Part shown: in pieces, positions 1 through 64,000 of the stretch
How the letters are laid out: every line of letters starts with the position of its first letter
Position numbering within the stretch: the first letter of the stretch is position 1
NCBI RefSeq assembly: GCF_009913235.1
Contig: NZ_CP047897.1
Coordinates: forward strand, 744,001-808,000
DNA: 64,000 bases
From: Nibribacter ruber
GTDB taxonomy: Bacteria; Bacteroidota; Bacteroidia; Cytophagales; Hymenobacteraceae
Direction: 5' to 3'
The notes under the pieces: model-generated
What the model was told of the DNA's origin: nothing
The model's database searches: none
What the model saw: only the letters and a program-made list of their open reading frames with translations
Translations under genes and position numbers: made by a program

Positions 1-1
1 C

Positions 2-67
2 ATCGTTTTGCGGAAAGACGGTACATTATCTGCCATGCGTAGCAGACAAGGCGGTGCGGGTTACTAG
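2..67 (+). CDS. Possible 3' end of a gene entering from the left
   Basis: One forward frame is open from the window edge to a TAG at 65-67 and would encode about 21 residues ending in QGGAGY. It is followed 20 bases later by a copy of the dispersed palindrome, as seen after many genes here. Nothing in the fragment identifies a family, and the other two forward frames are also open for a while. It is recorded only as a possible gene tail. Confidence 0.2.
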   Translation: MVLRKDGTLSAMRSRQGGAGY

Positions 68-86
68 GGCAATTTCCTCTTGTATT

Positions 87-124
87 AGTTTTTGGCTTAT
101 TTCCCAGAAAACAACCCGAAAACG
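87..124. repeat. Dispersed 38-bp palindrome, copy 1
   Basis: Arms GTTTTTGGCTTATTTCC and GAAAACAACCCGAAAACG, with several arm mismatches. It lies between a possible gene end at 67 and the stop of the OmpA-family gene at 147. Confidence 0.8.
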
Positions 125-146
125 ATCAGTGGCAAACCGAGGGAAC

Positions 147-2069
147 CTATAAAATCCGCAGCTCGATCCGTCTGTTCAATTGGCGGTTTTGATCAGAGGT
201 GTTGGGGACGGTGGGTTGGGTTTCGCCGTAGCCTTTGGCCAGGAATGTAGAAGCCGGAATTCCTTTGGAAACCAGATAGTGCACCACTTCTTGGGCGCGG
301 GCTTGCGATAGTTTGAGGTTGGAGGCGGGTTGGCCTACATTATCTGTGTGACCGGCTATTTCTACTTTTAGGCCGGGGTTGCTTTTCATGAACTGGAATA
401 GCTTGTCCAACTCCGTGCGGGATTCTTTGCGGAGAGTGGCTTTTCCGGTGTCAAAAAACAAATTACTTAGAATAGCTTTCTTTCCTTTTCCTATAGGCTG
501 CAAATAAAAATCCAGGGCCAAAGGTTGGGCGGTGCTGACGGCAGATAAATGTCGGCTTTCCAAGACATAACCGGGGGCAGTCACATAGAGGGCATATTGT
601 TGGCCTTGGTTGACCACTATGGTATAAGCGCCGGTTTGCTTGTCAGAAGGAACTTGTTGGGCAACTACTCCTAGTGAATCCAAGTCATACACCTGCACTT
701 GCGCGGCAATTGGCTTCTTGGTTACGGCGTCATACACTGTTCCCTGCGCGAAGCTACTGGTCATATTCCCCTTCCAAACAGCGGGCACCTCAAACTGCGA
801 AAGGCCTATGAGCACTTGACCTGGTTGGGCAGGTTGCCCAGAATAATAACCGAGTTGGTTGTCTGCGGTGATGAAAAGGGAAGTCTCATCGCGGTGTGTA
901 TTCAGGGGGTAGCCCAAATTGACAGGTTCTGCCCATCCGTGCGCCTGCCTGGTAGCCTTGAAAAGGTCCAACCCTCCCATGCCCAGCCGGCCATCTGTGG
1001 CAAAGTACAGAGTGGCACCACTGGCATGCAGGAAAGGAGCGGCTTCGCGGCCAGAAGAATTGATGGCACTGCCAGCGTTGACCGGAACCTCCCAGGAACC
1101 GTCTTCTTGCTGCCGGGTCACCCAAATGTCTTCATTCCCCAAGCCTCCTTTGCGATTAGAGGCAAAATAAATGGTTCGTCCGTCCGCAGAGAGACTTGGC
1201 TGAGAGTCCCAGGAAGAAGTATTGACGTTTCGGCCCATATTCACCGGCTTGGACCAATTCTCGCCTTCCTTATAAGAGATGTACAAATCGCAGCTGCCAA
1301 AGGAGTCCTGACGGTTGCAGGAGGTGAACACCAACACGCGGCCATCAGCTGAAAAGGTGGCAGCTCCTTCGTTTAAGTCTGTGTTGATTTGATCCGAGAC
1401 GGAGACTGGCGCCTGCCACTGTCCTTCTTTTTTCACAGACAGGTACAGGTCTTCATCGTCTAACGCACCCCTACCCGACCTTGCCGTAAATAATAACTCT
1501 TGTTGATTGGCCGTGAGAACTGGAGAATACTGCATGCCCATAGCATTTACCACGGGGCTAAGTGGCACCGGCGAATAGGCAACCGGGTGGGCCATGGCCT
1601 CTTGCGCAAAGGCTACGTTCTTAAGCTGACGCTCTGCGTGAACCGCCTGCTTGGCTCCTGCCTTGGCATACCCCAGGTATTTCTGGTAATATTCTGCGGA
1701 CTGGCCATAGTGGCCCCGCTCAAAAGATAAGTCAGCGAAGGCAAGGTAATCTGGCGCCAGACTGGCCTGGGCCGGGACTTTGGACAAACCGCGAAGGTAG
1801 TATTGGTAGGCGGCATCTGGCTTTTGCAGGATGCGGCTCAATCCAGCGGCGCGTAAATACGCTTCGCCCAGGAGAGAGTCACGGGAGATGGCCTCGTCAA
1901 ACGCTTCTATGGCTTTTTCAAAATTGCGCATCTGAATGAGTTTCAGGCCTTCCTGGTACTGCTTTTGGGCTTTGGCATTGGAGGAGCCACCTGCTTTTTG
2001 GGCCCAACCACAAAGGCTATTCCCAATTACCAAACCAACAATAAGTACCAGAACCTGAAATGCGCGCAT
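147..2069 (-). CDS. OmpA-family outer-membrane protein with TPR and PD40 repeats
   Basis: A 640-residue protein that probably links the outer membrane to peptidoglycan. Residues 1-23 form a signal peptide ending near CGWAQ. Residues 30-150 resemble TPR repeats. Residues 175-410 hold several WD40-like PD40 blades with motifs such as SADGR and YFASNRKGG. A carboxypeptidase-regulatory-like beta domain follows near 440-525. The C-terminal 110 residues are a classic OmpA domain starting at FFDTGKATL, with the peptidoglycan-binding GHTDNVG segment and RRIEL near the end. This architecture is common in Bacteroidota, where PorE or SprF-linked relatives serve type IX secretion and gliding. The gene starts 7 bases after queE, so the two are probably co-transcribed. 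The family is clear; the exact partner is unknown. Confidence 0.93.
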   Translation of the reverse strand: MRAFQVLVLIVGLVIGNSLCGWAQKAGGSSNAKAQKQYQEGLKLIQMRNFEKAIEAFDEAISRDSLLGEAYLRAAGLSRILQKPDAAYQYYLRGLSKVPAQASLAPDYLAFADLSFERGHYGQSAEYYQKYLGYAKAGAKQAVHAERQLKNVAFAQEAMAHPVAYSPVPLSPVVNAMGMQYSPVLTANQQELLFTARSGRGALDDEDLYLSVKKEGQWQAPVSVSDQINTDLNEGAATFSADGRVLVFTSCNRQDSFGSCDLYISYKEGENWSKPVNMGRNVNTSSWDSQPSLSADGRTIYFASNRKGGLGNEDIWVTRQQEDGSWEVPVNAGSAINSSGREAAPFLHASGATLYFATDGRLGMGGLDLFKATRQAHGWAEPVNLGYPLNTHRDETSLFITADNQLGYYSGQPAQPGQVLIGLSQFEVPAVWKGNMTSSFAQGTVYDAVTKKPIAAQVQVYDLDSLGVVAQQVPSDKQTGAYTIVVNQGQQYALYVTAPGYVLESRHLSAVSTAQPLALDFYLQPIGKGKKAILSNLFFDTGKATLRKESRTELDKLFQFMKSNPGLKVEIAGHTDNVGQPASNLKLSQARAQEVVHYLVSKGIPASTFLAKGYGETQPTVPNTSDQNRQLNRRIELRIL

Positions 2070-2076
2070 GAGGCTA

Positions 2077-2730
2077 TTACGGAATGTTCAAAAATTTATG
2101 CGTTTGCAGAGAGACTCTCCATTTTGGGTTCTCCTTCACATAGTTAACAATCATTGGCATGATCTGGTCTGCCTTGCTCCATTCTGGTTGCAGGTACAGG
2201 CGCGTTTCCGGTCCCACGTGAGCGGCATGCTCCTCTGCCCAGGCAAAATCTGATTTATTGAAAACGATCACCTTCAACTCACCGGCATGCGGCAACACAT
2301 TCGGGTGCGGCCCTTTGAATTTCTTAGGCGAAAGACAAATCCAGTCCCAGGTGCCACTCAAAGGATAGGCACCCGACGTTTCAATAAAGGTCTGCACGCC
2401 GCGTTTCTGCAATTCTGAGGTTAAGTAGTCCAGGTTATATAACAAAGGCTCGCCGCCAGTCACTACCACGGCCTTTCCCGGAAATTGAATGGCTTGCTGC
2501 ACAATCCAGTCGGTATCAGTGAGCGGGTGCAGATTGGCGTCCCAGGATTCTTTCACGTCGCACCAGTGGCACCCAATGTCACAACCACCCAACCTGATAA
2601 AGTAGGCGGCTTTGCCGGTATGGTAGCCTTCGCCCTGAATGGTATAAAAATGCTCCATAAGCGGCAGCTTGGTGCCATCTTTGGGAACGGTATGAATAGA
2701 GGCGGTTTTAACTTCTAAGATGTCTTCCAA
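2077..2730 (-). CDS. queE: 7-carboxy-7-deazaguanine synthase QueE
   Basis: A radical SAM enzyme that converts 6-carboxy-tetrahydropterin to 7-carboxy-7-deazaguanine in queuosine biosynthesis. At 217 residues it has the usual QueE length. The FYTIQGEG motif near residue 28 precedes the cluster-binding cysteines C50, C54 and C57 (CDIGCHWC, a CX3CX2C pattern). VTGGEP is the SAM-binding glycine motif, and LSPKKFKGP and LQPEW are QueE-typical. It is first of a likely two-gene unit with the OmpA-family gene downstream. A copy of the dispersed palindrome lies 20 bp upstream of the start. No other queuosine gene is in the window. Confidence 0.95.
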   Translation of the reverse strand: MEDILEVKTASIHTVPKDGTKLPLMEHFYTIQGEGYHTGKAAYFIRLGGCDIGCHWCDVKESWDANLHPLTDTDWIVQQAIQFPGKAVVVTGGEPLLYNLDYLTSELQKRGVQTFIETSGAYPLSGTWDWICLSPKKFKGPHPNVLPHAGELKVIVFNKSDFAWAEEHAAHVGPETRLYLQPEWSKADQIMPMIVNYVKENPKWRVSLQTHKFLNIP

Positions 2731-2750
2731 AACGGTCTGGTAAAAGATTC

Positions 2751-2788
2751 TGTTTTTAGCCTTATTTCTAGAAAACGAGCCAAAAACG
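2751..2788. repeat. Dispersed 38-bp palindrome, copy 2
   Basis: Left arm GTTTTTAGCCTTATTTC, right arm GAAAACGAGCCAAAAACG. It lies between the folD terminator and the queE start, 20 bp upstream of queE, so it would fall in or near the queE leader. Confidence 0.85.
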
Positions 2789-2864
2789 AAACTGGTTGTA
2801 TAAGGGTAACAATTTGCACTGGCCGGTTAGTGCCCAAGGTGTACCCCGTAATTTATAAAAAGAA

Positions 2865-2897
2865 CAGCAGCCATTTCTGAGACAGGAATGGCTGCTG
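2865..2897 (-). terminator. Terminator of folD
   Basis: On the minus strand a stem GCAGCCATT / AATGGCTGC (one mismatched position) is followed by TGTTCTTTTTATAA. It lies 50-85 bp after the folD stop. Confidence 0.75.
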
Positions 2898-2949
2898 CAA
2901 AGGTACAAAATAGAATATTTCCGGGCTCGGCTAATTTTCTTCTTCGGTC

Positions 2950-3831
2950 TTAACCGTAGACTTCTTTTTTAGCGGCGCGCAAGGTATTTTTCAAGAGCAT
3001 GGAGATGGTTAAAGGCCCCACGCCGCCGGGTACGGGGGTAATATAGCTGCATTTGGGAGCTACGTTGTCAAAGTCTACATCGCCGCGCAGGCGCCAGCCT
3101 CTTTCTCTGGTGGCATCAGGCACGCGGGTAGTGCCCACGTCAATCACCACGGCTCCCTCCTTCACCATGTCTGCCGTCACCATGCCTGGCTTGCCTACCG
3201 CCACAATCAAAATATCCGCCATGCGGGTGTGCATAGCCAAATCAACCGTGTTGCGGTGGCAGATGGTAACGGTGCACTCTCCAGGAATGGTGCATTTGCT
3301 CATGAGAATGCTGATGGGCGTTCCTACAATATTACTTCTTCCAATCACCACGCAGTGTTTGCCCTTGGTCTCAATGTTATAGCGTTCCAATAGTTGCATG
3401 ATGCCGTACGGCGTGGCCGGCAGATAGGCTGGCAAACCAGCCACCATGCGGCCCACATTCACCGGATGGAAACCGTCCACGTCCTTTTTGTAGTCCATCA
3501 CTTCCAACACCTTGTTGCCATTGATATGCTTGGGCAGGGGCAATTGCACTATGAGGCCGTCAATGTTTTCATCTTGGTTAATCTCTTCAATTTTGGCGAG
3601 CAGCTCTTCTTCTGAGATGGTGTCTTCATAGTGCAGCAGCGTAGAATCAAAGCCTACGCGCTCACACGCCAGTACCTTGTTGTTGACATAGGTCATGGAG
3701 CCGCCGTCCTGGCCCACCAGAATGGCCGCCAAATGCGGGGCTTTACCGCCTTGTTTTTTGATTTCCGCTACGTCAGCGGCAATTTCACTTTGAATGGCTT
3801 CAGAGGTTTTCTTTCCGTCTAAGAGAATCAT
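2950..3831 (-). CDS. folD: Bifunctional methylenetetrahydrofolate dehydrogenase / cyclohydrolase FolD
   Basis: A cytosolic one-carbon enzyme that interconverts 5,10-methylene-THF and 10-formyl-THF with NADP. It has the family motif [10 protein letters not shown] near the C-terminus, the catalytic lysine segment TYVNNK near residue 45, and GRSNIVGTP of the nucleotide fold. The reading frame opens as far as 3867. However, a TACTTTTG -7 box on this strand at 3865-3872 would put transcription start near 3858. I therefore choose the ATG at 3831 (MILLDGKK), which gives 293 residues, normal for FolD. It stands alone, ends in a terminator, and follows the efflux operon on the same strand. Confidence 0.96.
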
Positions 3832-3864
3832 GGAGATAGGAAAAGGAAGAGGTGAAACGAAGGC

Positions 3865-3872
3865 CAAAAGTA
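3865..3872 (-). promoter_or_regulatory. -7 box for folD
   Basis: TACTTTTG on the minus strand fits the Bacteroidota TAnnTTTG -7 element, 34 bp before the chosen ATG. No clear TTG -33 box is seen. Confidence 0.5.
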
Positions 3873-3938
3873 CGAGCCTGCTCCTAAACGACCGTCACTT
3901 TTTTCATTATTTTCAATTCTTCTTTCAACCACAAAAGT

Positions 3939-3976
3939 CGTTTTTGGCCTGTTTTCTGGAAAACAAGCCAAAAACG
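3939..3976. repeat. Dispersed 38-bp palindrome, copy 3
   Basis: Near-perfect copy with TG at the centre. Pairing extends outward by AGT/ACT to 3936-3979. It lies 30 bp after the stop of the MFS efflux gene and may serve as its 3' hairpin. Confidence 0.92.
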
Positions 3977-4005
3977 ACTTCCAAAGGCAAATCAAGCAAA
4001 TAAGT

Positions 4006-5553
4006 TTAATGGGCGTCTACCGGCATTTTCACACCTTTCTTAAACTTCTGCAAATACAGCAAAGGAATAGAGCAGAGCATAACCATCCCCGATACCCAGA
4101 AGGCATCTGTATACGACAATAGCGCCGTCTGCTTCATGACCATTCCTTCAATGGCTTTATAAGATGCTTTCTGAGCGTCTATGAAGGTGTAGCCCTTGCT
4201 CATGAAATTCTGCATAAGGCCGTTGAACCGCTGTGTAAAGGCCGGGTTGTATTCATTGATGTTTACCAGCAGGTTGTTGCGGTGGAAACCAGAACGCACG
4301 TGTATGAGCGTGGTCAAGGCCGCAATTCCGAAGGAGCCTCCCAATTGTCGCATCATGTTGTTCAAGCCTGTGCCCTGCCCTAGTTCAGCACCCTTCAAGT
4401 CTTGAATAGCCAAGGTAGTCAACGGCACAAACAGCAAGGCCATGCCAATGCCCCTGATCACGAGCGGCCAAAAGAAGTCCTCGGTACCTGAAAGCAGGTT
4501 GGAGTGGTTCATCATCAAGGCGAAGACAAAGAACAACAGCATTCCCACGGTGGCCATGAACTGCGCCGGAATGCCCCGCTGCAGCATCTTGCCCACAAAG
4601 GGCATCATCATGATGGTAAACAAACCGCCCGGCAATAATAATTTACCAGATTGCGCGGCCGTAAAGCCCAATAAGCCCTGCGTAAACACCGGAAACACAA
4701 ACATGGAGCTATACAAGCCAAAGCCCAGAACAAAAGAAGTGAACATTCCAATGGAGAAGCTTCTGTGGCGCATGATCTTGAAATTCACGATGGGGTAGTC
4801 AATGCTGAGTTCCCGCCAGATGAAGAGCAACGTCCCGAAAACCGCCGTGGCCGACAGGACAATGATGTACGTGGCTGAAAACCAATCCTCAGATTCGCCT
4901 TTCTCCAGCACAATCTGCAAACTTCCTACGGCCAGGGCCAACAGCGCAATGCCCCACCAGTCAATGGGTTTGCCGCCGGTCTCTCTTGGCGTACTTTTTA
5001 TGAAGGTGTAGGTAGCAACGGCTGCCAGAATCCCCACGGGCACGTTCACATAAAAAATCCAGGGCCAGGAGTAGTTGTCTGTGATGTAGCCGCCAATGGT
5101 GGGCCCCAGCGTAGGGCCAACTACGGCCCCTAATCCAAACAGCGCCGTGGCAGTACCTACTTGCTCTTTGGGCCAGGTTTCCAAAAGAATGGACTGAGAA
5201 GTGGACAATAAGCCGCCCCCCGCCAAGCCTTGCAGAATCCTAAAAATCACGAGTTCCTCCAAGCTAGAGGCGTTGCCGCAAAGAAAGGAGAAGACAGTGA
5301 AGGTAATGATGGAGGCCATGAAGTAGTTCTTCCGGCCCAGGCGGCTTCCCAACCATCCAGACATGGGCAGAATAATCACGTTGGCCACCGCGTACCCTGT
5401 CACAATCATGGCCACGTCTTCCAGCGTTGCACCCAGGTTGCCTTGTATCTGAGGCATGGCCACGTTCACGATGGTGGTATCAATGAGCTCCAGCAAGGCA
5501 GCGGTAATCACCGTGATGGTGATAGCCCATTTTTTAAATCCGGTTTCTGCCAT
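4006..5553 (-). CDS. DHA2-family (EmrB-type) MFS multidrug efflux transporter
   Basis: A 515-residue inner-membrane proton-driven exporter. About 14 hydrophobic segments are visible, as expected for the 14-helix DHA2 family. The early segment ELIDTTIVNVAMPQI is the diagnostic EmrB/QacA motif D1, GWLGSRLGRK is motif A, and GLGAVVGPTLGPTIGGYI is the antiporter motif C. It starts 3 bases after the HlyD-type adaptor gene. It is last in the TetR-TolC-HlyD-MFS operon, giving a complete tripartite pump across both membranes. The substrate cannot be read from the sequence. Confidence 0.93.
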   Translation of the reverse strand: MAETGFKKWAITITVITAALLELIDTTIVNVAMPQIQGNLGATLEDVAMIVTGYAVANVIILPMSGWLGSRLGRKNYFMASIITFTVFSFLCGNASSLEELVIFRILQGLAGGGLLSTSQSILLETWPKEQVGTATALFGLGAVVGPTLGPTIGGYITDNYSWPWIFYVNVPVGILAAVATYTFIKSTPRETGGKPIDWWGIALLALAVGSLQIVLEKGESEDWFSATYIIVLSATAVFGTLLFIWRELSIDYPIVNFKIMRHRSFSIGMFTSFVLGFGLYSSMFVFPVFTQGLLGFTAAQSGKLLLPGGLFTIMMMPFVGKMLQRGIPAQFMATVGMLLFFVFALMMNHSNLLSGTEDFFWPLVIRGIGMALLFVPLTTLAIQDLKGAELGQGTGLNNMMRQLGGSFGIAALTTLIHVRSGFHRNNLLVNINEYNPAFTQRFNGLMQNFMSKGYTFIDAQKASYKAIEGMVMKQTALLSYTDAFWVSGMVMLCSIPLLYLQKFKKGVKMPVDAH

Positions 5554-5556
5554 GGT

Positions 5557-6597
5557 TTAATCGTTGGTAAGCACAGACGCTTTTACGCTCATGCCGGGGC
5601 GCAAACGTTTCATGAGTTCTGGGCTAGCAGTAATCTTAATTTTAACCGGCACCCGTTGCACCACTTTCACAAAGTTACCCGTGGCATTGTCTGGCGGAAG
5701 CAGGGAGAACTTGGCCCCAGTGGCCGGCGAGAAGTTATAAATCTGGCCTTCTACCTTTTCTTCTGGAAAAGCGTCTACCTCAATGTTCACCTTCTGTCCT
5801 TCCCTAATTTTCTCCAGCTGGGTTTCTTTGAAGTTGGCCGTCACATAAATGCTATTGTCATTCACAATGGAGAACAAAGCTTGTCCGGCTTGCACCAGCT
5901 GGCCCTTCTGCACACTTTTCTTGGATACAATGCCACTGGCCGGCGCGGTAAGGGTAGTATAGGACATTTGCAGTTTGGCAAAATCTACATCGGCCTGACG
6001 CTGGTCTACCCCCGTATTAGACACTGTCAATTGCGTACGCGTGGTGTTTACCTGTTGCTGGGCTGCCCTGTATTGGTCTTGGGCCGCCTGGTAATTGGCC
6101 TGGGCTACGTCCCGGTCGGCTTTGGCCTGGTCAAACTGCTGCTGGGTAATGGAACCGTCTTTGATGAGGTTGGCATACCGGTTAAAATCCTGCTGAGCTT
6201 TCCAGAGACGTACGCGGGTGGCTTCAATGTTGGCTTTGGCCGTAGTGGCAGAGGCCGCAGTGGCCGTGATCTGCGCTTGGTTCACTCCAGTGCTGGCGCT
6301 GGCCCCATGCTGGGCGGCCATGGCTTGTTCTACCTTTATGGCATAGTCCCGGTCATCCAGCTTCACCAATACCTGCCCCTGAGTAACGTGAGTGTTCTCT
6401 TCAAACATTATGGTGTCTACATAGCCACTGACGCGGCTCACCACTGGACTAATATCGGCGTCTATCTGAGCATCGTCTGTGTCCACGTGCTTGCTATAGT
6501 ATAGATATTCTTTTATGCCAAAGAAGCCACCAATAACCAGAACCAGGCCTAAGATGATGGGAATGACTTTATTGGATTTCTTTTTCTGAGTTTCCAT
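5557..6597 (-). CDS. HlyD/EmrA-family periplasmic adaptor subunit
   Basis: A 346-residue membrane-fusion protein that links the MFS pump to the TolC-like channel. A single N-terminal membrane helix lies at residues 10-28. The first half of the lipoyl domain is near 45-85 (VSGYVDTIMFEENTHVTQGQ). A long alpha-helical hairpin rich in Gln and Ala lies at 90-190, and the second lipoyl half (LTAPASGIVSKKSVQKGQ) is near 215. A beta-barrel domain follows. It sits between the TolC gene (19 bp upstream) and the MFS gene (3 bp downstream) in one operon. Confidence 0.93.
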   Translation of the reverse strand: METQKKKSNKVIPIILGLVLVIGGFFGIKEYLYYSKHVDTDDAQIDADISPVVSRVSGYVDTIMFEENTHVTQGQVLVKLDDRDYAIKVEQAMAAQHGASASTGVNQAQITATAASATTAKANIEATRVRLWKAQQDFNRYANLIKDGSITQQQFDQAKADRDVAQANYQAAQDQYRAAQQQVNTTRTQLTVSNTGVDQRQADVDFAKLQMSYTTLTAPASGIVSKKSVQKGQLVQAGQALFSIVNDNSIYVTANFKETQLEKIREGQKVNIEVDAFPEEKVEGQIYNFSPATGAKFSLLPPDNATGNFVKVVQRVPVKIKITASPELMKRLRPGMSVKASVLTND

Positions 6598-6616
6598 TGA
6601 ATGATGTGCTGTGAAA

Positions 6617-7990
6617 TTAATTGAGGATGGTACCGGTTGATTTTAACAAGGTGTAATAGGCTAAGCCGGCATCGGCGCGGGCCAGCTCTAGATTGATGAG
6701 CGCCTGGTACAAGCGCGTTTGAGCATCTATGCGATCCGTGGCGCTGGCTACTTTATTGGTGTACCTAGACGCCTCACTCCGGTCGTTCTCTTCTGCCTGC
6801 GCAATGGCGGTCTGCAAAATCTTGATGCGGTCCAGGGCCAGCAGGTAGCGCTGGTAGTTCTGGTTCACCTCGGTCTTCAGCTGATCAGTGGTGAGGTCAC
6901 GGGTAAGGTTTAGCTGGGTTTTCTGAATATTGGCTTCTGACAGCTTATTCTTATTGGTCCAGAGGCGGTCAAAGTTCCAGGCAGCCGTAAGGCCAACCGT
7001 GCCAATGGTCAGAGAGCCGTGCGCCGGCGGAATAAACGAACCACTGGGATTGATGTGATAACCATCTGCGGACGCAACCAGAGCTGGCAAGGCGTCTGCC
7101 TTGATGGATTTTATGTTGTTGTCAGCGGCCTGGTTTTGCAGCGAAAGGGTTTGCAGTTCTTCTCGGTTGGCCATGGCCGAGTCTACCAAAGAAGCCAGGC
7201 TAATGTTCTGCCCCGCAGGTGACGCTACTTCCTCCACCACCAGGTTATTGTTTTCCGGGAGACCCAAAAGGATGTTCAGGTTATAGACCACAATTTTGCG
7301 GTTGGTCTCCAGGTCGGCTCCGGTGAGCTCCACGTTGCTGCGCTGCAACTGGAATCGCAACACGTCATTCTTGGTGACAATGCCTTGTTCAAAAAAGCGC
7401 TGGGCTTGTTTGATTTGTCGGTCCACGGCCTGCAGGTTTTGGGCAACCACTTTCTGGCTTTGCTGCAGCTTGTACAGGTTAAAATAGCCGCTGGTGACGT
7501 GATAGGCTATTTCTTCCTTGTCTTTCTCAGCGTCCAATCTTGCCACCTGGGCCATGAGTTCAGCAGACTCTTTGGCGTATTTCAGCTTGTTGCCCGCAAA
7601 AATCACTTCCTGCACAGACAAGGTTCCTAAAAAGGCATCGGCGCGCTTGGGCAGGTAAAAGGGCTGGCCCTCTTTGGACATCTGGAAAACTTTAGTAGGA
7701 ATCTCAGCGTGGTTGTACGTGTAACTGGCGCTGGCTTTGGGCAGGGCTTCGTCTTTTACCTGGCTGTATTTGATGAGGGCCTGGTCTATCTTGGTTTGGG
7801 AGAGCCGCAGGACTTTGCTGTTCTGTACGCCCAATTCTATCGCCTCTTGCAGAGTAAGGTGCTTTGGCTCCTGGGCCTGAACCGGCGATGTAAAAGCCGC
7901 CACAAAGGAAAATGCGCCCACCACCGCGGCCGAAATGACTCCACGCCCCAAGACGGAACGTTTGGGAGAAGCATTAATTCTCGGTTTCAT
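6617..7990 (-). CDS. TolC-family outer-membrane efflux channel
   Basis: A 457-residue outer-membrane factor of the efflux operon. A long signal sequence ends near SPVQAQ (about residue 40). LTLQEAIELGVQNSKVLRLS is the classic first helix of the TolC fold. A second, similar structural repeat starts near residue 250. Its ATG overlaps the TetR stop codon (TAATG), so translation of the two is probably coupled. Confidence 0.92.
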   Translation of the reverse strand: MKPRINASPKRSVLGRGVISAAVVGAFSFVAAFTSPVQAQEPKHLTLQEAIELGVQNSKVLRLSQTKIDQALIKYSQVKDEALPKASASYTYNHAEIPTKVFQMSKEGQPFYLPKRADAFLGTLSVQEVIFAGNKLKYAKESAELMAQVARLDAEKDKEEIAYHVTSGYFNLYKLQQSQKVVAQNLQAVDRQIKQAQRFFEQGIVTKNDVLRFQLQRSNVELTGADLETNRKIVVYNLNILLGLPENNNLVVEEVASPAGQNISLASLVDSAMANREELQTLSLQNQAADNNIKSIKADALPALVASADGYHINPSGSFIPPAHGSLTIGTVGLTAAWNFDRLWTNKNKLSEANIQKTQLNLTRDLTTDQLKTEVNQNYQRYLLALDRIKILQTAIAQAEENDRSEASRYTNKVASATDRIDAQTRLYQALINLELARADAGLAYYTLLKSTGTILN

Positions 7991-8622
7991 TATTTAAGTA
8001 AGTGTGTTTTAAGGGAATCTTGTAAATAAGAGAGCAGACGGGGTTTCATTTCATTCTGCAGCACCTGGTCATCCAATAAGTCCATTTCCAGGATTTTAGA
8101 TGACAGCCGGCGCGAGTTGATGAGGTAGTTGACGGTGCCAAATATGCTGGCAATGGTCATGCCCACGTCCACCGGCCTGAACTCTCCTTTCTGAATGCCT
8201 TCTTCCATGATTTTTTGCACCTGCAGCGTATTGGCATACAGGTTTTCCAACACAAAGTCAGTCACCTCTGACCCGCCAGAACGAAGCACGGAAATCTCCC
8301 GGAAGATGATTTTATGAAAGTATTTGCTGGTGGCTACCCGGCTCACGTATAATTGCACCACCTGCTCTATTTTAGACCAGCAAGAGGTATTTTGTGAGGC
8401 GATTTCTTCAAAGGTCTTCTTGGTGCTGGCCATTCGGCGCTCCACCACGGCTTTCAACAAACCGTCCTTTGACCCGAAATAATAGTTAAGCATGGCCATG
8501 TTCACGCCTGCCTCCTGAGCCAACAACCTGGTGGAGGCTCCGTCATATCCCAGTTCACCAAAGACGCGCTCTGCCACGTCTAGCAGATGCTCTTTCTTAT
8601 CTGTTTTGTCTTTCTCCGCCAT
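7990..8622 (-). CDS. TetR-family repressor of the efflux operon
   Basis: A transcriptional regulator of about 210 residues. The N-terminal helix-turn-helix is visible as LLDVAERVFGELGYDGASTR followed by LAQEAGVNMAMLNYYFGSKDGL, the standard TetR signature. The frame is open to 8676, but I choose the ATG at 8622 (MAEKDKTDKK). The longer form would run through a promoter-like TAAATTTG box and a perfect 20-bp palindrome. It is first gene of the operon and presumably represses itself and the pump genes until a ligand binds. The ligand is unknown. Confidence 0.93.
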   Translation of the reverse strand: MAEKDKTDKKEHLLDVAERVFGELGYDGASTRLLAQEAGVNMAMLNYYFGSKDGLLKAVVERRMASTKKTFEEIASQNTSCWSKIEQVVQLYVSRVATSKYFHKIIFREISVLRSGGSEVTDFVLENLYANTLQVQKIMEEGIQKGEFRPVDVGMTIASIFGTVNYLINSRRLSSKILEMDLLDDQVLQNEMKPRLLSYLQDSLKTHLLK

Positions 8623-8639
8623 GCTTTTTTTGAATTGCG

Positions 8640-8671
8640 CAAATTTAATCAATCGATTGATTAATAAACAA
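8640..8671 (-). promoter_or_regulatory. Efflux operon promoter with TetR-type operator
   Basis: A perfect 20-bp palindrome, TTAATCAATCGATTGATTAA, lies at 8645-8664. On the minus strand it is framed by a TTG -33 element (8669-8671) and a TAAATTTG -7 element (8640-8647) with a 21-base spacer. A dimeric repressor bound here would cover the spacer and block the promoter. It lies 23-42 bp upstream of the chosen tetR start. Confidence 0.8.
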
Positions 8672-8758
8672 ACCAAGGTTAAACTTTGTTTCTTTGAAAG
8701 AACAGATACTTAGTCTTCTTCTTGTGTGATTGCTGAAATATGGATGGGGGCGAAAATT

Positions 8759-8796
8759 CGTTTTTGGGCTATTTTCCAGAAAACAAGCCAAAAACG
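8759..8796. repeat. Dispersed 38-bp palindrome, copy 4
   Basis: Arms CGTTTTTGGGCTATTTTC and GAAAACAAGCCAAAAACG with CA centre. It lies in the divergent region between tetR and the carbonic anhydrase gene, so it is not a terminator of either. Confidence 0.9.
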
Positions 8797-8898
8797 GGGT
8801 TTAAATTGTTCCTACTTTTACGGCGTTGCCAACACTAGAAAGATCCTTTCCTTTCTAAGATAAAGCCATTCCATACCCGTGAGTTCAAGACTTATGTT

Positions 8899-8906
8899 TA
8901 GTTTTG
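8899..8906 (+). promoter_or_regulatory. -7 box for the carbonic anhydrase gene
   Basis: TAGTTTTG fits TAnnTTTG, 42 bp before the chosen ATG at 8948. No convincing -33 element is visible. Confidence 0.4.
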
Positions 8907-8947
8907 AGCGCACGCATTTAATTTGTAAGCCATACTTAACCATTTCT

Positions 8948-9589
8948 ATGACTACTTACGAAGAGATTTTCCAGAACAACCAGACCTGGATTGCCCAAAA
9001 GACCACCACCAACAAAGACTTCTTCAAAGACCTGGCCGCCGACCAAAATCCAGACTACCTGTACATTGGTTGCTCTGACAGCCGCGTGACCGCCGAAGAA
9101 ATCATGGGTCTTGGACCCGGCGAAGCGTTTGTGCACCGCAACGTGGCCAACCTGGTCAACAACGTGGACCTAAACGTAATGTCAGTGCTCAACTACGCCA
9201 TCAAACACCTCAAGGTAAAGCACATCATTGTCTGCGGCCATTATAATTGCGGCGGCGTAAAAGCGGCCATGCAACCCAAGGACCTGGGCTTGTTGAACCC
9301 CTGGCTGCGCAACATCAGAGACGTGTACCGCCATCACAAAGCGGAACTGGACGCTATAAAGGATGAGACCAAACGCTATGAACGGCTGGTAGAGTTGAAT
9401 GTGCTGGAACAGTGCACCAACATCATTAAAACCGCCGCACTTCAGTTAAGCTACCAGGAAAACGGCTACCCCGAAGTGCACGGCTGGGTTTTTGACCTCC
9501 ACACCGGCAAAATCATTGACTTGAACATTGACTTCAAGAAAATCCTGGCAGAAATCAAAGACATCTATGATTTAACGAACAGCAAATAA
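8948..9589 (+). CDS. Beta-class carbonic anhydrase
   Basis: A cytosolic zinc enzyme that hydrates CO2 to bicarbonate. The zinc ligands are C42, H98 and C101, in GCSDSR and CGHYNCGG; the catalytic D44-R46 pair is present. VHRNVANLV is also typical. The frame opens at 8879, but MTTYEEIFQNN at 8948 matches usual N-termini of the family and lies downstream of a TAGTTTTG box, giving 213 residues. It is single and convergent with lepA. It could support carboxylation or pH balance. Confidence 0.95.
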   Translation: MTTYEEIFQNNQTWIAQKTTTNKDFFKDLAADQNPDYLYIGCSDSRVTAEEIMGLGPGEAFVHRNVANLVNNVDLNVMSVLNYAIKHLKVKHIIVCGHYNCGGVKAAMQPKDLGLLNPWLRNIRDVYRHHKAELDAIKDETKRYERLVELNVLEQCTNIIKTAALQLSYQENGYPEVHGWVFDLHTGKIIDLNIDFKKILAEIKDIYDLTNSK

Positions 9590-9784
9590 TTGCTGATTGT
9601 TGGTTATTACCTTTTGATGATAAATCATTGGGTCTTTTCCTATTTTGTCATCCTGAAAGGATCCTGGTGGCAACCTAGATAGGCGTGTTTCAATTGCTAT
9701 CATTTCTTGTTAAAATCTCATCAGAAAACGAGTAGCATTTGAAAACACATAGTGGCACAAAGCGAATTAACTTCCCTTAAATTC

Positions 9785-9822
9785 CGTTTTTGGGCTATTT
9801 TCCTGAAAAGTGACCAAAAACG
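9785..9822. repeat. Dispersed 38-bp palindrome, copy 5
   Basis: Left arm CGTTTTTGGGCTATTTTC, right arm GAAAAGTGACCAAAAACG. It lies between two convergent genes, about 20 bp from the lepA terminator hairpin. Confidence 0.88.
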
Positions 9823-9840
9823 CCTTTCCCTTATAAAACA

Positions 9841-9869
9841 AAAGCCCCGGCATTTCTGTCGGGGCTTTT
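9841..9869 (-). terminator. Terminator of lepA, possibly bidirectional
   Basis: Stem AAAGCCCCG / CGGGGCTTT with a short loop. On the minus strand it is followed by TTTTGTTTTATAA; the plus side ends in a shorter T run. Confidence 0.85.
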
Positions 9870-9890
9870 AGTTGATCTATAAGAAAGAAA

Positions 9891-11678
<1,788 letters not shown>

Positions 11679-11697
11679 AAAAAAGGCTTACAAAGAG

Positions 11698-11705
11698 CAA
11701 AGATA
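11698..11705 (-). promoter_or_regulatory. -7 box for lepA
   Basis: TATCTTTG on the minus strand, 20 bp before the ATG, exactly fits TAnnTTTG. The predicted leader would be only about 13 bases. Confidence 0.5.
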
Positions 11706-11895
11706 CAAAATTATGCGGGCTGCCGGAATGGGTTTCTGACAGCTAAGTAGACTTTTTATCAGATGCCTTTCCTTTCAATGGAGTGATTATGAGACTAAAT
11801 CTTGCCAATCAAAAGCCATATTCATTTACCTTAACCGATCTTTTTACATGAAAAGGATTATTACCTTCACCCAAATTTTCGCTTGACGCCCCATC

Positions 11896-13299
11896 ATGAG
11901 CCGCCTTCTGCCCCTCTTCCTCTTCATAATTTTCATATCCATTACCTCTGCTGCTGGTCAAATTTTTCAGGAAGCAGATGCTTGGAGCCTTTCAGCGCTG
12001 CCCAGTGGAATAGAAACCGGTGATTTTAACAAAGACGGCCGTGCCGATATAGCCATTCTGGAATATAATAGCTGGAATGAATGCACGCTGTCCATTTATC
12101 TGAATGCTGCCAATAACAAGCTGACCTTGAAGGAACGCAAGTCTTACAAAGTGGCCGGTTACAGTTTACGAACCAACGACCTGAACAAAGATGGCCATCT
12201 GGACTTAGTGTTGACCATGCCTACTCAACTCATGCTTTTGTTGGGTGACGGCCAGGGAAATTTCAATGCTGCCAAAACTAAAAATATTAGAGATGGATAT
12301 GCCAGTGTAGTAAATGATTTTAACAAAGACGGCCACCTAGACATTGCGACCACTAATTTTTTAGATCAGTCGGTTATGTTATTTACAGGCAATGGAAAAG
12401 GAGGTTTTACAGAAAATGATGCTTACAAGGTAGGTGCGCAGCCCGCTTCCATTGAATCTTCTGATGTAAACCAAGACACTTACCCAGATTTGGTAGTGGG
12501 CAACCAGGCCAGCGGCAACATAAGCTTGTTGCTCAACAACAAGCAAGGTGGTTTTGGGGCGGCCAAAAACTATCCAGTAGGCTTTTTCCCTAACAACCTG
12601 GCCATTGCCGAACTAAACGGCGATCAGTATTTAGACATTGCCGTGGTGAGCCTCAATGAAAAGGAAAGCATCACCCTCCTATCAGGAGACGGACAAGGCG
12701 GATTTACACCTTTTCAAATTATACCAGGCTATATTCCGGCAGATATCCTCATCAAGGATTTTACTTGTGACGCAAGACCAGATATTTTGATTAGCAGTGG
12801 CGGGCTCATGCTTTTTGAAAACTCTGCCACCGGATTCGTCTTAAAAAACCAGGCTACCAACTGGCACGCGGCCTCTTCAATAGCCTCCGCCGACTTCAAC
12901 TTGGATGGAGGATTTGATGTAATAGCACCCTTCCAAAGAAATAACGTTGAAGTCGCACTCCTTACCAACATCAAAGACTGTGCACTCTACCTAAATAAAG
13001 AAGAAGATCCCGTAGACCCCAAACAACCTGACATTACACCTTCAAAACTGGTTTCTATACCCAATATCTTCACGCCAAACGGAGACGGCCAGAATGAGTT
13101 CTTTGAAATAAAATGGTCCAAGGACATTCCTGAAAACGAGCTTACCGTGTATGACCGCTGGGGAGGATTGGTACATTCCAATAAACATTACCAGAACAAC
13201 TGGAATGGTAGCCAATTGGCCGAAGGGGTTTATTTCTATATTATCCAAGTTAATAAGTCAAAAGAGGTCTTTAAGGGCTGGGTGACCATTGCACGGTAA
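11896..13299 (+). CDS. Secreted FG-GAP/VCBS-repeat protein with type B T9SS sorting domain
   Basis: A 467-residue protein exported by the Sec system and then type IX secretion. The signal peptide covers residues 1-22. At least five repeats with calcium-loop signatures (DFNKDGRADIA, DLNKDGHLDLV, DFNKDGHLDIA, DVNQDTYPDLV, ELNGDQYLDIA) build a beta-propeller like integrin FG-GAP domains. The last 85 residues start at PNIFTPNGDGQNEFF and end in VFKGWVTIAR, the gliding-motility-associated (CHU_C, TIGR04131-like) sorting domain. Its job is probably cell-surface adhesion or matrix binding, which is inference. Confidence 0.92.
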   Translation: MSRLLPLFLFIIFISITSAAGQIFQEADAWSLSALPSGIETGDFNKDGRADIAILEYNSWNECTLSIYLNAANNKLTLKERKSYKVAGYSLRTNDLNKDGHLDLVLTMPTQLMLLLGDGQGNFNAAKTKNIRDGYASVVNDFNKDGHLDIATTNFLDQSVMLFTGNGKGGFTENDAYKVGAQPASIESSDVNQDTYPDLVVGNQASGNISLLLNNKQGGFGAAKNYPVGFFPNNLAIAELNGDQYLDIAVVSLNEKESITLLSGDGQGGFTPFQIIPGYIPADILIKDFTCDARPDILISSGGLMLFENSATGFVLKNQATNWHAASSIASADFNLDGGFDVIAPFQRNNVEVALLTNIKDCALYLNKEEDPVDPKQPDITPSKLVSIPNIFTPNGDGQNEFFEIKWSKDIPENELTVYDRWGGLVHSNKHYQNNWNGSQLAEGVYFYIIQVNKSKEVFKGWVTIAR

Positions 13300-13461
13300 G
13301 ATTGCCTTTGCGTTATTTTTATTTCAACGCTGTAGGCCGTAATATATAAGATTGAGGCAAAAGCTTTTGAAACTCTCCGTTTACGGTCATTTCCATTAAG
13401 GGCTTTTACCTTCTTATGTTGTTTAAATAAACTTGGTTCAATGCTTAAATTAAGACCGAAG

Positions 13462-13499
13462 CGTTTTTATCCTCTTTTCCAGAAAACACGCCAAAAACG
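13462..13499. repeat. Dispersed 38-bp palindrome, copy 6
   Basis: Right arm GAAAACACGCCAAAAACG is well kept; left arm CGTTTTTATCCTCTTTTC has drifted. Confidence 0.85.
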
Positions 13500-13560
13500 A
13501 AAGATTTAATTCCTGCACAATTCAAAACCAAACTCCTATTTAGTAGCAAACGGTTAAAAG

Positions 13561-13596
13561 AAAAGGCCCATTTACCTAGTGGCAAATGGGCCTTTT
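13561..13596. terminator. Bidirectional terminator
   Basis: Stem AAAAGGCCCATTT / AAATGGGCCTTTT around a roughly 10-base loop, with A-rich and T-rich sides that suit both converging genes. Confidence 0.8.
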
Positions 13597-13631
13597 ACTT
13601 ATTTGAAATTCACAACTTCTTTATTCAGGGA

Positions 13632-15065
13632 TTATTCTTTCCAACCTCCACCTAAGGCACGGTAAATGTTCACCATGGCATTAAGTTGCTGTACCTTGGT
13701 TTCAATCAATTCAAACCTGGATTCCTGTGCTTCGCGCTGCGTGAGGAGCACCTCTAAATAATCTGCCCGGGCAGAAGCAAACAACTGGTTGGAGATGTCA
13801 ATGGACTGTGTAAGCGCCTCCACTTCCCTAGACTTCAGGCGGTAGCTGTTTTCCAAGTTGCTGATGTTGGACAGCTGGTTGGCTACTTCAATATAGGCAT
13901 TCAAGATGGTGCGCTCATATTGGTAGACGGCCTGCAGTTGCTTGGCATTGGCACTGCTGTACACGGCCTTGATGGCGTTTCTATTCACCAAAGGCGCCGC
14001 CACGTCACCGGCCAGCGAGAACAACAAAGATTCTGGTTTCAGCAAATAACCCGGGCTGAAGGCCTGTAACCCTACCCCTGCGGTCAAACCCAAAGATGGA
14101 TAGAAGTTGGCTCTGGCTACCTGCACATCCAATTTGGCAGCGGCCAGTTCCAACTCTGCCTGCCGAATGTCGGGGCGGTTGGCTAGCAACTGCGCCGGTA
14201 CGCCGGCCTGCACCGCCTGCGGCGTGACATTGTCAAAGCCGTTCTTGGCCCGTTGTACCGGCTGCGGGAATCTGCCTACCAGAAAATTGATGCGGTTCTC
14301 AGTCTCAGTGATCTTCTGCTGAACCTGGTACTGCAGTCCTTGTGAGTGTAACACTTGGGCCTGAAACCTGCGCACGGGCAGCTCCGTCACCTTGGCCGCT
14401 TCTTTCTGAAGTTTTACCGTTTTCAGGACGTTGCTCTGGATTTCAATGTTCTGCTGAATGATGGCCAGTTGATTGTCCAGTGCCAGGAGTTCATAATAAG
14501 AATTGGCAATCTCAGAGATAAGGTTGGTAACCATGAAGTTTCTGCCCTCCACAGACGCCAGGTACCGGTGCACGGCTGCTTTTTTAGCATTGCGCAACTT
14601 GTGCCACACGTCCACTTCCCAGTTGGCGTAGGCGCCTATGCCATAGTCCTGGAGCGGCTCGGGCATTTCTTTGCCGGGCTCAATCTCGGTGGTGGCTTCT
14701 AAGGCGCCAATGTTAGTGAAACGGGCCACCTTGTCAACACCCGCGCCAGCCCTCAACCCCACCGAAGGAAGGTATTCGCCCTGGCGCACCTTCACTTCAT
14801 TTCTGGAGATTTCAATTTCCTGCAGGGTAATGTTCAACTCCTGGTTGTTTTGCAGGGCAGTGTCAATCAGGCTGGTTAAGTAGGCATCTGCAAAGAATTT
14901 CTTCCATTGCACCTGCGCGGCATTGGTAGTGTCATGGTCCGTGACAAAGGCAGCAGGAACAGACTTATTTTCTGCGCGCTGTACCAAGGCAGGCACGCTG
15001 CAAGAGGTGTAGGCCAAGGATACCAACCCCAGTCCCAACCATTTTATAGCTTTTCCTTTATACAT
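13632..15065 (-). CDS. RND efflux outer-membrane lipoprotein, NodT family
   Basis: The outer-membrane channel of the RND operon. The frame opens to 15143, but the ATG at 15065 (MYKGKAIKW) yields a proper lipoprotein signal with lipobox AYTSC and overlaps the pump stop by 8 bases, as in coupled operons. This gives 477 residues. The NodT/OprM features ALQNNQELNITLQEIEISRN and ANRPDIRQAELELAAAKLDV are visible. It completes the tripartite adaptor-pump-channel unit. Confidence 0.93.
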   Translation of the reverse strand: MYKGKAIKWLGLGLVSLAYTSCSVPALVQRAENKSVPAAFVTDHDTTNAAQVQWKKFFADAYLTSLIDTALQNNQELNITLQEIEISRNEVKVRQGEYLPSVGLRAGAGVDKVARFTNIGALEATTEIEPGKEMPEPLQDYGIGAYANWEVDVWHKLRNAKKAAVHRYLASVEGRNFMVTNLISEIANSYYELLALDNQLAIIQQNIEIQSNVLKTVKLQKEAAKVTELPVRRFQAQVLHSQGLQYQVQQKITETENRINFLVGRFPQPVQRAKNGFDNVTPQAVQAGVPAQLLANRPDIRQAELELAAAKLDVQVARANFYPSLGLTAGVGLQAFSPGYLLKPESLLFSLAGDVAAPLVNRNAIKAVYSSANAKQLQAVYQYERTILNAYIEVANQLSNISNLENSYRLKSREVEALTQSIDISNQLFASARADYLEVLLTQREAQESRFELIETKVQQLNAMVNIYRALGGGWKE

Positions 15066-18000
15066 GGTCTTGGCTTTCGTCAATGAGTGAAAGATCTTCG
15101 GTGACATAGACATACTCTTCTGTGAGCGGCGTCTCATGCTCATCTCTGATCAAGTGACGGCCGTCTGCCATTTTAGCGAAAATGTAGTACAGCCCCGGGA
15201 TGATCACCACCCCGAAAATGGTTCCGAACAACATTCCACCCAGCGCCGAGGCACCGATGGTCTGGTTCCCGATGGCTCCTGCTCCAGAAGCCACAATCAA
15301 AGGAATCAAACCGGCCACAAACGCGAAGGAAGTCATGAGGATAGGACGGAAACGCACGCGGGCTCCTTCAATGGCCGCCTCTAGAATGGTGGCTCCCTGC
15401 TGCCGTTTCTGCACTGCAAACTCCACAATCAACACGGCGTTCTTACCCAGCAATCCTATGAGCATGATGAGACCAATCTGAGCGTAAATGTTGTTTTCCA
15501 GACCCATCAACTTCAATAACAGGAAGGAACCAAACACCCCAACTGGCAAGGAAAGCACCACCGCAAAAGGAATAATGAAACTCTCATACTGCGCCGCCAA
15601 CACAAAGTAGACGAACAGCAATACTACCAGGAACACGTACAGCGACTCATTTCCCCGGATGGACTCATCATAAGAAAGTCCTTCCCAGGCAATGTCATAG
15701 CCCTTCGGCAAAGTGGTAGAGGCTACTTCCTGAATGGCTTGAATGGCATCTGCCGTGGTGTAGCCTTTGGCCGGTAGTCCTTGGATAGCCGCCGAGTTGT
15801 ACAGGTTGAAACGCGTTACCTCATTGGGTCCCTGGGTCTTCTTCAGCTTCATGAAAGCAGAGTAAGGCACCATTTCACCAGCTTCATTTTTTACGAAGAG
15901 GTTCAAGATGTCAGACGGCAGTCTTCTGAATTTGGGATCTGACTGCACGTACACCTTGAAGAACTGGTTGAATTTGATGAAACCCTGCTCATAGGTACTG
16001 CCAATGAGAATGTTCAGGTTCTCCATGGCTTTCCCAATGGAAACACCTTTCTGCATGGCCAGGTTGTTGTCAATCTCCAGCTCATACTGCGGGTAATTAG
16101 CGGCAAAGAAAGTAAACAAGCCGGTTAGCTCTGGGCGCTTACTCAGGTTGTCCATGAACTGCTGGTTCACTTTGTCAAACTCATGGTAATCCGTTTCAGA
16201 GTTCTTATCCAGGAGACGCATAGAGAAACCACCAGAAGAACCGAAGCCCGGAATAGCGGGTGGCTCAAAGAATTCTACCACGGCGCCCAGGCCTTTGGAC
16301 TTCTCTTCCAACTCTTCCATGATTTCTTTCACGGTGTTCTTGCGGTCTGACCAGCTTTTTAAGTTGATCAAACAGGTACCCGCGTTGGAACCGCGTCCTT
16401 CGGTCATAATCTCATATCCTGCCAAAGAAGAAACAGACTCAACGCCTTCAATTTTTGCACAGATTTTCTGCAGTCTTTGTGACACCTTGTTAGTTGTTTC
16501 CAGGGTAGAACCCGGTGGTGTCTGCACAATAGCATAAATGGTTCCCTGGTCTTCGTTCGGGATAAAGCCCGAAGGCAGCACTTTACTTTCTAAGAAAATA
16601 CCCACGCCAAAGGCCAACAGAATTCCCCACGTCAACCATCTTCTGCTCACTATTGACCGCAACAGGCCAACGTATTTTCCCGTCAGTTTTTCAAAACCGC
16701 TGTTGAAACCGTCCAGCGCTTTGGTCAATGGGTTCCGCTTTTTAGGCTTGCCGTGGTTGTTCTTTAAGAGCATGGCACACAGCACCGGTGTAAGGGTCAA
16801 GGCAATCACCGCTGAGATAACAATGGAACTGGCCATGGTAATAGAGAACTGCCGATAGAAAATACCCACCGGCCCGGACATGAATACCAACGGCACGAAC
16901 ACCGCGGTCATTACCAAGGTAATGGCAATGATGGCGCCGCCAATTTCACGCAATACTTCTATGGTCGCCTTGTAAGGCGAAAGATTGGTTTCCTCCATCT
17001 TGGCGTGCACGGCCTCCACCACCACAATGGCGTTGTCAACCACAATACCAATAGCCAACACCAAGGCAAACAGCGTAATCAAGTTGATGGATAGCCCAAA
17101 GAATTGGATCACGAAGAACGCTCCCACCAGAGAAACCGGTACCGCCAAAATAGGGATGAGCGTAGATCGCCAGTCACCTAAGAAGATAAACACCACAATG
17201 GCCACCAGAATGAAAGCGTCTCTTAGGGTGTGGATTACCTGGTCAATGGAAGCATCAAGGAACTGAGAAACGTCATAGCTGATTTTATAATCCATGCCTG
17301 GCGGGAAGGAACCTTTCATCACTTCCAGTTTGGCTTTCACTTCGGCAATTACATCGCTGGCGTTACTGCCATAGTTCTGCTTTAATACAATCGCTGCCGC
17401 TGGGCTGCCATTCAGGTTGGAGTAGATGTCAAAGAACTCACTGCCCAATTCAACGGTGGCAATGTCTTTCATGCGCACGCTCTCCCCTTCGGCGTTGGCG
17501 CGCACAATAATGTTCTCATATTCTACCGGCTTGTTGTAGCGGCCTTTGTAGGTAAGCACGTATTCTAGAGACTGCGCGGCAATACCAGAACTTTGACCAA
17601 TACGACCAGGACGGCCTATGATGCTTTGCTCGGCCAGGGCCTCCATTACTTCTTCCACTGAGATTTTGTAGGCCCGCATGCGGTCTGGGTTCAGCCAAAC
17701 GCGCATGGCATAACGGCGGCTACCAAGAATTTGCGCTCTGGCCACCCCTTTGATTCTCTGGATTTCTGGGATCATCTTCACCGTGGCATAGTTGAAGAGG
17801 AACTTCTCATCCATGCTTTTCTCCTTGGAATAGAGGTTCACATACATCAACATACTGGGCTGGATGGGCGTAATCACCACGCCTTCTCTCTGCACCAGTT
17901 CTGGAAGCAGCGGCATTACCTGGTCAACCCTGGTCTTGACTCGAATAACGGCGTCATTGGGGTCGGTGCCGGGTTCAAAGATGATCCTGAGGGTGGCTTC

Positions 18001-18258
18001 ACCGGCACTGGTGGCATCTGAGGCAATATACCGCATACCCTCTACGCCGTTAATAGCCTGTTCCAGGGTGATCAGTGTGGAGTTTACCAGTACGTCTGCA
18101 CTGGAACCGGGGTAGGCAATGAAGATATTGACCGTGGTTGGCGCAATATCGGGGTATTGTGAAATGGGCAGCTGTTTGATGGCCAACCCTCCCACAAACA
18201 CGATCATAACCGATATGACAATGGCAAATACCGGTCTGTGTATGAATTTACTAAACAT
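15058..18258 (-). CDS. RND multidrug efflux pump, HAE1 (AcrB) family
   Basis: A 1066-residue inner-membrane transporter, normal for HAE1 pumps. The N-terminus FIHRPVFAIVISVMIVFVGG is the typical first helix. GIVVDNAIVVVEAV near residue 405 contains the two Asp residues of proton relay in helix 4, and KNAVLIVEFA carries the helix-10 lysine. Two large periplasmic loops lie at about 40-340 and 560-870. It is the middle gene of a three-gene efflux operon. The substrate is not predictable; hydrophobic drugs, detergents or bile-like compounds are usual. Confidence 0.96.
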   Translation of the reverse strand: MFSKFIHRPVFAIVISVMIVFVGGLAIKQLPISQYPDIAPTTVNIFIAYPGSSADVLVNSTLITLEQAINGVEGMRYIASDATSAGEATLRIIFEPGTDPNDAVIRVKTRVDQVMPLLPELVQREGVVITPIQPSMLMYVNLYSKEKSMDEKFLFNYATVKMIPEIQRIKGVARAQILGSRRYAMRVWLNPDRMRAYKISVEEVMEALAEQSIIGRPGRIGQSSGIAAQSLEYVLTYKGRYNKPVEYENIIVRANAEGESVRMKDIATVELGSEFFDIYSNLNGSPAAAIVLKQNYGSNASDVIAEVKAKLEVMKGSFPPGMDYKISYDVSQFLDASIDQVIHTLRDAFILVAIVVFIFLGDWRSTLIPILAVPVSLVGAFFVIQFFGLSINLITLFALVLAIGIVVDNAIVVVEAVHAKMEETNLSPYKATIEVLREIGGAIIAITLVMTAVFVPLVFMSGPVGIFYRQFSITMASSIVISAVIALTLTPVLCAMLLKNNHGKPKKRNPLTKALDGFNSGFEKLTGKYVGLLRSIVSRRWLTWGILLAFGVGIFLESKVLPSGFIPNEDQGTIYAIVQTPPGSTLETTNKVSQRLQKICAKIEGVESVSSLAGYEIMTEGRGSNAGTCLINLKSWSDRKNTVKEIMEELEEKSKGLGAVVEFFEPPAIPGFGSSGGFSMRLLDKNSETDYHEFDKVNQQFMDNLSKRPELTGLFTFFAANYPQYELEIDNNLAMQKGVSIGKAMENLNILIGSTYEQGFIKFNQFFKVYVQSDPKFRRLPSDILNLFVKNEAGEMVPYSAFMKLKKTQGPNEVTRFNLYNSAAIQGLPAKGYTTADAIQAIQEVASTTLPKGYDIAWEGLSYDESIRGNESLYVFLVVLLFVYFVLAAQYESFIIPFAVVLSLPVGVFGSFLLLKLMGLENNIYAQIGLIMLIGLLGKNAVLIVEFAVQKRQQGATILEAAIEGARVRFRPILMTSFAFVAGLIPLIVASGAGAIGNQTIGASALGGMLFGTIFGVVIIPGLYYIFAKMADGRHLIRDEHETPLTEEYVYVTEDLSLIDESQDHV

Positions 18259-18283
18259 GTCTTCTACTTTCTAGAAAGGTGAG

Positions 18284-19366
18284 TTACTCCGCGTATAATT
18301 CTAACTGAGACATGGCGGTGGCGGGCTCCACAAACTTGGTATAGATCTTTTGGTTTTCCCTAACCAGGCGCAGGCCTTCCAGCAGAATCTTGTCATCCTT
18401 GCTTAGTCCCTTTGATACCACGTAAATGTGCGGCAGCTCTGAGGCAACGGTAATCTCTCTGGACTTCACCTCATTGTTTTTGTCCAACACGTAGACATAC
18501 TTTTTATCCAGCACCTCAAATGTGGCTTTCTGCGGAATAAGCAAGGCATTGCGCATGGGTACTTCCATCAAAACTTTACCGGTCTCGCCATGGCGTAACA
18601 AGCCATTAGGGTTAGGAAAAGTGGCTCTGAAGGCAATGTTCCCAGTTTCATTGTTGAAATCTGCCTCAATGGTCTTTACCTCGCCGGGGTATTCAAACAC
18701 CTGCTGGTTGGCCATCTGCAGCTTCACTTTTTGCATGTTGCTGCTTTTGTTGGTGGTTTTATAGTCCAGGTACTCAGACTCAGGTACGTTAAAGTACACC
18801 CACATCTGGCTGTTGTCAGAAAGAGTGGTGAGCAACTCGCCTTCGTCTACTAAGCTTCCCAGCCTTACTTCCAGATGGTCCATGAGGCCGTCAAAAGGAG
18901 CTTTGATTTGGGTAAAGCCTAAATGCACTTTCGCTAGTGACACGTCTGCCTGGGCCTTGCTGAGCTTGGCTTTGGCCATAGCCAGTTCATTAGGAGACAC
19001 AATGTTGCTGGATGCCAGCTTCTTGGTGTTCAGGTATTCAATGTTGGCAAAGCTGGCCTCTGCTTGGGCTTTCTGGAGTTCTGCCTGGTACATGGCCGGC
19101 ATGATCTGGAACATGAGCTGTCCCTTTCTAACCTTCTGCCCCTCGTCTACAAACATTTTCTGCAGATAGCCTTTTTCCAGCGCCCGCACCTCTATGTGGC
19201 TGATGGCGTGGATTTGGCTCACGTACTCCTTGGTGATCAAGGTGTCTTTTACCAGTGGGCTGGTTACCTGAAACTCGGTAGCCTCGTGTTTTTCTTCCTT
19301 CTTTGATTCACAACCAGTATGACCCAACAGGGCACAAAAGGCTATGAGCATGAAATTTCGCTTCAT
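18284..19366 (-). CDS. RND periplasmic adaptor lipoprotein
   Basis: A 360-residue membrane-fusion protein, first in the RND operon, 25 bp before the pump gene. Signal peptide and lipobox LLGHTGC end at C19, so it is probably anchored to the inner membrane by lipid. The biotinyl-lipoyl-like halves (VRALEKGYLQKMFVDEGQ and IKAPFDGLMDHLEVRLGS) flank an alpha-helical hairpin of about residues 85-145. A beta-barrel and membrane-proximal domain follow. Confidence 0.93.
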   Translation of the reverse strand: MKRNFMLIAFCALLGHTGCESKKEEKHEATEFQVTSPLVKDTLITKEYVSQIHAISHIEVRALEKGYLQKMFVDEGQKVRKGQLMFQIMPAMYQAELQKAQAEASFANIEYLNTKKLASSNIVSPNELAMAKAKLSKAQADVSLAKVHLGFTQIKAPFDGLMDHLEVRLGSLVDEGELLTTLSDNSQMWVYFNVPESEYLDYKTTNKSSNMQKVKLQMANQQVFEYPGEVKTIEADFNNETGNIAFRATFPNPNGLLRHGETGKVLMEVPMRNALLIPQKATFEVLDKKYVYVLDKNNEVKSREITVASELPHIYVVSKGLSKDDKILLEGLRLVRENQKIYTKFVEPATAMSQLELYAE

Positions 19367-19669
19367 GATAGATATGGATTATTAAAAAAAAATGGATGTG
19401 ATGACAATGGGTGTAGGATGGCTACAATGCGCCCGCCAGCCGCCAGCATGCGGTGGGAAATGGGCAATTAAAAATGGGCATACCTAGTTGGAAAGACTGC
19501 TTTCCAGACTTTAACTGTCTGTCCCCTCAACCGGAGGGCCAACCAAGAATAAGCCGAATGAATTAACTAATAGAAAGCATGCCTTTACTTTCCAGTGGGC
19601 AGAAACCACCAGAAACCAATGAAAATAGGCAGGCAATTAGGCAATGAAGTTGCCTAGGCGAAATGAAAA
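19367..19669. other. Intergenic region upstream of the RND operon
   Basis: A 303-bp gap that should hold the RND operon promoter. I see no operator palindrome, no adjacent regulator, no copy of the dispersed repeat, and no supported small gene. Confidence 0.5.
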
Positions 19670-20098
19670 TCAGATTCGGAGAACCCGGAAGAGGAGATAC
19701 CTCCGGTGAAAAGAGAAATTAGCGAACTGGCTGGTGAAGCGGCAGCGCTGAATAATAGACCAAAAAATGTGCGCAAAGGTCCCGGCGAATAAAATAGCCG
19801 TAAGGAAGTCACTCCCACCTTTGTCATATTTGAAACTTCCGGCTTGGTCTTCTTCTAGCTCGGTTACCGTTTCTGAGGTGGCAATTAGGTCAGCTGCCTG
19901 CTCAAAGGTTGGTAAGGAGTAGGAAAGAGTATAAACTGGATCTTGCAGTACCTCCCTGAATTGGGCCAGAGCAGCCAGCTGAGAGGTATGCGAAGGATAA
20001 AAGGCCTCTTGTTGCTTTACCTGTGCCAGCAATTGGGTATTGCCGCCCAGCAGGAAAATGCACAGAGATAAGAGTAATGTAGTGAACGCCTTTATCAT
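19670..20098 (-). CDS. Small secreted or membrane protein of unknown function
   Basis: A 142-residue protein with a good signal peptide (residues 1-25, cleavage near LLAQ). The middle is hydrophilic and acidic. A single hydrophobic stretch at about 99-113 (FLTAILFAGTFAHIF) is followed by a basic, aromatic tail ending YLLFRVLRI. I do not recognise the family. A competing frame starts at 20189 but lacks a signal peptide. It stands alone between the RND operon and the TRIC-like channel gene. Confidence 0.55.
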   Translation of the reverse strand: MIKAFTTLLLSLCIFLLGGNTQLLAQVKQQEAFYPSHTSQLAALAQFREVLQDPVYTLSYSLPTFEQAADLIATSETVTELEEDQAGSFKYDKGGSDFLTAILFAGTFAHIFWSIIQRCRFTSQFANFSFHRRYLLFRVLRI

Positions 20099-20321
20099 TC
20101 TGCCCCAAAATTAGGTCGGGATGGTGAGATAGGCAAGACATCCTCGTTAAATAATAATTTCCTGACCTATTGAGTCTTCCAAAAGTCAAATCTACAAAGG
20201 CCGCTAGTATCTCCCTTCCACAACCGTTTCTGGATTAAAACCTTACCTTATCGTTGCAAGAGGTGATTTTTGGGTCAAGTGATTCTGCGTAGAATTGGGA
20301 ATAGAATTACGGGCACGCAAG

Positions 20322-20969
20322 TTAATTCAAATTAGGAAAGGACCATTTCAGCTTCACGGCCAACACTCGTATAGTGATGATGATGCTCACGGCCACCAGG
20401 ATGGGCAGGTCGCCGGACATGGGAGCTAGGCGCATAATGAGAAAAACCAGTCCGCCGGCCAGGCATGCAGTGGCGTAAATTTCTCTTCTGAAGATCAAGG
20501 GAATATCATTGCAGAGAATATCGCGCACCACCCCGCCAAACACCGCCGACACCACCCCCATGACCAGGGCTATGGTGGGCGGTACTCCCATTCTAAGGGC
20601 TTTTTCAATTCCCAACACGGTAAACATGGCAATGCCCACGCTGTCAAAGAGAAACATGGTCTTGCGGTACTTCTCCACCTTGCTCCTGAACAACAGCGTC
20701 ACCACCACAGATACAAACACTGTAATCAGCAACTTCTCATCCTGCACCCACACTGGCTTCACGTCCAGCAGCACATCGCGCAGGGTTCCTCCGCCTAAGG
20801 CTGTCACAAAGGCAATCACTGAAGCCCCAAACGGGTCCAGTTTTTTTGAAGCCGCCGTGAGCGTGCCACTGATGGCAAACACAAACGTCCCCAGAATGTC
20901 AATGGCCGGAATCAGCGCTGATACGGGAATTTCTGTGATGGGAATATCTGTGAGAGGAAGCTGAGGCAT
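20322..20969 (-). CDS. TRIC/UPF0126-family membrane channel protein
   Basis: A polytopic inner-membrane protein of about 215 residues with seven hydrophobic segments in two similar halves. The repeated glycine-rich signatures GGGTLRDVLLD and GGVVRDILCND define the trimeric intracellular cation channel (YadS/UPF0126) family. The frame opens to 21071. However, those first 34 codons run through palindrome copy 7, so I take MPQLPLTDIP at 20969 as the start. It probably passes monovalent cations; the cellular role in bacteria is poorly known. Confidence 0.9.
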   Translation of the reverse strand: MPQLPLTDIPITEIPVSALIPAIDILGTFVFAISGTLTAASKKLDPFGASVIAFVTALGGGTLRDVLLDVKPVWVQDEKLLITVFVSVVVTLLFRSKVEKYRKTMFLFDSVGIAMFTVLGIEKALRMGVPPTIALVMGVVSAVFGGVVRDILCNDIPLIFRREIYATACLAGGLVFLIMRLAPMSGDLPILVAVSIIITIRVLAVKLKWSFPNLN

Positions 20970-21038
20970 GGGTTTGATAATTTGACGGTAAGCTACGCAA
21001 AACGGTGTAAAAGGAAAGAAGCACCCCTGAACGAATGC

Positions 21039-21076
21039 CGTTTTTGGCCTGTTTTCCAGAAAAGAAGCCAAAAACG
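21039..21076. repeat. Dispersed 38-bp palindrome, copy 7
   Basis: Near-consensus copy: CGTTTTTGGCCTGTTTTC, CA, GAAAAGAAGCCAAAAACG. It lies between divergent genes, 80 bp before the icmF start. Confidence 0.92.
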
Positions 21077-21122
21077 ACTATAGAGAGTTAGGGCCCTTCC
21101 CTGCAATCTATTTGAAAATTCG

Positions 21123-21130
21123 TACTTTCG
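21123..21130 (+). promoter_or_regulatory. Possible -7 box for icmF
   Basis: TACTTTCG matches TAnnTTTG at seven of eight bases, 28 bp before the ATG. No clear -33 element. Confidence 0.35.
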
Positions 21131-21157
21131 CGATAACGTACACTAGCAACCTAACAA

Positions 21158-24100
21158 ATGTCAGTTTCTGCTGTTCAGCCGTATAAACCGGTCAACCATA
21201 TTAGAATTGTCACCGCTGCGGCACTTTTTGACGGCCATGACGCCGCCATCAACATCATGCGCCGCATTATTCAGTCCTCGGGCGCCGAGGTGATTCACCT
21301 GGGTCACAACCGCTCCGTGCAGGAGATTGTGGACTGCGCCATTCAGGAAGACGCCCAAGCCATTGCCATCACCAGTTACCAAGGTGGTCACCTGGAGTAC
21401 TTCAAATACATGTATGACCTGCTCAACGAGCGCGGAAGCGGCCATGTGCGCATCTTTGGCGGCGGTGGCGGGGTGATTCTGCCCACTGAGATTGAAGAAC
21501 TGCACGGCTACGGCATTGCCCGCATTTACTCACCAGACGATGGACGCGCGATGGGCTTGCAGGGCATGATTAATGACATGCTTGAGAAATGCGACTTCCC
21601 GACGGGTCAAAATCTAAACGGCGAAGTAAAGCACCTAAAAGACAAAGACGCTAAATCCATTGCCCGTTTAATTTCTGCCGCCGAGAACTTCCCTGAGGAG
21701 TTTGCCAAGGTAAAAGAGCAGTTGTTGGCGGGTGTTGAACAACAGAAAGCCAATAAAGAACTAGCTACGCCTGTGCTGGGTATTACTGGAACTGGTGGAG
21801 CTGGTAAGTCCTCATTGGTTGATGAGTTGGTGCGCCGTTTCCTAGCCGACTTCCCAGATAAAAACATTGCCATCATCTCAGTAGACCCATCTAAGCGCAA
21901 AACTGGTGGTGCTTTATTAGGTGATAGAATACGCATGAACGCCATCAGCAACAGCCGCGTCTACATGCGTTCTTTGGCTACGCGCCAAAGCAATTTGGCT
22001 TTAAGTAAGTACGTGCAGGATGCCGTAGACGTGGTAAAAGCCGCTCAGTTTGATTTGATTATCTTGGAAACCTCGGGCATTGGCCAGTCAGATACCGAGA
22101 TTATTGAGCATTCCAACGCCAGCTTGTACGTGATGACCCCAGAATACGGAGCCGCCACGCAGCTGGAGAAGATTGACATGCTGGACTTCGCAGACATCAT
22201 TGCGCTTAACAAGTTTGACAAGCGAGGGGCTTTGGACGCCATCCGGGACGTGAAGAAACAATACAAGCGCAACCACCAGCTTTGGGATGTGAACGATGAC
22301 GACATTCCGGTGTTCGGGACCATCGCTTCGCAATTCAACGACCCAGGCATGAACCGTCTGTACAAAGCGGTGATTGCTAAAATTACGGAGAAAACCGGGG
22401 TGGCCTTTGCCTCTAATCTGCAAGCCACTGGGGAGATGTCAGAGAAAGTCTACATCATCCCTCCTGCCCGCACGCGCTACCTTTCTGAGATTTCTGAGAA
22501 CAACCGCGCCTATGACAAGTGGGTGCAGGAACAAGCCAGCGTAGCGCAGAAACTTTACGGCATTCGTCAGTCCATTGAGGCTATTCAAGCTATTGAGGTA
22601 GAAGATAAAGACCGCCTGATTAAGGGCTTAGAGTATGCCTTTGAAGAAACTGCTTTAAGACTGGACGGCCAGAATAAGAAGCTGTTAGAGCAGTGGCCAG
22701 AGAAACGCCAGAGCTATAAAAACGAGTTCTACGAGTTCAAGGTGCGCGACAAAGTCCTGAAGGTAAAGACGCACACGACCAGCCTTTCCCAATTAGAGAT
22801 TCCTAAAGTGGCCACGCCGCGCTATGAGGCTTGGGGCGATTTGCTGAAATGGAATCTGCAGGAGAACGTACCGGGTGAATTCCCTTACACCGCGGGCGTG
22901 TTCCCTTTCAAGCGTGAAGGCGAAGACCCAACCCGAATGTTTGCCGGCGAAGGTGGACCTGAACGCACCAACCGTCGTTTCCACTACGTGAGTAAAGGTT
23001 TGCCAGCCAAGCGTTTATCTACCGCCTTTGACTCCGTTACTTTATATGGCGAGGACCCAGATCTGCGCCCGGATATTTACGGTAAGATTGGTAACTCAGG
23101 GGTAAGTATTGCCTGTCTGGATGATGCCAAGAAACTGTATTCGGGCTTCAACCTGGCTGACCCGATGACCTCGGTGTCCATGACCATCAATGGTCCGGCC
23201 GCTATGCTGACGGGCTTCTTCATGAACGCCGCCATTGATCAGCAGTGCGAACTCTACATTAAAGAGAACGGATTGGAATCTGAGGTGAATAGCCGAATTG
23301 AGGCTATTTTCCAGAAAACAGGCCAAAAACGCCCTACCTACCAAGGCGGGTTACCAGACGGCAACGATGGCTTAGGCTTAATGCTCTTAGGGGTAACCGG
23401 TGACCAGGTATTGCCAGCCGAAGTATATAATCAAATCAAGGAGCGCACCTTGACTTCAGTACGAGGAACGGTGCAGGCTGATATCTTGAAAGAAGACCAG
23501 GCGCAGAACACCTGTATCTTCTCCACTGAGTTCGCCTTGCGTTTGATGGGCGACGTTCAGCAGTACTTCATTGACCACAACGTTCGCAACTTCTACTCGG
23601 TGTCTATCTCTGGCTACCACATCGCTGAGGCGGGCGCCAACCCTATCTCGCAGCTAGCCTTCACGCTGGCCAACGGCTTTACGTTTGTGGAGTACTACGT
23701 GAGCCGTGGCATGGACATCAACGCCTTTGCACCTAACCTGAGCTTCTTCTTCTCCAACGGCATTGACCCAGAGTATGCGGTGATTGGTCGCGTGGCCAGA
23801 AGAATATGGGCGAAGGCTATGAAACTAAAGTACGGCGCCAACGCCCGTTCGCAGATGTTGAAGTACCATATCCAGACTTCGGGACGTTCTTTGCATGCAC
23901 AGGAGATTGACTTCAATGACATCAGGACCACCTTGCAGGCGCTGTACGCGATTTACGACAACTGTAACTCGTTGCACACAAACGCTTATGATGAGGCCAT
24001 CACTACCCCAACTGAAGCATCAGTGCGTAGAGCCATGGCCATTCAGTTGATCATTAACCGTGAGTTGGGTCTGGCTAAAAACGAGAACCCATTGCAAGGC

Positions 24101-24562
24101 TCCTTCATCATTGAAGAACTAACGGATCTGGTAGAAGAGGCAGTATTGCTGGAGTTTGACCGCATCACCGAGCGCGGTGGCGTGTTGGGTGCTATGGAAA
24201 CTATGTACCAGCGCGGCAAGATTCAGGAAGAAAGCTTGTACTATGAGACGCTCAAGCACACCGGTGAGTACCCAATCATTGGCGTGAACACCTTCCTGAG
24301 CAGCACTGGTTCTCCTACGGTTATTCCTTCTGAAGTCATCAGAGCCACCGAGGAAGAAAAGCAGTACCAGATTTCTATGCTGCAGGAGTTGCACGCCCGC
24401 CACGCCGACAAAGCCCCGGCCTTGTTGAAAGCTTTGCAGGAAGTAGCAGTACAGAATGGCAACATCTTTGAAGCCTTGATGGAAGTGTCCAAACACTGTT
24501 CACTGGGCCAAATCACCAATGCGTTGTTTGAGGTGGGTGGTCAGTACAGACGCAATATGTAA
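21158..24562 (+). CDS. icmF: Fused isobutyryl/methylmalonyl-CoA mutase IcmF
   Basis: A 1134-residue fusion of three parts. Residues 14-140 are a B12-binding domain with DGHD (H27 is the cobalt ligand). Residues 205-420 are a MeaB-type G-protein chaperone with P-loop GTGGAGKS at 211-218. The C-terminal half is the mutase barrel ([16 protein letters not shown]). Active-site motifs VFPFK (F582) and DQAQNTCIF (Q783) match IcmF rather than the Tyr and Arg of methylmalonyl-CoA mutase, so isobutyryl/n-butyryl-CoA is the likelier substrate. Residues 713-725 are encoded by a copy of the dispersed 38-bp palindrome (23294-23331). It stands alone with its own terminator. Confidence 0.95.
23294..23331 (+). 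repeat. Dispersed 38-bp palindrome, copy 8, inside icmF
   Basis: The segment GGCTATTTTCCAGAAAACA and the following GGCCAAAAACG match the intergenic repeat at nearly every base. The outer left arm (CGAATTGA) has drifted. Read in frame it gives [10 protein letters not shown] at residues 716-725. It is the only copy I find well inside a coding region. Confidence 0.85.
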
Positions 24563-24617
24563 CGTTTAATCGCGAGTCCTGGGTCTGGGAGTCGCGAGTC
24601 AAGTATTAGTTATAAAG

Positions 24618-24647
24618 GGAGCCGGTTTACGCTGGCTCCTTTTTTTT
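24618..24647 (+). terminator. Terminator of icmF
   Basis: Stem GGAGCC / GGCTCC followed by TTTTTTTT, about 55 bp after the stop. Confidence 0.85.
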
Positions 24648-24685
24648 GTGGTAGACTCATCAGGAGGCTTCCCAGAAAAGGTCAT

Positions 24686-24723
24686 CGTTTTTAGCTTGTT
24701 TTCTGGAAAATAAGCTAAAAACG
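24686..24723. repeat. Dispersed 38-bp palindrome, copy 9
   Basis: Arms CGTTTTTAGCTTGTTTTC and GAAAATAAGCTAAAAACG with TG centre. The usual G-C pair at arm position 8 is A-T on both sides, so pairing is preserved by a compensatory change. Confidence 0.92.
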
Positions 24724-24871
24724 AACTTTATCTCTCTGTTGGATTAATTGCTATTGTCTAGGGGTAACCTTATGGGTAACAGCTTCACAGAAAGGTAACT
24801 TGGCCGTAATACTGTAGTGAACTTGGTAGTATAATTTTACGTTAAACATATAACCATAAAATGATTCGGCC

Positions 24872-25003
24872 ATGAAAAGCATCTCTACCATTTCTTCCAT
24901 TTTAATACTTGGCGTATTAGGAGTATTGGCAACCTCGTGGCTGTCTACAGAAGACAATATCATTATTGACTTATCTGACGAGGACTATCACCTGTATTTA
25001 TAA
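24872..25003 (+). CDS. 43-residue membrane or secreted peptide
   Basis: A short frame, MKSISTISSI then a hydrophobic run LILGVLGVLATSW, then an acidic tail ending DYHLYL. The layout is a positively charged N-terminus, one hydrophobic helix and a Asp/Glu-rich end, so it is either a single-pass peptide or a secreted one. It is followed 19 bp later by a clear terminator, which supports a real transcript. I do not recognise the family. Similar tiny proteins are often missed by gene finders. Confidence 0.5.
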   Translation: MKSISTISSILILGVLGVLATSWLSTEDNIIIDLSDEDYHLYL

Positions 25004-25021
25004 TCCAGACCAGCCAAACAG

Positions 25022-25045
25022 AAAGCCCCGCCTATGCGGGGTTTT
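25022..25045 (+). terminator. Terminator of the 43-residue peptide gene
   Basis: Stem AAAGCCCCGC / GCGGGGTTTT with a CTAT-like loop, then TCTGTTT. It lies 19 bp after the stop. Confidence 0.8.
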
Positions 25046-25105
25046 CTGTTTGGCACCACCATATTTTACCAGAAACCGTACCTTTACCCGTACAAAAGAA
25101 TAACT

Positions 25106-25726
25106 ATGGAATTAAAAGACCTAAACCAGAAAATCAGTTACATCATTGGTCGTGACATGGCCGCCAACTTCACTAAGCAAGGCATTAGCATTGAGGCAGA
25201 TGCCTTGCTAATGGGCCTCAAAGAGGCTTTGAGCGGAAAGCCGTCCCAGTTGTCTCAAGAAGAAATCCAGTCCAGTATGATGCAGTTGCAAATGCAGATG
25301 CAAGAGAAGCAGCAGGCCTCTGCGGGCGCGTCTGGTGAGCAGAACAAGAAAGAGGGCGAAGCTTTCTTACAAGAAAACAAAGGCAAATCTGGCGTGACTT
25401 CCTTGCCAAGCGGCCTGCAGTATGAGGTGTTGGAAAGTGGTTCTGGCAAGACGCCGTCTAAGAGCTCCAACGTCACTACCCACTATCATGGCACCTTGAT
25501 TGACGGCACCGTGTTTGACTCTTCGTATGAGCGCGGTGAGCCTGCTACGATCCCGGTGAACGGCGTGATTGCCGGCTGGACCGAAGCTCTGCAACTCATG
25601 AAAGAAGGAGATAAGTGGAGACTTTACATCCCCGGCGACTTAGCGTACGGCACAAGAGGCGCAGGCGGAGACATAGGACCCAATGCCACGCTTATTTTTG
25701 ATGTGGAATTGTTAAAAGTGCACTAA
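25106..25726 (+). CDS. FKBP-type peptidyl-prolyl cis-trans isomerase
   Basis: A 206-residue FklB/FkpA-like isomerase that speeds proline isomerisation in folding proteins. Residues 1-100 are an N-terminal dimerisation helix region (KISYIIGRDMAANF, then a Gln/Met-rich coil). The FKBP domain follows: VTTHYHGTLIDGTVFDSSYERG, IPGDLAYG and NATLIFDVELL. The frame opens at 25034 inside the previous terminator, so MELKDLNQK at 25106 is chosen. No signal peptide is seen with this start, so it is probably cytosolic. A terminator follows at 25750. Confidence 0.93.
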   Translation: MELKDLNQKISYIIGRDMAANFTKQGISIEADALLMGLKEALSGKPSQLSQEEIQSSMMQLQMQMQEKQQASAGASGEQNKKEGEAFLQENKGKSGVTSLPSGLQYEVLESGSGKTPSKSSNVTTHYHGTLIDGTVFDSSYERGEPATIPVNGVIAGWTEALQLMKEGDKWRLYIPGDLAYGTRGAGGDIGPNATLIFDVELLKVH

Positions 25727-25749
25727 TCCGAAGCATACTTTTAAACAAA

Positions 25750-25779
25750 GAAAGGCCACCGCTTACCCGGTGGCCTTTC
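25750..25779. terminator. Terminator between convergent genes
   Basis: Stem GAAAGGCCACC / GGTGGCCTTTC around GCTTACCC-type loop, T-rich on the plus side and A-rich upstream. Confidence 0.85.
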
Positions 25780-25805
25780 TTGTTTCTATGGAATTTCGAT
25801 TTCCC

Positions 25806-26222
25806 TCACCTAAGCATGGTGTGCTCATGCACCAGCCAGTGCAGGGCCTCTGGCAGACTGGTGAAATAATTGATCTCTATGGGAAGGTTCTGGTGGCTGG
25901 CCCGCAGCAAAGAATAGTCTAGCACCAGGCCCAGGTAATTCTCCTCAGTCATGACAAACGCTACCTGGTGTTGTTTTAGCCTTTCTAGGGCGCCGGCAAA
26001 TACGTGGGCATTCAACCATTCTTCTGCATCTGGAGCTAAAAAGCCTCGGTGCGTGGAGTTGATGAGCCACCGGGTCAATTGGTGATGTCGGATCACCTCC
26101 TGCAAGGCCAGGCACCCTTCCTGGAACTCGGGCAGGGTGACGTCTCGCTTCCAATGAAGAATGGCCACCAGATGAGAGGCATCCAGTGAGACCTGGTAAA
26201 AATCAGTCTCGAACTTCAACAT
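25806..26222 (-). CDS. STAS/SpoIIAA-like protein of unknown function
   Basis: A 138-residue soluble protein without a signal peptide. Alternating strands and helices (a hydrophobic strand LVAILHW, a helix with EFQEGCLALQEVI, strand RWLINSTH, then VAFVMT and a final IEINYF strand with helix ALHWLV) recall the SpoIIAA-like alpha/beta fold. The protein at 43735-44169 has the same length and order of elements, so the two may be distant paralogues. No catalytic motif is visible. Function is unknown. Confidence 0.6.
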   Translation of the reverse strand: MLKFETDFYQVSLDASHLVAILHWKRDVTLPEFQEGCLALQEVIRHHQLTRWLINSTHRGFLAPDAEEWLNAHVFAGALERLKQHQVAFVMTEENYLGLVLDYSLLRASHQNLPIEINYFTSLPEALHWLVHEHTMLR

Positions 26223-26609
26223 TCGGGTATATACTATGATCTATAGAATGCGCTTACTTTTATACTATTTCCTTTAGTCAACCCACTGTTCCATCCTATT
26301 CTAAGATACTGATTTATATATCTGTTCTACAAAATATTTTCACTAAAAAAATACTGGGTATTAAAATATCCCAATTAAGTAAAAGTTTAAAATACTAAAT
26401 TCATATAACAGAGAATTCATAGGTCCTTTAGGGAGAAACCGTGCTAAAAATAAATGCACCAATCTGGTTAATATTGAAGTGGGTCTGCTAATTTTGGCGC
26501 CTCATTCAGAATACCCGGTTTTGAGGTACCACTGCCAGAAGATAGAGTCTCTTTGGTTGATAGGTCAAGGTAGAAGGGATTGGATGAGCGATTCATTTGA
26601 TAGAACATT
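26223..26609. other. AT-rich divergent intergenic region upstream of kup
   Basis: A 387-bp gap, clearly AT-rich between about 26225 and 26460. TAATTTTG at 26489-26496 could be a -7 box for kup, giving a leader of about 105 bases. No dispersed palindrome and no gene are seen. Confidence 0.5.
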
Positions 26610-28559
26610 ATGAGTAGTACCAGTCATTCTGCCACGCGCATTACCGGCGGCAGTTTACTTATTGCATTGGGCATCATTTACGGTGACATCGGCACGTCCC
26701 CGTTGTATGTGATGAAAGCCATCATGGGGGAACGCGCCATCAGTGAAACCCTAGTCTACGGCGGTATTTCCTGCGTGGTCTGGACCCTGACCATACAGAC
26801 CACCTTAAAATACGTAGTGCTCATTTTGCGGGCAGACAACAACGGTGAAGGTGGCATCTTCTCTCTATATGCTCTAGTGAGGCGGCATGCCAAATGGCTG
26901 ACCGTGCCGGCCATTATTGGCGGCAGCGCCCTGTTGGCCGATGGGATCATCACCCCACCCATCTCCGTTTCCTCGGCGGTGGAGGGTTTGGAGCTCATTT
27001 ACCCGCACATTCCCACAATGCCCATCGTGATTGTGATCCTCACGTTGCTGTTTTTGTTGCAGAGCTTCGGGACGCAGATTGTGGGCAAGGCTTTTGGCCC
27101 GATCATGTTCATCTGGTTTACCATGCTGGGCGCTTTGGGAGTGGCTTCGGTGATGGAGCATCCAGAAATTCTGTCGGCTATTAACCCGTATTATGCCTAC
27201 CAGTTGCTATTTACCACCCCGGGTGGCTTCTGGATTCTTGGAGCGGTTTTTTTGTGTACCACCGGGGCGGAGGCCCTGTATTCAGACTTAGGCCACTGCG
27301 GCAAGGAGAACATCAGGATTAGCTGGACCTTTGTAAAGACCTGTCTGCTTCTCAATTATTTTGGGCAGGGCGCCTGGCTGATGCAACACACCGGAGAACT
27401 TCTTCCCTCCCTTCCCATTGCCAACCCTTTCTATGCCGTCATGCCGGAGTGGTTCCTTATCATAGGTATTGGGATTGCCACCATTGCCGCGGTGATTGCC
27501 AGTCAGGCCCTGATCACGGGTTCTTTCACCTTGATCAGTGAGGCCATCCGGTTGAATTTCTGGCCGAAGGTGCGGCTCATCTACCCTACTAATGTGAAGG
27601 GTCAGATTTACGTGCCCAGCATTAACCTGCTGCTCTGGATTGGTTGCGTGGTAGTGGTTTTAATCTTCAAGGAGTCCGCGAATATGGAGGCGGCGTATGG
27701 TATGGCCATCACCATCACCATGCTCATGACCACCACCCTGCTCAGCTATTACTTGTTCACCAAACGGGTGGCTAAGATTTGGGTGCTGGCGTTCCTGGTT
27801 CTGTATCTGGCCATTGAAGGTTCGTTCTTTGTGGCTAACCTGGTAAAGTTTAAAGATGGCGGCTGGTTCTCACTCACCATCGCCATTCTGGTCATCACGC
27901 TCATGTACATCTGGCGAAAAGCCTTTTACATTAAAAAGCGCCTTACAGAGTACGTGCCCATTAAAGACTATCTGGAGCAGCTCAGGAACCTACGGGACGA
28001 TACCTCTATTCCTAAATACACTACGCACCTGGTGTTCATGTCCAGCGCCGACCGCACCTCTGAGATTGAGTCCAAAATCATCTATTCCATCTTCCAGAAG
28101 CGGCCCAAGCGCGCAGACATCTACTGGTTCATTCACGTGAAGACCATGGACGAGCCTTATACCATGGAATACAAGGCTACCATGCTGGACGGAAAAGACG
28201 TGATCAGGATTGACTTCAGGCTAGGGTTTAGGGTGGAGCAACGCATTAACCTGTTTTTCCGGAAAGTGGTGGAAGACCTGGTAAAGAACGGCGAGGTAGA
28301 CATCACCAGCCGCTATAGCTCTCTCAACAAGCAGAACATGATCGGGGACTTTAGGTTTGTGGTGCTGGAGAAATTCCTGAGCTATGAGAACGACCTACCC
28401 TTCTGGGAAAACACCGTCATGCAGTCGTATTTCAACGTGAAGCAGTTCACCACCTCTGAGGGCAAATGGTTTGGCCTGGACACCAGCTCTGTGAAAGTGG
28501 AGAAGGTGCCGCTCATCATCAACCCTGCCCGCGAGGTAGATTTGCATCGCGTGAGTTAA
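26610..28559 (+). CDS. kup: Kup-family potassium uptake transporter
   Basis: A 649-residue inner-membrane K+/H+ symporter. The start of helix 1, ALGIIYGDIGTSPLYVMKAI, is the hallmark of KUP/HAK transporters. ADGIITPPISVSSAVEGLE and GAVFLCTTGAEALYSDLGHCG are further signatures. About 12 hydrophobic segments fill residues 10-430. A soluble C-terminal domain of about 200 residues follows. It stands alone and is followed directly by a dispersed palindrome and a very strong terminator. Confidence 0.96.
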   Translation: MSSTSHSATRITGGSLLIALGIIYGDIGTSPLYVMKAIMGERAISETLVYGGISCVVWTLTIQTTLKYVVLILRADNNGEGGIFSLYALVRRHAKWLTVPAIIGGSALLADGIITPPISVSSAVEGLELIYPHIPTMPIVIVILTLLFLLQSFGTQIVGKAFGPIMFIWFTMLGALGVASVMEHPEILSAINPYYAYQLLFTTPGGFWILGAVFLCTTGAEALYSDLGHCGKENIRISWTFVKTCLLLNYFGQGAWLMQHTGELLPSLPIANPFYAVMPEWFLIIGIGIATIAAVIASQALITGSFTLISEAIRLNFWPKVRLIYPTNVKGQIYVPSINLLLWIGCVVVVLIFKESANMEAAYGMAITITMLMTTTLLSYYLFTKRVAKIWVLAFLVLYLAIEGSFFVANLVKFKDGGWFSLTIAILVITLMYIWRKAFYIKKRLTEYVPIKDYLEQLRNLRDDTSIPKYTTHLVFMSSADRTSEIESKIIYSIFQKRPKRADIYWFIHVKTMDEPYTMEYKATMLDGKDVIRIDFRLGFRVEQRINLFFRKVVEDLVKNGEVDITSRYSSLNKQNMIGDFRFVVLEKFLSYENDLPFWENTVMQSYFNVKQFTTSEGKWFGLDTSSVKVEKVPLIINPAREVDLHRVS

Positions 28560-28564
28560 TACGT

Positions 28565-28602
28565 CGTTTTTGGCTTGTTTTCCAGAAAACAGGCCAAAAA
28601 CG
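28565..28602. repeat. Dispersed 38-bp palindrome, copy 10
   Basis: Almost perfect copy, pairing extended outward by GT/AC to 28563-28604, starting 5 bp after the kup stop codon and 7 bp before a terminator hairpin. Confidence 0.93.
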
Positions 28603-28608
28603 ACAAAA

Positions 28609-28648
28609 GAGAAAGGCCCCGGAAGAATTTCTTCCGGGGCCTTTCTCT
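28609..28648. terminator. Bidirectional terminator between kup and the M61 peptidase
   Basis: Long stem GAAAGGCCCCGGAAGAA with its exact inverse around a short T-rich loop, then TCTTTTT. It stands between convergent genes. Confidence 0.92.
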
Positions 28649-28690
28649 TTTTATAAGCTAGCCTAAACTAGCTACTTGCTGGTTGACAGC

Positions 28691-30496
28691 TTATTTCTTG
28701 GAATCTAGCCAGGCTTGTAACTGCTTTTTCTGGGCCTCAGTGGCGTTGGGCAACATTTGAGCCTGGTACTTCACCGTCTGGTTTTTAAGAAGCTTGATAG
28801 GCAGGATCATCAACTGGCCGCCGCGGCTTACTACCAACTCCACTACATCTCCTACGGCATAGCTAGGAATGATTTTGTTGATGTCTTCGGTGACGCGGTA
28901 ACCATTCATGCCAATGATTTCGTCTTGCACGTTCAAGCCACCTTGCCAGGCGCTGCCGTTGCGCGTAACCGAAGTTACTACGGGTTTGCCGCTGGTCATG
29001 GAAATGCCAGCGCCTAATAAAGGATCATTGCTGTCTTTGTTCACGTCTACCAATTGCACTCCCACGGTGGCAAAATAGGCATTGTAATCTGGGGTCTCTA
29101 CGCCATACGCGTATTTCTGGAAGAAACTATTCAAAGAATGGCCGGCTGCTTTTTCCATGCCTTCCTGGAATTCATTGTCGGTGTAGCCTCTTCCTTTTTT
29201 CTTATAGTATTCGTCATACAGACCATCCATGGCATCATCTAAGCCTTTGGCTCCATTGGTAGACTTTCTGATTTCCAGGTCCAGGAGCATGCCTAAAATG
29301 GCGCCTTTGCTGTAATAAGACAAGAAGGTGTTGTAAGAGTTCTCATCTGGGCGGTATTGTTTGATCCAGGCGTTGAAGCTGGACTCAGCGGCAGACATGG
29401 CCTTGTTGCCCGGCGAGTTCTCAGCGCTGGTAATGCCCGCGGCCATATCATCCAAAAACTCCTTCACGGTGGTATAGCCGCTGCGTTTTACTATCAGGTC
29501 TGCGTAGTAGCTGGTAAAGCCCTCTGATACCCATAGCATGTTGGTGTAATTCTCCTGGTCATAATTGAACGGCCCCAAGGCGATGGGGCGCAGGCGCTTC
29601 ACGTTCCAGAGGTGGAAGTACTCATGGGCCACCAGGTTCAGGAAGCCTTCATAGCCGCGCTCTGTCCCATAGGTGGAACGGGTGGCCTGCAAGGTGGTGG
29701 AGTTCAAATGCTCTAGTCCGCCGCCGCCGTTCTGCAGGTTCTGCACTATAAAAACGTAGCGCTTCACGGGCAACTCCCCGAAGACCTTCACTGCCTCCTC
29801 GGTTACCTTCTGCATGTCAGCCATCAGGCGTTTGGCGTCATAGTTGGCATCTCCGTACATGGCCACTTCATGGGGCACGCCGTTGGTGGTAAAGGTGAAG
29901 ATTTCATGGTTGCCAATCTCAAACGGAGAATCCGCGAGAATATCATAGTCAGCCGCCTGGTAAGTGAATTCTTTTCCGGCCACAGATGGCAAGCCTGTAG
30001 ACACCTTGGTCCAGCCGTTGAAGGGCACAATGGTCACCGTAGAAGGCAGGTTCACCTGGCCGTCTGGGTACAGAAAAACGCTGGTGCCGTTGATATAGCC
30101 ATGGCTGGCATCCAGGAAACTGGTGCGCACGCTCACTTCATAGGCATACACCTTGTAGCGAACCGTCAAGTCCTTGCCTTTGGTTGATACGCGCCAGGTG
30201 TTTTTGTTGATTTTAGTGGCGGGCACTTTGGTTCCACCGTTCAGGGCCTCAAAGCCCTCTACGTTTTTAGCGAACTCCCTAATTAGGTAAGAACCAGGCG
30301 CCCAGGTAGGCATCTTCAGGTCCACGGTTTTTTTGTTGAAACCAGAAAGGCGCATTTCTACTTCAAAGTAGTGCGTATGCGGCTCTGGCATAGATACCTG
30401 GTAATGGATGGTAGGTGCGGCAAACGCCGAGGAGGTGAACACCAAGGCCAGTAGAACCAGCAGGCAGGCACTCCTTCTAAAGGATATTTTCATCAT
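28691..30496 (-). CDS. M61-family metallopeptidase with PDZ domain
   Basis: A 601-residue secreted or periplasmic glycyl aminopeptidase-like enzyme. The signal peptide covers residues 1-26 (ending SSAFA). An N-terminal beta domain with MPTWAPGSYLIREFAKN is M61-specific. The zinc site is HEYFH at 291-295, followed by WNVKRLRP and the downstream WVSEGFTSYY glutamate. A PDZ domain lies near 500-570 (GSAWQGGLNVQDEIIGMNG). The frame begins MM; either methionine could be used. It stands alone, convergent with kup and divergent from the NlpC/P60 gene. Confidence 0.95.
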   Translation of the reverse strand: MMKISFRRSACLLVLLALVFTSSAFAAPTIHYQVSMPEPHTHYFEVEMRLSGFNKKTVDLKMPTWAPGSYLIREFAKNVEGFEALNGGTKVPATKINKNTWRVSTKGKDLTVRYKVYAYEVSVRTSFLDASHGYINGTSVFLYPDGQVNLPSTVTIVPFNGWTKVSTGLPSVAGKEFTYQAADYDILADSPFEIGNHEIFTFTTNGVPHEVAMYGDANYDAKRLMADMQKVTEEAVKVFGELPVKRYVFIVQNLQNGGGGLEHLNSTTLQATRSTYGTERGYEGFLNLVAHEYFHLWNVKRLRPIALGPFNYDQENYTNMLWVSEGFTSYYADLIVKRSGYTTVKEFLDDMAAGITSAENSPGNKAMSAAESSFNAWIKQYRPDENSYNTFLSYYSKGAILGMLLDLEIRKSTNGAKGLDDAMDGLYDEYYKKKGRGYTDNEFQEGMEKAAGHSLNSFFQKYAYGVETPDYNAYFATVGVQLVDVNKDSNDPLLGAGISMTSGKPVVTSVTRNGSAWQGGLNVQDEIIGMNGYRVTEDINKIIPSYAVGDVVELVVSRGGQLMILPIKLLKNQTVKYQAQMLPNATEAQKKQLQAWLDSKK

Positions 30497-30623
30497 AGAT
30501 ACAGGACGTATAGTTTTGGTTGAGGCCTAATAATACGGCTAAATGCCATTTTTTCCAAGGCAACCCGGTCCTGGAGCCAACCACGCGGTACCTTCTCAAC
30601 GTATGCACGCCAAAGACATTACC

Positions 30624-31214
30624 ATGAAAAAGATATGGATTGGGTTTGGAATAGCCCTCTTAGTGATACTGTTAGTGAAAGTATTTACCGGCGAATCTGG
30701 TGACAAAACCGCCCTCATCACCCGTACCAGCAAAGACGGCCGCGACAAGGTGTTCCACAAAGATTCTGCCGCGCAGGAACCGGAGAGCCGCGCCTCTCTA
30801 AATGTATTGGAAGGAAATTACGCCTCCAAGGCCGACAGCATTGTAGCCTTTGCCTTGCAGCGCTACGGCGTAGAATACAATTACGGCGGTGCCACTGATG
30901 AAGGCTTTGACTGCTCTGGCTTTACAACCTATGTATACAAGAAATTTGGGGTAGACATTCCGCACGGGTCCAGCCTGCAAGCCAAAGAGGGCGTTTCTGT
31001 TCCTCTAGACCAAGCCAGAAAAGGAGATCTGCTCATTTTCACTGGCACCAACGTTAAAGACCGCACTCCTGGTCATGTAGGAATCGTGATGACCGGCCCC
31101 GAAAAGAAAATCCAGTTCGTCCATTCCTCATCCAACGGCGGCGTCAAAGTGAGTGAGGTGATGGGCACCCTGTATGAAAAACGCTTCCTGGACGTGCGCC
31201 GCATTCTGCCCTAA
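30624..31214 (+). CDS. NlpC/P60 (C40) cell-wall hydrolase
   Basis: A 196-residue peptidoglycan endopeptidase. The frame opens at 30543, but MKKIWIGFGIALLVILL at 30624 gives a proper membrane anchor or uncleaved signal. The catalytic triad is C97 (in DCSGF), H151 (in PGHVGIV) and probably H167 (FVHSSS). The N-terminal 60 residues are a charged linker. It probably cuts cross-links or stem peptides in the periplasm during growth. It stands alone, divergent from the M61 gene. Confidence 0.93.
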   Translation: MKKIWIGFGIALLVILLVKVFTGESGDKTALITRTSKDGRDKVFHKDSAAQEPESRASLNVLEGNYASKADSIVAFALQRYGVEYNYGGATDEGFDCSGFTTYVYKKFGVDIPHGSSLQAKEGVSVPLDQARKGDLLIFTGTNVKDRTPGHVGIVMTGPEKKIQFVHSSSNGGVKVSEVMGTLYEKRFLDVRRILP

Positions 31215-31852
31215 CTGAGACGAGTTGGATTAATAGCGTAGCCCTGACTTCTGACCTATGTGACTGTGTTTGATTTCAGGTGCGCGTGTCGTTTTTGCGG
31301 TATTTTCGCTAAAACAGCCAAAAAACGGCCTATGGAAAGGACCATCTTATGGATGAAAGCCATTACGGCTGAGTGTTCCATAAAAAGGCAAAGTAAGGTT
31401 TAGTAAAGGTCATCCTCAAGGCGAAGAAGCGCCCCGATCGATCTGCCCCACCCCAAAGTTTCTTACCGCATATGCTTAAGACACCTTTATCTTGTAGCCT
31501 TTACGCGATGAGAAGCAATAATTATACGCACCTTTGTGCTGGTTCACAATTACAGGTATTTGTACCGCTAAGACCTTGTACTAATTTCTTTTAATTTAAT
31601 TCACCCCTGTTGAGTAAATCCCAATTGGTCACCTCCTGCAAAAACAGCTACCAAGATATAAGCCATGTCAAGGGGGCAAACAGACGTTTTAACTTAGTCT
31701 TATATCGTTGTTGTCATGGTAGGCTGGTTTTTACCGTAAATTGGATTGTTAAACCCGGCGAAAAGAAACCAACCATATCAAAAGTACTGTTTAAAATTTT
31801 TAAGCATGGAAGACAAAAGCACAATCCGGATTTTTGTGGATGCAGTCCCTAG
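31215..31852. other. Gene-poor region
   Basis: Holds palindrome copy 11 at its left end. Several short frames exist (for example 31610-31852), but none has a signal peptide, a recognisable motif or a clear initiation region. With the segment to its right it may be decayed sequence. Confidence 0.5.
31290..31327. repeat. Dispersed 38-bp palindrome, copy 11
   Basis: Diverged copy: CGTTTTTGCGGTATTTTC on the left, AAAACAGCCAAAAAACG on the right. It lies 75 bp after the NlpC/P60 gene. Confidence 0.8.
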
Positions 31853-32194
31853 ACCACTGGCTCCTTCAAATCTCTGATCAACCTTGAACTGGACTCCTGC
31901 CAACTGGGAGACTGGGATTTTTTTTCGCATCGTCAGCCAGAACCCTCCAGTAAGAAAGGCTTCCTTAGGATCTCATTTACAGTGCGCAATGGACTGGCCA
32001 TTCCAGTAGAGAGCCTTCAGGAGAACGAAGCTATGTATGGTGATGCCCTACATGGTGAGCGTTTAAGCAAAGGGAGGCCAGAAAACTTCCTGATTGAAGG
32101 CAGAGTAATACCTTGCAGCATCCCAGGTAGGTCCGGTTTCTTCAAATGGCCTTTAGTGGATGGGCTCTATAGCACATCATCACCTAATTTATGA
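31853..32194 (+). pseudogene. Possible PAS-domain remnant
   Basis: A frame open from a TAG at 31850 to a TGA at 32192 lacks an ATG at its beginning; a GTG occurs at 31982. Its first part (LELDSCQLGDWDFF) and last part (NFLIEGRVIP then GFFKWPLVDG) resemble the first strand and the E-RVI---W---G core of PAS-3 domains found in sensor kinases. No kinase or upstream portion is present. It overlaps the region just before the truncated haemoglobin gene. This is a weak call based on motif shape only. Confidence 0.3.
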
Positions 32195-32201
32195 TAAACG
32201 C

Positions 32202-32597
32202 ATGACACAGAAAGAAGACATAACCAATATTGAGGACATAAAAGTACTGGTAGACGAGTTTTACACGCTGGTGCGGCAGGACGAATTGCTGGCCCCTATT
32301 TTCCTTTTCAGGCTGAACACCTACTGGCAGGCCCACCTTGAGAAAATGTACACTTTCTGGAACGCCGCCCTGTTCGGGGTGAAGGGCTATGTGGGTAATC
32401 CGTTTGCCAAGCACGCCACCATGCCCGTGGAGGGCGAGCATTTTAACCGTTGGATGGCGCTTTTCACGGCCACAGTTGATCGCTACTTTGAAGGCCCTGT
32501 GGCCGAAGAAGCCAAAAACCGTGCGTACATCATGGCCACTAACTTTGAAAGACGCATAGAAGGCATGAAAGGTACCGATAAGATTACCTTGGTGTAG
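32202..32597 (+). CDS. Group III truncated haemoglobin
   Basis: A 131-residue haem protein. The frame opens at 32160, but MTQKEDITNIEDIK at 32202 fits family N-termini. FYTLVRQDELLAPIF covers helices A-B. H80 in EGEHFNRW is the proximal haem ligand, and the FDARY-like end VDRYFEGPVAEEAKNRA follows. It may handle oxygen, NO or redox stress; group III members are rarely characterised. It is a single gene with no obvious partner. Confidence 0.92.
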   Translation: MTQKEDITNIEDIKVLVDEFYTLVRQDELLAPIFLFRLNTYWQAHLEKMYTFWNAALFGVKGYVGNPFAKHATMPVEGEHFNRWMALFTATVDRYFEGPVAEEAKNRAYIMATNFERRIEGMKGTDKITLV

Positions 32598-32742
32598 GAA
32601 ATGCAAAGCTTGACCTTTGGCAGAAAAGAGTCATTGAATAACACCGCCTTTTGCTTTCTGAAGCTGTAAATCCGAAATACTAGCAACATTTTCTTCAGAC
32701 TTTCAAAACTGATAGCAGCCTGTAGTAAACTACCTAGGCTGC

Positions 32743-32780
32743 CGTTTTTGGCTTATTTCCCCGAAAACAAGCTAAAAACG
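32743..32780. repeat. Dispersed 38-bp palindrome, copy 12
   Basis: Arms CGTTTTTGGCTTATTTCC and GAAAACAAGCTAAAAACG. It lies 145 bp after the truncated haemoglobin gene. Confidence 0.9.
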
Positions 32781-32853
32781 ATAGGGTACATATAAAGTAA
32801 GATAAAGGCTGAAGTCTCTTATCCTGTGTCTTCTGAAATTTTGGGCAAAAAAA

Positions 32854-32879
32854 TACCCGGCCACTGCAGTAGCCGGGTA
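32854..32879 (-). terminator. Orphan minus-strand terminator
   Basis: Stem TACCCGG / CCGGGTA. Read on the minus strand it is followed by ATTTTTTT. There is no annotated minus-strand gene for it to end. Confidence 0.65.
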
Positions 32880-33676
32880 CGGAATCCTTTGAAATGGTAT
32901 CAAGCAACATAGGAAGGAACTGCCTCCCTCAAATGCCTGGCTACCTCATGCCGGATTCGCCAGTGAGACCAGAGTCTTAGCAAGCTTCAACTCGATTAAC
33001 GGTTGACACATGAGCTAGGCTTGATACATTCTTACTGGGATTAGACACTTTTACCTCCTTTCTTTAAGTACAACATAAACTCAACTGTACTGCCAAATAC
33101 CTTATGGCTTCCAGGAAGAGCCCGGAGCACTCGCTTCCGTTTTATAAAGTTAAAAGACGCCCGGATAGTTCAAAAGGTTTATTGAAAAAAATCGTCCTGC
33201 GCTAACCTTCTCTGCGTGAGGGAAATTAATTATTTGCCATGCCTTTCCTTAGTAGAATCCCTACATCGGCAACCAGTAAATTCTAGTCATAAATCTCCTT
33301 TGTGGGCAGGCATTCAATTATTAATTCACCAGTTCAATTATTGATAAAAGCCCAAGCCGCTACCTATCTCAAGACTCTTCTTTTCCTACAGCGGGCTATT
33401 TAAAGCTGGTTACGACAATGACTAGCTGGACTACCATGATAGTAGCCAAGTCATTCGCATTATAGTCTATTTCTACAGAAAACCACGTAAATGCGCTTAT
33501 CTCAAGTGCTTGCAAAACCAACGTAGATTACCAACAGTCAAAGTAAATTCCTATGCCAGCCATTCCTTAATAGATAGTGCCGGAAGGTAAATTTTTGATA
33601 GTTGGGAAAAGCCGCTATGGAATTGGACCATTTATTGCTATATTCCCATACAAAACAAACAAACTAAACAAACTGT

Positions 33677-34105
33677 ATGAAAAAGTTCTTTTTACTTGCG
33701 CTCTTCCTCTGCCTTGCAACTTTGGGTTGGGCTCAGAAAGGCTCTCCTATCGGCACCTGGACCAACGAAGAAAAAGACGCCAGATTTGAGATTTACCAGT
33801 GCGGCGACAAACTCTGCGGCAAGATCACATGGCTGAAAGAACCCAACCGTGATGGAAAGCCCAAGGTGGACCAGTTCAACCCAGACCCTAAACTCCAGAA
33901 ACGCCCCATCATGGGCCTTGTGTTCTTAAAGGGCTTTGAGCCCGATGAGGCCGGTAAATGGGATGATGGCACCATCTACGATCCAAAATCTGGGAAGACT
34001 TATTCTTCTTACATGAAGGTGCTAAGCAAAGACAAACTTGAAGTGAAAGGCTACATTGGCATCTCGCTCATTGGGCGTTCACAGACCTGGACCCGCGTTA
34101 ACTAA
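33677..34105 (+). CDS. Secreted DUF2147 protein
   Basis: A 142-residue exported protein with signal peptide MKKFFLLALFLCLATLGWAQ. GTWTNEEKDARFEIYQCGDKLCGKI and the end SLIGRSQTWTRV are the conserved blocks of DUF2147, a small beta-barrel-like domain with two cysteines near residues 41 and 46 that may pair. The molecular function is unknown. It stands alone and is followed by a perfect 44-bp palindromic terminator. Confidence 0.9.
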   Translation: MKKFFLLALFLCLATLGWAQKGSPIGTWTNEEKDARFEIYQCGDKLCGKITWLKEPNRDGKPKVDQFNPDPKLQKRPIMGLVFLKGFEPDEAGKWDDGTIYDPKSGKTYSSYMKVLSKDKLEVKGYIGISLIGRSQTWTRVN

Positions 34106-34123
34106 GCTAAGGCGTACAAAACC

Positions 34124-34167
34124 AACAACAGAAAGGGCTCCCCAATTGGGGAGCCCTTTCTGTTGTT
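34124..34167. terminator. Perfect 44-bp bidirectional terminator
   Basis: AACAACAGAAAGGGCTCCCC plus AA, then the exact inverse: 22-base arms with no mismatch between convergent genes. Confidence 0.92.
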
Positions 34168-34183
34168 CCTAAAACCTATGCGC

Positions 34184-34654
34184 TTAACAAAGGTCTGTAA
34201 TTTTAATCTGCTTGTCTCTGAACGTGAACGTGTCTCCCTTCACTTTTCCTGCCATAGCCTGGAATACCGGCGAGGCCGCTGAGATGGCATAGAACTTCTC
34301 TCCGTCAATGGAAACCTCTCCCAAACTCACAGAGATAAAATAGTTCTGCGAGTCTGTGCGCACCACAGATCCCAGAGAAATGTCTTCATTTACCTTGTTG
34401 CGCACAATGCGCTTTAAGATGCTCATCTTGCCAATGGCCTCATCCAATTGCTTGGCAAACATGTCTCGCTGAATATGACAGGCTTCCCTGAACGACTCAA
34501 ACTTGTCTTCAATGGCTCCCTGGCTGTCATTGGCACTCTCCTGCGCTTCTTCCATGGCATAGCGCGCATTGTCTACAAAGTCTGTCTGCAACCTGATGCA
34601 TTCATCTACCAGACGGTGTTTTATCTCTAATTCAAAAGCAGTTTCAGTAGTCAT
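34184..34654 (-). CDS. GreA/GreB-like protein
   Basis: A 156-residue soluble protein. Residues 20-90 form a charged helical region (EEAQESANDSQGAIEDKFES and FAKQLDEAIGKMS) as in the coiled-coil of Gre factors. The C-terminal part SLGSVVRT, YFISVSLG, YAISAASPVFQAMAGKVKGD resembles the FKBP-like domain of GreA. Bacteroidota homologues are often annotated as 3-oxoacyl-ACP synthase, for which there is no support here. It may bind RNA polymerase, but the acidic tip residues cannot be placed with certainty. Confidence 0.75.
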   Translation of the reverse strand: MTTETAFELEIKHRLVDECIRLQTDFVDNARYAMEEAQESANDSQGAIEDKFESFREACHIQRDMFAKQLDEAIGKMSILKRIVRNKVNEDISLGSVVRTDSQNYFISVSLGEVSIDGEKFYAISAASPVFQAMAGKVKGDTFTFRDKQIKITDLC

Positions 34655-34741
34655 ACTTCCAATTTTCTATGAGTTAAGGATACCTCTTGTCCAGCGACCG
34701 GAGAGAGATGTTAAAAGCCGATGCAATGCCTAGCCAAGTGC

Positions 34742-34779
34742 CGTTTTTGGTCTGTTTTCCGGAAAATGGGCCAAAAACG
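34742..34779. repeat. Dispersed 38-bp palindrome, copy 13
   Basis: Arms CGTTTTTGGTCTGTTTTC and GAAAATGGGCCAAAAACG with CG centre. It lies between the M1 peptidase end and the GreA-like start. Confidence 0.9.
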
Positions 34780-34871
34780 AGCACACCTTTCAAGGTTCAT
34801 TGCAAAGCTTTAAACTGAATATTCTAAATTTTGTTGAATAATTACTGAAAAAACATAGTATTTATTCTGGC

Positions 34872-36845
34872 TTACAATTTCAAAAACCTTATAAAGCTGT
34901 AAGTTCCTCCCTTTTTCAGGCGTAGTACGTAGGGTCCCGGCCGCACGTCCGGCACGTCTAAAAAGCCATGGGCCAGAGATACTTTCTTGATGGTTCTGCC
35001 CAACAAGTCTACCACCACAGCCTCATCCCAGGGGCCTTGGCCGCCTCTTACAAAAAGCCTGCCGGCGGTGGGGTTAGGATACACCACCACGTTGGAATTA
35101 AGTTCTTGCAACAAGGTGACATCTTGCTTGTTGGATACCACCGTATTAAGCAGCCATTGCGCAGGATCTACCTCAATGCTCTGCACGGATCCCCTTACTT
35201 GAAAGGTATAGATTTCTGAAGCCTGCCTCAGCGGCAAAACTACTAACGTATCTACGGCATCTGTATGGATTAGATATTCCACCTCGGTGACAAAAACTGG
35301 GGTGGCGGGGCTTGATCCGGTCTGGGCCGTCTTTAACACCACTTCTTTCCCTTGTTGCGCCCAGGTGAGGTCTACCTGCGGATATCCTTCGCCATACACC
35401 CACTGATCAAAGAACGTCTGCAGGTTCAGCCCAGAAACTCGCTCGGCCACCCGCTGAAAATCCCGGGTGTCTGCCACGCTGTACATGAATTCGCGCCGGT
35501 ACTCCTGCAGAACCTGGAAGAATACGGCATCTTGTTTTACGACTTTCCGAAGCATATGCAGCACAAAGGCCCCTTTGCGGTACGTAAGCGCCGAACTGAA
35601 AATGCGGCTCACATTGGTACTGTCCTTCACAAACACAGAACCCAGCGGCTGAGACAGCGCACTTTGATGGGCAGAATTCAACCACCCCCGCGCATCTGCT
35701 GGAATCAGGTTTTGCAACGCAATGTATTCTGAATAAGAAGCGAAGCCCTCGTTGAGCCAGATGTGACTCCAATCCTGGCAGGTCACCTCGTCTCCCCACC
35801 ATTGGTGCGCCAGCTCATGGGCCGTCAAAGTAAAATTGAAACTAGACTGCGTGGTCATGGTCTGGTGCTCCATGCCTCCGCCTATAGGCGCCATGCTGTG
35901 CCCGTACTTTTCTTTGTAGAAGGGATAGGTGCCGTAAAGCCCAGAGAACAGTTGTAGCAATGGCCCCGTCTGGTCAATCTGAAACTTGAAGGTGTTTAGC
36001 AGATTAGGATGCTGATACACGTAATTCTGCACCAACATAGGCTGTGCCACGCCCGGCAGCGCCACGGTATAAGAATACTCCTGGTACTGCGCCACCGCCA
36101 CTGAAATAAGGTAATAGGCAATAGGGTAGTTGGACTTCCATTCATAGCGGTGCTTCTGGTTGGGCAGGGGCGTAATCCTTTGCAACAACCCGTTAGAACC
36201 TACTTTGTTGGTTTCATCTGTAGTGACCCACACGGTTACAGAGTCTGCCTTGTCTGACAGCAACTGTTTCACTGGAAACCATTCATAAGCGGCAAAGGGC
36301 TCGCTCAGAGACCAAGTAACCTGACTGCCCCAAGGCTGCGCCACGCCCGTATTAAACCCATTCCCAATAGCCGCACTAGCCCCAGAAGGTGCAAACCCGG
36401 CATAGGTAATTTGAACGGTAAAGTTGCCATTCTTTTGAACTGTAGAAGGCAAGGCCACTACCGCCTCCCCTCCCTGTCTATTCACTGAAGCAGTTACACC
36501 ATTTACCACCAAACTGGATATGGTAAAATTGCTGTGCAACTCAAACGCGAACTGCGTCATATCCTGCAGGGCAGTTGCCAGGATAGTCACCGTTCCGCCT
36601 ACTTCCAAAGAATTACGTTCCATGTTTAGGTCCAGCTTGTACCAATGCACGTCATACTGGCGCATGAGGTCACGGTGCGCTAAAGAAGTAATGCCATCCG
36701 CTAAGGGTTGTGGAGTGGCCGTCTTTCGGGAAATGGCGCATTCATGCTCAGGGATAGGCAGCGTTTGGGCCTTGGTTGATTGGACGGCACCAGCCAAGCC
36801 GAAAAGCAGCAAGAAAAACAACCTGAGTATAGTGGACGAGTTCAT
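34872..36845 (-). CDS. M1-family aminopeptidase with type A T9SS sorting domain
   Basis: A 657-residue secreted zinc aminopeptidase. Signal peptide residues 1-26. The substrate-binding GGMEH is at 323-327, the zinc site HELAH at 343-347 and its third ligand E366 (LNEGFASY). The last 80 residues start at VVVYPNPTAGRLFV and end YSFIRFLKL, the Por secretion type A tail. It is therefore exported by type IX secretion to the surface or medium, where it would trim peptides. It is a single gene on the minus strand, preceded by another T9SS protein gene. Confidence 0.95.
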   Translation of the reverse strand: MNSSTILRLFFLLLFGLAGAVQSTKAQTLPIPEHECAISRKTATPQPLADGITSLAHRDLMRQYDVHWYKLDLNMERNSLEVGGTVTILATALQDMTQFAFELHSNFTISSLVVNGVTASVNRQGGEAVVALPSTVQKNGNFTVQITYAGFAPSGASAAIGNGFNTGVAQPWGSQVTWSLSEPFAAYEWFPVKQLLSDKADSVTVWVTTDETNKVGSNGLLQRITPLPNQKHRYEWKSNYPIAYYLISVAVAQYQEYSYTVALPGVAQPMLVQNYVYQHPNLLNTFKFQIDQTGPLLQLFSGLYGTYPFYKEKYGHSMAPIGGGMEHQTMTTQSSFNFTLTAHELAHQWWGDEVTCQDWSHIWLNEGFASYSEYIALQNLIPADARGWLNSAHQSALSQPLGSVFVKDSTNVSRIFSSALTYRKGAFVLHMLRKVVKQDAVFFQVLQEYRREFMYSVADTRDFQRVAERVSGLNLQTFFDQWVYGEGYPQVDLTWAQQGKEVVLKTAQTGSSPATPVFVTEVEYLIHTDAVDTLVVLPLRQASEIYTFQVRGSVQSIEVDPAQWLLNTVVSNKQDVTLLQELNSNVVVYPNPTAGRLFVRGGQGPWDEAVVVDLLGRTIKKVSLAHGFLDVPDVRPGPYVLRLKKGGTYSFIRFLKL

Positions 36846-36905
36846 AAGGTACCCTAATAAGTATCTGAAAAACTAAGGTACTGAACCTACAGCATATATA
36901 AACAA

Positions 36906-36933
36906 ACAAAGCCCGGCAATTGCCGGGCTTTGT
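36906..36933 (-). terminator. Terminator of the T9SS protein gene
   Basis: Perfect 28-bp palindrome, ACAAAGCCCGGCAA and its inverse, followed on the minus strand by TTGTTTGTTT. Confidence 0.9.
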
Positions 36934-36950
36934 CATGTCTTGCTTACAAA

Positions 36951-38273
36951 TTATTGCACTACAATTCTTTCTGAGCGCACGTTCTTTCCAGAGAGAATTT
37001 GCAAGATGTACACGCCCTTGCCAAACCTGCTAAGGTCCAGGTCTCTGGTGAAGGTGCCTTTCTGCAGACCTGCGTTCTCTTCCAATACAGTTTTGCCAGT
37101 GCTGTCTACCACGCGCAAACGCGTATCAGACTTCTTGTCTATGGTAAACGAAACCGTGAATCGGCCGCTGGTAGGATTAGGATACAGGCGTACTTCCATT
37201 TCTTTGCCTGCCTTTGCCTCCTTGCTGCCGGTTGCTTGTATGCCTTTCTTGCCAATGGTAGTGGGAGAAGACCTCAGAACGATAATCTGCCTCGTTTCAC
37301 CTTTCGCGGGAACCGCCAGCCGAAAATTAGCCACGTCTCCAAGCTTACCATTTTCTCTGATTCTAACCACTTTGATACCACTTGCAGAATCCTTTTCTAT
37401 AAAAATGGATCTGTTGGCAAACAGGGAATCAATTCTTATCCGGAACATGCTGTCTGGTACGCCTAGTAGTTTACTTGGTGCTAAGGAATCTCCATTAAGT
37501 GATTTGCGCAGGTAAAAGGTGTGTCCTAGCAGCGGGTTGTCTTTCTCGTCAAGGCTCGTCACCCACCTTCTTCCCTCCTGGCCAGAAACTGTAATTTTGC
37601 CGTTTACAATTTTAAAGGATGAGTCTGAAGAAATGGACTGAATGGTAATGGCTTTTACAGTGTTCTTACCTTCTTTAGAAAAGATACGGGTGGCAGTCAA
37701 TCCATCTCCAACGGTGAACTCAGACGTCTCCAGAGGTTTGGCTCCCAACGCGGTCATGGAACGCTCATCCAGTTTTAAACCTTTCATCGCCGTCATCTGA
37801 GAAACGCCCGCCGGCACCACCAACGTGGTGTCCAAAGCATAAAAGGTGTCATTTTCCTTTTTTATGATTCTTAATTTAACCGTCCGCTCTTTGGTTGAAT
37901 CCTCAAGGGTTCTTAGCAACTGATGCCTAGCACCCTCCTGCCCTTCCAAGCCCGTGAAGGTTCGGGCAAATCCTCGTATTCGCAGCGTGTCAGAGCCCGC
38001 TTTAGAAGGCCTCAGGAATAAGATGTCCTTTCCATTATGCTGCTGTCTTACCATGTACAGTAGTTGCTGGTGTTTGGCCAATTGCGCTTCTGTTAGCTGA
38101 ACTAGGGTGTCTACTTCCACTAGTTGCCCGTTCTGATCTTTAAACACATGGAATGTGGTCTTTTCCTGGGCCAGCGCCTTTTTCTTCTTCTGGGCCACGG
38201 CCTTGGAGCTGGTAAACCCGCCTAGGGCCACCAGGGTTAGAAAGACCGCGGCATAATTTGATTTCAGTTTCAT
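36951..38273 (-). CDS. Secreted protein with type A T9SS sorting domain
   Basis: A 440-residue exported protein. The frame opens at 38315, but MKLKSNYAAVFLTLVALGG at 38273 gives a clean signal peptide ending near KAVAQ. The body (residues 30-350) is a Ser/Thr/Lys-rich beta-type region that matches no family I know. The tail from VRLYPNPTSGRFTVSF to RSERIVVQ is a type A sorting domain. It is divergent from a two-component system, with five GTTAA boxes between them, so it may be a direct target of that regulator. Confidence 0.88.
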   Translation of the reverse strand: MKLKSNYAAVFLTLVALGGFTSSKAVAQKKKKALAQEKTTFHVFKDQNGQLVEVDTLVQLTEAQLAKHQQLLYMVRQQHNGKDILFLRPSKAGSDTLRIRGFARTFTGLEGQEGARHQLLRTLEDSTKERTVKLRIIKKENDTFYALDTTLVVPAGVSQMTAMKGLKLDERSMTALGAKPLETSEFTVGDGLTATRIFSKEGKNTVKAITIQSISSDSSFKIVNGKITVSGQEGRRWVTSLDEKDNPLLGHTFYLRKSLNGDSLAPSKLLGVPDSMFRIRIDSLFANRSIFIEKDSASGIKVVRIRENGKLGDVANFRLAVPAKGETRQIIVLRSSPTTIGKKGIQATGSKEAKAGKEMEVRLYPNPTSGRFTVSFTIDKKSDTRLRVVDSTGKTVLEENAGLQKGTFTRDLDLSRFGKGVYILQILSGKNVRSERIVVQ

Positions 38274-38330
38274 ATCTAGGTATATTAGAGGTGGGTATGT
38301 AGTTGATGGACACAATATTACCGCGCCGCT

Positions 38331-38379
38331 GTTAAGAAATGGGTTAAGGCTCTGTTAAAGTCTGTTAAGGAAAAGTTAA
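38331..38379. promoter_or_regulatory. Array of five GTTAA boxes
   Basis: GTTAA starts at 38331, 38343, 38354, 38364 and 38375, a spacing of 12, 11, 10 and 11 bases. Three boxes extend to CTGTTAA. One helical turn between boxes fits tandem binding of an OmpR-type response regulator. The array lies upstream of the kinase promoter and also upstream of the divergent T9SS gene. Confidence 0.75.
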
Positions 38380-38381
38380 TG

Positions 38382-38414
38382 TTGAGAAAAGCCTTGAGAT
38401 AGCGCCTATCTTTG
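38382..38414 (+). promoter_or_regulatory. Promoter of the two-component operon
   Basis: TTG at 38382-38384 and TATCTTTG at 38407-38414 with a 22-base spacer fit the Bacteroidota -33/-7 pattern. The -7 box ends 5 bases before the ATG, so the transcript may be leaderless or nearly so. Confidence 0.65.
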
Positions 38415-38419
38415 TAGAG

Positions 38420-40630
38420 ATGAGAAAGAAAACACTGGTCCTGGTCATTGCCCTCATGAGCGTCTCCCTGCTGGGATTGATTGCTTTTCAGGTGTACTGG
38501 ATTCACCATGCCGTGCAGATGGAGGCTCAGGTGTTTGACCGTAACGTGCAAGACGCCCTGTTGCAAGTGGCCAACAAATTGGAGACCCAGGAGAAGATAC
38601 AGTTCTTAAAACAGGAAGCTCCCCAACTGCGCCGGGCCGTGCTCGAGCCAAGCCAGACCGAAAAACAGTTAATAGACCAAACAGTGCAAAGAACATCTGT
38701 TAAAGCACAGGTTGCCCCGCCAGTGGCGCCTACTCCTTTTTCAAATGTTACCACTACCTATGTCATCACGGAGGAGGAAAGACCAGATCCACCTGTGGTC
38801 TTGTTTCCTAAGCACATAACGGTGGCTTCAGGAACCACCGTCTCCTCTAATGAAAGCGTTATGAAAAGAGCCGCCATGGCTCAGCAATTCTCTTCGGGAC
38901 AAAACTTTGCGCGTGCCCAAGCTGGGAGCATTAGTAATAACATGGTGGTACGGTCAGGGAAGCCAGATAGCAGCCACGTAAACTTCACCCACGTATTTGG
39001 CAATACACGGGCAGACTCCATCATTGTCTGGAAGGTCTTGAACGCCCAGGCCAGAAAGGCAGACTCGCTCTTCGGGAGGGTGCATAGCCGGGCAATCAAA
39101 AGAAATAGGCCTGACACCTCTTTGGTTGTACGCCTGGCCAATGACTCAGCCTTTCTCAAGAGAAGCAAGGAATTCTACCAGACAATTCCGGTAAAAAGCA
39201 TTAGTTCGGTGAACGTAAAGGACAAGGTGATCAACATTTACACAGACACCTTGCGCATAGTGCCTTATGGCAAAACATTCACTTATGGCGCACCCAAAGA
39301 CACTGTCTTACCAAGGAAATATAAGACCGTTGTGTATGAAAGTGCTCCGCCAACTCCCGTCTACAGAAAATCAAATCCGCAGGAAAAGAAACAACACCAA
39401 CCAGCAAAAACGTCTACCCTGTTAACAGCCAAAAAGCAGCAGGAAGCCAGACAGCAAGTGGCTGCGGCCAAGGCAGAGAAAGGATTAGAGAAAGTTATGC
39501 AGCAAATGGCGGTGGAGTATGTCCGGAAAGGAAAGCCTCTGCAGGAACGCTTGCAACAATTAAAAATGGAGGATCTGCTGGCCGCTGAGTTAAAAGCCCG
39601 TCAGATTCTAACCCCGTATCACCTGAAGCTGCACCAATCAGAAAACAGTGCTGCCTCTCCCGCCATTCTGCTAACCACTTCCACCATTTCAGGAGACGTT
39701 CCTTTGGTAAACATGCAAGGCTATCAGGTTAGGTTGTTCCCCAATGACGTGCTGTCGGCGCCCAGTTTCCTCACTTTAGATTTTCCGCACCGCGAGGCGT
39801 TTGTCTGGCAAAGCCTGTTGTTGCCTACCTCTATTTCTGTGCTCTTCACGCTGGTCATTCTCATCACCTTTTCCTTTACCCTCTACACCATTCTGCGTCA
39901 GAAGAAGCTCTCAGAAATCAAGAACGACTTCATCAACAACATGACGCATGAGTTCAAAACGCCTATTGCCACCATCTCTCTTGCCTTAGACGCTTTGGTA
40001 AACCCCAAAGTGCGCAAAGAAGAAGCCAAGGTTGATTTCTACGCCCGCATTATCAAGGACGAAAACAAGCGTATGCACCAGCAGGTGGAAAAAGTGCTGC
40101 AGACCGCCCAAATGGAACGCAATGACCTGCAACTAGCCCTCCAGGAAACCGATGTGCACGCCCTCATCCAGAAAACCATAGAGCCCTTCCAACTGCACAT
40201 TGCCCAGCGCCAGGGCCAGTTAGACCTGAAATTGGATGCCACGCATCCCGTTATTCAGGCAGACCCAGAGCATCTGGCCAACATGATTGCCAACCTATTA
40301 GACAATGCCAACAAGTATTCGCCAGAGGCACCCAGGATTGTGATTCAGACGGCCATGGTGGCGAACGGGGTGCACATAACGGTAGAAGACCAGGGATTGG
40401 GTATGTCCCGCGAAGCCCAGAAGCGGGTGTTTGACAAATTCTACCGCGTGCCTACGGGCAACGTGCACAATGTAAAAGGCTTCGGGCTGGGCTTGAGTTA
40501 TGTTAAAACCATGGCTGAGGCCCACGCAGGTAACATTCACGTGCGCAGTGAACTAGGCAAAGGAAGTCACTTCACTTTATGGTTACCCAAAGTCCCGCAA
40601 ACCTCCGCAACCAGATTGACCATCTTCTAA
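38420..40630 (+). CDS. Sensor histidine kinase
   Basis: A 736-residue membrane sensor. Helix 1 is at residues 5-25, then a very long extracytoplasmic region (about 30-460) that is low-complexity in places and rich in Lys, Gln and Ala near 310-380. Helix 2 is at about 466-492. The dimerisation/phosphoacceptor motif MTHEFKTP carries H510. The ATPase domain has NLLDNANKYS (N box), VEDQGLGM (G1) and KGFGLGLSYV (G2). There is no HAMP domain. The paired response regulator starts 9 bp later. The layout resembles RprX of Bacteroidota. The signal is unknown. Confidence 0.95.
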   Translation: MRKKTLVLVIALMSVSLLGLIAFQVYWIHHAVQMEAQVFDRNVQDALLQVANKLETQEKIQFLKQEAPQLRRAVLEPSQTEKQLIDQTVQRTSVKAQVAPPVAPTPFSNVTTTYVITEEERPDPPVVLFPKHITVASGTTVSSNESVMKRAAMAQQFSSGQNFARAQAGSISNNMVVRSGKPDSSHVNFTHVFGNTRADSIIVWKVLNAQARKADSLFGRVHSRAIKRNRPDTSLVVRLANDSAFLKRSKEFYQTIPVKSISSVNVKDKVINIYTDTLRIVPYGKTFTYGAPKDTVLPRKYKTVVYESAPPTPVYRKSNPQEKKQHQPAKTSTLLTAKKQQEARQQVAAAKAEKGLEKVMQQMAVEYVRKGKPLQERLQQLKMEDLLAAELKARQILTPYHLKLHQSENSAASPAILLTTSTISGDVPLVNMQGYQVRLFPNDVLSAPSFLTLDFPHREAFVWQSLLLPTSISVLFTLVILITFSFTLYTILRQKKLSEIKNDFINNMTHEFKTPIATISLALDALVNPKVRKEEAKVDFYARIIKDENKRMHQQVEKVLQTAQMERNDLQLALQETDVHALIQKTIEPFQLHIAQRQGQLDLKLDATHPVIQADPEHLANMIANLLDNANKYSPEAPRIVIQTAMVANGVHITVEDQGLGMSREAQKRVFDKFYRVPTGNVHNVKGFGLGLSYVKTMAEAHAGNIHVRSELGKGSHFTLWLPKVPQTSATRLTIF

Positions 40631-40639
40631 TCCTTTTTT

Positions 40640-41365
40640 ATGACCGCGCAGGCAGAAACCCGTTTATTGTTAGTAGAAGATGATCCTAACTTTGGGATGG
40701 TCTTGAAAGATTACCTGGAGCTGCATGACTACCATGTCACCCTCTGCACAGACGGTCTGCAGGGTTTGAAAGCCTTCCAGGAAGGCACCTTTGACGCCTG
40801 CATTCTGGATGTGATGATGCCTCTAAAAGACGGATTTTCGCTGGCCGCCGACATCAAGAAAGAGAACCCACAGATGCCGTTGGTGTTCTTAACAGCCAAA
40901 GCCATGAAGGCAGACATGCTGGAAGGATTCAAACTGGGCGCCGATGACTACATTACCAAACCATTTGACTCAGAGATTCTTCTGTGCAAGCTCAAGGCAA
41001 TTTTGCAGCGCAAGACAAGCACTGGGTCTCCAGCTCAGCAGAAGAATTTGGTAGAGTACCAGATTGGGACTTTTCAGTTCAACGCCAGAACCCGGCAAAT
41101 CACCCAAGGCCCGCAAATCCAGAAGCTGTCACCCAAAGAAGCTGACCTCCTGCTCCTGCTCTGCCAGCACATGAATGATGTATTACCCCGCGAGCTAGCC
41201 CTGAGCAAAATCTGGGGAGATGACAATTACTTCACCGCCCGAAGCATGGACGTATTTGTGACCAAACTTAGAAAGTACTTGAAGGCAGACCCTTCGGTGG
41301 AGATTGTGAACGTGCACGGCAACGGTTTCAGGTTGTTAGCGCCTGCAGTCTTGTCCATCAGTTAG
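40640..41365 (+). CDS. OmpR/PhoB-family response regulator
   Basis: A 241-residue DNA-binding regulator. The receiver domain has the acidic pair EDD at 13-15, phospho-acceptor D57 (ACILDVMMP) and the conserved lysine in TAKAMK. The winged-helix domain (residues 130-237) ends SMDVFVTKLRKYL and VNVHGNGFRLL. It resembles RprY. It forms an operon with the kinase. The GTTAA array upstream of the operon is the best candidate binding site, implying autoregulation and control of the adjacent T9SS gene. Confidence 0.95.
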   Translation: MTAQAETRLLLVEDDPNFGMVLKDYLELHDYHVTLCTDGLQGLKAFQEGTFDACILDVMMPLKDGFSLAADIKKENPQMPLVFLTAKAMKADMLEGFKLGADDYITKPFDSEILLCKLKAILQRKTSTGSPAQQKNLVEYQIGTFQFNARTRQITQGPQIQKLSPKEADLLLLLCQHMNDVLPRELALSKIWGDDNYFTARSMDVFVTKLRKYLKADPSVEIVNVHGNGFRLLAPAVLSIS

Positions 41366-41376
41366 AAGGCAATGAC

Positions 41377-41414
41377 CGTTTTTTGCCTATTTTCTGGATT
41401 ATAGGGCAAAAACG
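41377..41414. repeat. Dispersed 38-bp palindrome, copy 14
   Basis: Diverged copy 11 bp after the response-regulator stop. Its right half contains the last codons and stop of the oxidase-III-like gene on the minus strand. Confidence 0.8.
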
Positions 41415-42031
41415 AAGACAAAGTACAAGGCAAGCCAGAGCCCATCCATGAAATGCCAGTAGGTTCTGAGCATTTCCAACTGCATGCGCCGGAAGGGGTC
41501 CCGGATGTACACCAGGTGCCTGATCGGGTCAGAGGCCGCCCGGTTCACCTTTAAAAACAACACGGAGAGAAACGCCAACCCGCCAGCCAGGTGCAAAAGA
41601 TGCATGGCTGATAGCAAGTACAAGTACGTTCCCACCGCCTGACCCGAGAAATAAACGCCGCTCTGCGTCATCTCATACCAGGCCACCACCTGAGACAGCG
41701 TAAACACAATGCCCAGCACCAAAGTCCAGCGCATATTGCGTTTTAACTGCAGCAGGTTGTCCTGCCGGTAGAACATGGGCACGTAATGAATGAAGAAGCC
41801 GCTTACCAGAAGAATGACCGTACTTAAGGAGAATAGCTTGGGGACTTTAAACACATAAGAAAACGGCAGCGTCATAACCCGATGCAGAAACAACATGATC
41901 ACCACCAGGAACAGAATACCCATCCCGGCCATGCTCATGTACAAAAGCATCTTCAAAGGCGGAATCCTCTCTATCTTCTCAAACCTGGAAGACCTGCCTG
42001 CGCCCACTTTATTTTGATTCTCAGAATTCAT
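41399..42031 (-). CDS. Cytochrome c oxidase subunit III-like protein
   Basis: A polytopic membrane protein of about 210 residues of the haem-copper oxidase subunit III family. Five hydrophobic segments are visible. MHLLHLAGGLAFLSVL and LRTYWHFMDGLWLALYFVF carry the conserved His and Glu/Asp positions of the CtaE fold. The frame opens at 42082, but MNSENQNKVG at 42031 is a more likely start. No other oxidase subunit is nearby. Its final residues VFVFAL are encoded within palindrome copy 14. Confidence 0.85.
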   Translation of the reverse strand: MNSENQNKVGAGRSSRFEKIERIPPLKMLLYMSMAGMGILFLVVIMLFLHRVMTLPFSYVFKVPKLFSLSTVILLVSGFFIHYVPMFYRQDNLLQLKRNMRWTLVLGIVFTLSQVVAWYEMTQSGVYFSGQAVGTYLYLLSAMHLLHLAGGLAFLSVLFLKVNRAASDPIRHLVYIRDPFRRMQLEMLRTYWHFMDGLWLALYFVFVFAL

Positions 42032-42212
42032 CTGGTTTTCTCTAATAGCCCACACCGCTCCCTGTCCTTTTGGCGGACCCAACTACTCCATAATACCCTG
42101 GCGGTGAGGCAAATGTTTACGGTTTTTTCAAATAGATGCAGAAACTGGACGCCTGGTTGCATCCGCTCCCTTCCAACTTTGCTTTCCTTGCTTGTTTGAC
42201 CACCATTCCAGG

Positions 42213-42566
42213 TTACTTGCCTTTGAAAAGGGAGCCCAGCTTGCCAAACAAGGCATTGCCCACAGCATAGCGGGGCGTTGGCCCCACGCCAAACTCTATG
42301 TACGTTTTGTTGTTCACGCGCACATCCAGTATCAATCCTAACTGCAGAATCACCTGGTTTATTTCGCGGGCCTTGTCAAAAAGTGCGCTTAGGCCCCCAG
42401 AAGAAGGCTTAGAGGAGGGGGATGAAAAACTTTCGGCTACACGCTCCAAAGCCGCATGGTCCTGGAAATTGACGAGCACGTATTGTTCCTCAGCCACCAC
42501 CATGACATTGTCCTGGCCTACCGTCAGCAGCAGTTGGGCAGAAAGTTCAAGGCCTACGGGCATCAT
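42213..42566 (-). CDS. Unknown 117-residue protein
   Basis: A small soluble protein with no signal peptide. The N-terminal part (AQLLLTVGQDNVMVVAEEQ) looks like paired beta strands, residues 48-60 are Ser/Pro-rich, and the C-terminal part (NQVILQLGLILDVRVNNKTY, then FGVGPTPRYA) is strand-rich and ends in LFGKLGSLFKGK. I do not recognise a family. It starts 2 bases after the stop of the next small gene upstream, so the pair is probably translated from one message. Confidence 0.55.
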   Translation of the reverse strand: MMPVGLELSAQLLLTVGQDNVMVVAEEQYVLVNFQDHAALERVAESFSSPSSKPSSGGLSALFDKAREINQVILQLGLILDVRVNNKTYIEFGVGPTPRYAVGNALFGKLGSLFKGK

Positions 42567-42568
42567 GC

Positions 42569-42775
42569 TCAGGAGTGCTCAGCGCGCGAAGAACTGGTTC
42601 TAATGGTCAGGCGGCCGTTCAAGCGCCAGGTAGCCGGGTTGCCCTGGGCGCCCGGGCCTTCCAGCGCAATGTCTTCAAACTGGAAAGAGGCCTCCATGTC
42701 TGAGGCGGTGAGTTTGTCCAGGATGACGGCGGCCAGCTCTGAGAACTTTTGGATGGATTGCGGAGAATCGCTCAT
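42569..42775 (-). CDS. Unknown 68-residue protein
   Basis: The frame opens at 42889, but MSDSPQSIQKFSELA at 42775 avoids overlap with the divergent gene region and starts a typical soluble N-terminus. Residues 8-25 look helical; the rest (FQFEDIALEGPG, ATWRLNGRLTIRTSS) looks like beta strands. There is no signal peptide and no known motif. It forms a two-gene unit with the 117-residue protein. Confidence 0.5.
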   Translation of the reverse strand: MSDSPQSIQKFSELAAVILDKLTASDMEASFQFEDIALEGPGAQGNPATWRLNGRLTIRTSSSRAEHS

Positions 42776-42912
42776 GGGGTTAAGAATAGGTGCCTTGGAA
42801 GTACGGACGCGCCGCCAGTGGTGTTGCAGCAAAAACCCTTGCTTATGCTCCGGATATCTTAAGAACCAAGAAATACGTATGCCCACCAACTCACCTCACC
42901 AACAAACAGGTG

Positions 42913-43659
42913 ATGGCCAAAATCTCCATGAAACGACTTATACTTCTCCTGCTTCTCATAACGTTTGGCGTAGGCCAGGAAGCTATTACCGTGCAGGCCC
43001 AGACCGTGAACTGCGCGCAACCGTTTGGCTATGCCAAGAACACCGAGTTCATCTACCAGGTAACAGACAAAGGACGGGCGAAGGGGACGCTGCACAACAT
43101 GGTCATTCAACAGACCTCGCCAGAGGCAGGCATCAACCAGATTGAATTCAAAAGCGCCCGCATCAATCACAAGAAGCGCCCCCAGACCGCCGAAGAATTC
43201 CACATCATCTGTAAAGGAGATTCAGTCTACCTGGACGCCAAATTGCTGCTGCGCGAACAGGCCCTGAAAAGCTTTTACGGCAAAGAGTTTGACTATATCA
43301 TGAAGGACATTGCCTACCCCTCTTCCCTGGCCGTGGGGCAGACGCTCCCCAGCGCTGGCCTGGATGTGCGCGTACGCTCCTCTCAGGTGAACCTCACCCG
43401 CATTCTCATGAACACCGGGCTGCGGCAGGTAGTGGCCCAGGAAACCATCAAGACCCCGGCCGGTACCTTTGACTGCTTTAAAATCACCTATCAGTACACC
43501 GTGTCCTTAGATGCCATGGGGCTCCCTATGAAAGACGTGTTTCAGGTAGAAGAGTATTTCTCCCCAGAGCATGGCCTCATCAAGATTCAGTTTTATACCA
43601 AAAAAGGGAAAAAGGCGAAAGGACTGGAGCTGATTTCGCGTAGGGACAGGGCTAGTTAA
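42913..43659 (+). CDS. Secreted DUF3108/TapB-like protein
   Basis: An exported protein of about 248 residues. The frame opens at 42790. Starts at 42913 or 42928 (MKRLILLLLLITFGVGQ) give a good signal peptide with cleavage near VQAQ. The body is a beta-rich domain: FIYQVTDKGRAKG, LNPS-type TLPSAGLDV, and PAGTFDCFKITYQY followed by YFSPEHGLIKIQFY. The last block resembles the DUF3108/TapB group common in Bacteroidota. The function is unknown. It is divergent from the two small genes on its left. Confidence 0.7.
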   Translation: MAKISMKRLILLLLLITFGVGQEAITVQAQTVNCAQPFGYAKNTEFIYQVTDKGRAKGTLHNMVIQQTSPEAGINQIEFKSARINHKKRPQTAEEFHIICKGDSVYLDAKLLLREQALKSFYGKEFDYIMKDIAYPSSLAVGQTLPSAGLDVRVRSSQVNLTRILMNTGLRQVVAQETIKTPAGTFDCFKITYQYTVSLDAMGLPMKDVFQVEEYFSPEHGLIKIQFYTKKGKKAKGLELISRRDRAS

Positions 43660-43690
43660 TTGGAGAGGAAGAAAAGCGCGTATTGAATTT

Positions 43691-43728
43691 CGTTTTTGGC
43701 CTGTTTTCCCGGAAATAGGCCAAAAACG
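43691..43728. repeat. Dispersed 38-bp palindrome, copy 15
   Basis: CGTTTTTGGCCTGTTTTC, CC, GGAAATAGGCCAAAAACG. It lies between convergent genes, 6 bp before the stop of the minus-strand gene, and may act as a shared terminator. Confidence 0.93.
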
Positions 43729-43734
43729 GAAGGT

Positions 43735-44169
43735 TTATTTTTGTAAGGTATTTCTTGCCAGCGTCTGGGCCTCCAGCCAAAGTTCAGCGGTGCTTACTTC
43801 CTTAAACTGGTGCATGAGCAAAGGTACCTGCACGCTTTTCTTGAACAGGTCATATGACCGCTGCCCGTACACGCCCGGCGCGGTGATGTGCGCAAAATAA
43901 CGCAAGCCCAGGGCAATAGCACTTGGAACCCATTTCAGCGCCAGATACGGCACTCCTACCTCCCAGGGCCCCACTAATTCTTGATTGCTGTTGATCACTG
44001 CTTTGCAAGGCTGCTCCCGCAACAGGGCCAAGATCTGGTTTCCGCCTAGCATGATGCTTTCCAGAGACTGTCTCCCAACCCAGTTGACAAAAAGGTACGC
44101 GTTGTCTGGGCTTCTCCTCACCTCAAAATATACTTCGCCGGAAACCTTTTTCAACTCGTTTATCTGCAT
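43735..44169 (-). CDS. STAS/SpoIIAA-like protein of unknown function
   Basis: A 144-residue soluble protein. The order YLFVNWVGRQSL, a helix, AVINSNQELVGPWE, ALGLRYFAHITAPGVYGQRS and a final F-KEVSTAELWL helix follows an alpha/beta pattern like SpoIIAA/STAS proteins. It matches in length and layout the protein at 25806-26222. NSNQELVGPW looks like a conserved loop. There is no signal peptide or catalytic motif. Its neighbour is an RsbQ-like hydrolase, and RsbQ works with stress-response STAS or PAS proteins elsewhere. A functional link is only a guess. Confidence 0.6.
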   Translation of the reverse strand: MQINELKKVSGEVYFEVRRSPDNAYLFVNWVGRQSLESIMLGGNQILALLREQPCKAVINSNQELVGPWEVGVPYLALKWVPSAIALGLRYFAHITAPGVYGQRSYDLFKKSVQVPLLMHQFKEVSTAELWLEAQTLARNTLQK

Positions 44170-44221
44170 CTGGTATTGGGACTGCTTTTCTCAATGGCTC
44201 AAAAGGGCTTGAACTATGCTG

Positions 44222-45025
44222 CTATTTCTCTACAGAAGCCAGGAAGGCCTTAATGGCAGCAATGGTCTCTTCCGGGGCGCTCAAATTAGGGCAGTGGCCG
44301 GTGGCTTTTAAGATTTGGAGCTTGCTGTGAGGCAGCTGCTGGTGCATATACGCACCCACGGGCAAAGGAGCGATGATGTCTTCTGAACATTGTAAAATAA
44401 GCGTCTCCACGGCTAGGTTCTTTAAGTCCTCGCGGTTATCAGAAAGGAACGTGATCCTGGCAAAGTCTTTGGCCACGGTAGCGTTGCTCTTGCAGAATAC
44501 TTCAGTTAACTCCTGGCCCAGGTGAGGTTTGTCTGGGTTGCCCATAATGACCGGGGCCAGCGCCTCAGACCATTTCAAATAGTCACTCTCCAGAGACTCC
44601 AGCAAGCCGTCTATTTCTTCCTGGGTAAAGCCGCCCACGTAATCCTGGTCATTGATGTACCTAGGCGAAGGTCCAATTAACACCAGTTTCTTGAATCTAA
44701 CAGGATCGATGATGGAAGCCAAAACACCTATCATAGCGCTCACTGAATGCCCTACAAAAATGGCGTCCTGGAGCTGGAGCTGCTCGCAGATTTCCAGAAT
44801 GTCTACCGCATATGATTGCAGCGAGGAGTACCGGTCCAGGGTGTATTTGCTGGTGTCTGCGCCGCCAAACCCTACGTGGTCAAACAAAACAACCGTGTAG
44901 TCCTGCTCAAAGGCCGGGGTGATCAAGCGCCACATGGTCTGGTCACAACCGTAGCCGTGCGCGAATACAATGGCTTGCGGGCCATTTCCTTTAACGGTGA
45001 CGTTGTTTCTGGTTAATGCATCCAT
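44222..45025 (-). CDS. RsbQ/KAI2-like alpha/beta hydrolase
   Basis: A 267-residue hydrolase when started at MDALTRNNV (45025); the frame itself opens at 45091 with an unlikely hydrophobic, Pro-rich stretch. GNGPQAIVFAHGYGCDQTMW is the characteristic RsbQ/D14/KAI2 start. The catalytic triad is S94 (GHSVS), D216 (SEDIIAP) and H244 (ATGHCPNLS). In Bacillus RsbQ is needed for energy-stress signalling with RsbP. No RsbP-like gene is adjacent. The natural substrate is unknown. Confidence 0.9.
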   Translation of the reverse strand: MDALTRNNVTVKGNGPQAIVFAHGYGCDQTMWRLITPAFEQDYTVVLFDHVGFGGADTSKYTLDRYSSLQSYAVDILEICEQLQLQDAIFVGHSVSAMIGVLASIIDPVRFKKLVLIGPSPRYINDQDYVGGFTQEEIDGLLESLESDYLKWSEALAPVIMGNPDKPHLGQELTEVFCKSNATVAKDFARITFLSDNREDLKNLAVETLILQCSEDIIAPLPVGAYMHQQLPHSKLQILKATGHCPNLSAPEETIAAIKAFLASVEK

Positions 45026-45427
45026 TTGTGGGGGGGGAAATGGGTTGGAAATCAAGGGGCAGGGCACGCCCACCTTCGTAAAGGTAACCATTTCAAGTCA
45101 ATAGCAAAGGACGATGGCAAAGGAGAAACAATCGGGTTAAATTGATTCATTTGGATGCCGTAAACCAGGATATCACGTCGCTCCTTCTTATTTTTTGAAA
45201 TCGTTTTTGGCATGTTTTACAGGAAATAACCCAAAAACGAAGTTCCCCATTGCCAACCATCGCCTGTACTCTTGCGCTTCCTGGGGCGCTTAACTAGTTC
45301 CATTCTCCAGGCCACGCTCCCTTCTTCGGCCCAACCAGACGATGCATTGTTCGTTAAGTTTAAGACGAGCTCCTTCTACCGTGGAAGGATGCCAACCGAA
45401 AAGACAGCACGTTTAAACACATAGCGT
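45026..45427. other. Divergent intergenic region
   Basis: About 400 bp between the RsbQ-like hydrolase and SDR gene starts. It holds palindrome copy 16. Promoters for both genes must lie here, but I see no clear TAnnTTTG box and no operator. Confidence 0.5.
45202..45239. repeat. Dispersed 38-bp palindrome, copy 16
   Basis: CGTTTTTGGCATGTTTTA, CA, GGAAATAACCCAAAAACG. It lies in a divergent region, so a terminator role for neighbouring genes is unlikely. Confidence 0.9.
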
Positions 45428-46144
45428 ATGGAATCATTGAAAGGAAAAACCGCCCTGGTGACGGGAGCCGGAAAAGGAATAGGAAGAGCCATAGCCCTTG
45501 CGCTAGCCAAGGAGGGCGTGAACGTGGCCTTGCTGGCCCGCACCAAAAGCGACCTCATGAAAGTAGCCCAGGAACTGGAAGACTTAGGCGTGGATACCAC
45601 CGTGGTGACAGCAGACGTGACCAACCTTCACAGCGTGAATGAGGCCGTAGAGCAAGCGCAGCAGGACCTGGGGTTCATTGACATTCTCATCAACAATGCG
45701 GGCACGGCCACCTTTGGGAAGTTTCTGGACTTGGAGCCTGAGCAATGGGAACAGATCATCAAGGTTAATTTGATGGGGCCGTATTATGTGACCCGCGCCG
45801 TGCTGCCCGCCATGATCTCCAAGAAAACCGGCGACATTGTGAACATCTCTTCCACCGCCGGCCAGCGGGGTGCCGCCATGACCAGTGCCTACAGCGCCTC
45901 TAAGTTTGGATTGATTGGCTTAACCGAGTCTCTGATGCAGGAGGTAAGAAAGCACAACATACGCGTCACCAGTCTCACGCCCAGCACCGTAGCCACCGAC
46001 CTGGCGGTAGAACTCAAACTCACCGATGGCAACCCAGACAAGGTCATGCAGCCCGAGGACTTCGCCGAGTTTCTGGTCTGCCAGCTCAAGCTCAACCGAC
46101 GGGTGTTCATCAAAGACGCCGGCATCTGGTCTACCAATCCATAG
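45428..46144 (+). CDS. Short-chain dehydrogenase/reductase (3-ketoacyl-ACP reductase-like)
   Basis: A 238-residue NAD(P)H-dependent oxidoreductase. [12 protein letters not shown] is the Rossmann glycine motif. NNAG near residue 90, S141, Y155 and K159 (YSASK) make the catalytic site. It is often annotated FabG-like, but without a fatty-acid gene neighbourhood the substrate is uncertain. It stands alone, with a long palindrome directly after its stop. Confidence 0.9.
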
Positions 46145-46155
46145 AATGCACATTA

Positions 46156-46223
46156 ATTAAATAAGAATGCCGTTTTTGGCCTGTTTTACAGAGAACAGGC
46201 CAAAAACGGCATTCTTATTTAAT
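46156..46223. terminator. 68-bp palindrome: bidirectional terminator with repeat core
   Basis: Outer arms ATTAAATAAGAATGC and the exact inverse flank the 38-bp repeat with the same centre. Convergent genes end on both sides, and the A- and T-rich outer arms suit termination in both directions. Confidence 0.85.
46171..46208. repeat. Dispersed 38-bp palindrome, copy 17
   Basis: CGTTTTTGGCCTGTTTTA then GAGAACAGGCCAAAAACG. It forms the exact centre of a 68-bp palindrome. Confidence 0.95.
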
Positions 46224-46238
46224 AGAGGTTATGGTAAG

Positions 46239-47387
46239 CTAAAAGCCTTTCAGATCAATCTCTTCGGTGTCTTGCGTTGGGATAATCCTCTTGGTTTGCT
46301 TCTGGATGATTTTGAAATGATGGGCGTCTTCTGGGGTGACCAAGGTAAGCGCCTCGCCCGTTGCCCCGGCTCTACCGGTGCGGCCTATGCGGTGCACGTA
46401 ATCCTTAGACGACCTGGGCAAATCATAGTTAATCACAAATGGCAACACGGGAACGTCAATTCCGCGGGCGGCAATGTCAGTGGCTACCAATACGGGTACC
46501 TTTCCTTTTTTAAACAAAGACAGCGCCTCTGTACGGGCGCCCTGGCTCTTCCCGCTGTGCAAAGCTACCGCCTTAATGCCGTTGTTGGCCAGTTTGGTTA
46601 CTAAATGGTCTGCGCGCTGCGTGGCAGACACAAACACCAGCACCTGCTGCATTTGGTGGTGCTTGATAAGGTAGCGTAAGAATGGACCTTTCCGCTCTGT
46701 GGCTATTAAATATGCCAGTTCCTTGATTTCCAGTTCTTCCTCAGGCTTTTCATCTTCCTTCACTTCTACCACCACCGGGTTTACCAAAAGCGTCTCCTGA
46801 ATGGCATTCACCTTGTTATCCAAGGTGGCCGAAAATAACAGGTTCTGTCGTTTTTTAGGCAGCAGTTTCAAAATCTGGCGCATCTCTTCCTCAAAGCCCT
46901 GGTTCAGCATTTTGTCGGCTTCGTCCAGCACCAGCATTTCTACGTCGCTTAAATGCACCGCCCCAGATTCTACCAGGTCCAGCAGTCTGCCGGGCGTAGC
47001 CACCAGAATGTCGGTGCCCTGCAGTTTCATCATCTGCGGATTAATGGACACGCCGCCAAACACGGCCAGCGTCTTCACTTTAATGGCCATGTGCGCACTC
47101 AGCCCCAGAAACACCTCTCCTACCTGCAAGGCCAGCTCGCGCGTGGGCACCAGCACCAATGCTTTCACAAACCGGTTCCGGAAAGCCCGGTTAGTTTGCA
47201 GCATATCCAGGATGGGCAAGGCATAGGCCGCCGTCTTCCCAGAACCGGTTTTCGCGATGCCCAACAAATCCTTCCCTTTCAAAATGGCCGGAATGGCCTG
47301 CTCCTGCACCGGCGTGGCTTGGGTGAACTGTTGCGCCTGGGCGGCTTTCTGCAAGGCGGGTGATAAGCCCAGTTGGGTGAATGACAT
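46239..47387 (-). CDS. DEAD-box RNA helicase, RhlE-like
   Basis: A 382-residue ATP-dependent RNA helicase that has the minimal core and almost no C-terminal extension. Motifs: Q motif near TPVQEQAIP, motif I AKTGSGKT, PTREL, GG, TPGR, DEAD at 155-158, SAT, and VI HRIGRTGRAG. It probably remodels structured RNA, for example in ribosome assembly or mRNA decay. It is a single gene whose -7 box (TATCTTTG) is within the left inverted repeat at 47410-47455. Confidence 0.95.
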   Translation of the reverse strand: MSFTQLGLSPALQKAAQAQQFTQATPVQEQAIPAILKGKDLLGIAKTGSGKTAAYALPILDMLQTNRAFRNRFVKALVLVPTRELALQVGEVFLGLSAHMAIKVKTLAVFGGVSINPQMMKLQGTDILVATPGRLLDLVESGAVHLSDVEMLVLDEADKMLNQGFEEEMRQILKLLPKKRQNLLFSATLDNKVNAIQETLLVNPVVVEVKEDEKPEEELEIKELAYLIATERKGPFLRYLIKHHQMQQVLVFVSATQRADHLVTKLANNGIKAVALHSGKSQGARTEALSLFKKGKVPVLVATDIAARGIDVPVLPFVINYDLPRSSKDYVHRIGRTGRAGATGEALTLVTPEDAHHFKIIQKQTKRIIPTQDTEEIDLKGF

Positions 47388-47409
47388 AGAGAATACCTGA
47401 TTAGTGTGG

Positions 47410-47417
47410 CAAAGATA
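47410..47417 (-). promoter_or_regulatory. -7 box for the helicase gene
   Basis: TATCTTTG on the minus strand, 23 bp before the helicase ATG, at the outer end of the left inverted repeat. Confidence 0.45.
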
Positions 47418-47455
47418 AAGCAGGATTCTCAGGATTAGTTAAATTTTCAAGATTA
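47410..47455. repeat. Left inverted repeat around the GxxExxY gene
   Basis: Contains AAAGATAAAGCAGGATT and a CAGGATTAG motif. It pairs as an inverted repeat with 48058-48104. A direct partial copy of the same CAGGATT units is at 47885-47926. The outer edge reads TATCTTTG outward, toward the helicase gene. Confidence 0.75.
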
Positions 47456-47516
47456 AGGGATTGGCGTTGCATATTAGTACTACCGTATACTTCGCTGGAC
47501 CCTATCTTTCAATCCT

Positions 47517-47884
47517 ATGTCTACTGATAACTTAACGTATTTAATAATTGGGTGTGCCATGCGGGTTCATAATGAACTGGGAACAGGGTTCCAGGAGGTG
47601 ATATGCCAAAGGAGCCTGGCCATTGAGCTAGGCTTAGAAGGTTTAACCTATGAACGAGCGAAGGAGCAAGCCATTTATTTACAAAGGCAACCAAGTTGGA
47701 ACAAGACGCGCTGACTTTATCATAGAAGATAAAATTATGGTTGAATTGAAGGCCCTCAGCACCTTGGAAGATGTCCACTTGGTTCAGGCTAAAAATTACC
47801 TGGTGGCCTACCATCTGCCCATCGGCTTACTGATTAACTTTGGCGCAACCAGTCTACAGTACAAAAAAATATTCCCCAACAAGT

Positions 47885-47886
<2 letters not shown>
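47517..47886 (+). pseudogene. Frameshifted GxxExxY-family protein gene
   Basis: The N-terminal half is in one frame (AMRVHNELGTGFQEVICQRS) and the C-terminal half in another (FIYKGNQVGTRRADFIIED, then IMVELKALSTLEDVHLVQAK and GLLINFGA). Together they cover the whole GxxExxY family, which has weak similarity to PD-(D/E)XK-type proteins. The switch falls at about 47660-47690, around ACAAAGGCAA. The final tyrosine of the name motif is cysteine here (GFQEVIC). So the gene is broken, or one base is miscalled. It is enclosed by CAGGATT-type repeats on both sides. Confidence 0.8.
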
Positions 47887-50180
<2,294 letters not shown>

Positions 50181-50183
50181 CCT

Positions 50184-50221
50184 CGTTTTTGGTCAGTTTT
50201 CATGAAAATAGCCTTAAAAAG
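50184..50221. repeat. Dispersed palindrome, copy 18 (degenerate)
   Basis: CGTTTTTGGTCAGTTTTC on the left, GAAAATAGCCTTAAAAAG on the right. It lies 4 bp after the ligA stop. Confidence 0.7.
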
Positions 50222-50223
50222 AA

Positions 50224-50249
50224 AGAGGTTCCGGTTTCTTGGAGCCTCT
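50224..50249 (+). terminator. Terminator of ligA
   Basis: Stem AGAGGTTCC / GGAGCCTCT with one G-T pair, then GTCTTTTT. Confidence 0.75.
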
Positions 50250-50273
50250 GTCTTTTTATAAGCCTTAAGTGGT

Positions 50274-50741
50274 TTATAAACGAGTCAGGAAAAGCACTTC
50301 TTCTTGGCGGGCGTTGCCAGTAGATCTAAATTGCACCAACCGAAGCGTAAGTTTCTGTTGGGTAAGGGTTTCCACTTTCCTTTCGTGCAAAACGTACGTG
50401 GTAGCGTCTAGGTAAGTCTTGGTGGCTATGATCAGGTTCCCGTCTTTATTCTCCAGATCATATGGCAGGCGCATAGAATTATTCTCACTGGTAAGGAGGG
50501 TAAGCTCATACATTGAGAACTGGTATTCCACTATGGGCTTGATAGCAGAATTCCGTGAAGAGATCAGGATGCCAGCCTCATTATACAATTCTACTTGGCT
50601 GTTCTCTACCTTCCAACGCCCAAACAAGAGTTCTTTAGCCGTCTCCATGGAAGGTATTTCTTCTTCATCTGTATCTCCTGCACAATTTGTAAAAGCCAAG
50701 ATGACAAGGAGAACTTTTAGGAAGAAGAGACATTTTTTCAT
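50274..50741 (-). CDS. Small lipoprotein, lipocalin-like
   Basis: A 155-residue exported lipoprotein. Signal peptide and lipobox LAFTNC give C20 as the lipid-modified residue, followed by acidic DTDEEE. The mature part begins with a helix then LLFGRWKVENSQVEL, and continues as alternating beta strands, like the short lipocalin-type lipoproteins widespread in Bacteroidota. The ligand and role are unknown. It stands alone, convergent with ligA. Confidence 0.75.
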   Translation of the reverse strand: MKKCLFFLKVLLVILAFTNCAGDTDEEEIPSMETAKELLFGRWKVENSQVELYNEAGILISSRNSAIKPIVEYQFSMYELTLLTSENNSMRLPYDLENKDGNLIIATKTYLDATTYVLHERKVETLTQQKLTLRLVQFRSTGNARQEEVLFLTRL

Positions 50742-50845
50742 GGATTCTTTGCAGGCGATTTAAATTGATTGTACCAAAACTACCCTTAAAAAACAGAAAA
50801 TCAACCAGGAAACGAGGGCGGCTCATGGCCTTTACACAGATAGAT

Positions 50846-50883
50846 CGTTTTTGGCTTATTATTCAGGAATTAAGCCAAAAACA
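50846..50883. repeat. Dispersed 38-bp palindrome, copy 19
   Basis: CGTTTTTGGCTTATTATT and AATTAAGCCAAAAACA. It lies immediately beside a terminator-like stem. Confidence 0.85.
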
Positions 50884-50884
50884 G

Positions 50885-50913
50885 AAAAGCCAGAGGAAGC
50901 CCCTCTGGCTTTT
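50885..50913. terminator. Terminator-like hairpin
   Basis: Stem AAAAGCCAGAG / CTCTGGCTTTT around a short GAAGCCC-type loop. The gene it ends is not obvious; the nearest minus-strand candidate is the small gene at 51070. Confidence 0.65.
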
Positions 50914-50997
50914 CATTTACTAAACAAAAAACGAAACCTGGTAAAACATTCTACTTCAAGAACAGACAGCCATTCTAATTGTTTACACCTTTCCACT

Positions 50998-51035
50998 GTT
51001 TTTGGCTTAGATTACTTAGAAATACCCCAAAAACG
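50998..51035. repeat. Dispersed palindrome, copy 20 (degenerate)
   Basis: GTTTTTGGCTTAGATTAC on the left, AGAAATACCCCAAAAACG on the right; one base longer than consensus on the left. Confidence 0.75.
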
Positions 51036-51069
51036 AGGAAGTCATAAATACCCTTCCACAAACCATAGG

Positions 51070-51261
51070 TTACAAAGGCCAGAGCAGCGAGCCTTCAGGC
51101 ATCTTTAAACGAGGCAAGCAGGCTTTGGAATTGGTTTGATACATTTCCTGGTGGTTTACTTTTGCCTGGTGCTGCTCCAGCGCCAGTTGCCCTTTCACAT
51201 CTACCTGCGTGCCCAGCCAGCCTAGTCCCAGGCCAATTATCAAAAAGGAAATTATTTTCAT
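51070..51261 (-). CDS. Possible 63-residue exported peptide
   Basis: The frame opens at 51300, but MKIISFLIIGLGLGWLG at 51261 gives a short signal or anchor sequence, and the upstream codons overlap repeat copy 21. The mature part (VDVKGQLALEQHQAKVNHQE and onwards) is hydrophilic with a single cysteine. It follows the ABC permease on the same strand after 44 bp. The family is not recognised. It may be a small exported partner or a chance frame. Confidence 0.4.
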   Translation of the reverse strand: MKIISFLIIGLGLGWLGTQVDVKGQLALEQHQAKVNHQEMYQTNSKACLPRLKMPEGSLLWPL

Positions 51262-51267
51262 AGGGTT

Positions 51268-51305
51268 TGTTTTAAGGCTAATTCTAGAAAAAGAGGCCAA
51301 AAACG
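51268..51305. repeat. Dispersed palindrome, copy 21 (degenerate)
   Basis: The right arm GAAAAAGAGGCCAAAAACG is well kept and ends directly at the permease stop; the left arm is decayed. Confidence 0.6.
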
Positions 51306-52091
51306 CTAGTGTATCTGCCGTCTGGTTGAGGCATACAGAGCACCCAATAATACCAAAACGCTAAGGCCCAGGCTGTACCACATTTGCTCTATGAATAGGC
51401 CCGCTGGCTTAATGGTAAAAGTCATGGCAGAAAAATAGGGCCAGCTGTACGGGAAATAACCAATGTGCTCCCAACGCGACCCAATGAGAAAGGCCAGGGT
51501 AAACAAGATGCCCAGTCCAATGCTCATGGCTATGCTCTTGAACCGGAAGCTGATGCAGAACTGCAGCGTGAAAATGGCCAAGGACCCAATGAAAATCCGG
51601 AAGCCCGTTACCGCAATTGACTGCACATGATGGTAGTCCTGGAAGCCTAGATCTGATCTTACCCAGCCCAGCAGATACCCGCCGGCCAGAAGACCCGCCA
51701 GGAAGGTCACAAACGAAAGCGCCACCAGTCCCAGTTGCAGCAGGTACTTGTTCAGGAAAACCGCCCATTTGGGCATGGGCAAGGCGTAAAGTTGTTTCCA
51801 GCCCAGGGAAGAGTGTTCAATGCCATTGACCAATGCGGTAATGAGCGCCAGAAACATAGGCACCAGTAGTTGCGCGGTGGCATAAAAGTTATTGTTCGCC
51901 CATAAGAGCCAGGGGTCCATTCCCGGCCTTACCAGTTTTTCGCCTCTAAAGAAGAACACCAGAAAGGTCATGCCCACAATGGAAAGCGGTGCCAGCAGGG
52001 AAAGCCAAAAAGCCCAGGTGAATTTGATTTTGAGGGCTTCAGCAGATATGCCGCGGCCCAGGTAGGTAAGCGTAGATTCCATTTTAGACAA
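51306..52091 (-). CDS. ABC-2-type transporter permease
   Basis: A 261-residue membrane protein with six hydrophobic segments and an amphipathic N-terminal helix (ISAEALKIKFTWAFWLSLLA). NGIEHSSLGWKQLYALPMPK between helices is typical of permeases of the lantibiotic-immunity/ABC-2 type. The start overlaps the ATPase stop by 8 bases, so the two subunits are translationally coupled. The cargo is unknown; a role in peptide resistance or membrane stress would fit control by LytTR. Confidence 0.9.
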   Translation of the reverse strand: MSKMESTLTYLGRGISAEALKIKFTWAFWLSLLAPLSIVGMTFLVFFFRGEKLVRPGMDPWLLWANNNFYATAQLLVPMFLALITALVNGIEHSSLGWKQLYALPMPKWAVFLNKYLLQLGLVALSFVTFLAGLLAGGYLLGWVRSDLGFQDYHHVQSIAVTGFRIFIGSLAIFTLQFCISFRFKSIAMSIGLGILFTLAFLIGSRWEHIGYFPYSWPYFSAMTFTIKPAGLFIEQMWYSLGLSVLVLLGALYASTRRQIH

Positions 52092-53043
52092 GGGATAATG
52101 TAGGTGAGGCGGTAGTTTCTACTGAAATGGGTGTTTTCTCTGTGAGCGCCAGAAATAGGTCTTCCAGGTTTTGCTGGGCGTAGGATAAGCCAGAAACAGC
52201 AATGCCCTGCCCTACCAGTAGGTGGTTTAGAGCGGCAACCTCGTGCTTGTCTTTCACGGGAATGGTAACCCAATGGCCTTCCTTTACGGTGGTAACATAG
52301 CCGTTTTGCTGCAAGATTTCCTGCGCCAGAAAAACATTGTCTACCTCCACCTCCACACCGGTAGCGGTAGAAGCCACATGGGCCAGGTCCTGCACCGCTC
52401 CTTCAAAGGCCATTTTCCCTTGATGAATGATGGACAGGTGGGTGACCGTTTTCTCTATTTCGCTGAGGAGGTGGCTAGACAGGAAAATGGTTTTGCCGTG
52501 CTCTTGGTTTAAGTCTTTCAACAGCTCCCGCATTTCCCGTATTCCGCTGGGATCTAATCCGTTGGTAGGTTCGTCTAAAATCAGCAGTTCAGGGTCAGAG
52601 AGCAGCGCCAGGGCAATACCCAACCGTTGGCACATGCCCAGAGAGTAATGTTTTACTAGGCGGTTTGCCTCTTGTGACAGCCGTACTACCTGCAGCACAT
52701 GGTCTATCCGGCTTTTCTCCAGACCCAGCTGGCGGCGCATTACCTCCAGGTTGTCCTTTCCGGAAAGGTGTCGGTATAGGCTGGGCATCTCTATCAACGC
52801 CCCCACTTTCTGCAAGGCGGGCAACCGGTGCTGCCAAAGGTCCTGTCCAAACAAATGAATGCTCCCCTTTTTGGGCTGAAGCAGGCCCAGGAGCAACCGG
52901 ATGGTGGTGGTTTTACCAGAGCCATTGGGCCCCAGAAAGCCATAGATGCTGCCCTTCGGGATCTCCAGGTTCAGGCCTTTCAGGACTTCCTGGTTTCCGT
53001 AGGAATAGCGAAGATCTTGGGTGTGAATGAGTGGTTCTTTCAT
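52084..53043 (-). CDS. ABC transporter ATP-binding protein
   Basis: A 319-residue ATPase. Walker A is LGPNGSGKTTT near residue 37, the signature is HYSLGMCQRLGIA, Walker B is LLILDEPTNGLD, and the switch His is in SSHLLSEIE. The extra 80-residue C-terminal region is common in ABC exporters of the bacitracin/lantibiotic group. It is first gene of the exporter operon. Four LytTR-type boxes lie upstream, and TTG-N21-TTCTTTTG (53064-53095) on this strand is a good promoter candidate directly next to them. Confidence 0.95.
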   Translation of the reverse strand: MKEPLIHTQDLRYSYGNQEVLKGLNLEIPKGSIYGFLGPNGSGKTTTIRLLLGLLQPKKGSIHLFGQDLWQHRLPALQKVGALIEMPSLYRHLSGKDNLEVMRRQLGLEKSRIDHVLQVVRLSQEANRLVKHYSLGMCQRLGIALALLSDPELLILDEPTNGLDPSGIREMRELLKDLNQEHGKTIFLSSHLLSEIEKTVTHLSIIHQGKMAFEGAVQDLAHVASTATGVEVEVDNVFLAQEILQQNGYVTTVKEGHWVTIPVKDKHEVAALNHLLVGQGIAVSGLSYAQQNLEDLFLALTEKTPISVETTASPTLSLV

Positions 53044-53063
53044 AGCAGTGACGGTTAATGGAT

Positions 53064-53095
53064 CAAAAGAACCATTCCTGTTTTAGGGCCGCAAC
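53064..53095 (-). promoter_or_regulatory. Promoter candidate of the ABC exporter operon
   Basis: On the minus strand TTG (53093-53095), 21-base spacer, TTCTTTTG (53064-53071), seven of eight bases of TAnnTTTG. It lies directly downstream of a pair of LytTR-type boxes. Confidence 0.5.
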
Positions 53096-53100
53096 TAAAC

Positions 53101-53183
53101 TATACCAACCGTCTTTTTTCCTAGACCAAACCCCTGTAAGATTGAAAATAGCGGTTGGTCTAAACAATTTGGGTGTTGGTCTA
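53101..53183. promoter_or_regulatory. Four LytTR-type binding boxes
   Basis: TATACCAAC at 53101 and TAGACCAAA at 53122 form one pair with 21-bp period. GTTGGTCTA at 53154 and again at 53175 form a second pair with the same period and opposite orientation. LytTR proteins bind direct repeats of about 9 bp separated by about 12 bp, with a GTTNRK-like core. The array lies between the ABC exporter and the LytS/LytTR genes. Confidence 0.78.
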
Positions 53184-53224
53184 TTTCCTGGCGTTTCCTG
53201 CTTTTAAGCAACAGCTTTTCTGTA

Positions 53225-53260
53225 GTTTTAGCCTTATTCCAGAAAAACAATGCAAAAACG
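53225..53260 (+). repeat. Dispersed palindrome, copy 22 (degenerate), overlapping a start codon
   Basis: GTTTTAGCCTTATTCCAG then AAAAACAATGCAAAAACG. The right arm contains the kinase ATG, so codons 1-4 (MQKR) come from the repeat. TAGTTTTA at 53223-53230 may be the kinase -7 box. Confidence 0.6.
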
Positions 53261-54290
53261 CCTGCCCTTCTTCCTGCACCTCCTGCTCTGGACGGGCTTA
53301 CTCTGCTTTAACCTGTTTTACGGCAACTATAGTCAAGTCCCTGTCCCCTGGCAATGGACCGCCCTGGACAAGGGACAAACGTTTCTGTTCCATATAGCCC
53401 TCTTCTATTTTAACTGGTTTGTTTTGGTGCCTAAGATTCTGGCCCGGGACAAGGTGCTGCTGTATGCGTTGGCCGTTATTGGCACGTTGGCGTTGTTTGC
53501 GGCCGTACGGGCTCCCCTAGAGATTCTGGAAATGAAGAAAATGGCTTCTTACAATCCTACCCTAGCTGCCCAGATAGCCAAGTACCCTTCTAGATTAGCT
53601 TTCCCCCAGACCATGTTTCAACTCGCGGTGATGGGGGTCATGAACATTTTCTTAAGCTCGGCCTTGAAAGTAACCGGAGACTACCTTCGCAACGAGCGCA
53701 GACGCAAAGAACTGGAGCACCAACACACCGCCACTGAACTGGAATTACTAAAAGCGCAGGTCAATCCCCACTTTTTGTTCAACACGCTTAACAACATCTA
53801 TTCCCTGGCCTACCAGCAAGCGCCCAACACGCCAGACGCCATCATGAAGCTGTCCTTGCTTTTGCGGTACCAGCTCTATGAAACAGACACGCCCTTGGTT
53901 CCCCTGGAGAAAGAACTGGAACATTTGCAGCATCTGTTAGACCTGCACAAACTCAGGCTCACCAACCCATCTTTGCTAACGTTAGAAGTTTCCGGGGATG
54001 TAGCTTCTGTGCACCTTCCTCCCATGCTCTTGATGCCCCTAGTAGAGAATATGTTTAAGCACGGAGTGGCCTCTGCGTCCATGGCTTTGCACTTGCAAGT
54101 GACTGATTCTATGTTAACCTTTACTACCCGTAACCAAACCAAACAACCCAATGCATCACCTACGTATGGCGGTTTGGGCTTGCAAAACCTACGGCGAAGG
54201 TTGGACTTGCTGTTTCCTTCCCGTCACACGCTATCTACCCAGCAAGATGGTCAATGGTATACCGCTACGCTTATCCTTTCATTCACCTGA
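53250..54290 (+). CDS. LytS-type sensor histidine kinase
   Basis: A 346-residue membrane kinase of the His_kinase (LytS/YehU) family. Four hydrophobic segments fill residues 7-140. The phospho-acceptor is H174 in QVNPHFLFNTLNNIYSLA, the family hallmark. The ATPase part has LPPMLLMPLVENMFKHG and ends GGLGLQNLRRRLDLL. It forms an operon with the LytTR response regulator 18 bp downstream. Its start codon lies inside a decayed copy of the dispersed palindrome. Divergent ABC exporter genes are the likely targets. Confidence 0.95.
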   Translation: MQKRLPFFLHLLLWTGLLCFNLFYGNYSQVPVPWQWTALDKGQTFLFHIALFYFNWFVLVPKILARDKVLLYALAVIGTLALFAAVRAPLEILEMKKMASYNPTLAAQIAKYPSRLAFPQTMFQLAVMGVMNIFLSSALKVTGDYLRNERRRKELEHQHTATELELLKAQVNPHFLFNTLNNIYSLAYQQAPNTPDAIMKLSLLLRYQLYETDTPLVPLEKELEHLQHLLDLHKLRLTNPSLLTLEVSGDVASVHLPPMLLMPLVENMFKHGVASASMALHLQVTDSMLTFTTRNQTKQPNASPTYGGLGLQNLRRRLDLLFPSRHTLSTQQDGQWYTATLILSFT

Positions 54291-54308
54291 TCTATTGTAT
54301 CTTGCCCT

Positions 54309-55046
54309 ATGAAAATAACCTGCCTTGCCGTAGATGATGAGCCACTGGCCCTGGACTTGATGCGGTCATACATTGCCAAGGTTCCTTTTCTTTCCTTAAT
54401 AAAGACCTGCTCCAGTGCACTGGAGGCCATGACCGTTTTGCAGGAGCAACCCGTTGATTTACTTTTTCTGGACATTGAAATGCCAGACCTGACGGGTATT
54501 CAGTTTCTGCAGTTGCTCTCGCATAAACCGGCCGTTATTTTCACCACCGCCTACCCGCAATACGCCCTGGACGGTTTCTCTCTAGACGCGGTGGACTACC
54601 TACTCAAACCCATTCCCTTTGACCGCTTCCTGAAAGCCGTGAACAAGGTGCATGAGCGCGCGCAATTGGTGCAGCAAAAGACAGCACCTGTTCCAATGAG
54701 TGGTTCGCTTACAGCAGTAACAGAGAATGAAGATTTCATCTTTGTGAAGGCAGATTACAAAACCGTACGCGTTAACTTGAAAGACATTCTCTGGATTGAA
54801 GGCTTAAAGGATTACGTGATCATCCATATACCTACCCGTAAGATTATCACGCTTTTATCCATGGGCAAAATCATGGAGAAACTCCCCGATCAGGAGTTTT
54901 CCCGGGTGCACAAATCCTACATTGTCTCCCTGCCGCACATTGAGTCCATTGAGAAAAGCCGCATCAAAATCAAAGACCAGGACATTCCCATAGGGGATAG
55001 CTACCGCGAGGAGTTCATGCGATGGGTGGACAGCAAAAACATCTAA
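54309..55046 (+). CDS. LytTR-family response regulator
   Basis: A 245-residue regulator. The receiver domain has DDEP at 9-12 and phospho-acceptor D55 (LLFLDIEMP). The LytTR DNA-binding domain spans residues 140-240: FIFVKADYKTVRVNL, ILWIEGLKDYVIIH and FSRVHKSYIVSL. Such domains bind paired 9-bp direct repeats, and two such pairs occur just upstream of this operon. It probably regulates its own operon and the divergent ABC exporter. Confidence 0.96.
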   Translation: MKITCLAVDDEPLALDLMRSYIAKVPFLSLIKTCSSALEAMTVLQEQPVDLLFLDIEMPDLTGIQFLQLLSHKPAVIFTTAYPQYALDGFSLDAVDYLLKPIPFDRFLKAVNKVHERAQLVQQKTAPVPMSGSLTAVTENEDFIFVKADYKTVRVNLKDILWIEGLKDYVIIHIPTRKIITLLSMGKIMEKLPDQEFSRVHKSYIVSLPHIESIEKSRIKIKDQDIPIGDSYREEFMRWVDSKNI

Positions 55047-55104
55047 GCTTCCTCAGCCTCAGAATTTAGCACTAGGGTCCTTTAAATCGGTAAGGGCAAA
55101 TTTG

Positions 55105-55112
55105 TATCTTTG
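55105..55112 (+). promoter_or_regulatory. -7 box for dapA
   Basis: TATCTTTG, an exact TAnnTTTG match, 31 bp before the chosen ATG. It overlaps the upstream alternative start of the frame, which supports the later start. Confidence 0.55.
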
Positions 55113-55143
55113 GACTAGATACTTTCTATTTAAACACAAACGC

Positions 55144-56022
55144 ATGCAATCTTTTAGAGGAACCGGCGTGGCTTTGGTCACTCCTTTTCAAGCAGACCAT
55201 TCCGTAGACTATGACGCCTTTGCGCGTTTGATTGAATATAACCTGAGCAATGGCGTAGATTATCTGGTAGTGAACGGCACCACCGGCGAGTCTGTGACCA
55301 CTACTCCAGAGGAGAAAAAACAACTATTGGCCTTTGCCAAGAAGCAGATTGCCGGGCGCGTGCCGTTGGTGTACGGCATTGGCGGCAACAACACCCAGGC
55401 AGTGCTGGAATTAATAAAAAACGCAGATTTGGCGGGGGTAGACGCCCTCCTTTCAGTGAGCCCGTATTACAATAAACCGTCCCAAGAGGGCATTTACCTG
55501 CACTACACCGCAGTGGCAGATGCCAGCCCGGTACCAGTGCTCTTGTACAACGTGCCCGGCAGAACTGGCAGCAATGTGAGCGCAGCCACTACCTTACGGC
55601 TGGCCCAGCACGCGAATATTATTGGCATCAAAGAGGCGTCTGGCAACATGGAGCAGTGCATGGCCATTGTGCAAGACAAGCCTGAAGGTTTTTTAGTCAT
55701 CAGTGGCGAAGACATGCTGACGGTCCCAATGATTTCTGTGGGCATGGATGGTATCATTTCAGTGCTGGCCAATGCGTTTCCGGCGCGTTTCAGCCGGATG
55801 ACCAAACTGGCCCTGCAAGGCAACTTTTCCGAGGCCGGTGCCTTGCAGCGTTCCTTCCTGTCCGTAAACCCGCTCATGTACGAAGAGGGAAATCCAGTAG
55901 GCGTGAAATTTGCGCTAGAGCAGTTGGGTATCTGTCAGGCCTACGTGAGATTACCACTGGCCCCCGCCTCTGACAGTCTGCAGCAGCGCATTAAAGCCGC
56001 GGCCGTTGGCTTAGATAACTAA
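55144..56022 (+). CDS. dapA: 4-hydroxy-tetrahydrodipicolinate synthase DapA
   Basis: A 292-residue enzyme that condenses pyruvate with aspartate semialdehyde in lysine and meso-diaminopimelate synthesis. The Schiff-base lysine is K163 (GIKEASG), the catalytic Tyr is Y135 (YNVPGRTG), and the T46-T47 pair is in NGTTGES. The frame opens at 55102, but a -7 box at 55105-55112 makes MQSFRGTGVAL at 55144 the start. It stands alone. The dispersed palindrome follows 28 bp after the stop. Confidence 0.96.
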   Translation: MQSFRGTGVALVTPFQADHSVDYDAFARLIEYNLSNGVDYLVVNGTTGESVTTTPEEKKQLLAFAKKQIAGRVPLVYGIGGNNTQAVLELIKNADLAGVDALLSVSPYYNKPSQEGIYLHYTAVADASPVPVLLYNVPGRTGSNVSAATTLRLAQHANIIGIKEASGNMEQCMAIVQDKPEGFLVISGEDMLTVPMISVGMDGIISVLANAFPARFSRMTKLALQGNFSEAGALQRSFLSVNPLMYEEGNPVGVKFALEQLGICQAYVRLPLAPASDSLQQRIKAAAVGLDN

Positions 56023-56050
56023 TCTGACTTCTTAAGTTAGATCTCACCTA

Positions 56051-56087
56051 CGTTTTTGGCCTGTTTTCTAGAAAATACCCCAAAACG
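56051..56087. repeat. Dispersed palindrome, copy 23
   Basis: CGTTTTTGGCCTGTTTTC, TA, GAAAATACCCCAAAACG; one base short in the right arm. Followed by GGAGGCTTTTTTTT, so it may take part in termination after dapA. Confidence 0.88.
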
Positions 56088-56135
56088 GAGGCTTTTTTTT
56101 GAACCCATACTAACCAAAAACCTGGCACCTGCCCT

Positions 56136-57092
56136 ATGAAAGCAAGAATCTTCCTGACGTTATTGGCGTTCCTGTGCCTCCATCAGGCCTGGTCGCAATC
56201 CGGAACTACCCCGCAAGGCACTCCTATGGATTTGGTAACCTCCACCGGTACCATCAAAGGAACCCTCCTGCTGCCAACTTCCTCTAAACCGGTAAAGGTG
56301 GTATTACTGCATGCCGGCTCTGGCCCCACTGACCGCGACGGCAACATTGGGCCTTACCAGAACAACAGCCTGAAGATGCTCGCCGAAGCCCTGTACGCCC
56401 AAGGCATTGCCACCGTTCGGTATGACAAGCGCGGCATTGGGGAAAGCAAGGACGCCGGAAAGAAGGAAGAAGACATGCGCTTTCACCACTTCGTGGAGGA
56501 TGCGACTGCCTGGGTACAAAAATTGAAGGCAGACAAGCGATTCTCTAAGGTGGTGGTGTTGGGTCACAGTGAAGGTTCCTTGATTGGCATGCAGGCGGCT
56601 CAGCAGGCAAAAGCAGACGGATTCATTTCTGTGGCCGGCCCCGGGAAATCTGCCGACCAGGTAATTAGAGAGCAGCTGATGCCACAGCCTAAAATGGTGC
56701 AGGACATCGCCTTTCCCATTCTGGATTCCCTGGTAGCGGGCAAATTGGTGCCAGACGCCAACCCCATGCTGCAAGCCCTCTTTCGGCCCGCCATTCAACC
56801 ATATCTCATCTCTTGGTTCCAATTAAATCCGCAGGTTGAAATCAGGAAACTGAAAATACCGGTGCTGCTTGTACAGGGCACGCAGGACATGCAAGTATCT
56901 ACGGCAGAGGCCCAACTCTTGAAAGAAGCGTACCCTGCCGCTAAACTGGTGCTGGTAGAAAACATGAACCACGTGTTAAAACCAGCATCGGCAGACAAAG
57001 CCGCCAACCTTGCCACTTACAGCAACCCAGAACTTGCCTTGTCACCCACGCTAGCCCAGGAAGTGACCGCCTTTGTGAAGGGACTCAAATAA
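56136..57092 (+). CDS. Secreted alpha/beta hydrolase
   Basis: A 318-residue exported hydrolase of the serine aminopeptidase S33/dienelactone-hydrolase-like group. Signal peptide residues 1-20 (ending QAWSQ). LLHAGSGPTDRDGN forms the oxyanion region, GHSEGSLIG is the nucleophile elbow with catalytic Ser, QGTQDMQV carries the acid, and MNHVLK the His. The N-terminal MDLVTSTGTIKGTLLLP is usual for this family. The substrate is unknown. It stands alone and is followed by a perfect 64-bp palindrome. Confidence 0.9.
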   Translation: MKARIFLTLLAFLCLHQAWSQSGTTPQGTPMDLVTSTGTIKGTLLLPTSSKPVKVVLLHAGSGPTDRDGNIGPYQNNSLKMLAEALYAQGIATVRYDKRGIGESKDAGKKEEDMRFHHFVEDATAWVQKLKADKRFSKVVVLGHSEGSLIGMQAAQQAKADGFISVAGPGKSADQVIREQLMPQPKMVQDIAFPILDSLVAGKLVPDANPMLQALFRPAIQPYLISWFQLNPQVEIRKLKIPVLLVQGTQDMQVSTAEAQLLKEAYPAAKLVLVENMNHVLKPASADKAANLATYSNPELALSPTLAQEVTAFVKGLK

Positions 57093-57108
57093 ACTCGTTC
57101 AGTAAATA

Positions 57109-57172
57109 AACAAACCAGCTCCGTTTTTGGCTTATTTCCTGAGAAATAGGCCAAAAACGGAGCTGGTTTGTT
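57109..57172. terminator. 64-bp palindrome: bidirectional terminator with repeat core
   Basis: Outer arms AACAAACCAGCT and exact inverse flank the 38-bp repeat with the same centre, between convergent gene ends. The A-rich entry and T-rich exit fit a terminator working both ways. Confidence 0.85.
57122..57159. repeat. Dispersed 38-bp palindrome, copy 24
   Basis: CGTTTTTGGCTTATTTCC then GAGAAATAGGCCAAAAACG. It is the centre of a 64-bp palindrome. Confidence 0.95.
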
Positions 57173-57185
57173 AAGGAGAATCAGT

Positions 57186-57923
57186 TTACCAACCCTGCGT
57201 GAGGACGTCGGCTATGTGCATCACCTTGATGGGTTTGTTGTTATGTTGGATGTAAGCTTGCAGGTGCATGAGGCAACTGGTGTCTGTGGAGACAATGTAC
57301 TCAGCGCCGGTAGCCAAGGCGTTCTCTACTTTTTGCTCGGCCATGGCCACCGAGATGGCGTCAAACTTCACAGCAAACGTTCCGCCAAAGCCGCAGCAGG
57401 TCTCGGTCTCGCGCATCTCGGCTAGCGTTAATCCTTCCACCATGCCCAAAAGCCGACGCGGGCCTTCTTTAATGCCACACTCCCGCAGCGCGCTGCACGC
57501 GTCATGGTACGTGACTTTGGCTGGTAATTTGGCGCCGGGCACTTCAGTGATGTTCAGAACGTCGGTCAGGAATTCTGTCAGTTCAAAGACTTTGCGCTCC
57601 ATGGTGCGGTAGCGCGTGAAGTTGGAGGACGTCACGAAGATGTCGGCGTAGGCGTTCCGGATCATGCCCACGCAAGACGCCGATGGTGCCACAATGTAGT
57701 CTGAGTCTTCGCTGCTGAAATCGTCCAGAAACTTGTCTGCCACTTGTTTACACTCCTTCTGGAAACCAGCGTTGTAGGCCGGCTGTCCGCAGCAGGTTTG
57801 GTTGGTGTTGTACCTAACGGTACAGCCCAGGGCCTCCAGCAATTTGACCATGCTCCAAGCCGTGTCTGGAAACAGCTGGTCTATAAAACAAGGGATGAAT
57901 ATATCTACAACGGGCTTGGCCAT
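57186..57923 (-). CDS. LutA/YkgE-type iron-sulfur oxidoreductase subunit
   Basis: A 245-residue protein with two cysteine-rich domains, each of the CX-CCG type: PCFIDQ with TCCGQPAYNAG near residue 43, and HDACSAL with TCCGFGGTFAVK near residue 190. These bind iron-sulfur clusters in LutA/GlpC/HdrB-like proteins. LutA acts with LutB and LutC in lactate oxidation, but no such partners are nearby. It starts 6 bases after the HMG-CoA lyase stop, so the two are probably co-transcribed. Confidence 0.9.
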   Translation of the reverse strand: MAKPVVDIFIPCFIDQLFPDTAWSMVKLLEALGCTVRYNTNQTCCGQPAYNAGFQKECKQVADKFLDDFSSEDSDYIVAPSASCVGMIRNAYADIFVTSSNFTRYRTMERKVFELTEFLTDVLNITEVPGAKLPAKVTYHDACSALRECGIKEGPRRLLGMVEGLTLAEMRETETCCGFGGTFAVKFDAISVAMAEQKVENALATGAEYIVSTDTSCLMHLQAYIQHNNKPIKVMHIADVLTQGW

Positions 57924-57929
57924 GTGCTC

Positions 57930-58781
57930 TTAATGCGATTGAAAGACGGTAGAAGCCAGCGTGAGTGCCTTTTGCAAGGCCTCCTGGTTCAAAGGCAAAG
58001 GTACTTCTTTCTCTTGTAAAAAGGAGAGCACCTTTTCTGTGGGCATGTTGCCTACCAGGTCGTCTTTGGCCATGGGGCAACCGCCGTAACCTAGAAGGGC
58101 GCCGTCTATTCTTCGGCAGCCGCTGGCGTAAGCTGCTTCTACTTTCTCATACCAGGTGTTGGGGTTGGTGTGCAGATGCGCGCCAAACTCAATGTGCGGA
58201 AACGCCGGAATCAAGGTCTTGAACAGATACTGAATGTTCTCTGGGCTAGACACGCCAATGGTGTCTGACAGGGAGATGATTTTCACGCCCAAACCGTCTA
58301 AGGTCTCCGTCATCTGGCTTACCTGCTCTGGCCCCCAAGGCTCCCCATACGGGTTCCCGAAGCCCATGGACAGATACGTCACCAGCTCCTTGCCGCGCTG
58401 TACGCACAGGTTCTGTAGTTGCTCTACTTCTACCAAAGCCTCTTTTATGCTCTTGTTGGTGTTTCTATGCTGAAATTCTTCTGACAAGGACAAAGGAAAG
58501 CCCAGGTACCGAATCTGCTCATGCTGTACGGCTTGTTCGGCGCCGCGCACGTTGGCCACAATGGCCAGCAGCTTGGTGGCTGAAACCGACGTGTCCAGCA
58601 AGCCCAACACCTCCTCGGTGTCCCGCATCTGGGGAATGGCCTTGGGAGAGACAAAAGACCCGAAGTCAAGGGAATCAAACCCAACTTGCAGCAGAGTCTG
58701 GATGTATTCGGCCTTTATGTGGGTGGGGACAAAGTCCTTCAGGCCTTGCATGGCATCGCGGGGGCATTCAATTAGTTTCAT
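57930..58781 (-). CDS. Hydroxymethylglutaryl-CoA lyase
   Basis: A 283-residue TIM-barrel enzyme that splits HMG-CoA to acetyl-CoA and acetoacetate in leucine breakdown. ECPRDAMQGLKDFVPT is the entry motif with the metal-binding Asp. SLSDTIGVSSPENIQ and FGAHLHTNPNTW carry further metal ligands, and the GCRRIDGALLGYGGCPMA segment includes the C-terminal HMGL signature with its catalytic Cys. The ATG at 58781 overlaps the preceding stop (ATGA), which fixes the start. Its pairing with a YkgE-like gene suggests a catabolic unit. Confidence 0.93.
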   Translation of the reverse strand: MKLIECPRDAMQGLKDFVPTHIKAEYIQTLLQVGFDSLDFGSFVSPKAIPQMRDTEEVLGLLDTSVSATKLLAIVANVRGAEQAVQHEQIRYLGFPLSLSEEFQHRNTNKSIKEALVEVEQLQNLCVQRGKELVTYLSMGFGNPYGEPWGPEQVSQMTETLDGLGVKIISLSDTIGVSSPENIQYLFKTLIPAFPHIEFGAHLHTNPNTWYEKVEAAYASGCRRIDGALLGYGGCPMAKDDLVGNMPTEKVLSFLQEKEVPLPLNQEALQKALTLASTVFQSH

Positions 58782-60151
58782 GCGGTTTTCTCTTGGTCTA
58801 CAGGTGCGTCTTTGGACTGGGAATATGCCACAAATAAACACCAGAAAAAAATATAGAAGGCAACTCCCTCCTGCGTCCGGAGCAGAGACTCGGTCATAGA
58901 ACTGAACAACAACAGCGCCATGAACGGCAGCGCCATCCAGTTTCTAGATTTCAAAAACAGGTTAAGCGAGGCCATCAGCAACCAGACAAACACCAGCAAT
59001 CCTACCACACCCAAGGCTATGGCCATCTCCAGGAATTGGTTGTGCGGGTCAAAGCGGTTTTGGACGGCATAGATGAAGTTGCGCGCCTGGTAGGCTTTCA
59101 CTATTTCATCCTTCACATCGCCTACGCCTACTCCCAGAAGCGGGTTCTTTTCAATCACATCCAAGGCACAGCGCCATTTGGCCATGCGCAACGTGAGGCC
59201 GTTCCAGTTTTCTGCCTTGTTGGCCGCGTTAAAATGGTCCAGCTGATTCTGGTTGGTGAAGGAATACTGCAGGTTGCCAATGCTCTGGAACCGTGATTTG
59301 GTCTGGGGGAATAATTGCAGCAGCCCCACAAAGCCCAGCAAAATCAGCAAAACGCCGGCCCCGGCCAAAACATAACGCCGCTGCTGCATGAGCCTGATGA
59401 ACAAGGTGGCCATGCCCACCGCCAGCGTAATCAACAGCACCATGCGCACCGCCAGCAAGAATAGAATCAGGAACAGGAAACCAGCCACCAGCCAAAGCAG
59501 GACTTTCTCTTTTCTAGTAGCATTGCCTTTGAGCAGTAAATACCCGCAGATGAAAATGGAAAAGCTCACATAGCTCCCAAAGAAAATCACTCTCTTTCTG
59601 GTGATGCTAATCAGGCCTTCGTTGTAAAAATAATTGGGGTCAAAGTTGACATACAAGTAGGTGTATATTCTATACCACAAACAAATCAAGCTCACCGCCG
59701 CGCAGGTATAGACAAACACCCTTAGGAGCAAATGGAGCTGCTTGGTGCTGATTTGGGTATTGGAAAACACCAGAGGAAACAGTAGAAACGGTAGCCTTAC
59801 CGCCAATGCACCAATCGCATCTTCTTTGTTGGCAGAATAGAAATAACTGAGACCACTGAGCAGAAACAACAGAAAGAACCCTTGGTGTATTCTAAACTTT
59901 CGGCCTAGAAACAATTCTTTGAAGGTAGTGCCGTGCTTGAAAGTTTCTAGTAGCCAAGGCAACAACAGCAGAATAGCCAGCGCATGATTAATGGCCGGTA
60001 CCGGCAACAACAAACTACCGGTGTAGCCCATCAATAAAAGGTTTCGCACCTGCGCCATAGCATCCTTCCCTTGTGGCAACAACATCTTCCTATTAATAAG
60101 CGCTTTGTGAATTTTGGAATAAATAAGCCGCTGCCGGTAAAGTTTTAGCAA
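58778..60151 (-). CDS. O-antigen ligase/polymerase family membrane protein
   Basis: A 457-residue polytopic protein of the Wzy/WaaL (Wzy_C) superfamily with 10-12 hydrophobic segments. The large periplasmic loop near residues 290-370 contains NPLLGVGVGDVKDEI and DPHNQFLEMAIALGVVGL, the family signature with the conserved His. It joins or polymerises lipid-linked sugars at the outer face of the inner membrane. The first 31 codons are charged and methionines at 60085 and 60058 are other possible starts. It overlaps the HMG-CoA lyase gene by 4 bases. Confidence 0.88.
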   Translation of the reverse strand: MLKLYRQRLIYSKIHKALINRKMLLPQGKDAMAQVRNLLLMGYTGSLLLPVPAINHALAILLLLPWLLETFKHGTTFKELFLGRKFRIHQGFFLLFLLSGLSYFYSANKEDAIGALAVRLPFLLFPLVFSNTQISTKQLHLLLRVFVYTCAAVSLICLWYRIYTYLYVNFDPNYFYNEGLISITRKRVIFFGSYVSFSIFICGYLLLKGNATRKEKVLLWLVAGFLFLILFLLAVRMVLLITLAVGMATLFIRLMQQRRYVLAGAGVLLILLGFVGLLQLFPQTKSRFQSIGNLQYSFTNQNQLDHFNAANKAENWNGLTLRMAKWRCALDVIEKNPLLGVGVGDVKDEIVKAYQARNFIYAVQNRFDPHNQFLEMAIALGVVGLLVFVWLLMASLNLFLKSRNWMALPFMALLLFSSMTESLLRTQEGVAFYIFFWCLFVAYSQSKDAPVDQEKTA

Positions 60152-60184
60152 AGTCAGTCTCAGGCAGGCGGCTGATATAAGAGA

Positions 60185-61294
60185 TTATTTCTCTACCACC
60201 TGCAGGTTGCCTTGGTACAATTCTCTCATTTTGGAGAAGTTGTTCCGGGCGTTGAACCTTTGATCGCAGAGTCTAAGCGAGGCCTCTCCCATCTGGTGAA
60301 TTCTATCAGGGTTTTCCATCCAATGATTGAGCAAAGAGACTGCTTGTTCTGCCGTATCAAAAAGGCTGCCGTTTTGGCCTTCCTCCACCAGGTCTACGTT
60401 GCCCACTGCCTTTTTTAATAACAAGGCTTTGCCACAGCTCATGGCTTCCAAGACGGCAAACGGAAGTCCCTCCCAAAGCGCCGTTGAAAGGTATACCTGG
60501 CTAGACAGCAATTCTTCCCGTACCTGATCCTTGGTTAACCAACCGGTCACTATAATGTTGGGGCTGGTTATGGCGGATCGTAGTTCACCCTCCCCAATCC
60601 ACACAAACTCAATGGCTGGGTTTCCTACAAAAGCCTGAGCAATTTGGTTGAACAGCGCGGGGTTCTTCTGGTTAGAGAGACGACCGGTGGTGCAGACTTT
60701 AATTTTCTTTCCCTGGCCATTGGAAGGTAAAATGGTAGAGGTCTCGGTGCCGTTGTTGATATAGCCCACTGGCTGCATACCCTGCTGCACATACGCCTCG
60801 TATTCAGACTTGGAGCAGCATACAATGTCACCGGCCAGAGAATGCGCGAAACGCTCCAATTGTGCGAAGAACTTCCGCTTGCCCAGGCTCACGTCTAGCC
60901 TCAGGAAAGGGGCTCCGTTGGGAGTGTAGAAGATTTTTTCTTTGCGCTTAGTAAGAAAGAACAGCAATCTGCCTATAAAACCTGCCTTGGAAGAATGCAG
61001 GTGCACCACGTCAAAAGGCTCAAGGGAGTTGAGCAAGCGCCTAAGGCTCCAGACACTTTTCAGGTCACTGAGCGGTTTCACTTCGCGTTGCACTTCTTCC
61101 CACTGGAACAGCTGCACATTAGAAAAAGGAAACTGGGCTTTGAATTGCTGCAAGACTGGAGCCGTGGCGCGTTTGCCTTCCAAGGCGTTCCCCACTATGA
61201 CAAGGTGCTCATCTTCTGGCAAATGGCGGGTTATCTGAATCACGTATTCCAACAGGCCACTTCCCAGCGTCTCGGCAATATGAACAATGCGCAT
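60185..61294 (-). CDS. Glycosyltransferase family 4 protein
   Basis: A 369-residue GT-B-fold sugar transferase. The N-terminal domain starts MRIVHIAETLGSGLLEYV (glycine-rich acceptor side) with VVHLHSSKAGFIGR near residue 95. The C-terminal Rossmann domain contains CTTGRLSNQKNP and the EX7E-like region ALWEGLPFAVLEAMSCGKALL, which binds the sugar nucleotide. It is in a run of four overlapping or abutting glycan genes. The acceptor and sugar are unknown. Confidence 0.92.
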   Translation of the reverse strand: MRIVHIAETLGSGLLEYVIQITRHLPEDEHLVIVGNALEGKRATAPVLQQFKAQFPFSNVQLFQWEEVQREVKPLSDLKSVWSLRRLLNSLEPFDVVHLHSSKAGFIGRLLFFLTKRKEKIFYTPNGAPFLRLDVSLGKRKFFAQLERFAHSLAGDIVCCSKSEYEAYVQQGMQPVGYINNGTETSTILPSNGQGKKIKVCTTGRLSNQKNPALFNQIAQAFVGNPAIEFVWIGEGELRSAITSPNIIVTGWLTKDQVREELLSSQVYLSTALWEGLPFAVLEAMSCGKALLLKKAVGNVDLVEEGQNGSLFDTAEQAVSLLNHWMENPDRIHQMGEASLRLCDQRFNARNNFSKMRELYQGNLQVVEK

Positions 61295-62092
61295 TTAATA
61301 GAGTTTTTTCTTCGCCCAGGTTATCCAACTGTAAGGCAGCATTAAAAATACGCAATTTTTCACTAGCCCTATAAACGCCGGCAGGCTATAGTTGAAATAA
61401 TGGAGAATTACCTTGTTGCGGCTCTTGATCTGCACCTTGCGTTTGGTCATGGAGATACCCTTCGGGTGATGCTCGCATACCAGCAGTACTTGTTCCAGAA
61501 TAGCCACTTTAAACGTCTTCACAAACCTAAAGAAATACTCATAGTCTTCGGCAGCCGGATAATTCAAGGAATAATAGCCAATCTTATCTATGGCCGCCGT
61601 TTTGAACATCACTGAGGGGTGCAGAAAGCAGTTGTTGATGTACATCTGGGAGGCAATCTTCTCATGTTGAGCAGGTGCCGTAAAAGTGAACAAAGGCTGT
61701 TGCTGTAGGTCTACCATGTCTACCCAGGAGCCTACCAGGTAAACGTCTGGGTGCTGAGCCAGGAAATCTGCCTGGATGGAAAGTCGGTCTGGATGGCAGG
61801 TGTCGCCGGCGTCTAACCGGGCAATGTACGTGCAGCCCAATTCCTCTTTGGCAAACTGTAATCCTTTGTTCAAGGACCGTTCAATTCCTAAATTCTGCTC
61901 ATTGGTGAGTAAGTACAAGGCTATATTCTCCTTCAGGAAAAGCGTCAACTGGGCTTCTTGAAAAGGCGGCTTGCTGCCGTCATCAATCACTACCACCGCC
62001 GTAGCATGGCGGGACTGGACGCTGGCAATGGAGGTTTGGAGGCCTTTAAGGTTATTCAGACAGGGAATGACAACGGCAATCTCTACTTTCAT
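61295..62092 (-). CDS. Glycosyltransferase family 2 protein
   Basis: A 265-residue GT-A-fold transferase. The start EIAVVIPCLNNLKGLQTSI and VVVIDDGS are the nucleotide-binding elements. RLDAGDTCHPDRL carries the metal-binding DxD-like site, and AAEDYEYFFRF is the catalytic-base region. A hydrophobic C-terminus may attach it to the membrane. It abuts the GT4 gene with no gap and overlaps the upstream polymerase gene by 4 bases. Confidence 0.92.
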   Translation of the reverse strand: MKVEIAVVIPCLNNLKGLQTSIASVQSRHATAVVVIDDGSKPPFQEAQLTLFLKENIALYLLTNEQNLGIERSLNKGLQFAKEELGCTYIARLDAGDTCHPDRLSIQADFLAQHPDVYLVGSWVDMVDLQQQPLFTFTAPAQHEKIASQMYINNCFLHPSVMFKTAAIDKIGYYSLNYPAAEDYEYFFRFVKTFKVAILEQVLLVCEHHPKGISMTKRKVQIKSRNKVILHYFNYSLPAFIGLVKNCVFLMLPYSWITWAKKKLY

Positions 62093-63342
62093 GCGAGGAA
62101 ACTAGCGGTACTAAGGGGCCCAGGCAAGGGCTTGTCTTTCATCTGCACAAAGAAAATTCCAATGTACAGCCAGATCAAACTCTCGGCGCCTCTGAATTGA
62201 ACAAGGGAACTGATGAAATAACACAGCAGAATGATGGCCAACGAATCTGACAGCTGGGTCCAGTGAATTCTTTTGAGCAACTGGAACACGATGATCAGGT
62301 ACAGCGGCAACCCCAGCAACCCAAACTCCAGCATGACCTGCAGGTAGTAATTGTGCACGTTTTCCTCAGAGAAATCAAGACCGCTTACTTTTTCCAGGCC
62401 CAGCATGGCATTGCCGGCGCCGTAGCCCAGGTAATGACTCTGCGCCATGGCCTCCGGAAACTGTTCCCACATGGCTTTCCGGCCAGACATACCTGCATCT
62501 TCTGAAGACCCGAAATCAGAGAAGCGCTTTAGGCCATACACTTTTTGTGACACCTGCCCTAAATCCACACTGATTAAAACCAGCACCCCCACCAAGACTA
62601 AACCTGTGATCAGGTTCCGGCGCTCTAATTGGCTGGGCACTGCAGATAGAAACCGAAGTCCTACCACCAGCAAGGTCAGAATCACCCCCACCCGGGAGGC
62701 ATATAAAACACTAAGCAACAAGATAAATACCAGCAGCAGGTAAAAGTGACGCTTAGGGCTCTTCACAAAAAATGCCAGGTGGAAAGCCATCCAGGAAGCC
62801 TCCAAATTCACGCCGCCGCCAAAAAGGGTTTCAATGTTAGGGTGCCCGATGGGCGCTTTCAAAAACCGGATGATTTCCTCCTGATAATACACCATCTTGG
62901 CCGCCACAATGAGAAACACCACCCAAGATACTTTCCTGAACACCCAAAGAATCTCCTCTCTGGACAGCCAGCTTCCCACCAGGCCGCCAATGAGGAGGCA
63001 GTAAAAAGCAAACACATAGTTGATGATCATGCTGTCAAAGCCATAGACGGCGTACAAGGCCAGGCTGGAAACAAACACCCACAAAAAGAAATGGTAGACA
63101 TAGCGCGGAAGTCTGGGAAACCAGGCGCCTTTGTTGGTCACGAAGAAAAACAGGAAAAGCAGAGAGCCTACGTGGTACACCTTGATGGTGTCAATGGACT
63201 TTTGCTGATATTCATCCTGCAGGGTCATCCAACCGGTAATGCTGAGCATCTGCAGGTTCAGAAGTAGAAAAAACAAACCCAAAACCGCCATTAGAACCTT
63301 TCTATTAGAAACATCCAGTCCCGACTGTAATGATTGCTCCAT
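62089..63342 (-). CDS. O-antigen polymerase/ligase family membrane protein
   Basis: A 417-residue polytopic inner-membrane protein with about 11 hydrophobic segments. The segment ENVHNYYLQVMLEFGLLGLP near residue 335 is the Wzy_C signature with conserved His. AQSHYLGYGAGNAML is the usual glycine-rich loop before it. It is the second such protein in the cluster; one is likely the chain polymerase and the other a ligase or a second polymerase. It overlaps the GT2 gene (ATGA). Confidence 0.88.
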   Translation of the reverse strand: MEQSLQSGLDVSNRKVLMAVLGLFFLLLNLQMLSITGWMTLQDEYQQKSIDTIKVYHVGSLLFLFFFVTNKGAWFPRLPRYVYHFFLWVFVSSLALYAVYGFDSMIINYVFAFYCLLIGGLVGSWLSREEILWVFRKVSWVVFLIVAAKMVYYQEEIIRFLKAPIGHPNIETLFGGGVNLEASWMAFHLAFFVKSPKRHFYLLLVFILLLSVLYASRVGVILTLLVVGLRFLSAVPSQLERRNLITGLVLVGVLVLISVDLGQVSQKVYGLKRFSDFGSSEDAGMSGRKAMWEQFPEAMAQSHYLGYGAGNAMLGLEKVSGLDFSEENVHNYYLQVMLEFGLLGLPLYLIIVFQLLKRIHWTQLSDSLAIILLCYFISSLVQFRGAESLIWLYIGIFFVQMKDKPLPGPLSTASFLA

Positions 63343-63345
63343 GTT

Positions 63346-64000
63346 TTACTCCAAATGAATCTGGCCCAGTTTGGCTCCCAACCCTTCGCGTACCGCCTTC
63401 AACTGCTTCTTCCAGCCGGTCCAGCTGGTGTCTTTGTCAATGAGCAAATTCTGCACGACTAACCTAAAAAGGAGCTTAGGCAGGGCCTTCAGATAAAACT
63501 CGCCGGTAGTGGAATGTTGCTTGAGCAGGTACACATTGTTGCGGTACTCATAGAGCCTTTTCAACGGCGATGCCTGTACGGCCATCATGCACTTGCCCAG
63601 CATTTGAATGGGCACATACTGCGTCTGAGGATGATAAATCTTACTGCCAGACACATAATACAGATGCAGGTTATATTTCACCCGGGCCCTAAGACACATT
63701 TCTGCGTCATCTCCCCAAATGAAAATTTCCTTCAAGGGCAGGCCAATCTGCTGTAGCGTATTTTTATGAATGCAAAATCCTAGAAAAGGAATGCTGGTGG
63801 TTTCTACTATTTCCTGTTGCAGGCAAGAGACTTCATTGGTGGTGACCCAGGCACTGCCCATTTTCACTTTGGTAAACCAGGCTAACTTTCCGTGGTTGGT
63901 CTCACTGATGGCTATGCTGCCGTAAATATTCTGGGGTTGCTTAAGGTGTTTGAAGAGTTCTGCGAAGGCGGCGGGCGCTACCACGCAGTCATCATCCATG
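63346..64000 (-). CDS. Glycosyltransferase family 2 protein, cut by the window edge
   Basis: The C-terminal 217 residues of a GT-A transferase. The fragment begins at the DDD metal-binding motif (MDDDCVV), so the N-terminal nucleotide-binding part is outside the window and the real start is not visible. FIWGDDAEMCLRARV contains the ED-like catalytic segment typical of GlfT2/rhamnosyltransferase-like enzymes. It is first visible gene of the glycan cluster, 3 bases before the polymerase gene. Confidence 0.88.
   Translation of the reverse strand, partial: MDDDCVVAPAAFAELFKHLKQPQNIYGSIAISETNHGKLAWFTKVKMGSAWVTTNEVSCLQQEIVETTSIPFLGFCIHKNTLQQIGLPLKEIFIWGDDAEMCLRARVKYNLHLYYVSGSKIYHPQTQYVPIQMLGKCMMAVQASPLKRLYEYRNNVYLLKQHSTTGEFYLKALPKLLFRLVVQNLLIDKDTSWTGWKKQLKAVREGLGAKLGQIHLE

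Follow-up and report, generated by a model that had tools for sequence, protein, structure and literature searches.

The nearest working analogue of the palindromes described here appears to be the dialects of uptake sequences in Neisseriaceae and Pasteurellaceae. According to the available text of PMC3630211, the DUS of Neisseriaceae form species-conserved dialects with thousands of copies per genome, vary widely in copy number among relatives, occupy permissive intergenic places and include inverted pairs tied to terminators, all as observed here. In Simonsiella and Kingella, overlapping DUS pairs are arranged as dyads, for which dimer-based recognition was suggested (PMC3630211). DUS are, however, short and also common inside genes (PMC3630211), whereas the palindrome is a 40-bp unit with about 54 bits that requires both arms of its dyad and lies nearly exclusively between genes, and its hosts belong to a different phylum. 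The USS of Pasteurellaceae, in the available text of PMC1626085, resemble it in having two subclade-specific types, a very strong consensus, AT-rich segments beside the core and single sites that are long stable; gap analysis was used there to argue that USS are not insertions. They differ in having an asymmetric 9-bp core that does not require a dyad (PMC1626085).

High-copy palindromes in gaps are also typical of the REP/BIME elements and their RAYT transposases, and the CGTC-tagged REPs likewise seem to be without a dedicated transposase, as far as the available text of PMC6006769 and PMC3733652 goes. Similarly, the RepRanger survey of REPs (PMC12306157) describes intergenic palindromes, some near stop codons; the terms Rufibacter, Hymenobacter and Cytophag- were not found in its available main text.

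The window, i.e. the whole 64-kb stretch of DNA analysed, was described in an earlier note as carrying 24 copies of a dispersed palindrome. Repeat finding recovered the family at the positions claimed, and the shared arm CGTTTTTGGCYTGTTTTC has 37 matches in the window at ≤ 3 mismatches, compared with 0.22 expected (100 shuffles, largest 2). Twenty copies are clear and lie in gaps, with 0–7 mismatches to the consensus as scored over 36 positions; three others are weak, and one is a look-alike within a gene (Table 1). The look-alike at 23294 (6 mismatches) encodes 14 residues, and the stretch is broadly conserved in the 12 of 16 genus genomes read, whatever their palindrome copy number. It was rejected as a family member because it is coding sequence that is kept irrespective of copy number. 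The deserts noted earlier contain few gaps. Among 31 window gaps of ≥ 60 bp, two lie in 13.6–21.0 kb (19366–19669 and 20098–20321, with no comparable relative), two in 34.8–41.3 kb (36845–36950 and 38273–38419, both also empty in the congener G012) and none after 57185.

Table 1. Palindrome copies and look-alike in the window
Feature	Position	Remarks
Palindrome copy	87..124	5 mismatches; 22 nt past stop of - strand gene
Palindrome copy	2751..2788	4 mismatches; tandem gap; G012 copy at same place
Palindrome copy	3939..3976	0 mismatches to consensus; tandem gap
Palindrome copy	8759..8796	2 mismatches; divergent gap
Palindrome copy	9785..9822	5 mismatches; convergent gap; G012 same place; G014 own-dialect copy in gap
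Palindrome copy	13462..13499	4 mismatches; convergent gap
Palindrome copy	21039..21076	1 mismatch; divergent gap; G012 same place; key dialect case
Look-alike, not a member	23294..23331	coding sequence in 1134-aa gene
Palindrome copy	24686..24723	3 mismatches; tandem gap; G012 same place; G014-dialect copy in gap
Palindrome copy	28565..28602	0 mismatches; 5 nt past stop codon; canonical A-stem-T palindrome next, at 28610
Palindrome copy	31290..31327	7 mismatches; tandem gap
Palindrome copy	32743..32780	3 mismatches; tandem gap
Palindrome copy	34742..34779	2 mismatches; tandem gap; G012 same place
Palindrome copy	41377..41414	6 mismatches; convergent gap; covers last 16 nt of - strand gene; G012 same place
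Palindrome copy	43691..43728	2 mismatches; convergent gap; not nested, G012 counterpart nested in longer stem
Palindrome copy	45202..45239	5 mismatches; divergent gap; G012 gap also occupied, position match not established
Palindrome copy	46171..46208	2 mismatches; apex of longer convergent stem; G012 outer stem differs, still paired
Palindrome copy	50184..50221	7 mismatches; 3 nt past stop codon
Palindrome copy	50846..50883	7 mismatches; 3' edge overlapped by terminator-like palindrome from 50880
Weak copy	50997..51034	13 mismatches ungapped; aligns with one-base insertion
Weak copy	51268..51305	10 mismatches
Weak copy	53223..53260	10 mismatches
Palindrome copy	56051..56088	5 mismatches; 28 nt past stop codon
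Palindrome copy	57122..57159	5 mismatches; apex of longer convergent stem

A search of the whole genome from which the window comes (G000, its genus being probably Rufibacter) revealed a large family of about 1,400 copies. Arm matches number 1425 + 1474, compared with 3 + 7 in the backward control, and at ≤ 3 mismatches to the consensus of the window 688 forward and 682 reverse palindromes are present (control 0). A dialect-tolerant pattern finds 1411 palindromes in this genome (control 0) and 91–1667 in each of the 16 genomes of the genus, all of which carry it (control 0); recognisable copy number thus spreads 18-fold among congeners. Among the genomes searched, the family is restricted to this one genus, the other 237 genomes of the order yielding one chance-level match, in a single genome.

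The copies are dispersed, mostly intergenic and frequently close behind stop codons, as had been noted. Only 12 of the 161 placed copies lie within called genes, and 11 of these have ≥ 4 mismatches. The mean distance of the 80 tandem copies from the stop is 0.29 of the gap length, and 30 fall in the first tenth of the gap. Occupied gaps (≥ 60 bp) amount to 32/45 for convergent, 74/135 for tandem and 19/51 for divergent gaps, and density is 0.2–0.5 per kb in all 21 sampled stretches. Both the even density and the gap preference are in favour of a site for chromosome architecture or transcription insulation, at which a nucleoid or roadblock protein would be bound roughly every 2.5 kb at the borders of transcription units. 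The 18-fold copy-number spread, together with the change of dialect at many sites (see below), is hard to square with an essential role of this kind; we regard the architectural or insulator reading as possible but rather doubtful.

In its own species, the site has the 40-bp dyad consensus YCGTTTTTRGSYTVTTTTC-YR-GAAAABARSCYAAAAACGR, with an information content of 54 bits. Among the 149 copies whose gap context was assigned, T4, T5 and A33–A35 never vary, unlike positions 8, 10, 11 and 13, and the position-specific constraint is mirrored in the two arms. Mismatch counts in the arms are uncorrelated (rho 0.085, p = 0.27, n = 169), and double changes (14 vs 14.1 expected) as well as compensatory changes (8 vs 7.5 expected) occur at chance levels in the 40 orthologous sites that are not nested. 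The two arms are identical half-sites under largely independent constraint, and in this they differ from hairpin-constrained REP/BIME elements as described in the available text of PMC6006769 and PMC3733652. The centre is a flexible pyrimidine-purine (YR) step in 126 of 169 copies; with the spaced T tracts, it would suit bending, as an architectural site might require. Free arms at a score of ≥ 14 number 3 of 348, and 3 in a Markov control. Half-sites alone therefore occur at chance frequency, and the dyad is obligate.

These features suggest that the palindrome is probably a dispersed dyad site, recognised in double-stranded form by a putative sequence-specific protein of two-fold symmetry; the candidate reader would be dimeric or tetrameric. 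Some observations stand against this reading. In the low-copy genomes G001 and G002, the best-matching copies (52 and 49) show strong covariation at positions 6, 7 and 10, and in 240 copies the paired bases number 3549 of 4560, compared with 3509 expected (z = 2.4). This slight excess reveals a degree of structural constraint, mostly in the arm's outer half.

The placement near stop codons would be expected of a structural RNA, either an intrinsic terminator or a 3' hairpin stabilising mRNA. At least 5 extra outer pairs are present in 21 of 172 copies (well under 1 expected), and in several such nested copies the outer arms have diverged between G000 and G012 yet retain pairing; in 18 nested orthologous copies, compensatory changes number 14, compared with 10.4 expected (P = 0.011). 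In convergent copies, G-U exceeds A-C (42 vs 22, p = 0.017) in the unoriented + strand reading, but less so when the copies are oriented by the nearest stop (39 vs 25, p = 0.10), and in the 88 tandem copies, read on the transcribed strand, the two are equal (87 vs 87). Moreover, compensation is lacking in the 40 non-nested orthologous copies, the order is T-stem-A with no U tract, separate canonical terminator-like palindromes adjoin some copies, and over a third of the divergent gaps are occupied. The earlier view that the palindromes are not simply terminators is borne out by this divergent occupancy and by the G-U/A-C equality in tandem copies. At gathering thresholds, Rfam gave 0 matches in the window. 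The palindrome is not mainly an RNA hairpin, compensatory change being found only in the nested minority, and a purely structural RNA role is very unlikely. A minority of copies also seem to have been built into what resemble intrinsic terminators, where they cap a stem specific to the host.

The earlier note likened the family to REP/BIME elements and held that identical occupancy in all related species, without movement, would refute this. This is essentially what is seen between G000 and G012, which are 78% identical. Of their 88 syntenic gaps, 46 hold a copy in each genome, 40 in neither and 1 in each of the two alone (p = 9e-23); 86 gaps thus agree, and both discordant gaps are of changed length. 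Comparable gaps beyond G012 are few (11 with G014 and 6 with each of five others). Orthologous sites resemble each other more than random sites do (0.80 vs 0.72, 62 pairs). In 58 one-to-one orthologous pairs, identity between species is 97–100% at positions 4–6 and 15–16, and 62–71% at positions 8, 10, 11, 13, 14 and 18, compared with 73.6% in the flanks. In some gaps, copies that are spelled differently between species lie at equal distance to the same genes. For example, the gap at 21039 has clear copies of other dialects at 68/79 nt (G014) and 68/80 nt (G003) from the same two genes, a displaced copy in G006 (37/103), and in G007, G002 and G015 only degenerate sequence that aligns with it. 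Where species are comparable gene by gene, the palindromes mostly stay put while their spelling diverges.

A mobile family that is shifted and kept uniform by a RAYT (TnpA_REP) transposase, perhaps of the Bacteroidetes subclass 2.6, is at odds with the fixed gaps, and we consider this reading distinctly unlikely. The genome does contain three RAYT-like Y1 genes, none of them in the window (744001–808000), as the earlier note had stated. Their motifs NHLH, FWQ and Y(I/L)H(Q/H)NP resemble those of subclass 2.6, which the available text of PMC6006769 describes as flanked by atypical secondary structures, and one of the genes, L035, lies between two copies, at 38 nt on its upstream and 119 nt on its downstream side. 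Flanking of this kind, which the note had proposed to look for, is not general: 13 of the 31 Y1 genes read (of 45 matches in the genus) lack a copy within 300 nt on either side. Two-sided flanking is more frequent for Y1 genes (9/31) than for genes of the own genome generally (37/322, p = 0.011), but not than for genes with gaps of ≥ 60 bp on both sides (33/158, p = 0.35). In G012, with its 1125 copies, the Y1 searches gave no match, one of these searches being without a positive control. The GTAG (GTRG) foot is missing, both ends reading YCGTT.../...AACGR in column counts, although this does not exclude subclass 2.6 in view of its atypical structures (PMC6006769, available text). A CGTC tag outside the stem was not found either; the ends are CGTT, within the symmetric arm. 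The family thus differs from the REP/BIME elements of PMC6006769 and PMC3733652, as far as their available text goes, in having no GTAG or CGTC tag, no RAYT dependence and no movement between two congeners. Nevertheless, chance-level single arms and the sharp genus boundary suggest initial spread by copying. That half-built sites are missing is more readily understood if copying first gave rise to the units, a step that the dyad-site model lacks.

A single round of copying in the genus ancestor might also have left elements that have since been neutral and decaying. The near absence of gain or loss between G000 and G012 is in keeping with this, as are the low-count G007, G004 and G005, whose degenerate copies have a similar density (one per 2.0–2.2 kb, 40–60 kb sampled each). 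Low-copy species have no sharp consensus, and such a dead burst fits them. It is already disfavoured in the sharp-dialect species G000, G012, G014 and G006 (24.7–27.9 bits per arm), because of this sharpness, the purifying pattern by position between species, and the uncorrelated arm mismatches, which are contrary to a shared age. As an account of the family it is highly improbable.

For the dyad site read by a protein, selection or drive would keep the sites where they are, and the dialects would track shifts in the specificity of the reader. The single likeliest job, albeit a tentative one, may be that of a drive-maintained signature of self-DNA, by analogy with DNA uptake sequences, the architectural or insulator role being nearly as likely. 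Like DUS and USS, the sites number hundreds to thousands with species dialects, blurred in low-copy species, and they are fixed and changed by point mutation rather than insertion (G000/G012; few gaps with G014). Unlike them, abundant unpaired or in-gene sites were not found among the free arms and placed copies counted above. ComEC, the one competence gene searched, is present in 16/16 genus genomes and 10/14 control genomes; the uptake version gains no support from it, because low- and high-copy species have it alike.

Ordinary selection on a regulator does not easily account for concerted change at many hundreds of immobile sites, and the only precedents known to us are the uptake-sequence dialects of two families of Proteobacteria. 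No earlier case in Bacteroidota of dialects in a sequence of the uptake or self-recognition type is known to us, and a literature search found none. The family could conceivably, though this is by no means assured, be a new genome-wide self-signature: an obligate dyad, limited to a genus, kept at homologous places with concerted dialects, served by a putative dimeric reader and secondarily taken into terminators. A high-copy intergenic palindrome is, at any rate, not necessarily a REP or a terminator. If true, the self-signature would be the first of its type with dialects in Bacteroidota and a third independent dialect case, in another phylum and with a dyad as its unit, and the congener series from sharp to blurred, in environmental bacteria with no known harmful effects, would make the start, dialect change and death of such signatures directly testable.

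The arm of the palindrome matches the window 37 times, against 0.22 expected, and all 24 places listed in the earlier note were recovered. Twenty of them are clear copies in gaps between genes and three are weak; the remaining one, the site at 23294, is excluded from the family because it is coding sequence within a gene. In a 458-kb sample of the same genome (the window and 20 further stretches), 172 copies have nine or fewer mismatches in 36 positions, while a Markov control has none with eleven or fewer, and the density is 0.2–0.5 per kb in all 21 stretches. The exact palindrome in the dialect (the species-specific spelling) of the window was found in only two stretches of an 84,980-species collection, both from Rufibacter, with records of the own genome possibly left out of that collection; on this ground the genus is taken to be Rufibacter. 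Among plasmids and viral contigs, the consensus has no match at E 0.01, and a dialect-tolerant pattern, which accepts several spellings, has no exact match.

Coordinates of the features discussed (window positions unless otherwise indicated)
Feature	Position	Remark
Window	744001-808000	of the 4,352,178-base single-contig genome
Divergent gap	20969-21157	
1134-aa gene	21158-24562	L070-L073
Look-alike site	23294	within a gene
Convergent gap, own genome	28565-28646	only the first palindrome
Nested copy	46171	
Locus L035	G000:C1:1737810-1741007	RAYT-like gene between two palindromes
First palindrome of L035	1325-1362 of L035	
Second palindrome of L035	2074-2111 of L035	

The unit is 40 bp long, consisting of the 38-mer flanked by a pyrimidine (133/149) and a purine (135/149), and carries 54 bits of information. 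Arm positions T4 and T5 are invariant in all 149 copies, while positions 8, 10, 11 and 13 are variable, and the alternatives at these positions are shared by both arms. The number of mismatches in one arm does not correlate with that in the other, and arms without a partner occur at chance level (3/348 at a score of at least 14, control 3; 7/357 at a score of 10, control 12). Bases are paired slightly more often than expected in 240 copies from 604 kb (3549 of 4560, 3509 expected), chiefly in the outer half of the arm. At the centre, 126 of 169 copies have a pyrimidine-purine step. CA exceeds TG by 33 to 18 along transcription in tandem gaps, and the ratio is 10 to 14 in convergent gaps; with these counts and no replichore trend as judged by eye, the centre was rejected as an orientation signal. 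In the divergent gaps of the own-genome sample, CA on the plus strand outnumbers TG by 15 to 3 (p = 0.0075), an imbalance for which no reason was found.

Placement was assessed with our own hexamer-based calls of 365 genes. Gaps of at least 60 bp are occupied in 32/45 convergent, 74/135 tandem and 19/51 divergent cases, and 12 copies lie inside called genes among the 161 that could be placed (the other 11 have no called gene on one side). Tandem copies cluster toward the upstream stop codon; among 34 convergent copies, 16 adjoin a stop and 12 are in mid-gap. A comparison of core against accessory gaps gave occupancies of 49/91, 18/36 and 4/11, which are small numbers. It was also observed that one convergent gap has, in several species, the order stop, palindrome, canonical terminator-like stem, palindrome and stop.

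A general function as RNA terminator may be considered in view of the copies that form the apex of longer, host-specific stems. Five or more extra outer pairs are present in 21/172 copies, with well under 1 expected, and in several such nested copies (e.g. that at 46171) the outer arms differ in sequence in the congener G012 with pairing kept. Selection for an RNA hairpin would be expected to make G-U mismatches more acceptable than A-C ones on the strand that is transcribed. The two are equal in 88 tandem copies (87 each). In 40 convergent copies, in which either strand may be transcribed, G-U exceeds A-C on the plus strand (42 vs 22, p = 0.017), and less so when the copies are oriented by the nearest stop (39 vs 25, p = 0.10); these counts leave room for an RNA effect in convergent copies. 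Compensatory double changes between orthologous sites are in excess in the 18 pairs with outer pairing of at least 4 (14 vs 10.4 expected, P = 0.011). No such excess is seen in the remaining 40 pairs (8 vs 7.5, P = 0.48). From the G-U/A-C and compensatory-change counts, the general constraint is on DNA, as two half-sites, and an RNA constraint is added in the nested minority. The terminator is therefore rejected as the general function and retained for that minority.

The positions of the palindromes are conserved between the own genome and G012, whose aligned DNA is 78% identical. For every one of the 63 own sites that have aligned bases, G012 carries a site at the same place. The 23294 look-alike is among the 63, and at least twice a pair of own sites shares a single G012 counterpart; after filtering, 58 one-to-one orthologous pairs remain. 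Because this count needs alignment through the site and holds these double mappings, gaps of 60–900 bp were also compared by their flanking genes, provided that either gene end had an anchor no more than 150 nt away. This comparison covered 88 syntenic gaps: both species have a site in 46 and neither has one in 40, and a single gap is occupied in each species alone (p = 9e-23); in both discordant gaps the gap length has changed. Orthologous sites resemble each other more than random pairs do (0.80 vs 0.72; 62 pairs), and are thus inherited and not replaced. Across the 58 pairs the constraint is position-specific and mirrored in both arms.

With the dialect-tolerant pattern, each of the 16 genomes of the genus yields between 91 and 1667 copies (control 0). 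De novo scans of syntenic regions give the spelling CGTTTTTGGCYTGTTTTC in both the own genome and G012, CGTTTTCGGGCTCATTTC in G014, CGTTTAGGGGCTGTTTTT in G003, and CGTTTTGGGCCTGTTTTC among the forms of G006. Dialect consensuses were built separately in sampled DNA, on sites from one mixed matrix (A2), so that very different spellings may be missed there. The tree is based on one gene, with support below 80 on six of 13 inner branches. Occupancy of comparable gaps (both, own only, other only, neither) is 7, 0, 1 and 3 against G014 (11 gaps, p = 0.024); for six gaps each, it is 3, 1, 0 and 2 against G006, 3, 0, 0 and 3 against G003, 4, 0, 0 and 2 against both G007 and G002, and 0, 3, 0 and 3 against G015. 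All 8 species have palindrome-like sequence at the aligned place in the divergent gap 20969-21157. It is clear in the own genome, G012, G014 and G003, and degenerate in G007, G002 and G015 (in the last below the scan threshold). The distances to the two genes are 68/80 in the own genome, 68/79 in G014 and 68/80 in G003, and are shifted to 37/103 in G006. The 1134-aa gene, which may be a fused acyl-CoA mutase, as a relative's adjacency to mutase-like sequence suggests, is matched by a pair of separate frames in G006 and G010 and by a single frame in each of the 14 other genomes.

In sampled DNA of the low-count genomes G007, G004 and G005, degenerate copies occur once per 2.0–2.2 kb (scan specificity: none in 660 kb of Markov control, one in 360 kb of real DNA from other genera), and low counts thus reflect blurred more than missing copies. 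G015 is sparser, with one copy per 5.7 kb (40 kb). The best-matching copies of G001 and G002, both low in copy number, show covariation at positions 6, 7 and 10. The 16 survivors in G001 and G015, which are the best pattern matches given loci and not a random sample, have outer pairing of at least 3 bp in 9/16 cases, against 33/172 own copies (p = 0.002). Covariation and outer pairing make a structural reading of G001, G002 and G015 possible, and we infer that the sequence-specific force may have relaxed there, with terminators surviving. At 5 bp or more the difference is not significant (4/16 vs 21/172, p = 0.24), and as a class the survivors were not accepted as terminators. To judge by ComEC, which is present in all 16 genomes, loss of competence genes is unlikely to be the cause of the low copy numbers.

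The boundary of the genus is sharp. A covariance model matches all 16 members (up to 55 candidates scored per genome) and 10/104 other genomes of the family, with 1–6 mostly weak matches each. Two matches in G096, of another genus, have a best E of 9e-11. Outside the genus the dialect-tolerant pattern has a single match, with three mismatches, in one of 237 genomes of the order, while the backward control matches in seven. In seven genomes from other genera of the family, de novo scans of 20–60 kb apiece revealed no comparable set of palindromes, except in G074. Three palindromes with related TTGCAAC-type cores occur there in 60 kb (L158-L160), two TTGCAAC..GTTGCAA and one ATGCAAT..TTGCAT; these are perhaps a different dispersed family.

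The earlier note had likened the palindromes to REP elements, which would move by a RAYT-type (Y1) transposase. The own genome has three Y1 genes, with motifs near those of subclass 2.6 in PMC6006769. Y1 number does not track palindrome copy number across the genus, and G012 (1125 copies) has no Y1 match by Pfam or by a three-row profile, the latter search lacking a positive control. Of the 45 Y1 matches, 31 genes were read (start codons of L107 and L118 doubtful); a palindrome lies within 300 nt upstream in 11 of the 31, downstream in 16 and on both sides in 9. The corresponding shares among own-genome genes are 33%, 43% and 11%. Copies on both sides are thus in excess (p = 0.011), but no longer so when the reference is genes with gaps of at least 60 bp on both sides (33/158, p = 0.35). 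With Y1 flanks unexceptional, G012 without a match and gaps concordant, a RAYT-driven REP is rejected as a present force, and neither the transposase link nor the movement was borne out. The upstream palindrome of L035 is nested in a longer stem, AGCAAACCTC/GAGGTTTGCT, whose outer part comprises 10 bp or more.

The closest working analogue is the uptake-sequence dialects, which share dialects and an association with terminators (PMC3630211, PMC1626085); the former paper also describes dyad pairs of uptake sequences in Simonsiella and Kingella. In contrast to uptake sequences, single sites are not in excess here, so that membership is not claimed and an uptake role would be an analogy. The family is undescribed in the covered literature, mostly outside subscription papers, on palindromes or repeats of Rufibacter, Hymenobacter and Hymenobacteraceae, on Bacteroidetes REPs and uptake sequences, and on genome-wide dyads.

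Judging from sequence, a double-stranded site read by a dimer would account for most of the observations, origin aside. As for the origin, half-built sites are lacking and the genus boundary is sharp, which suggests that whole units were initially dispersed by copying at the root of the genus. The sites would afterwards have stayed put while the dialect changed in place.
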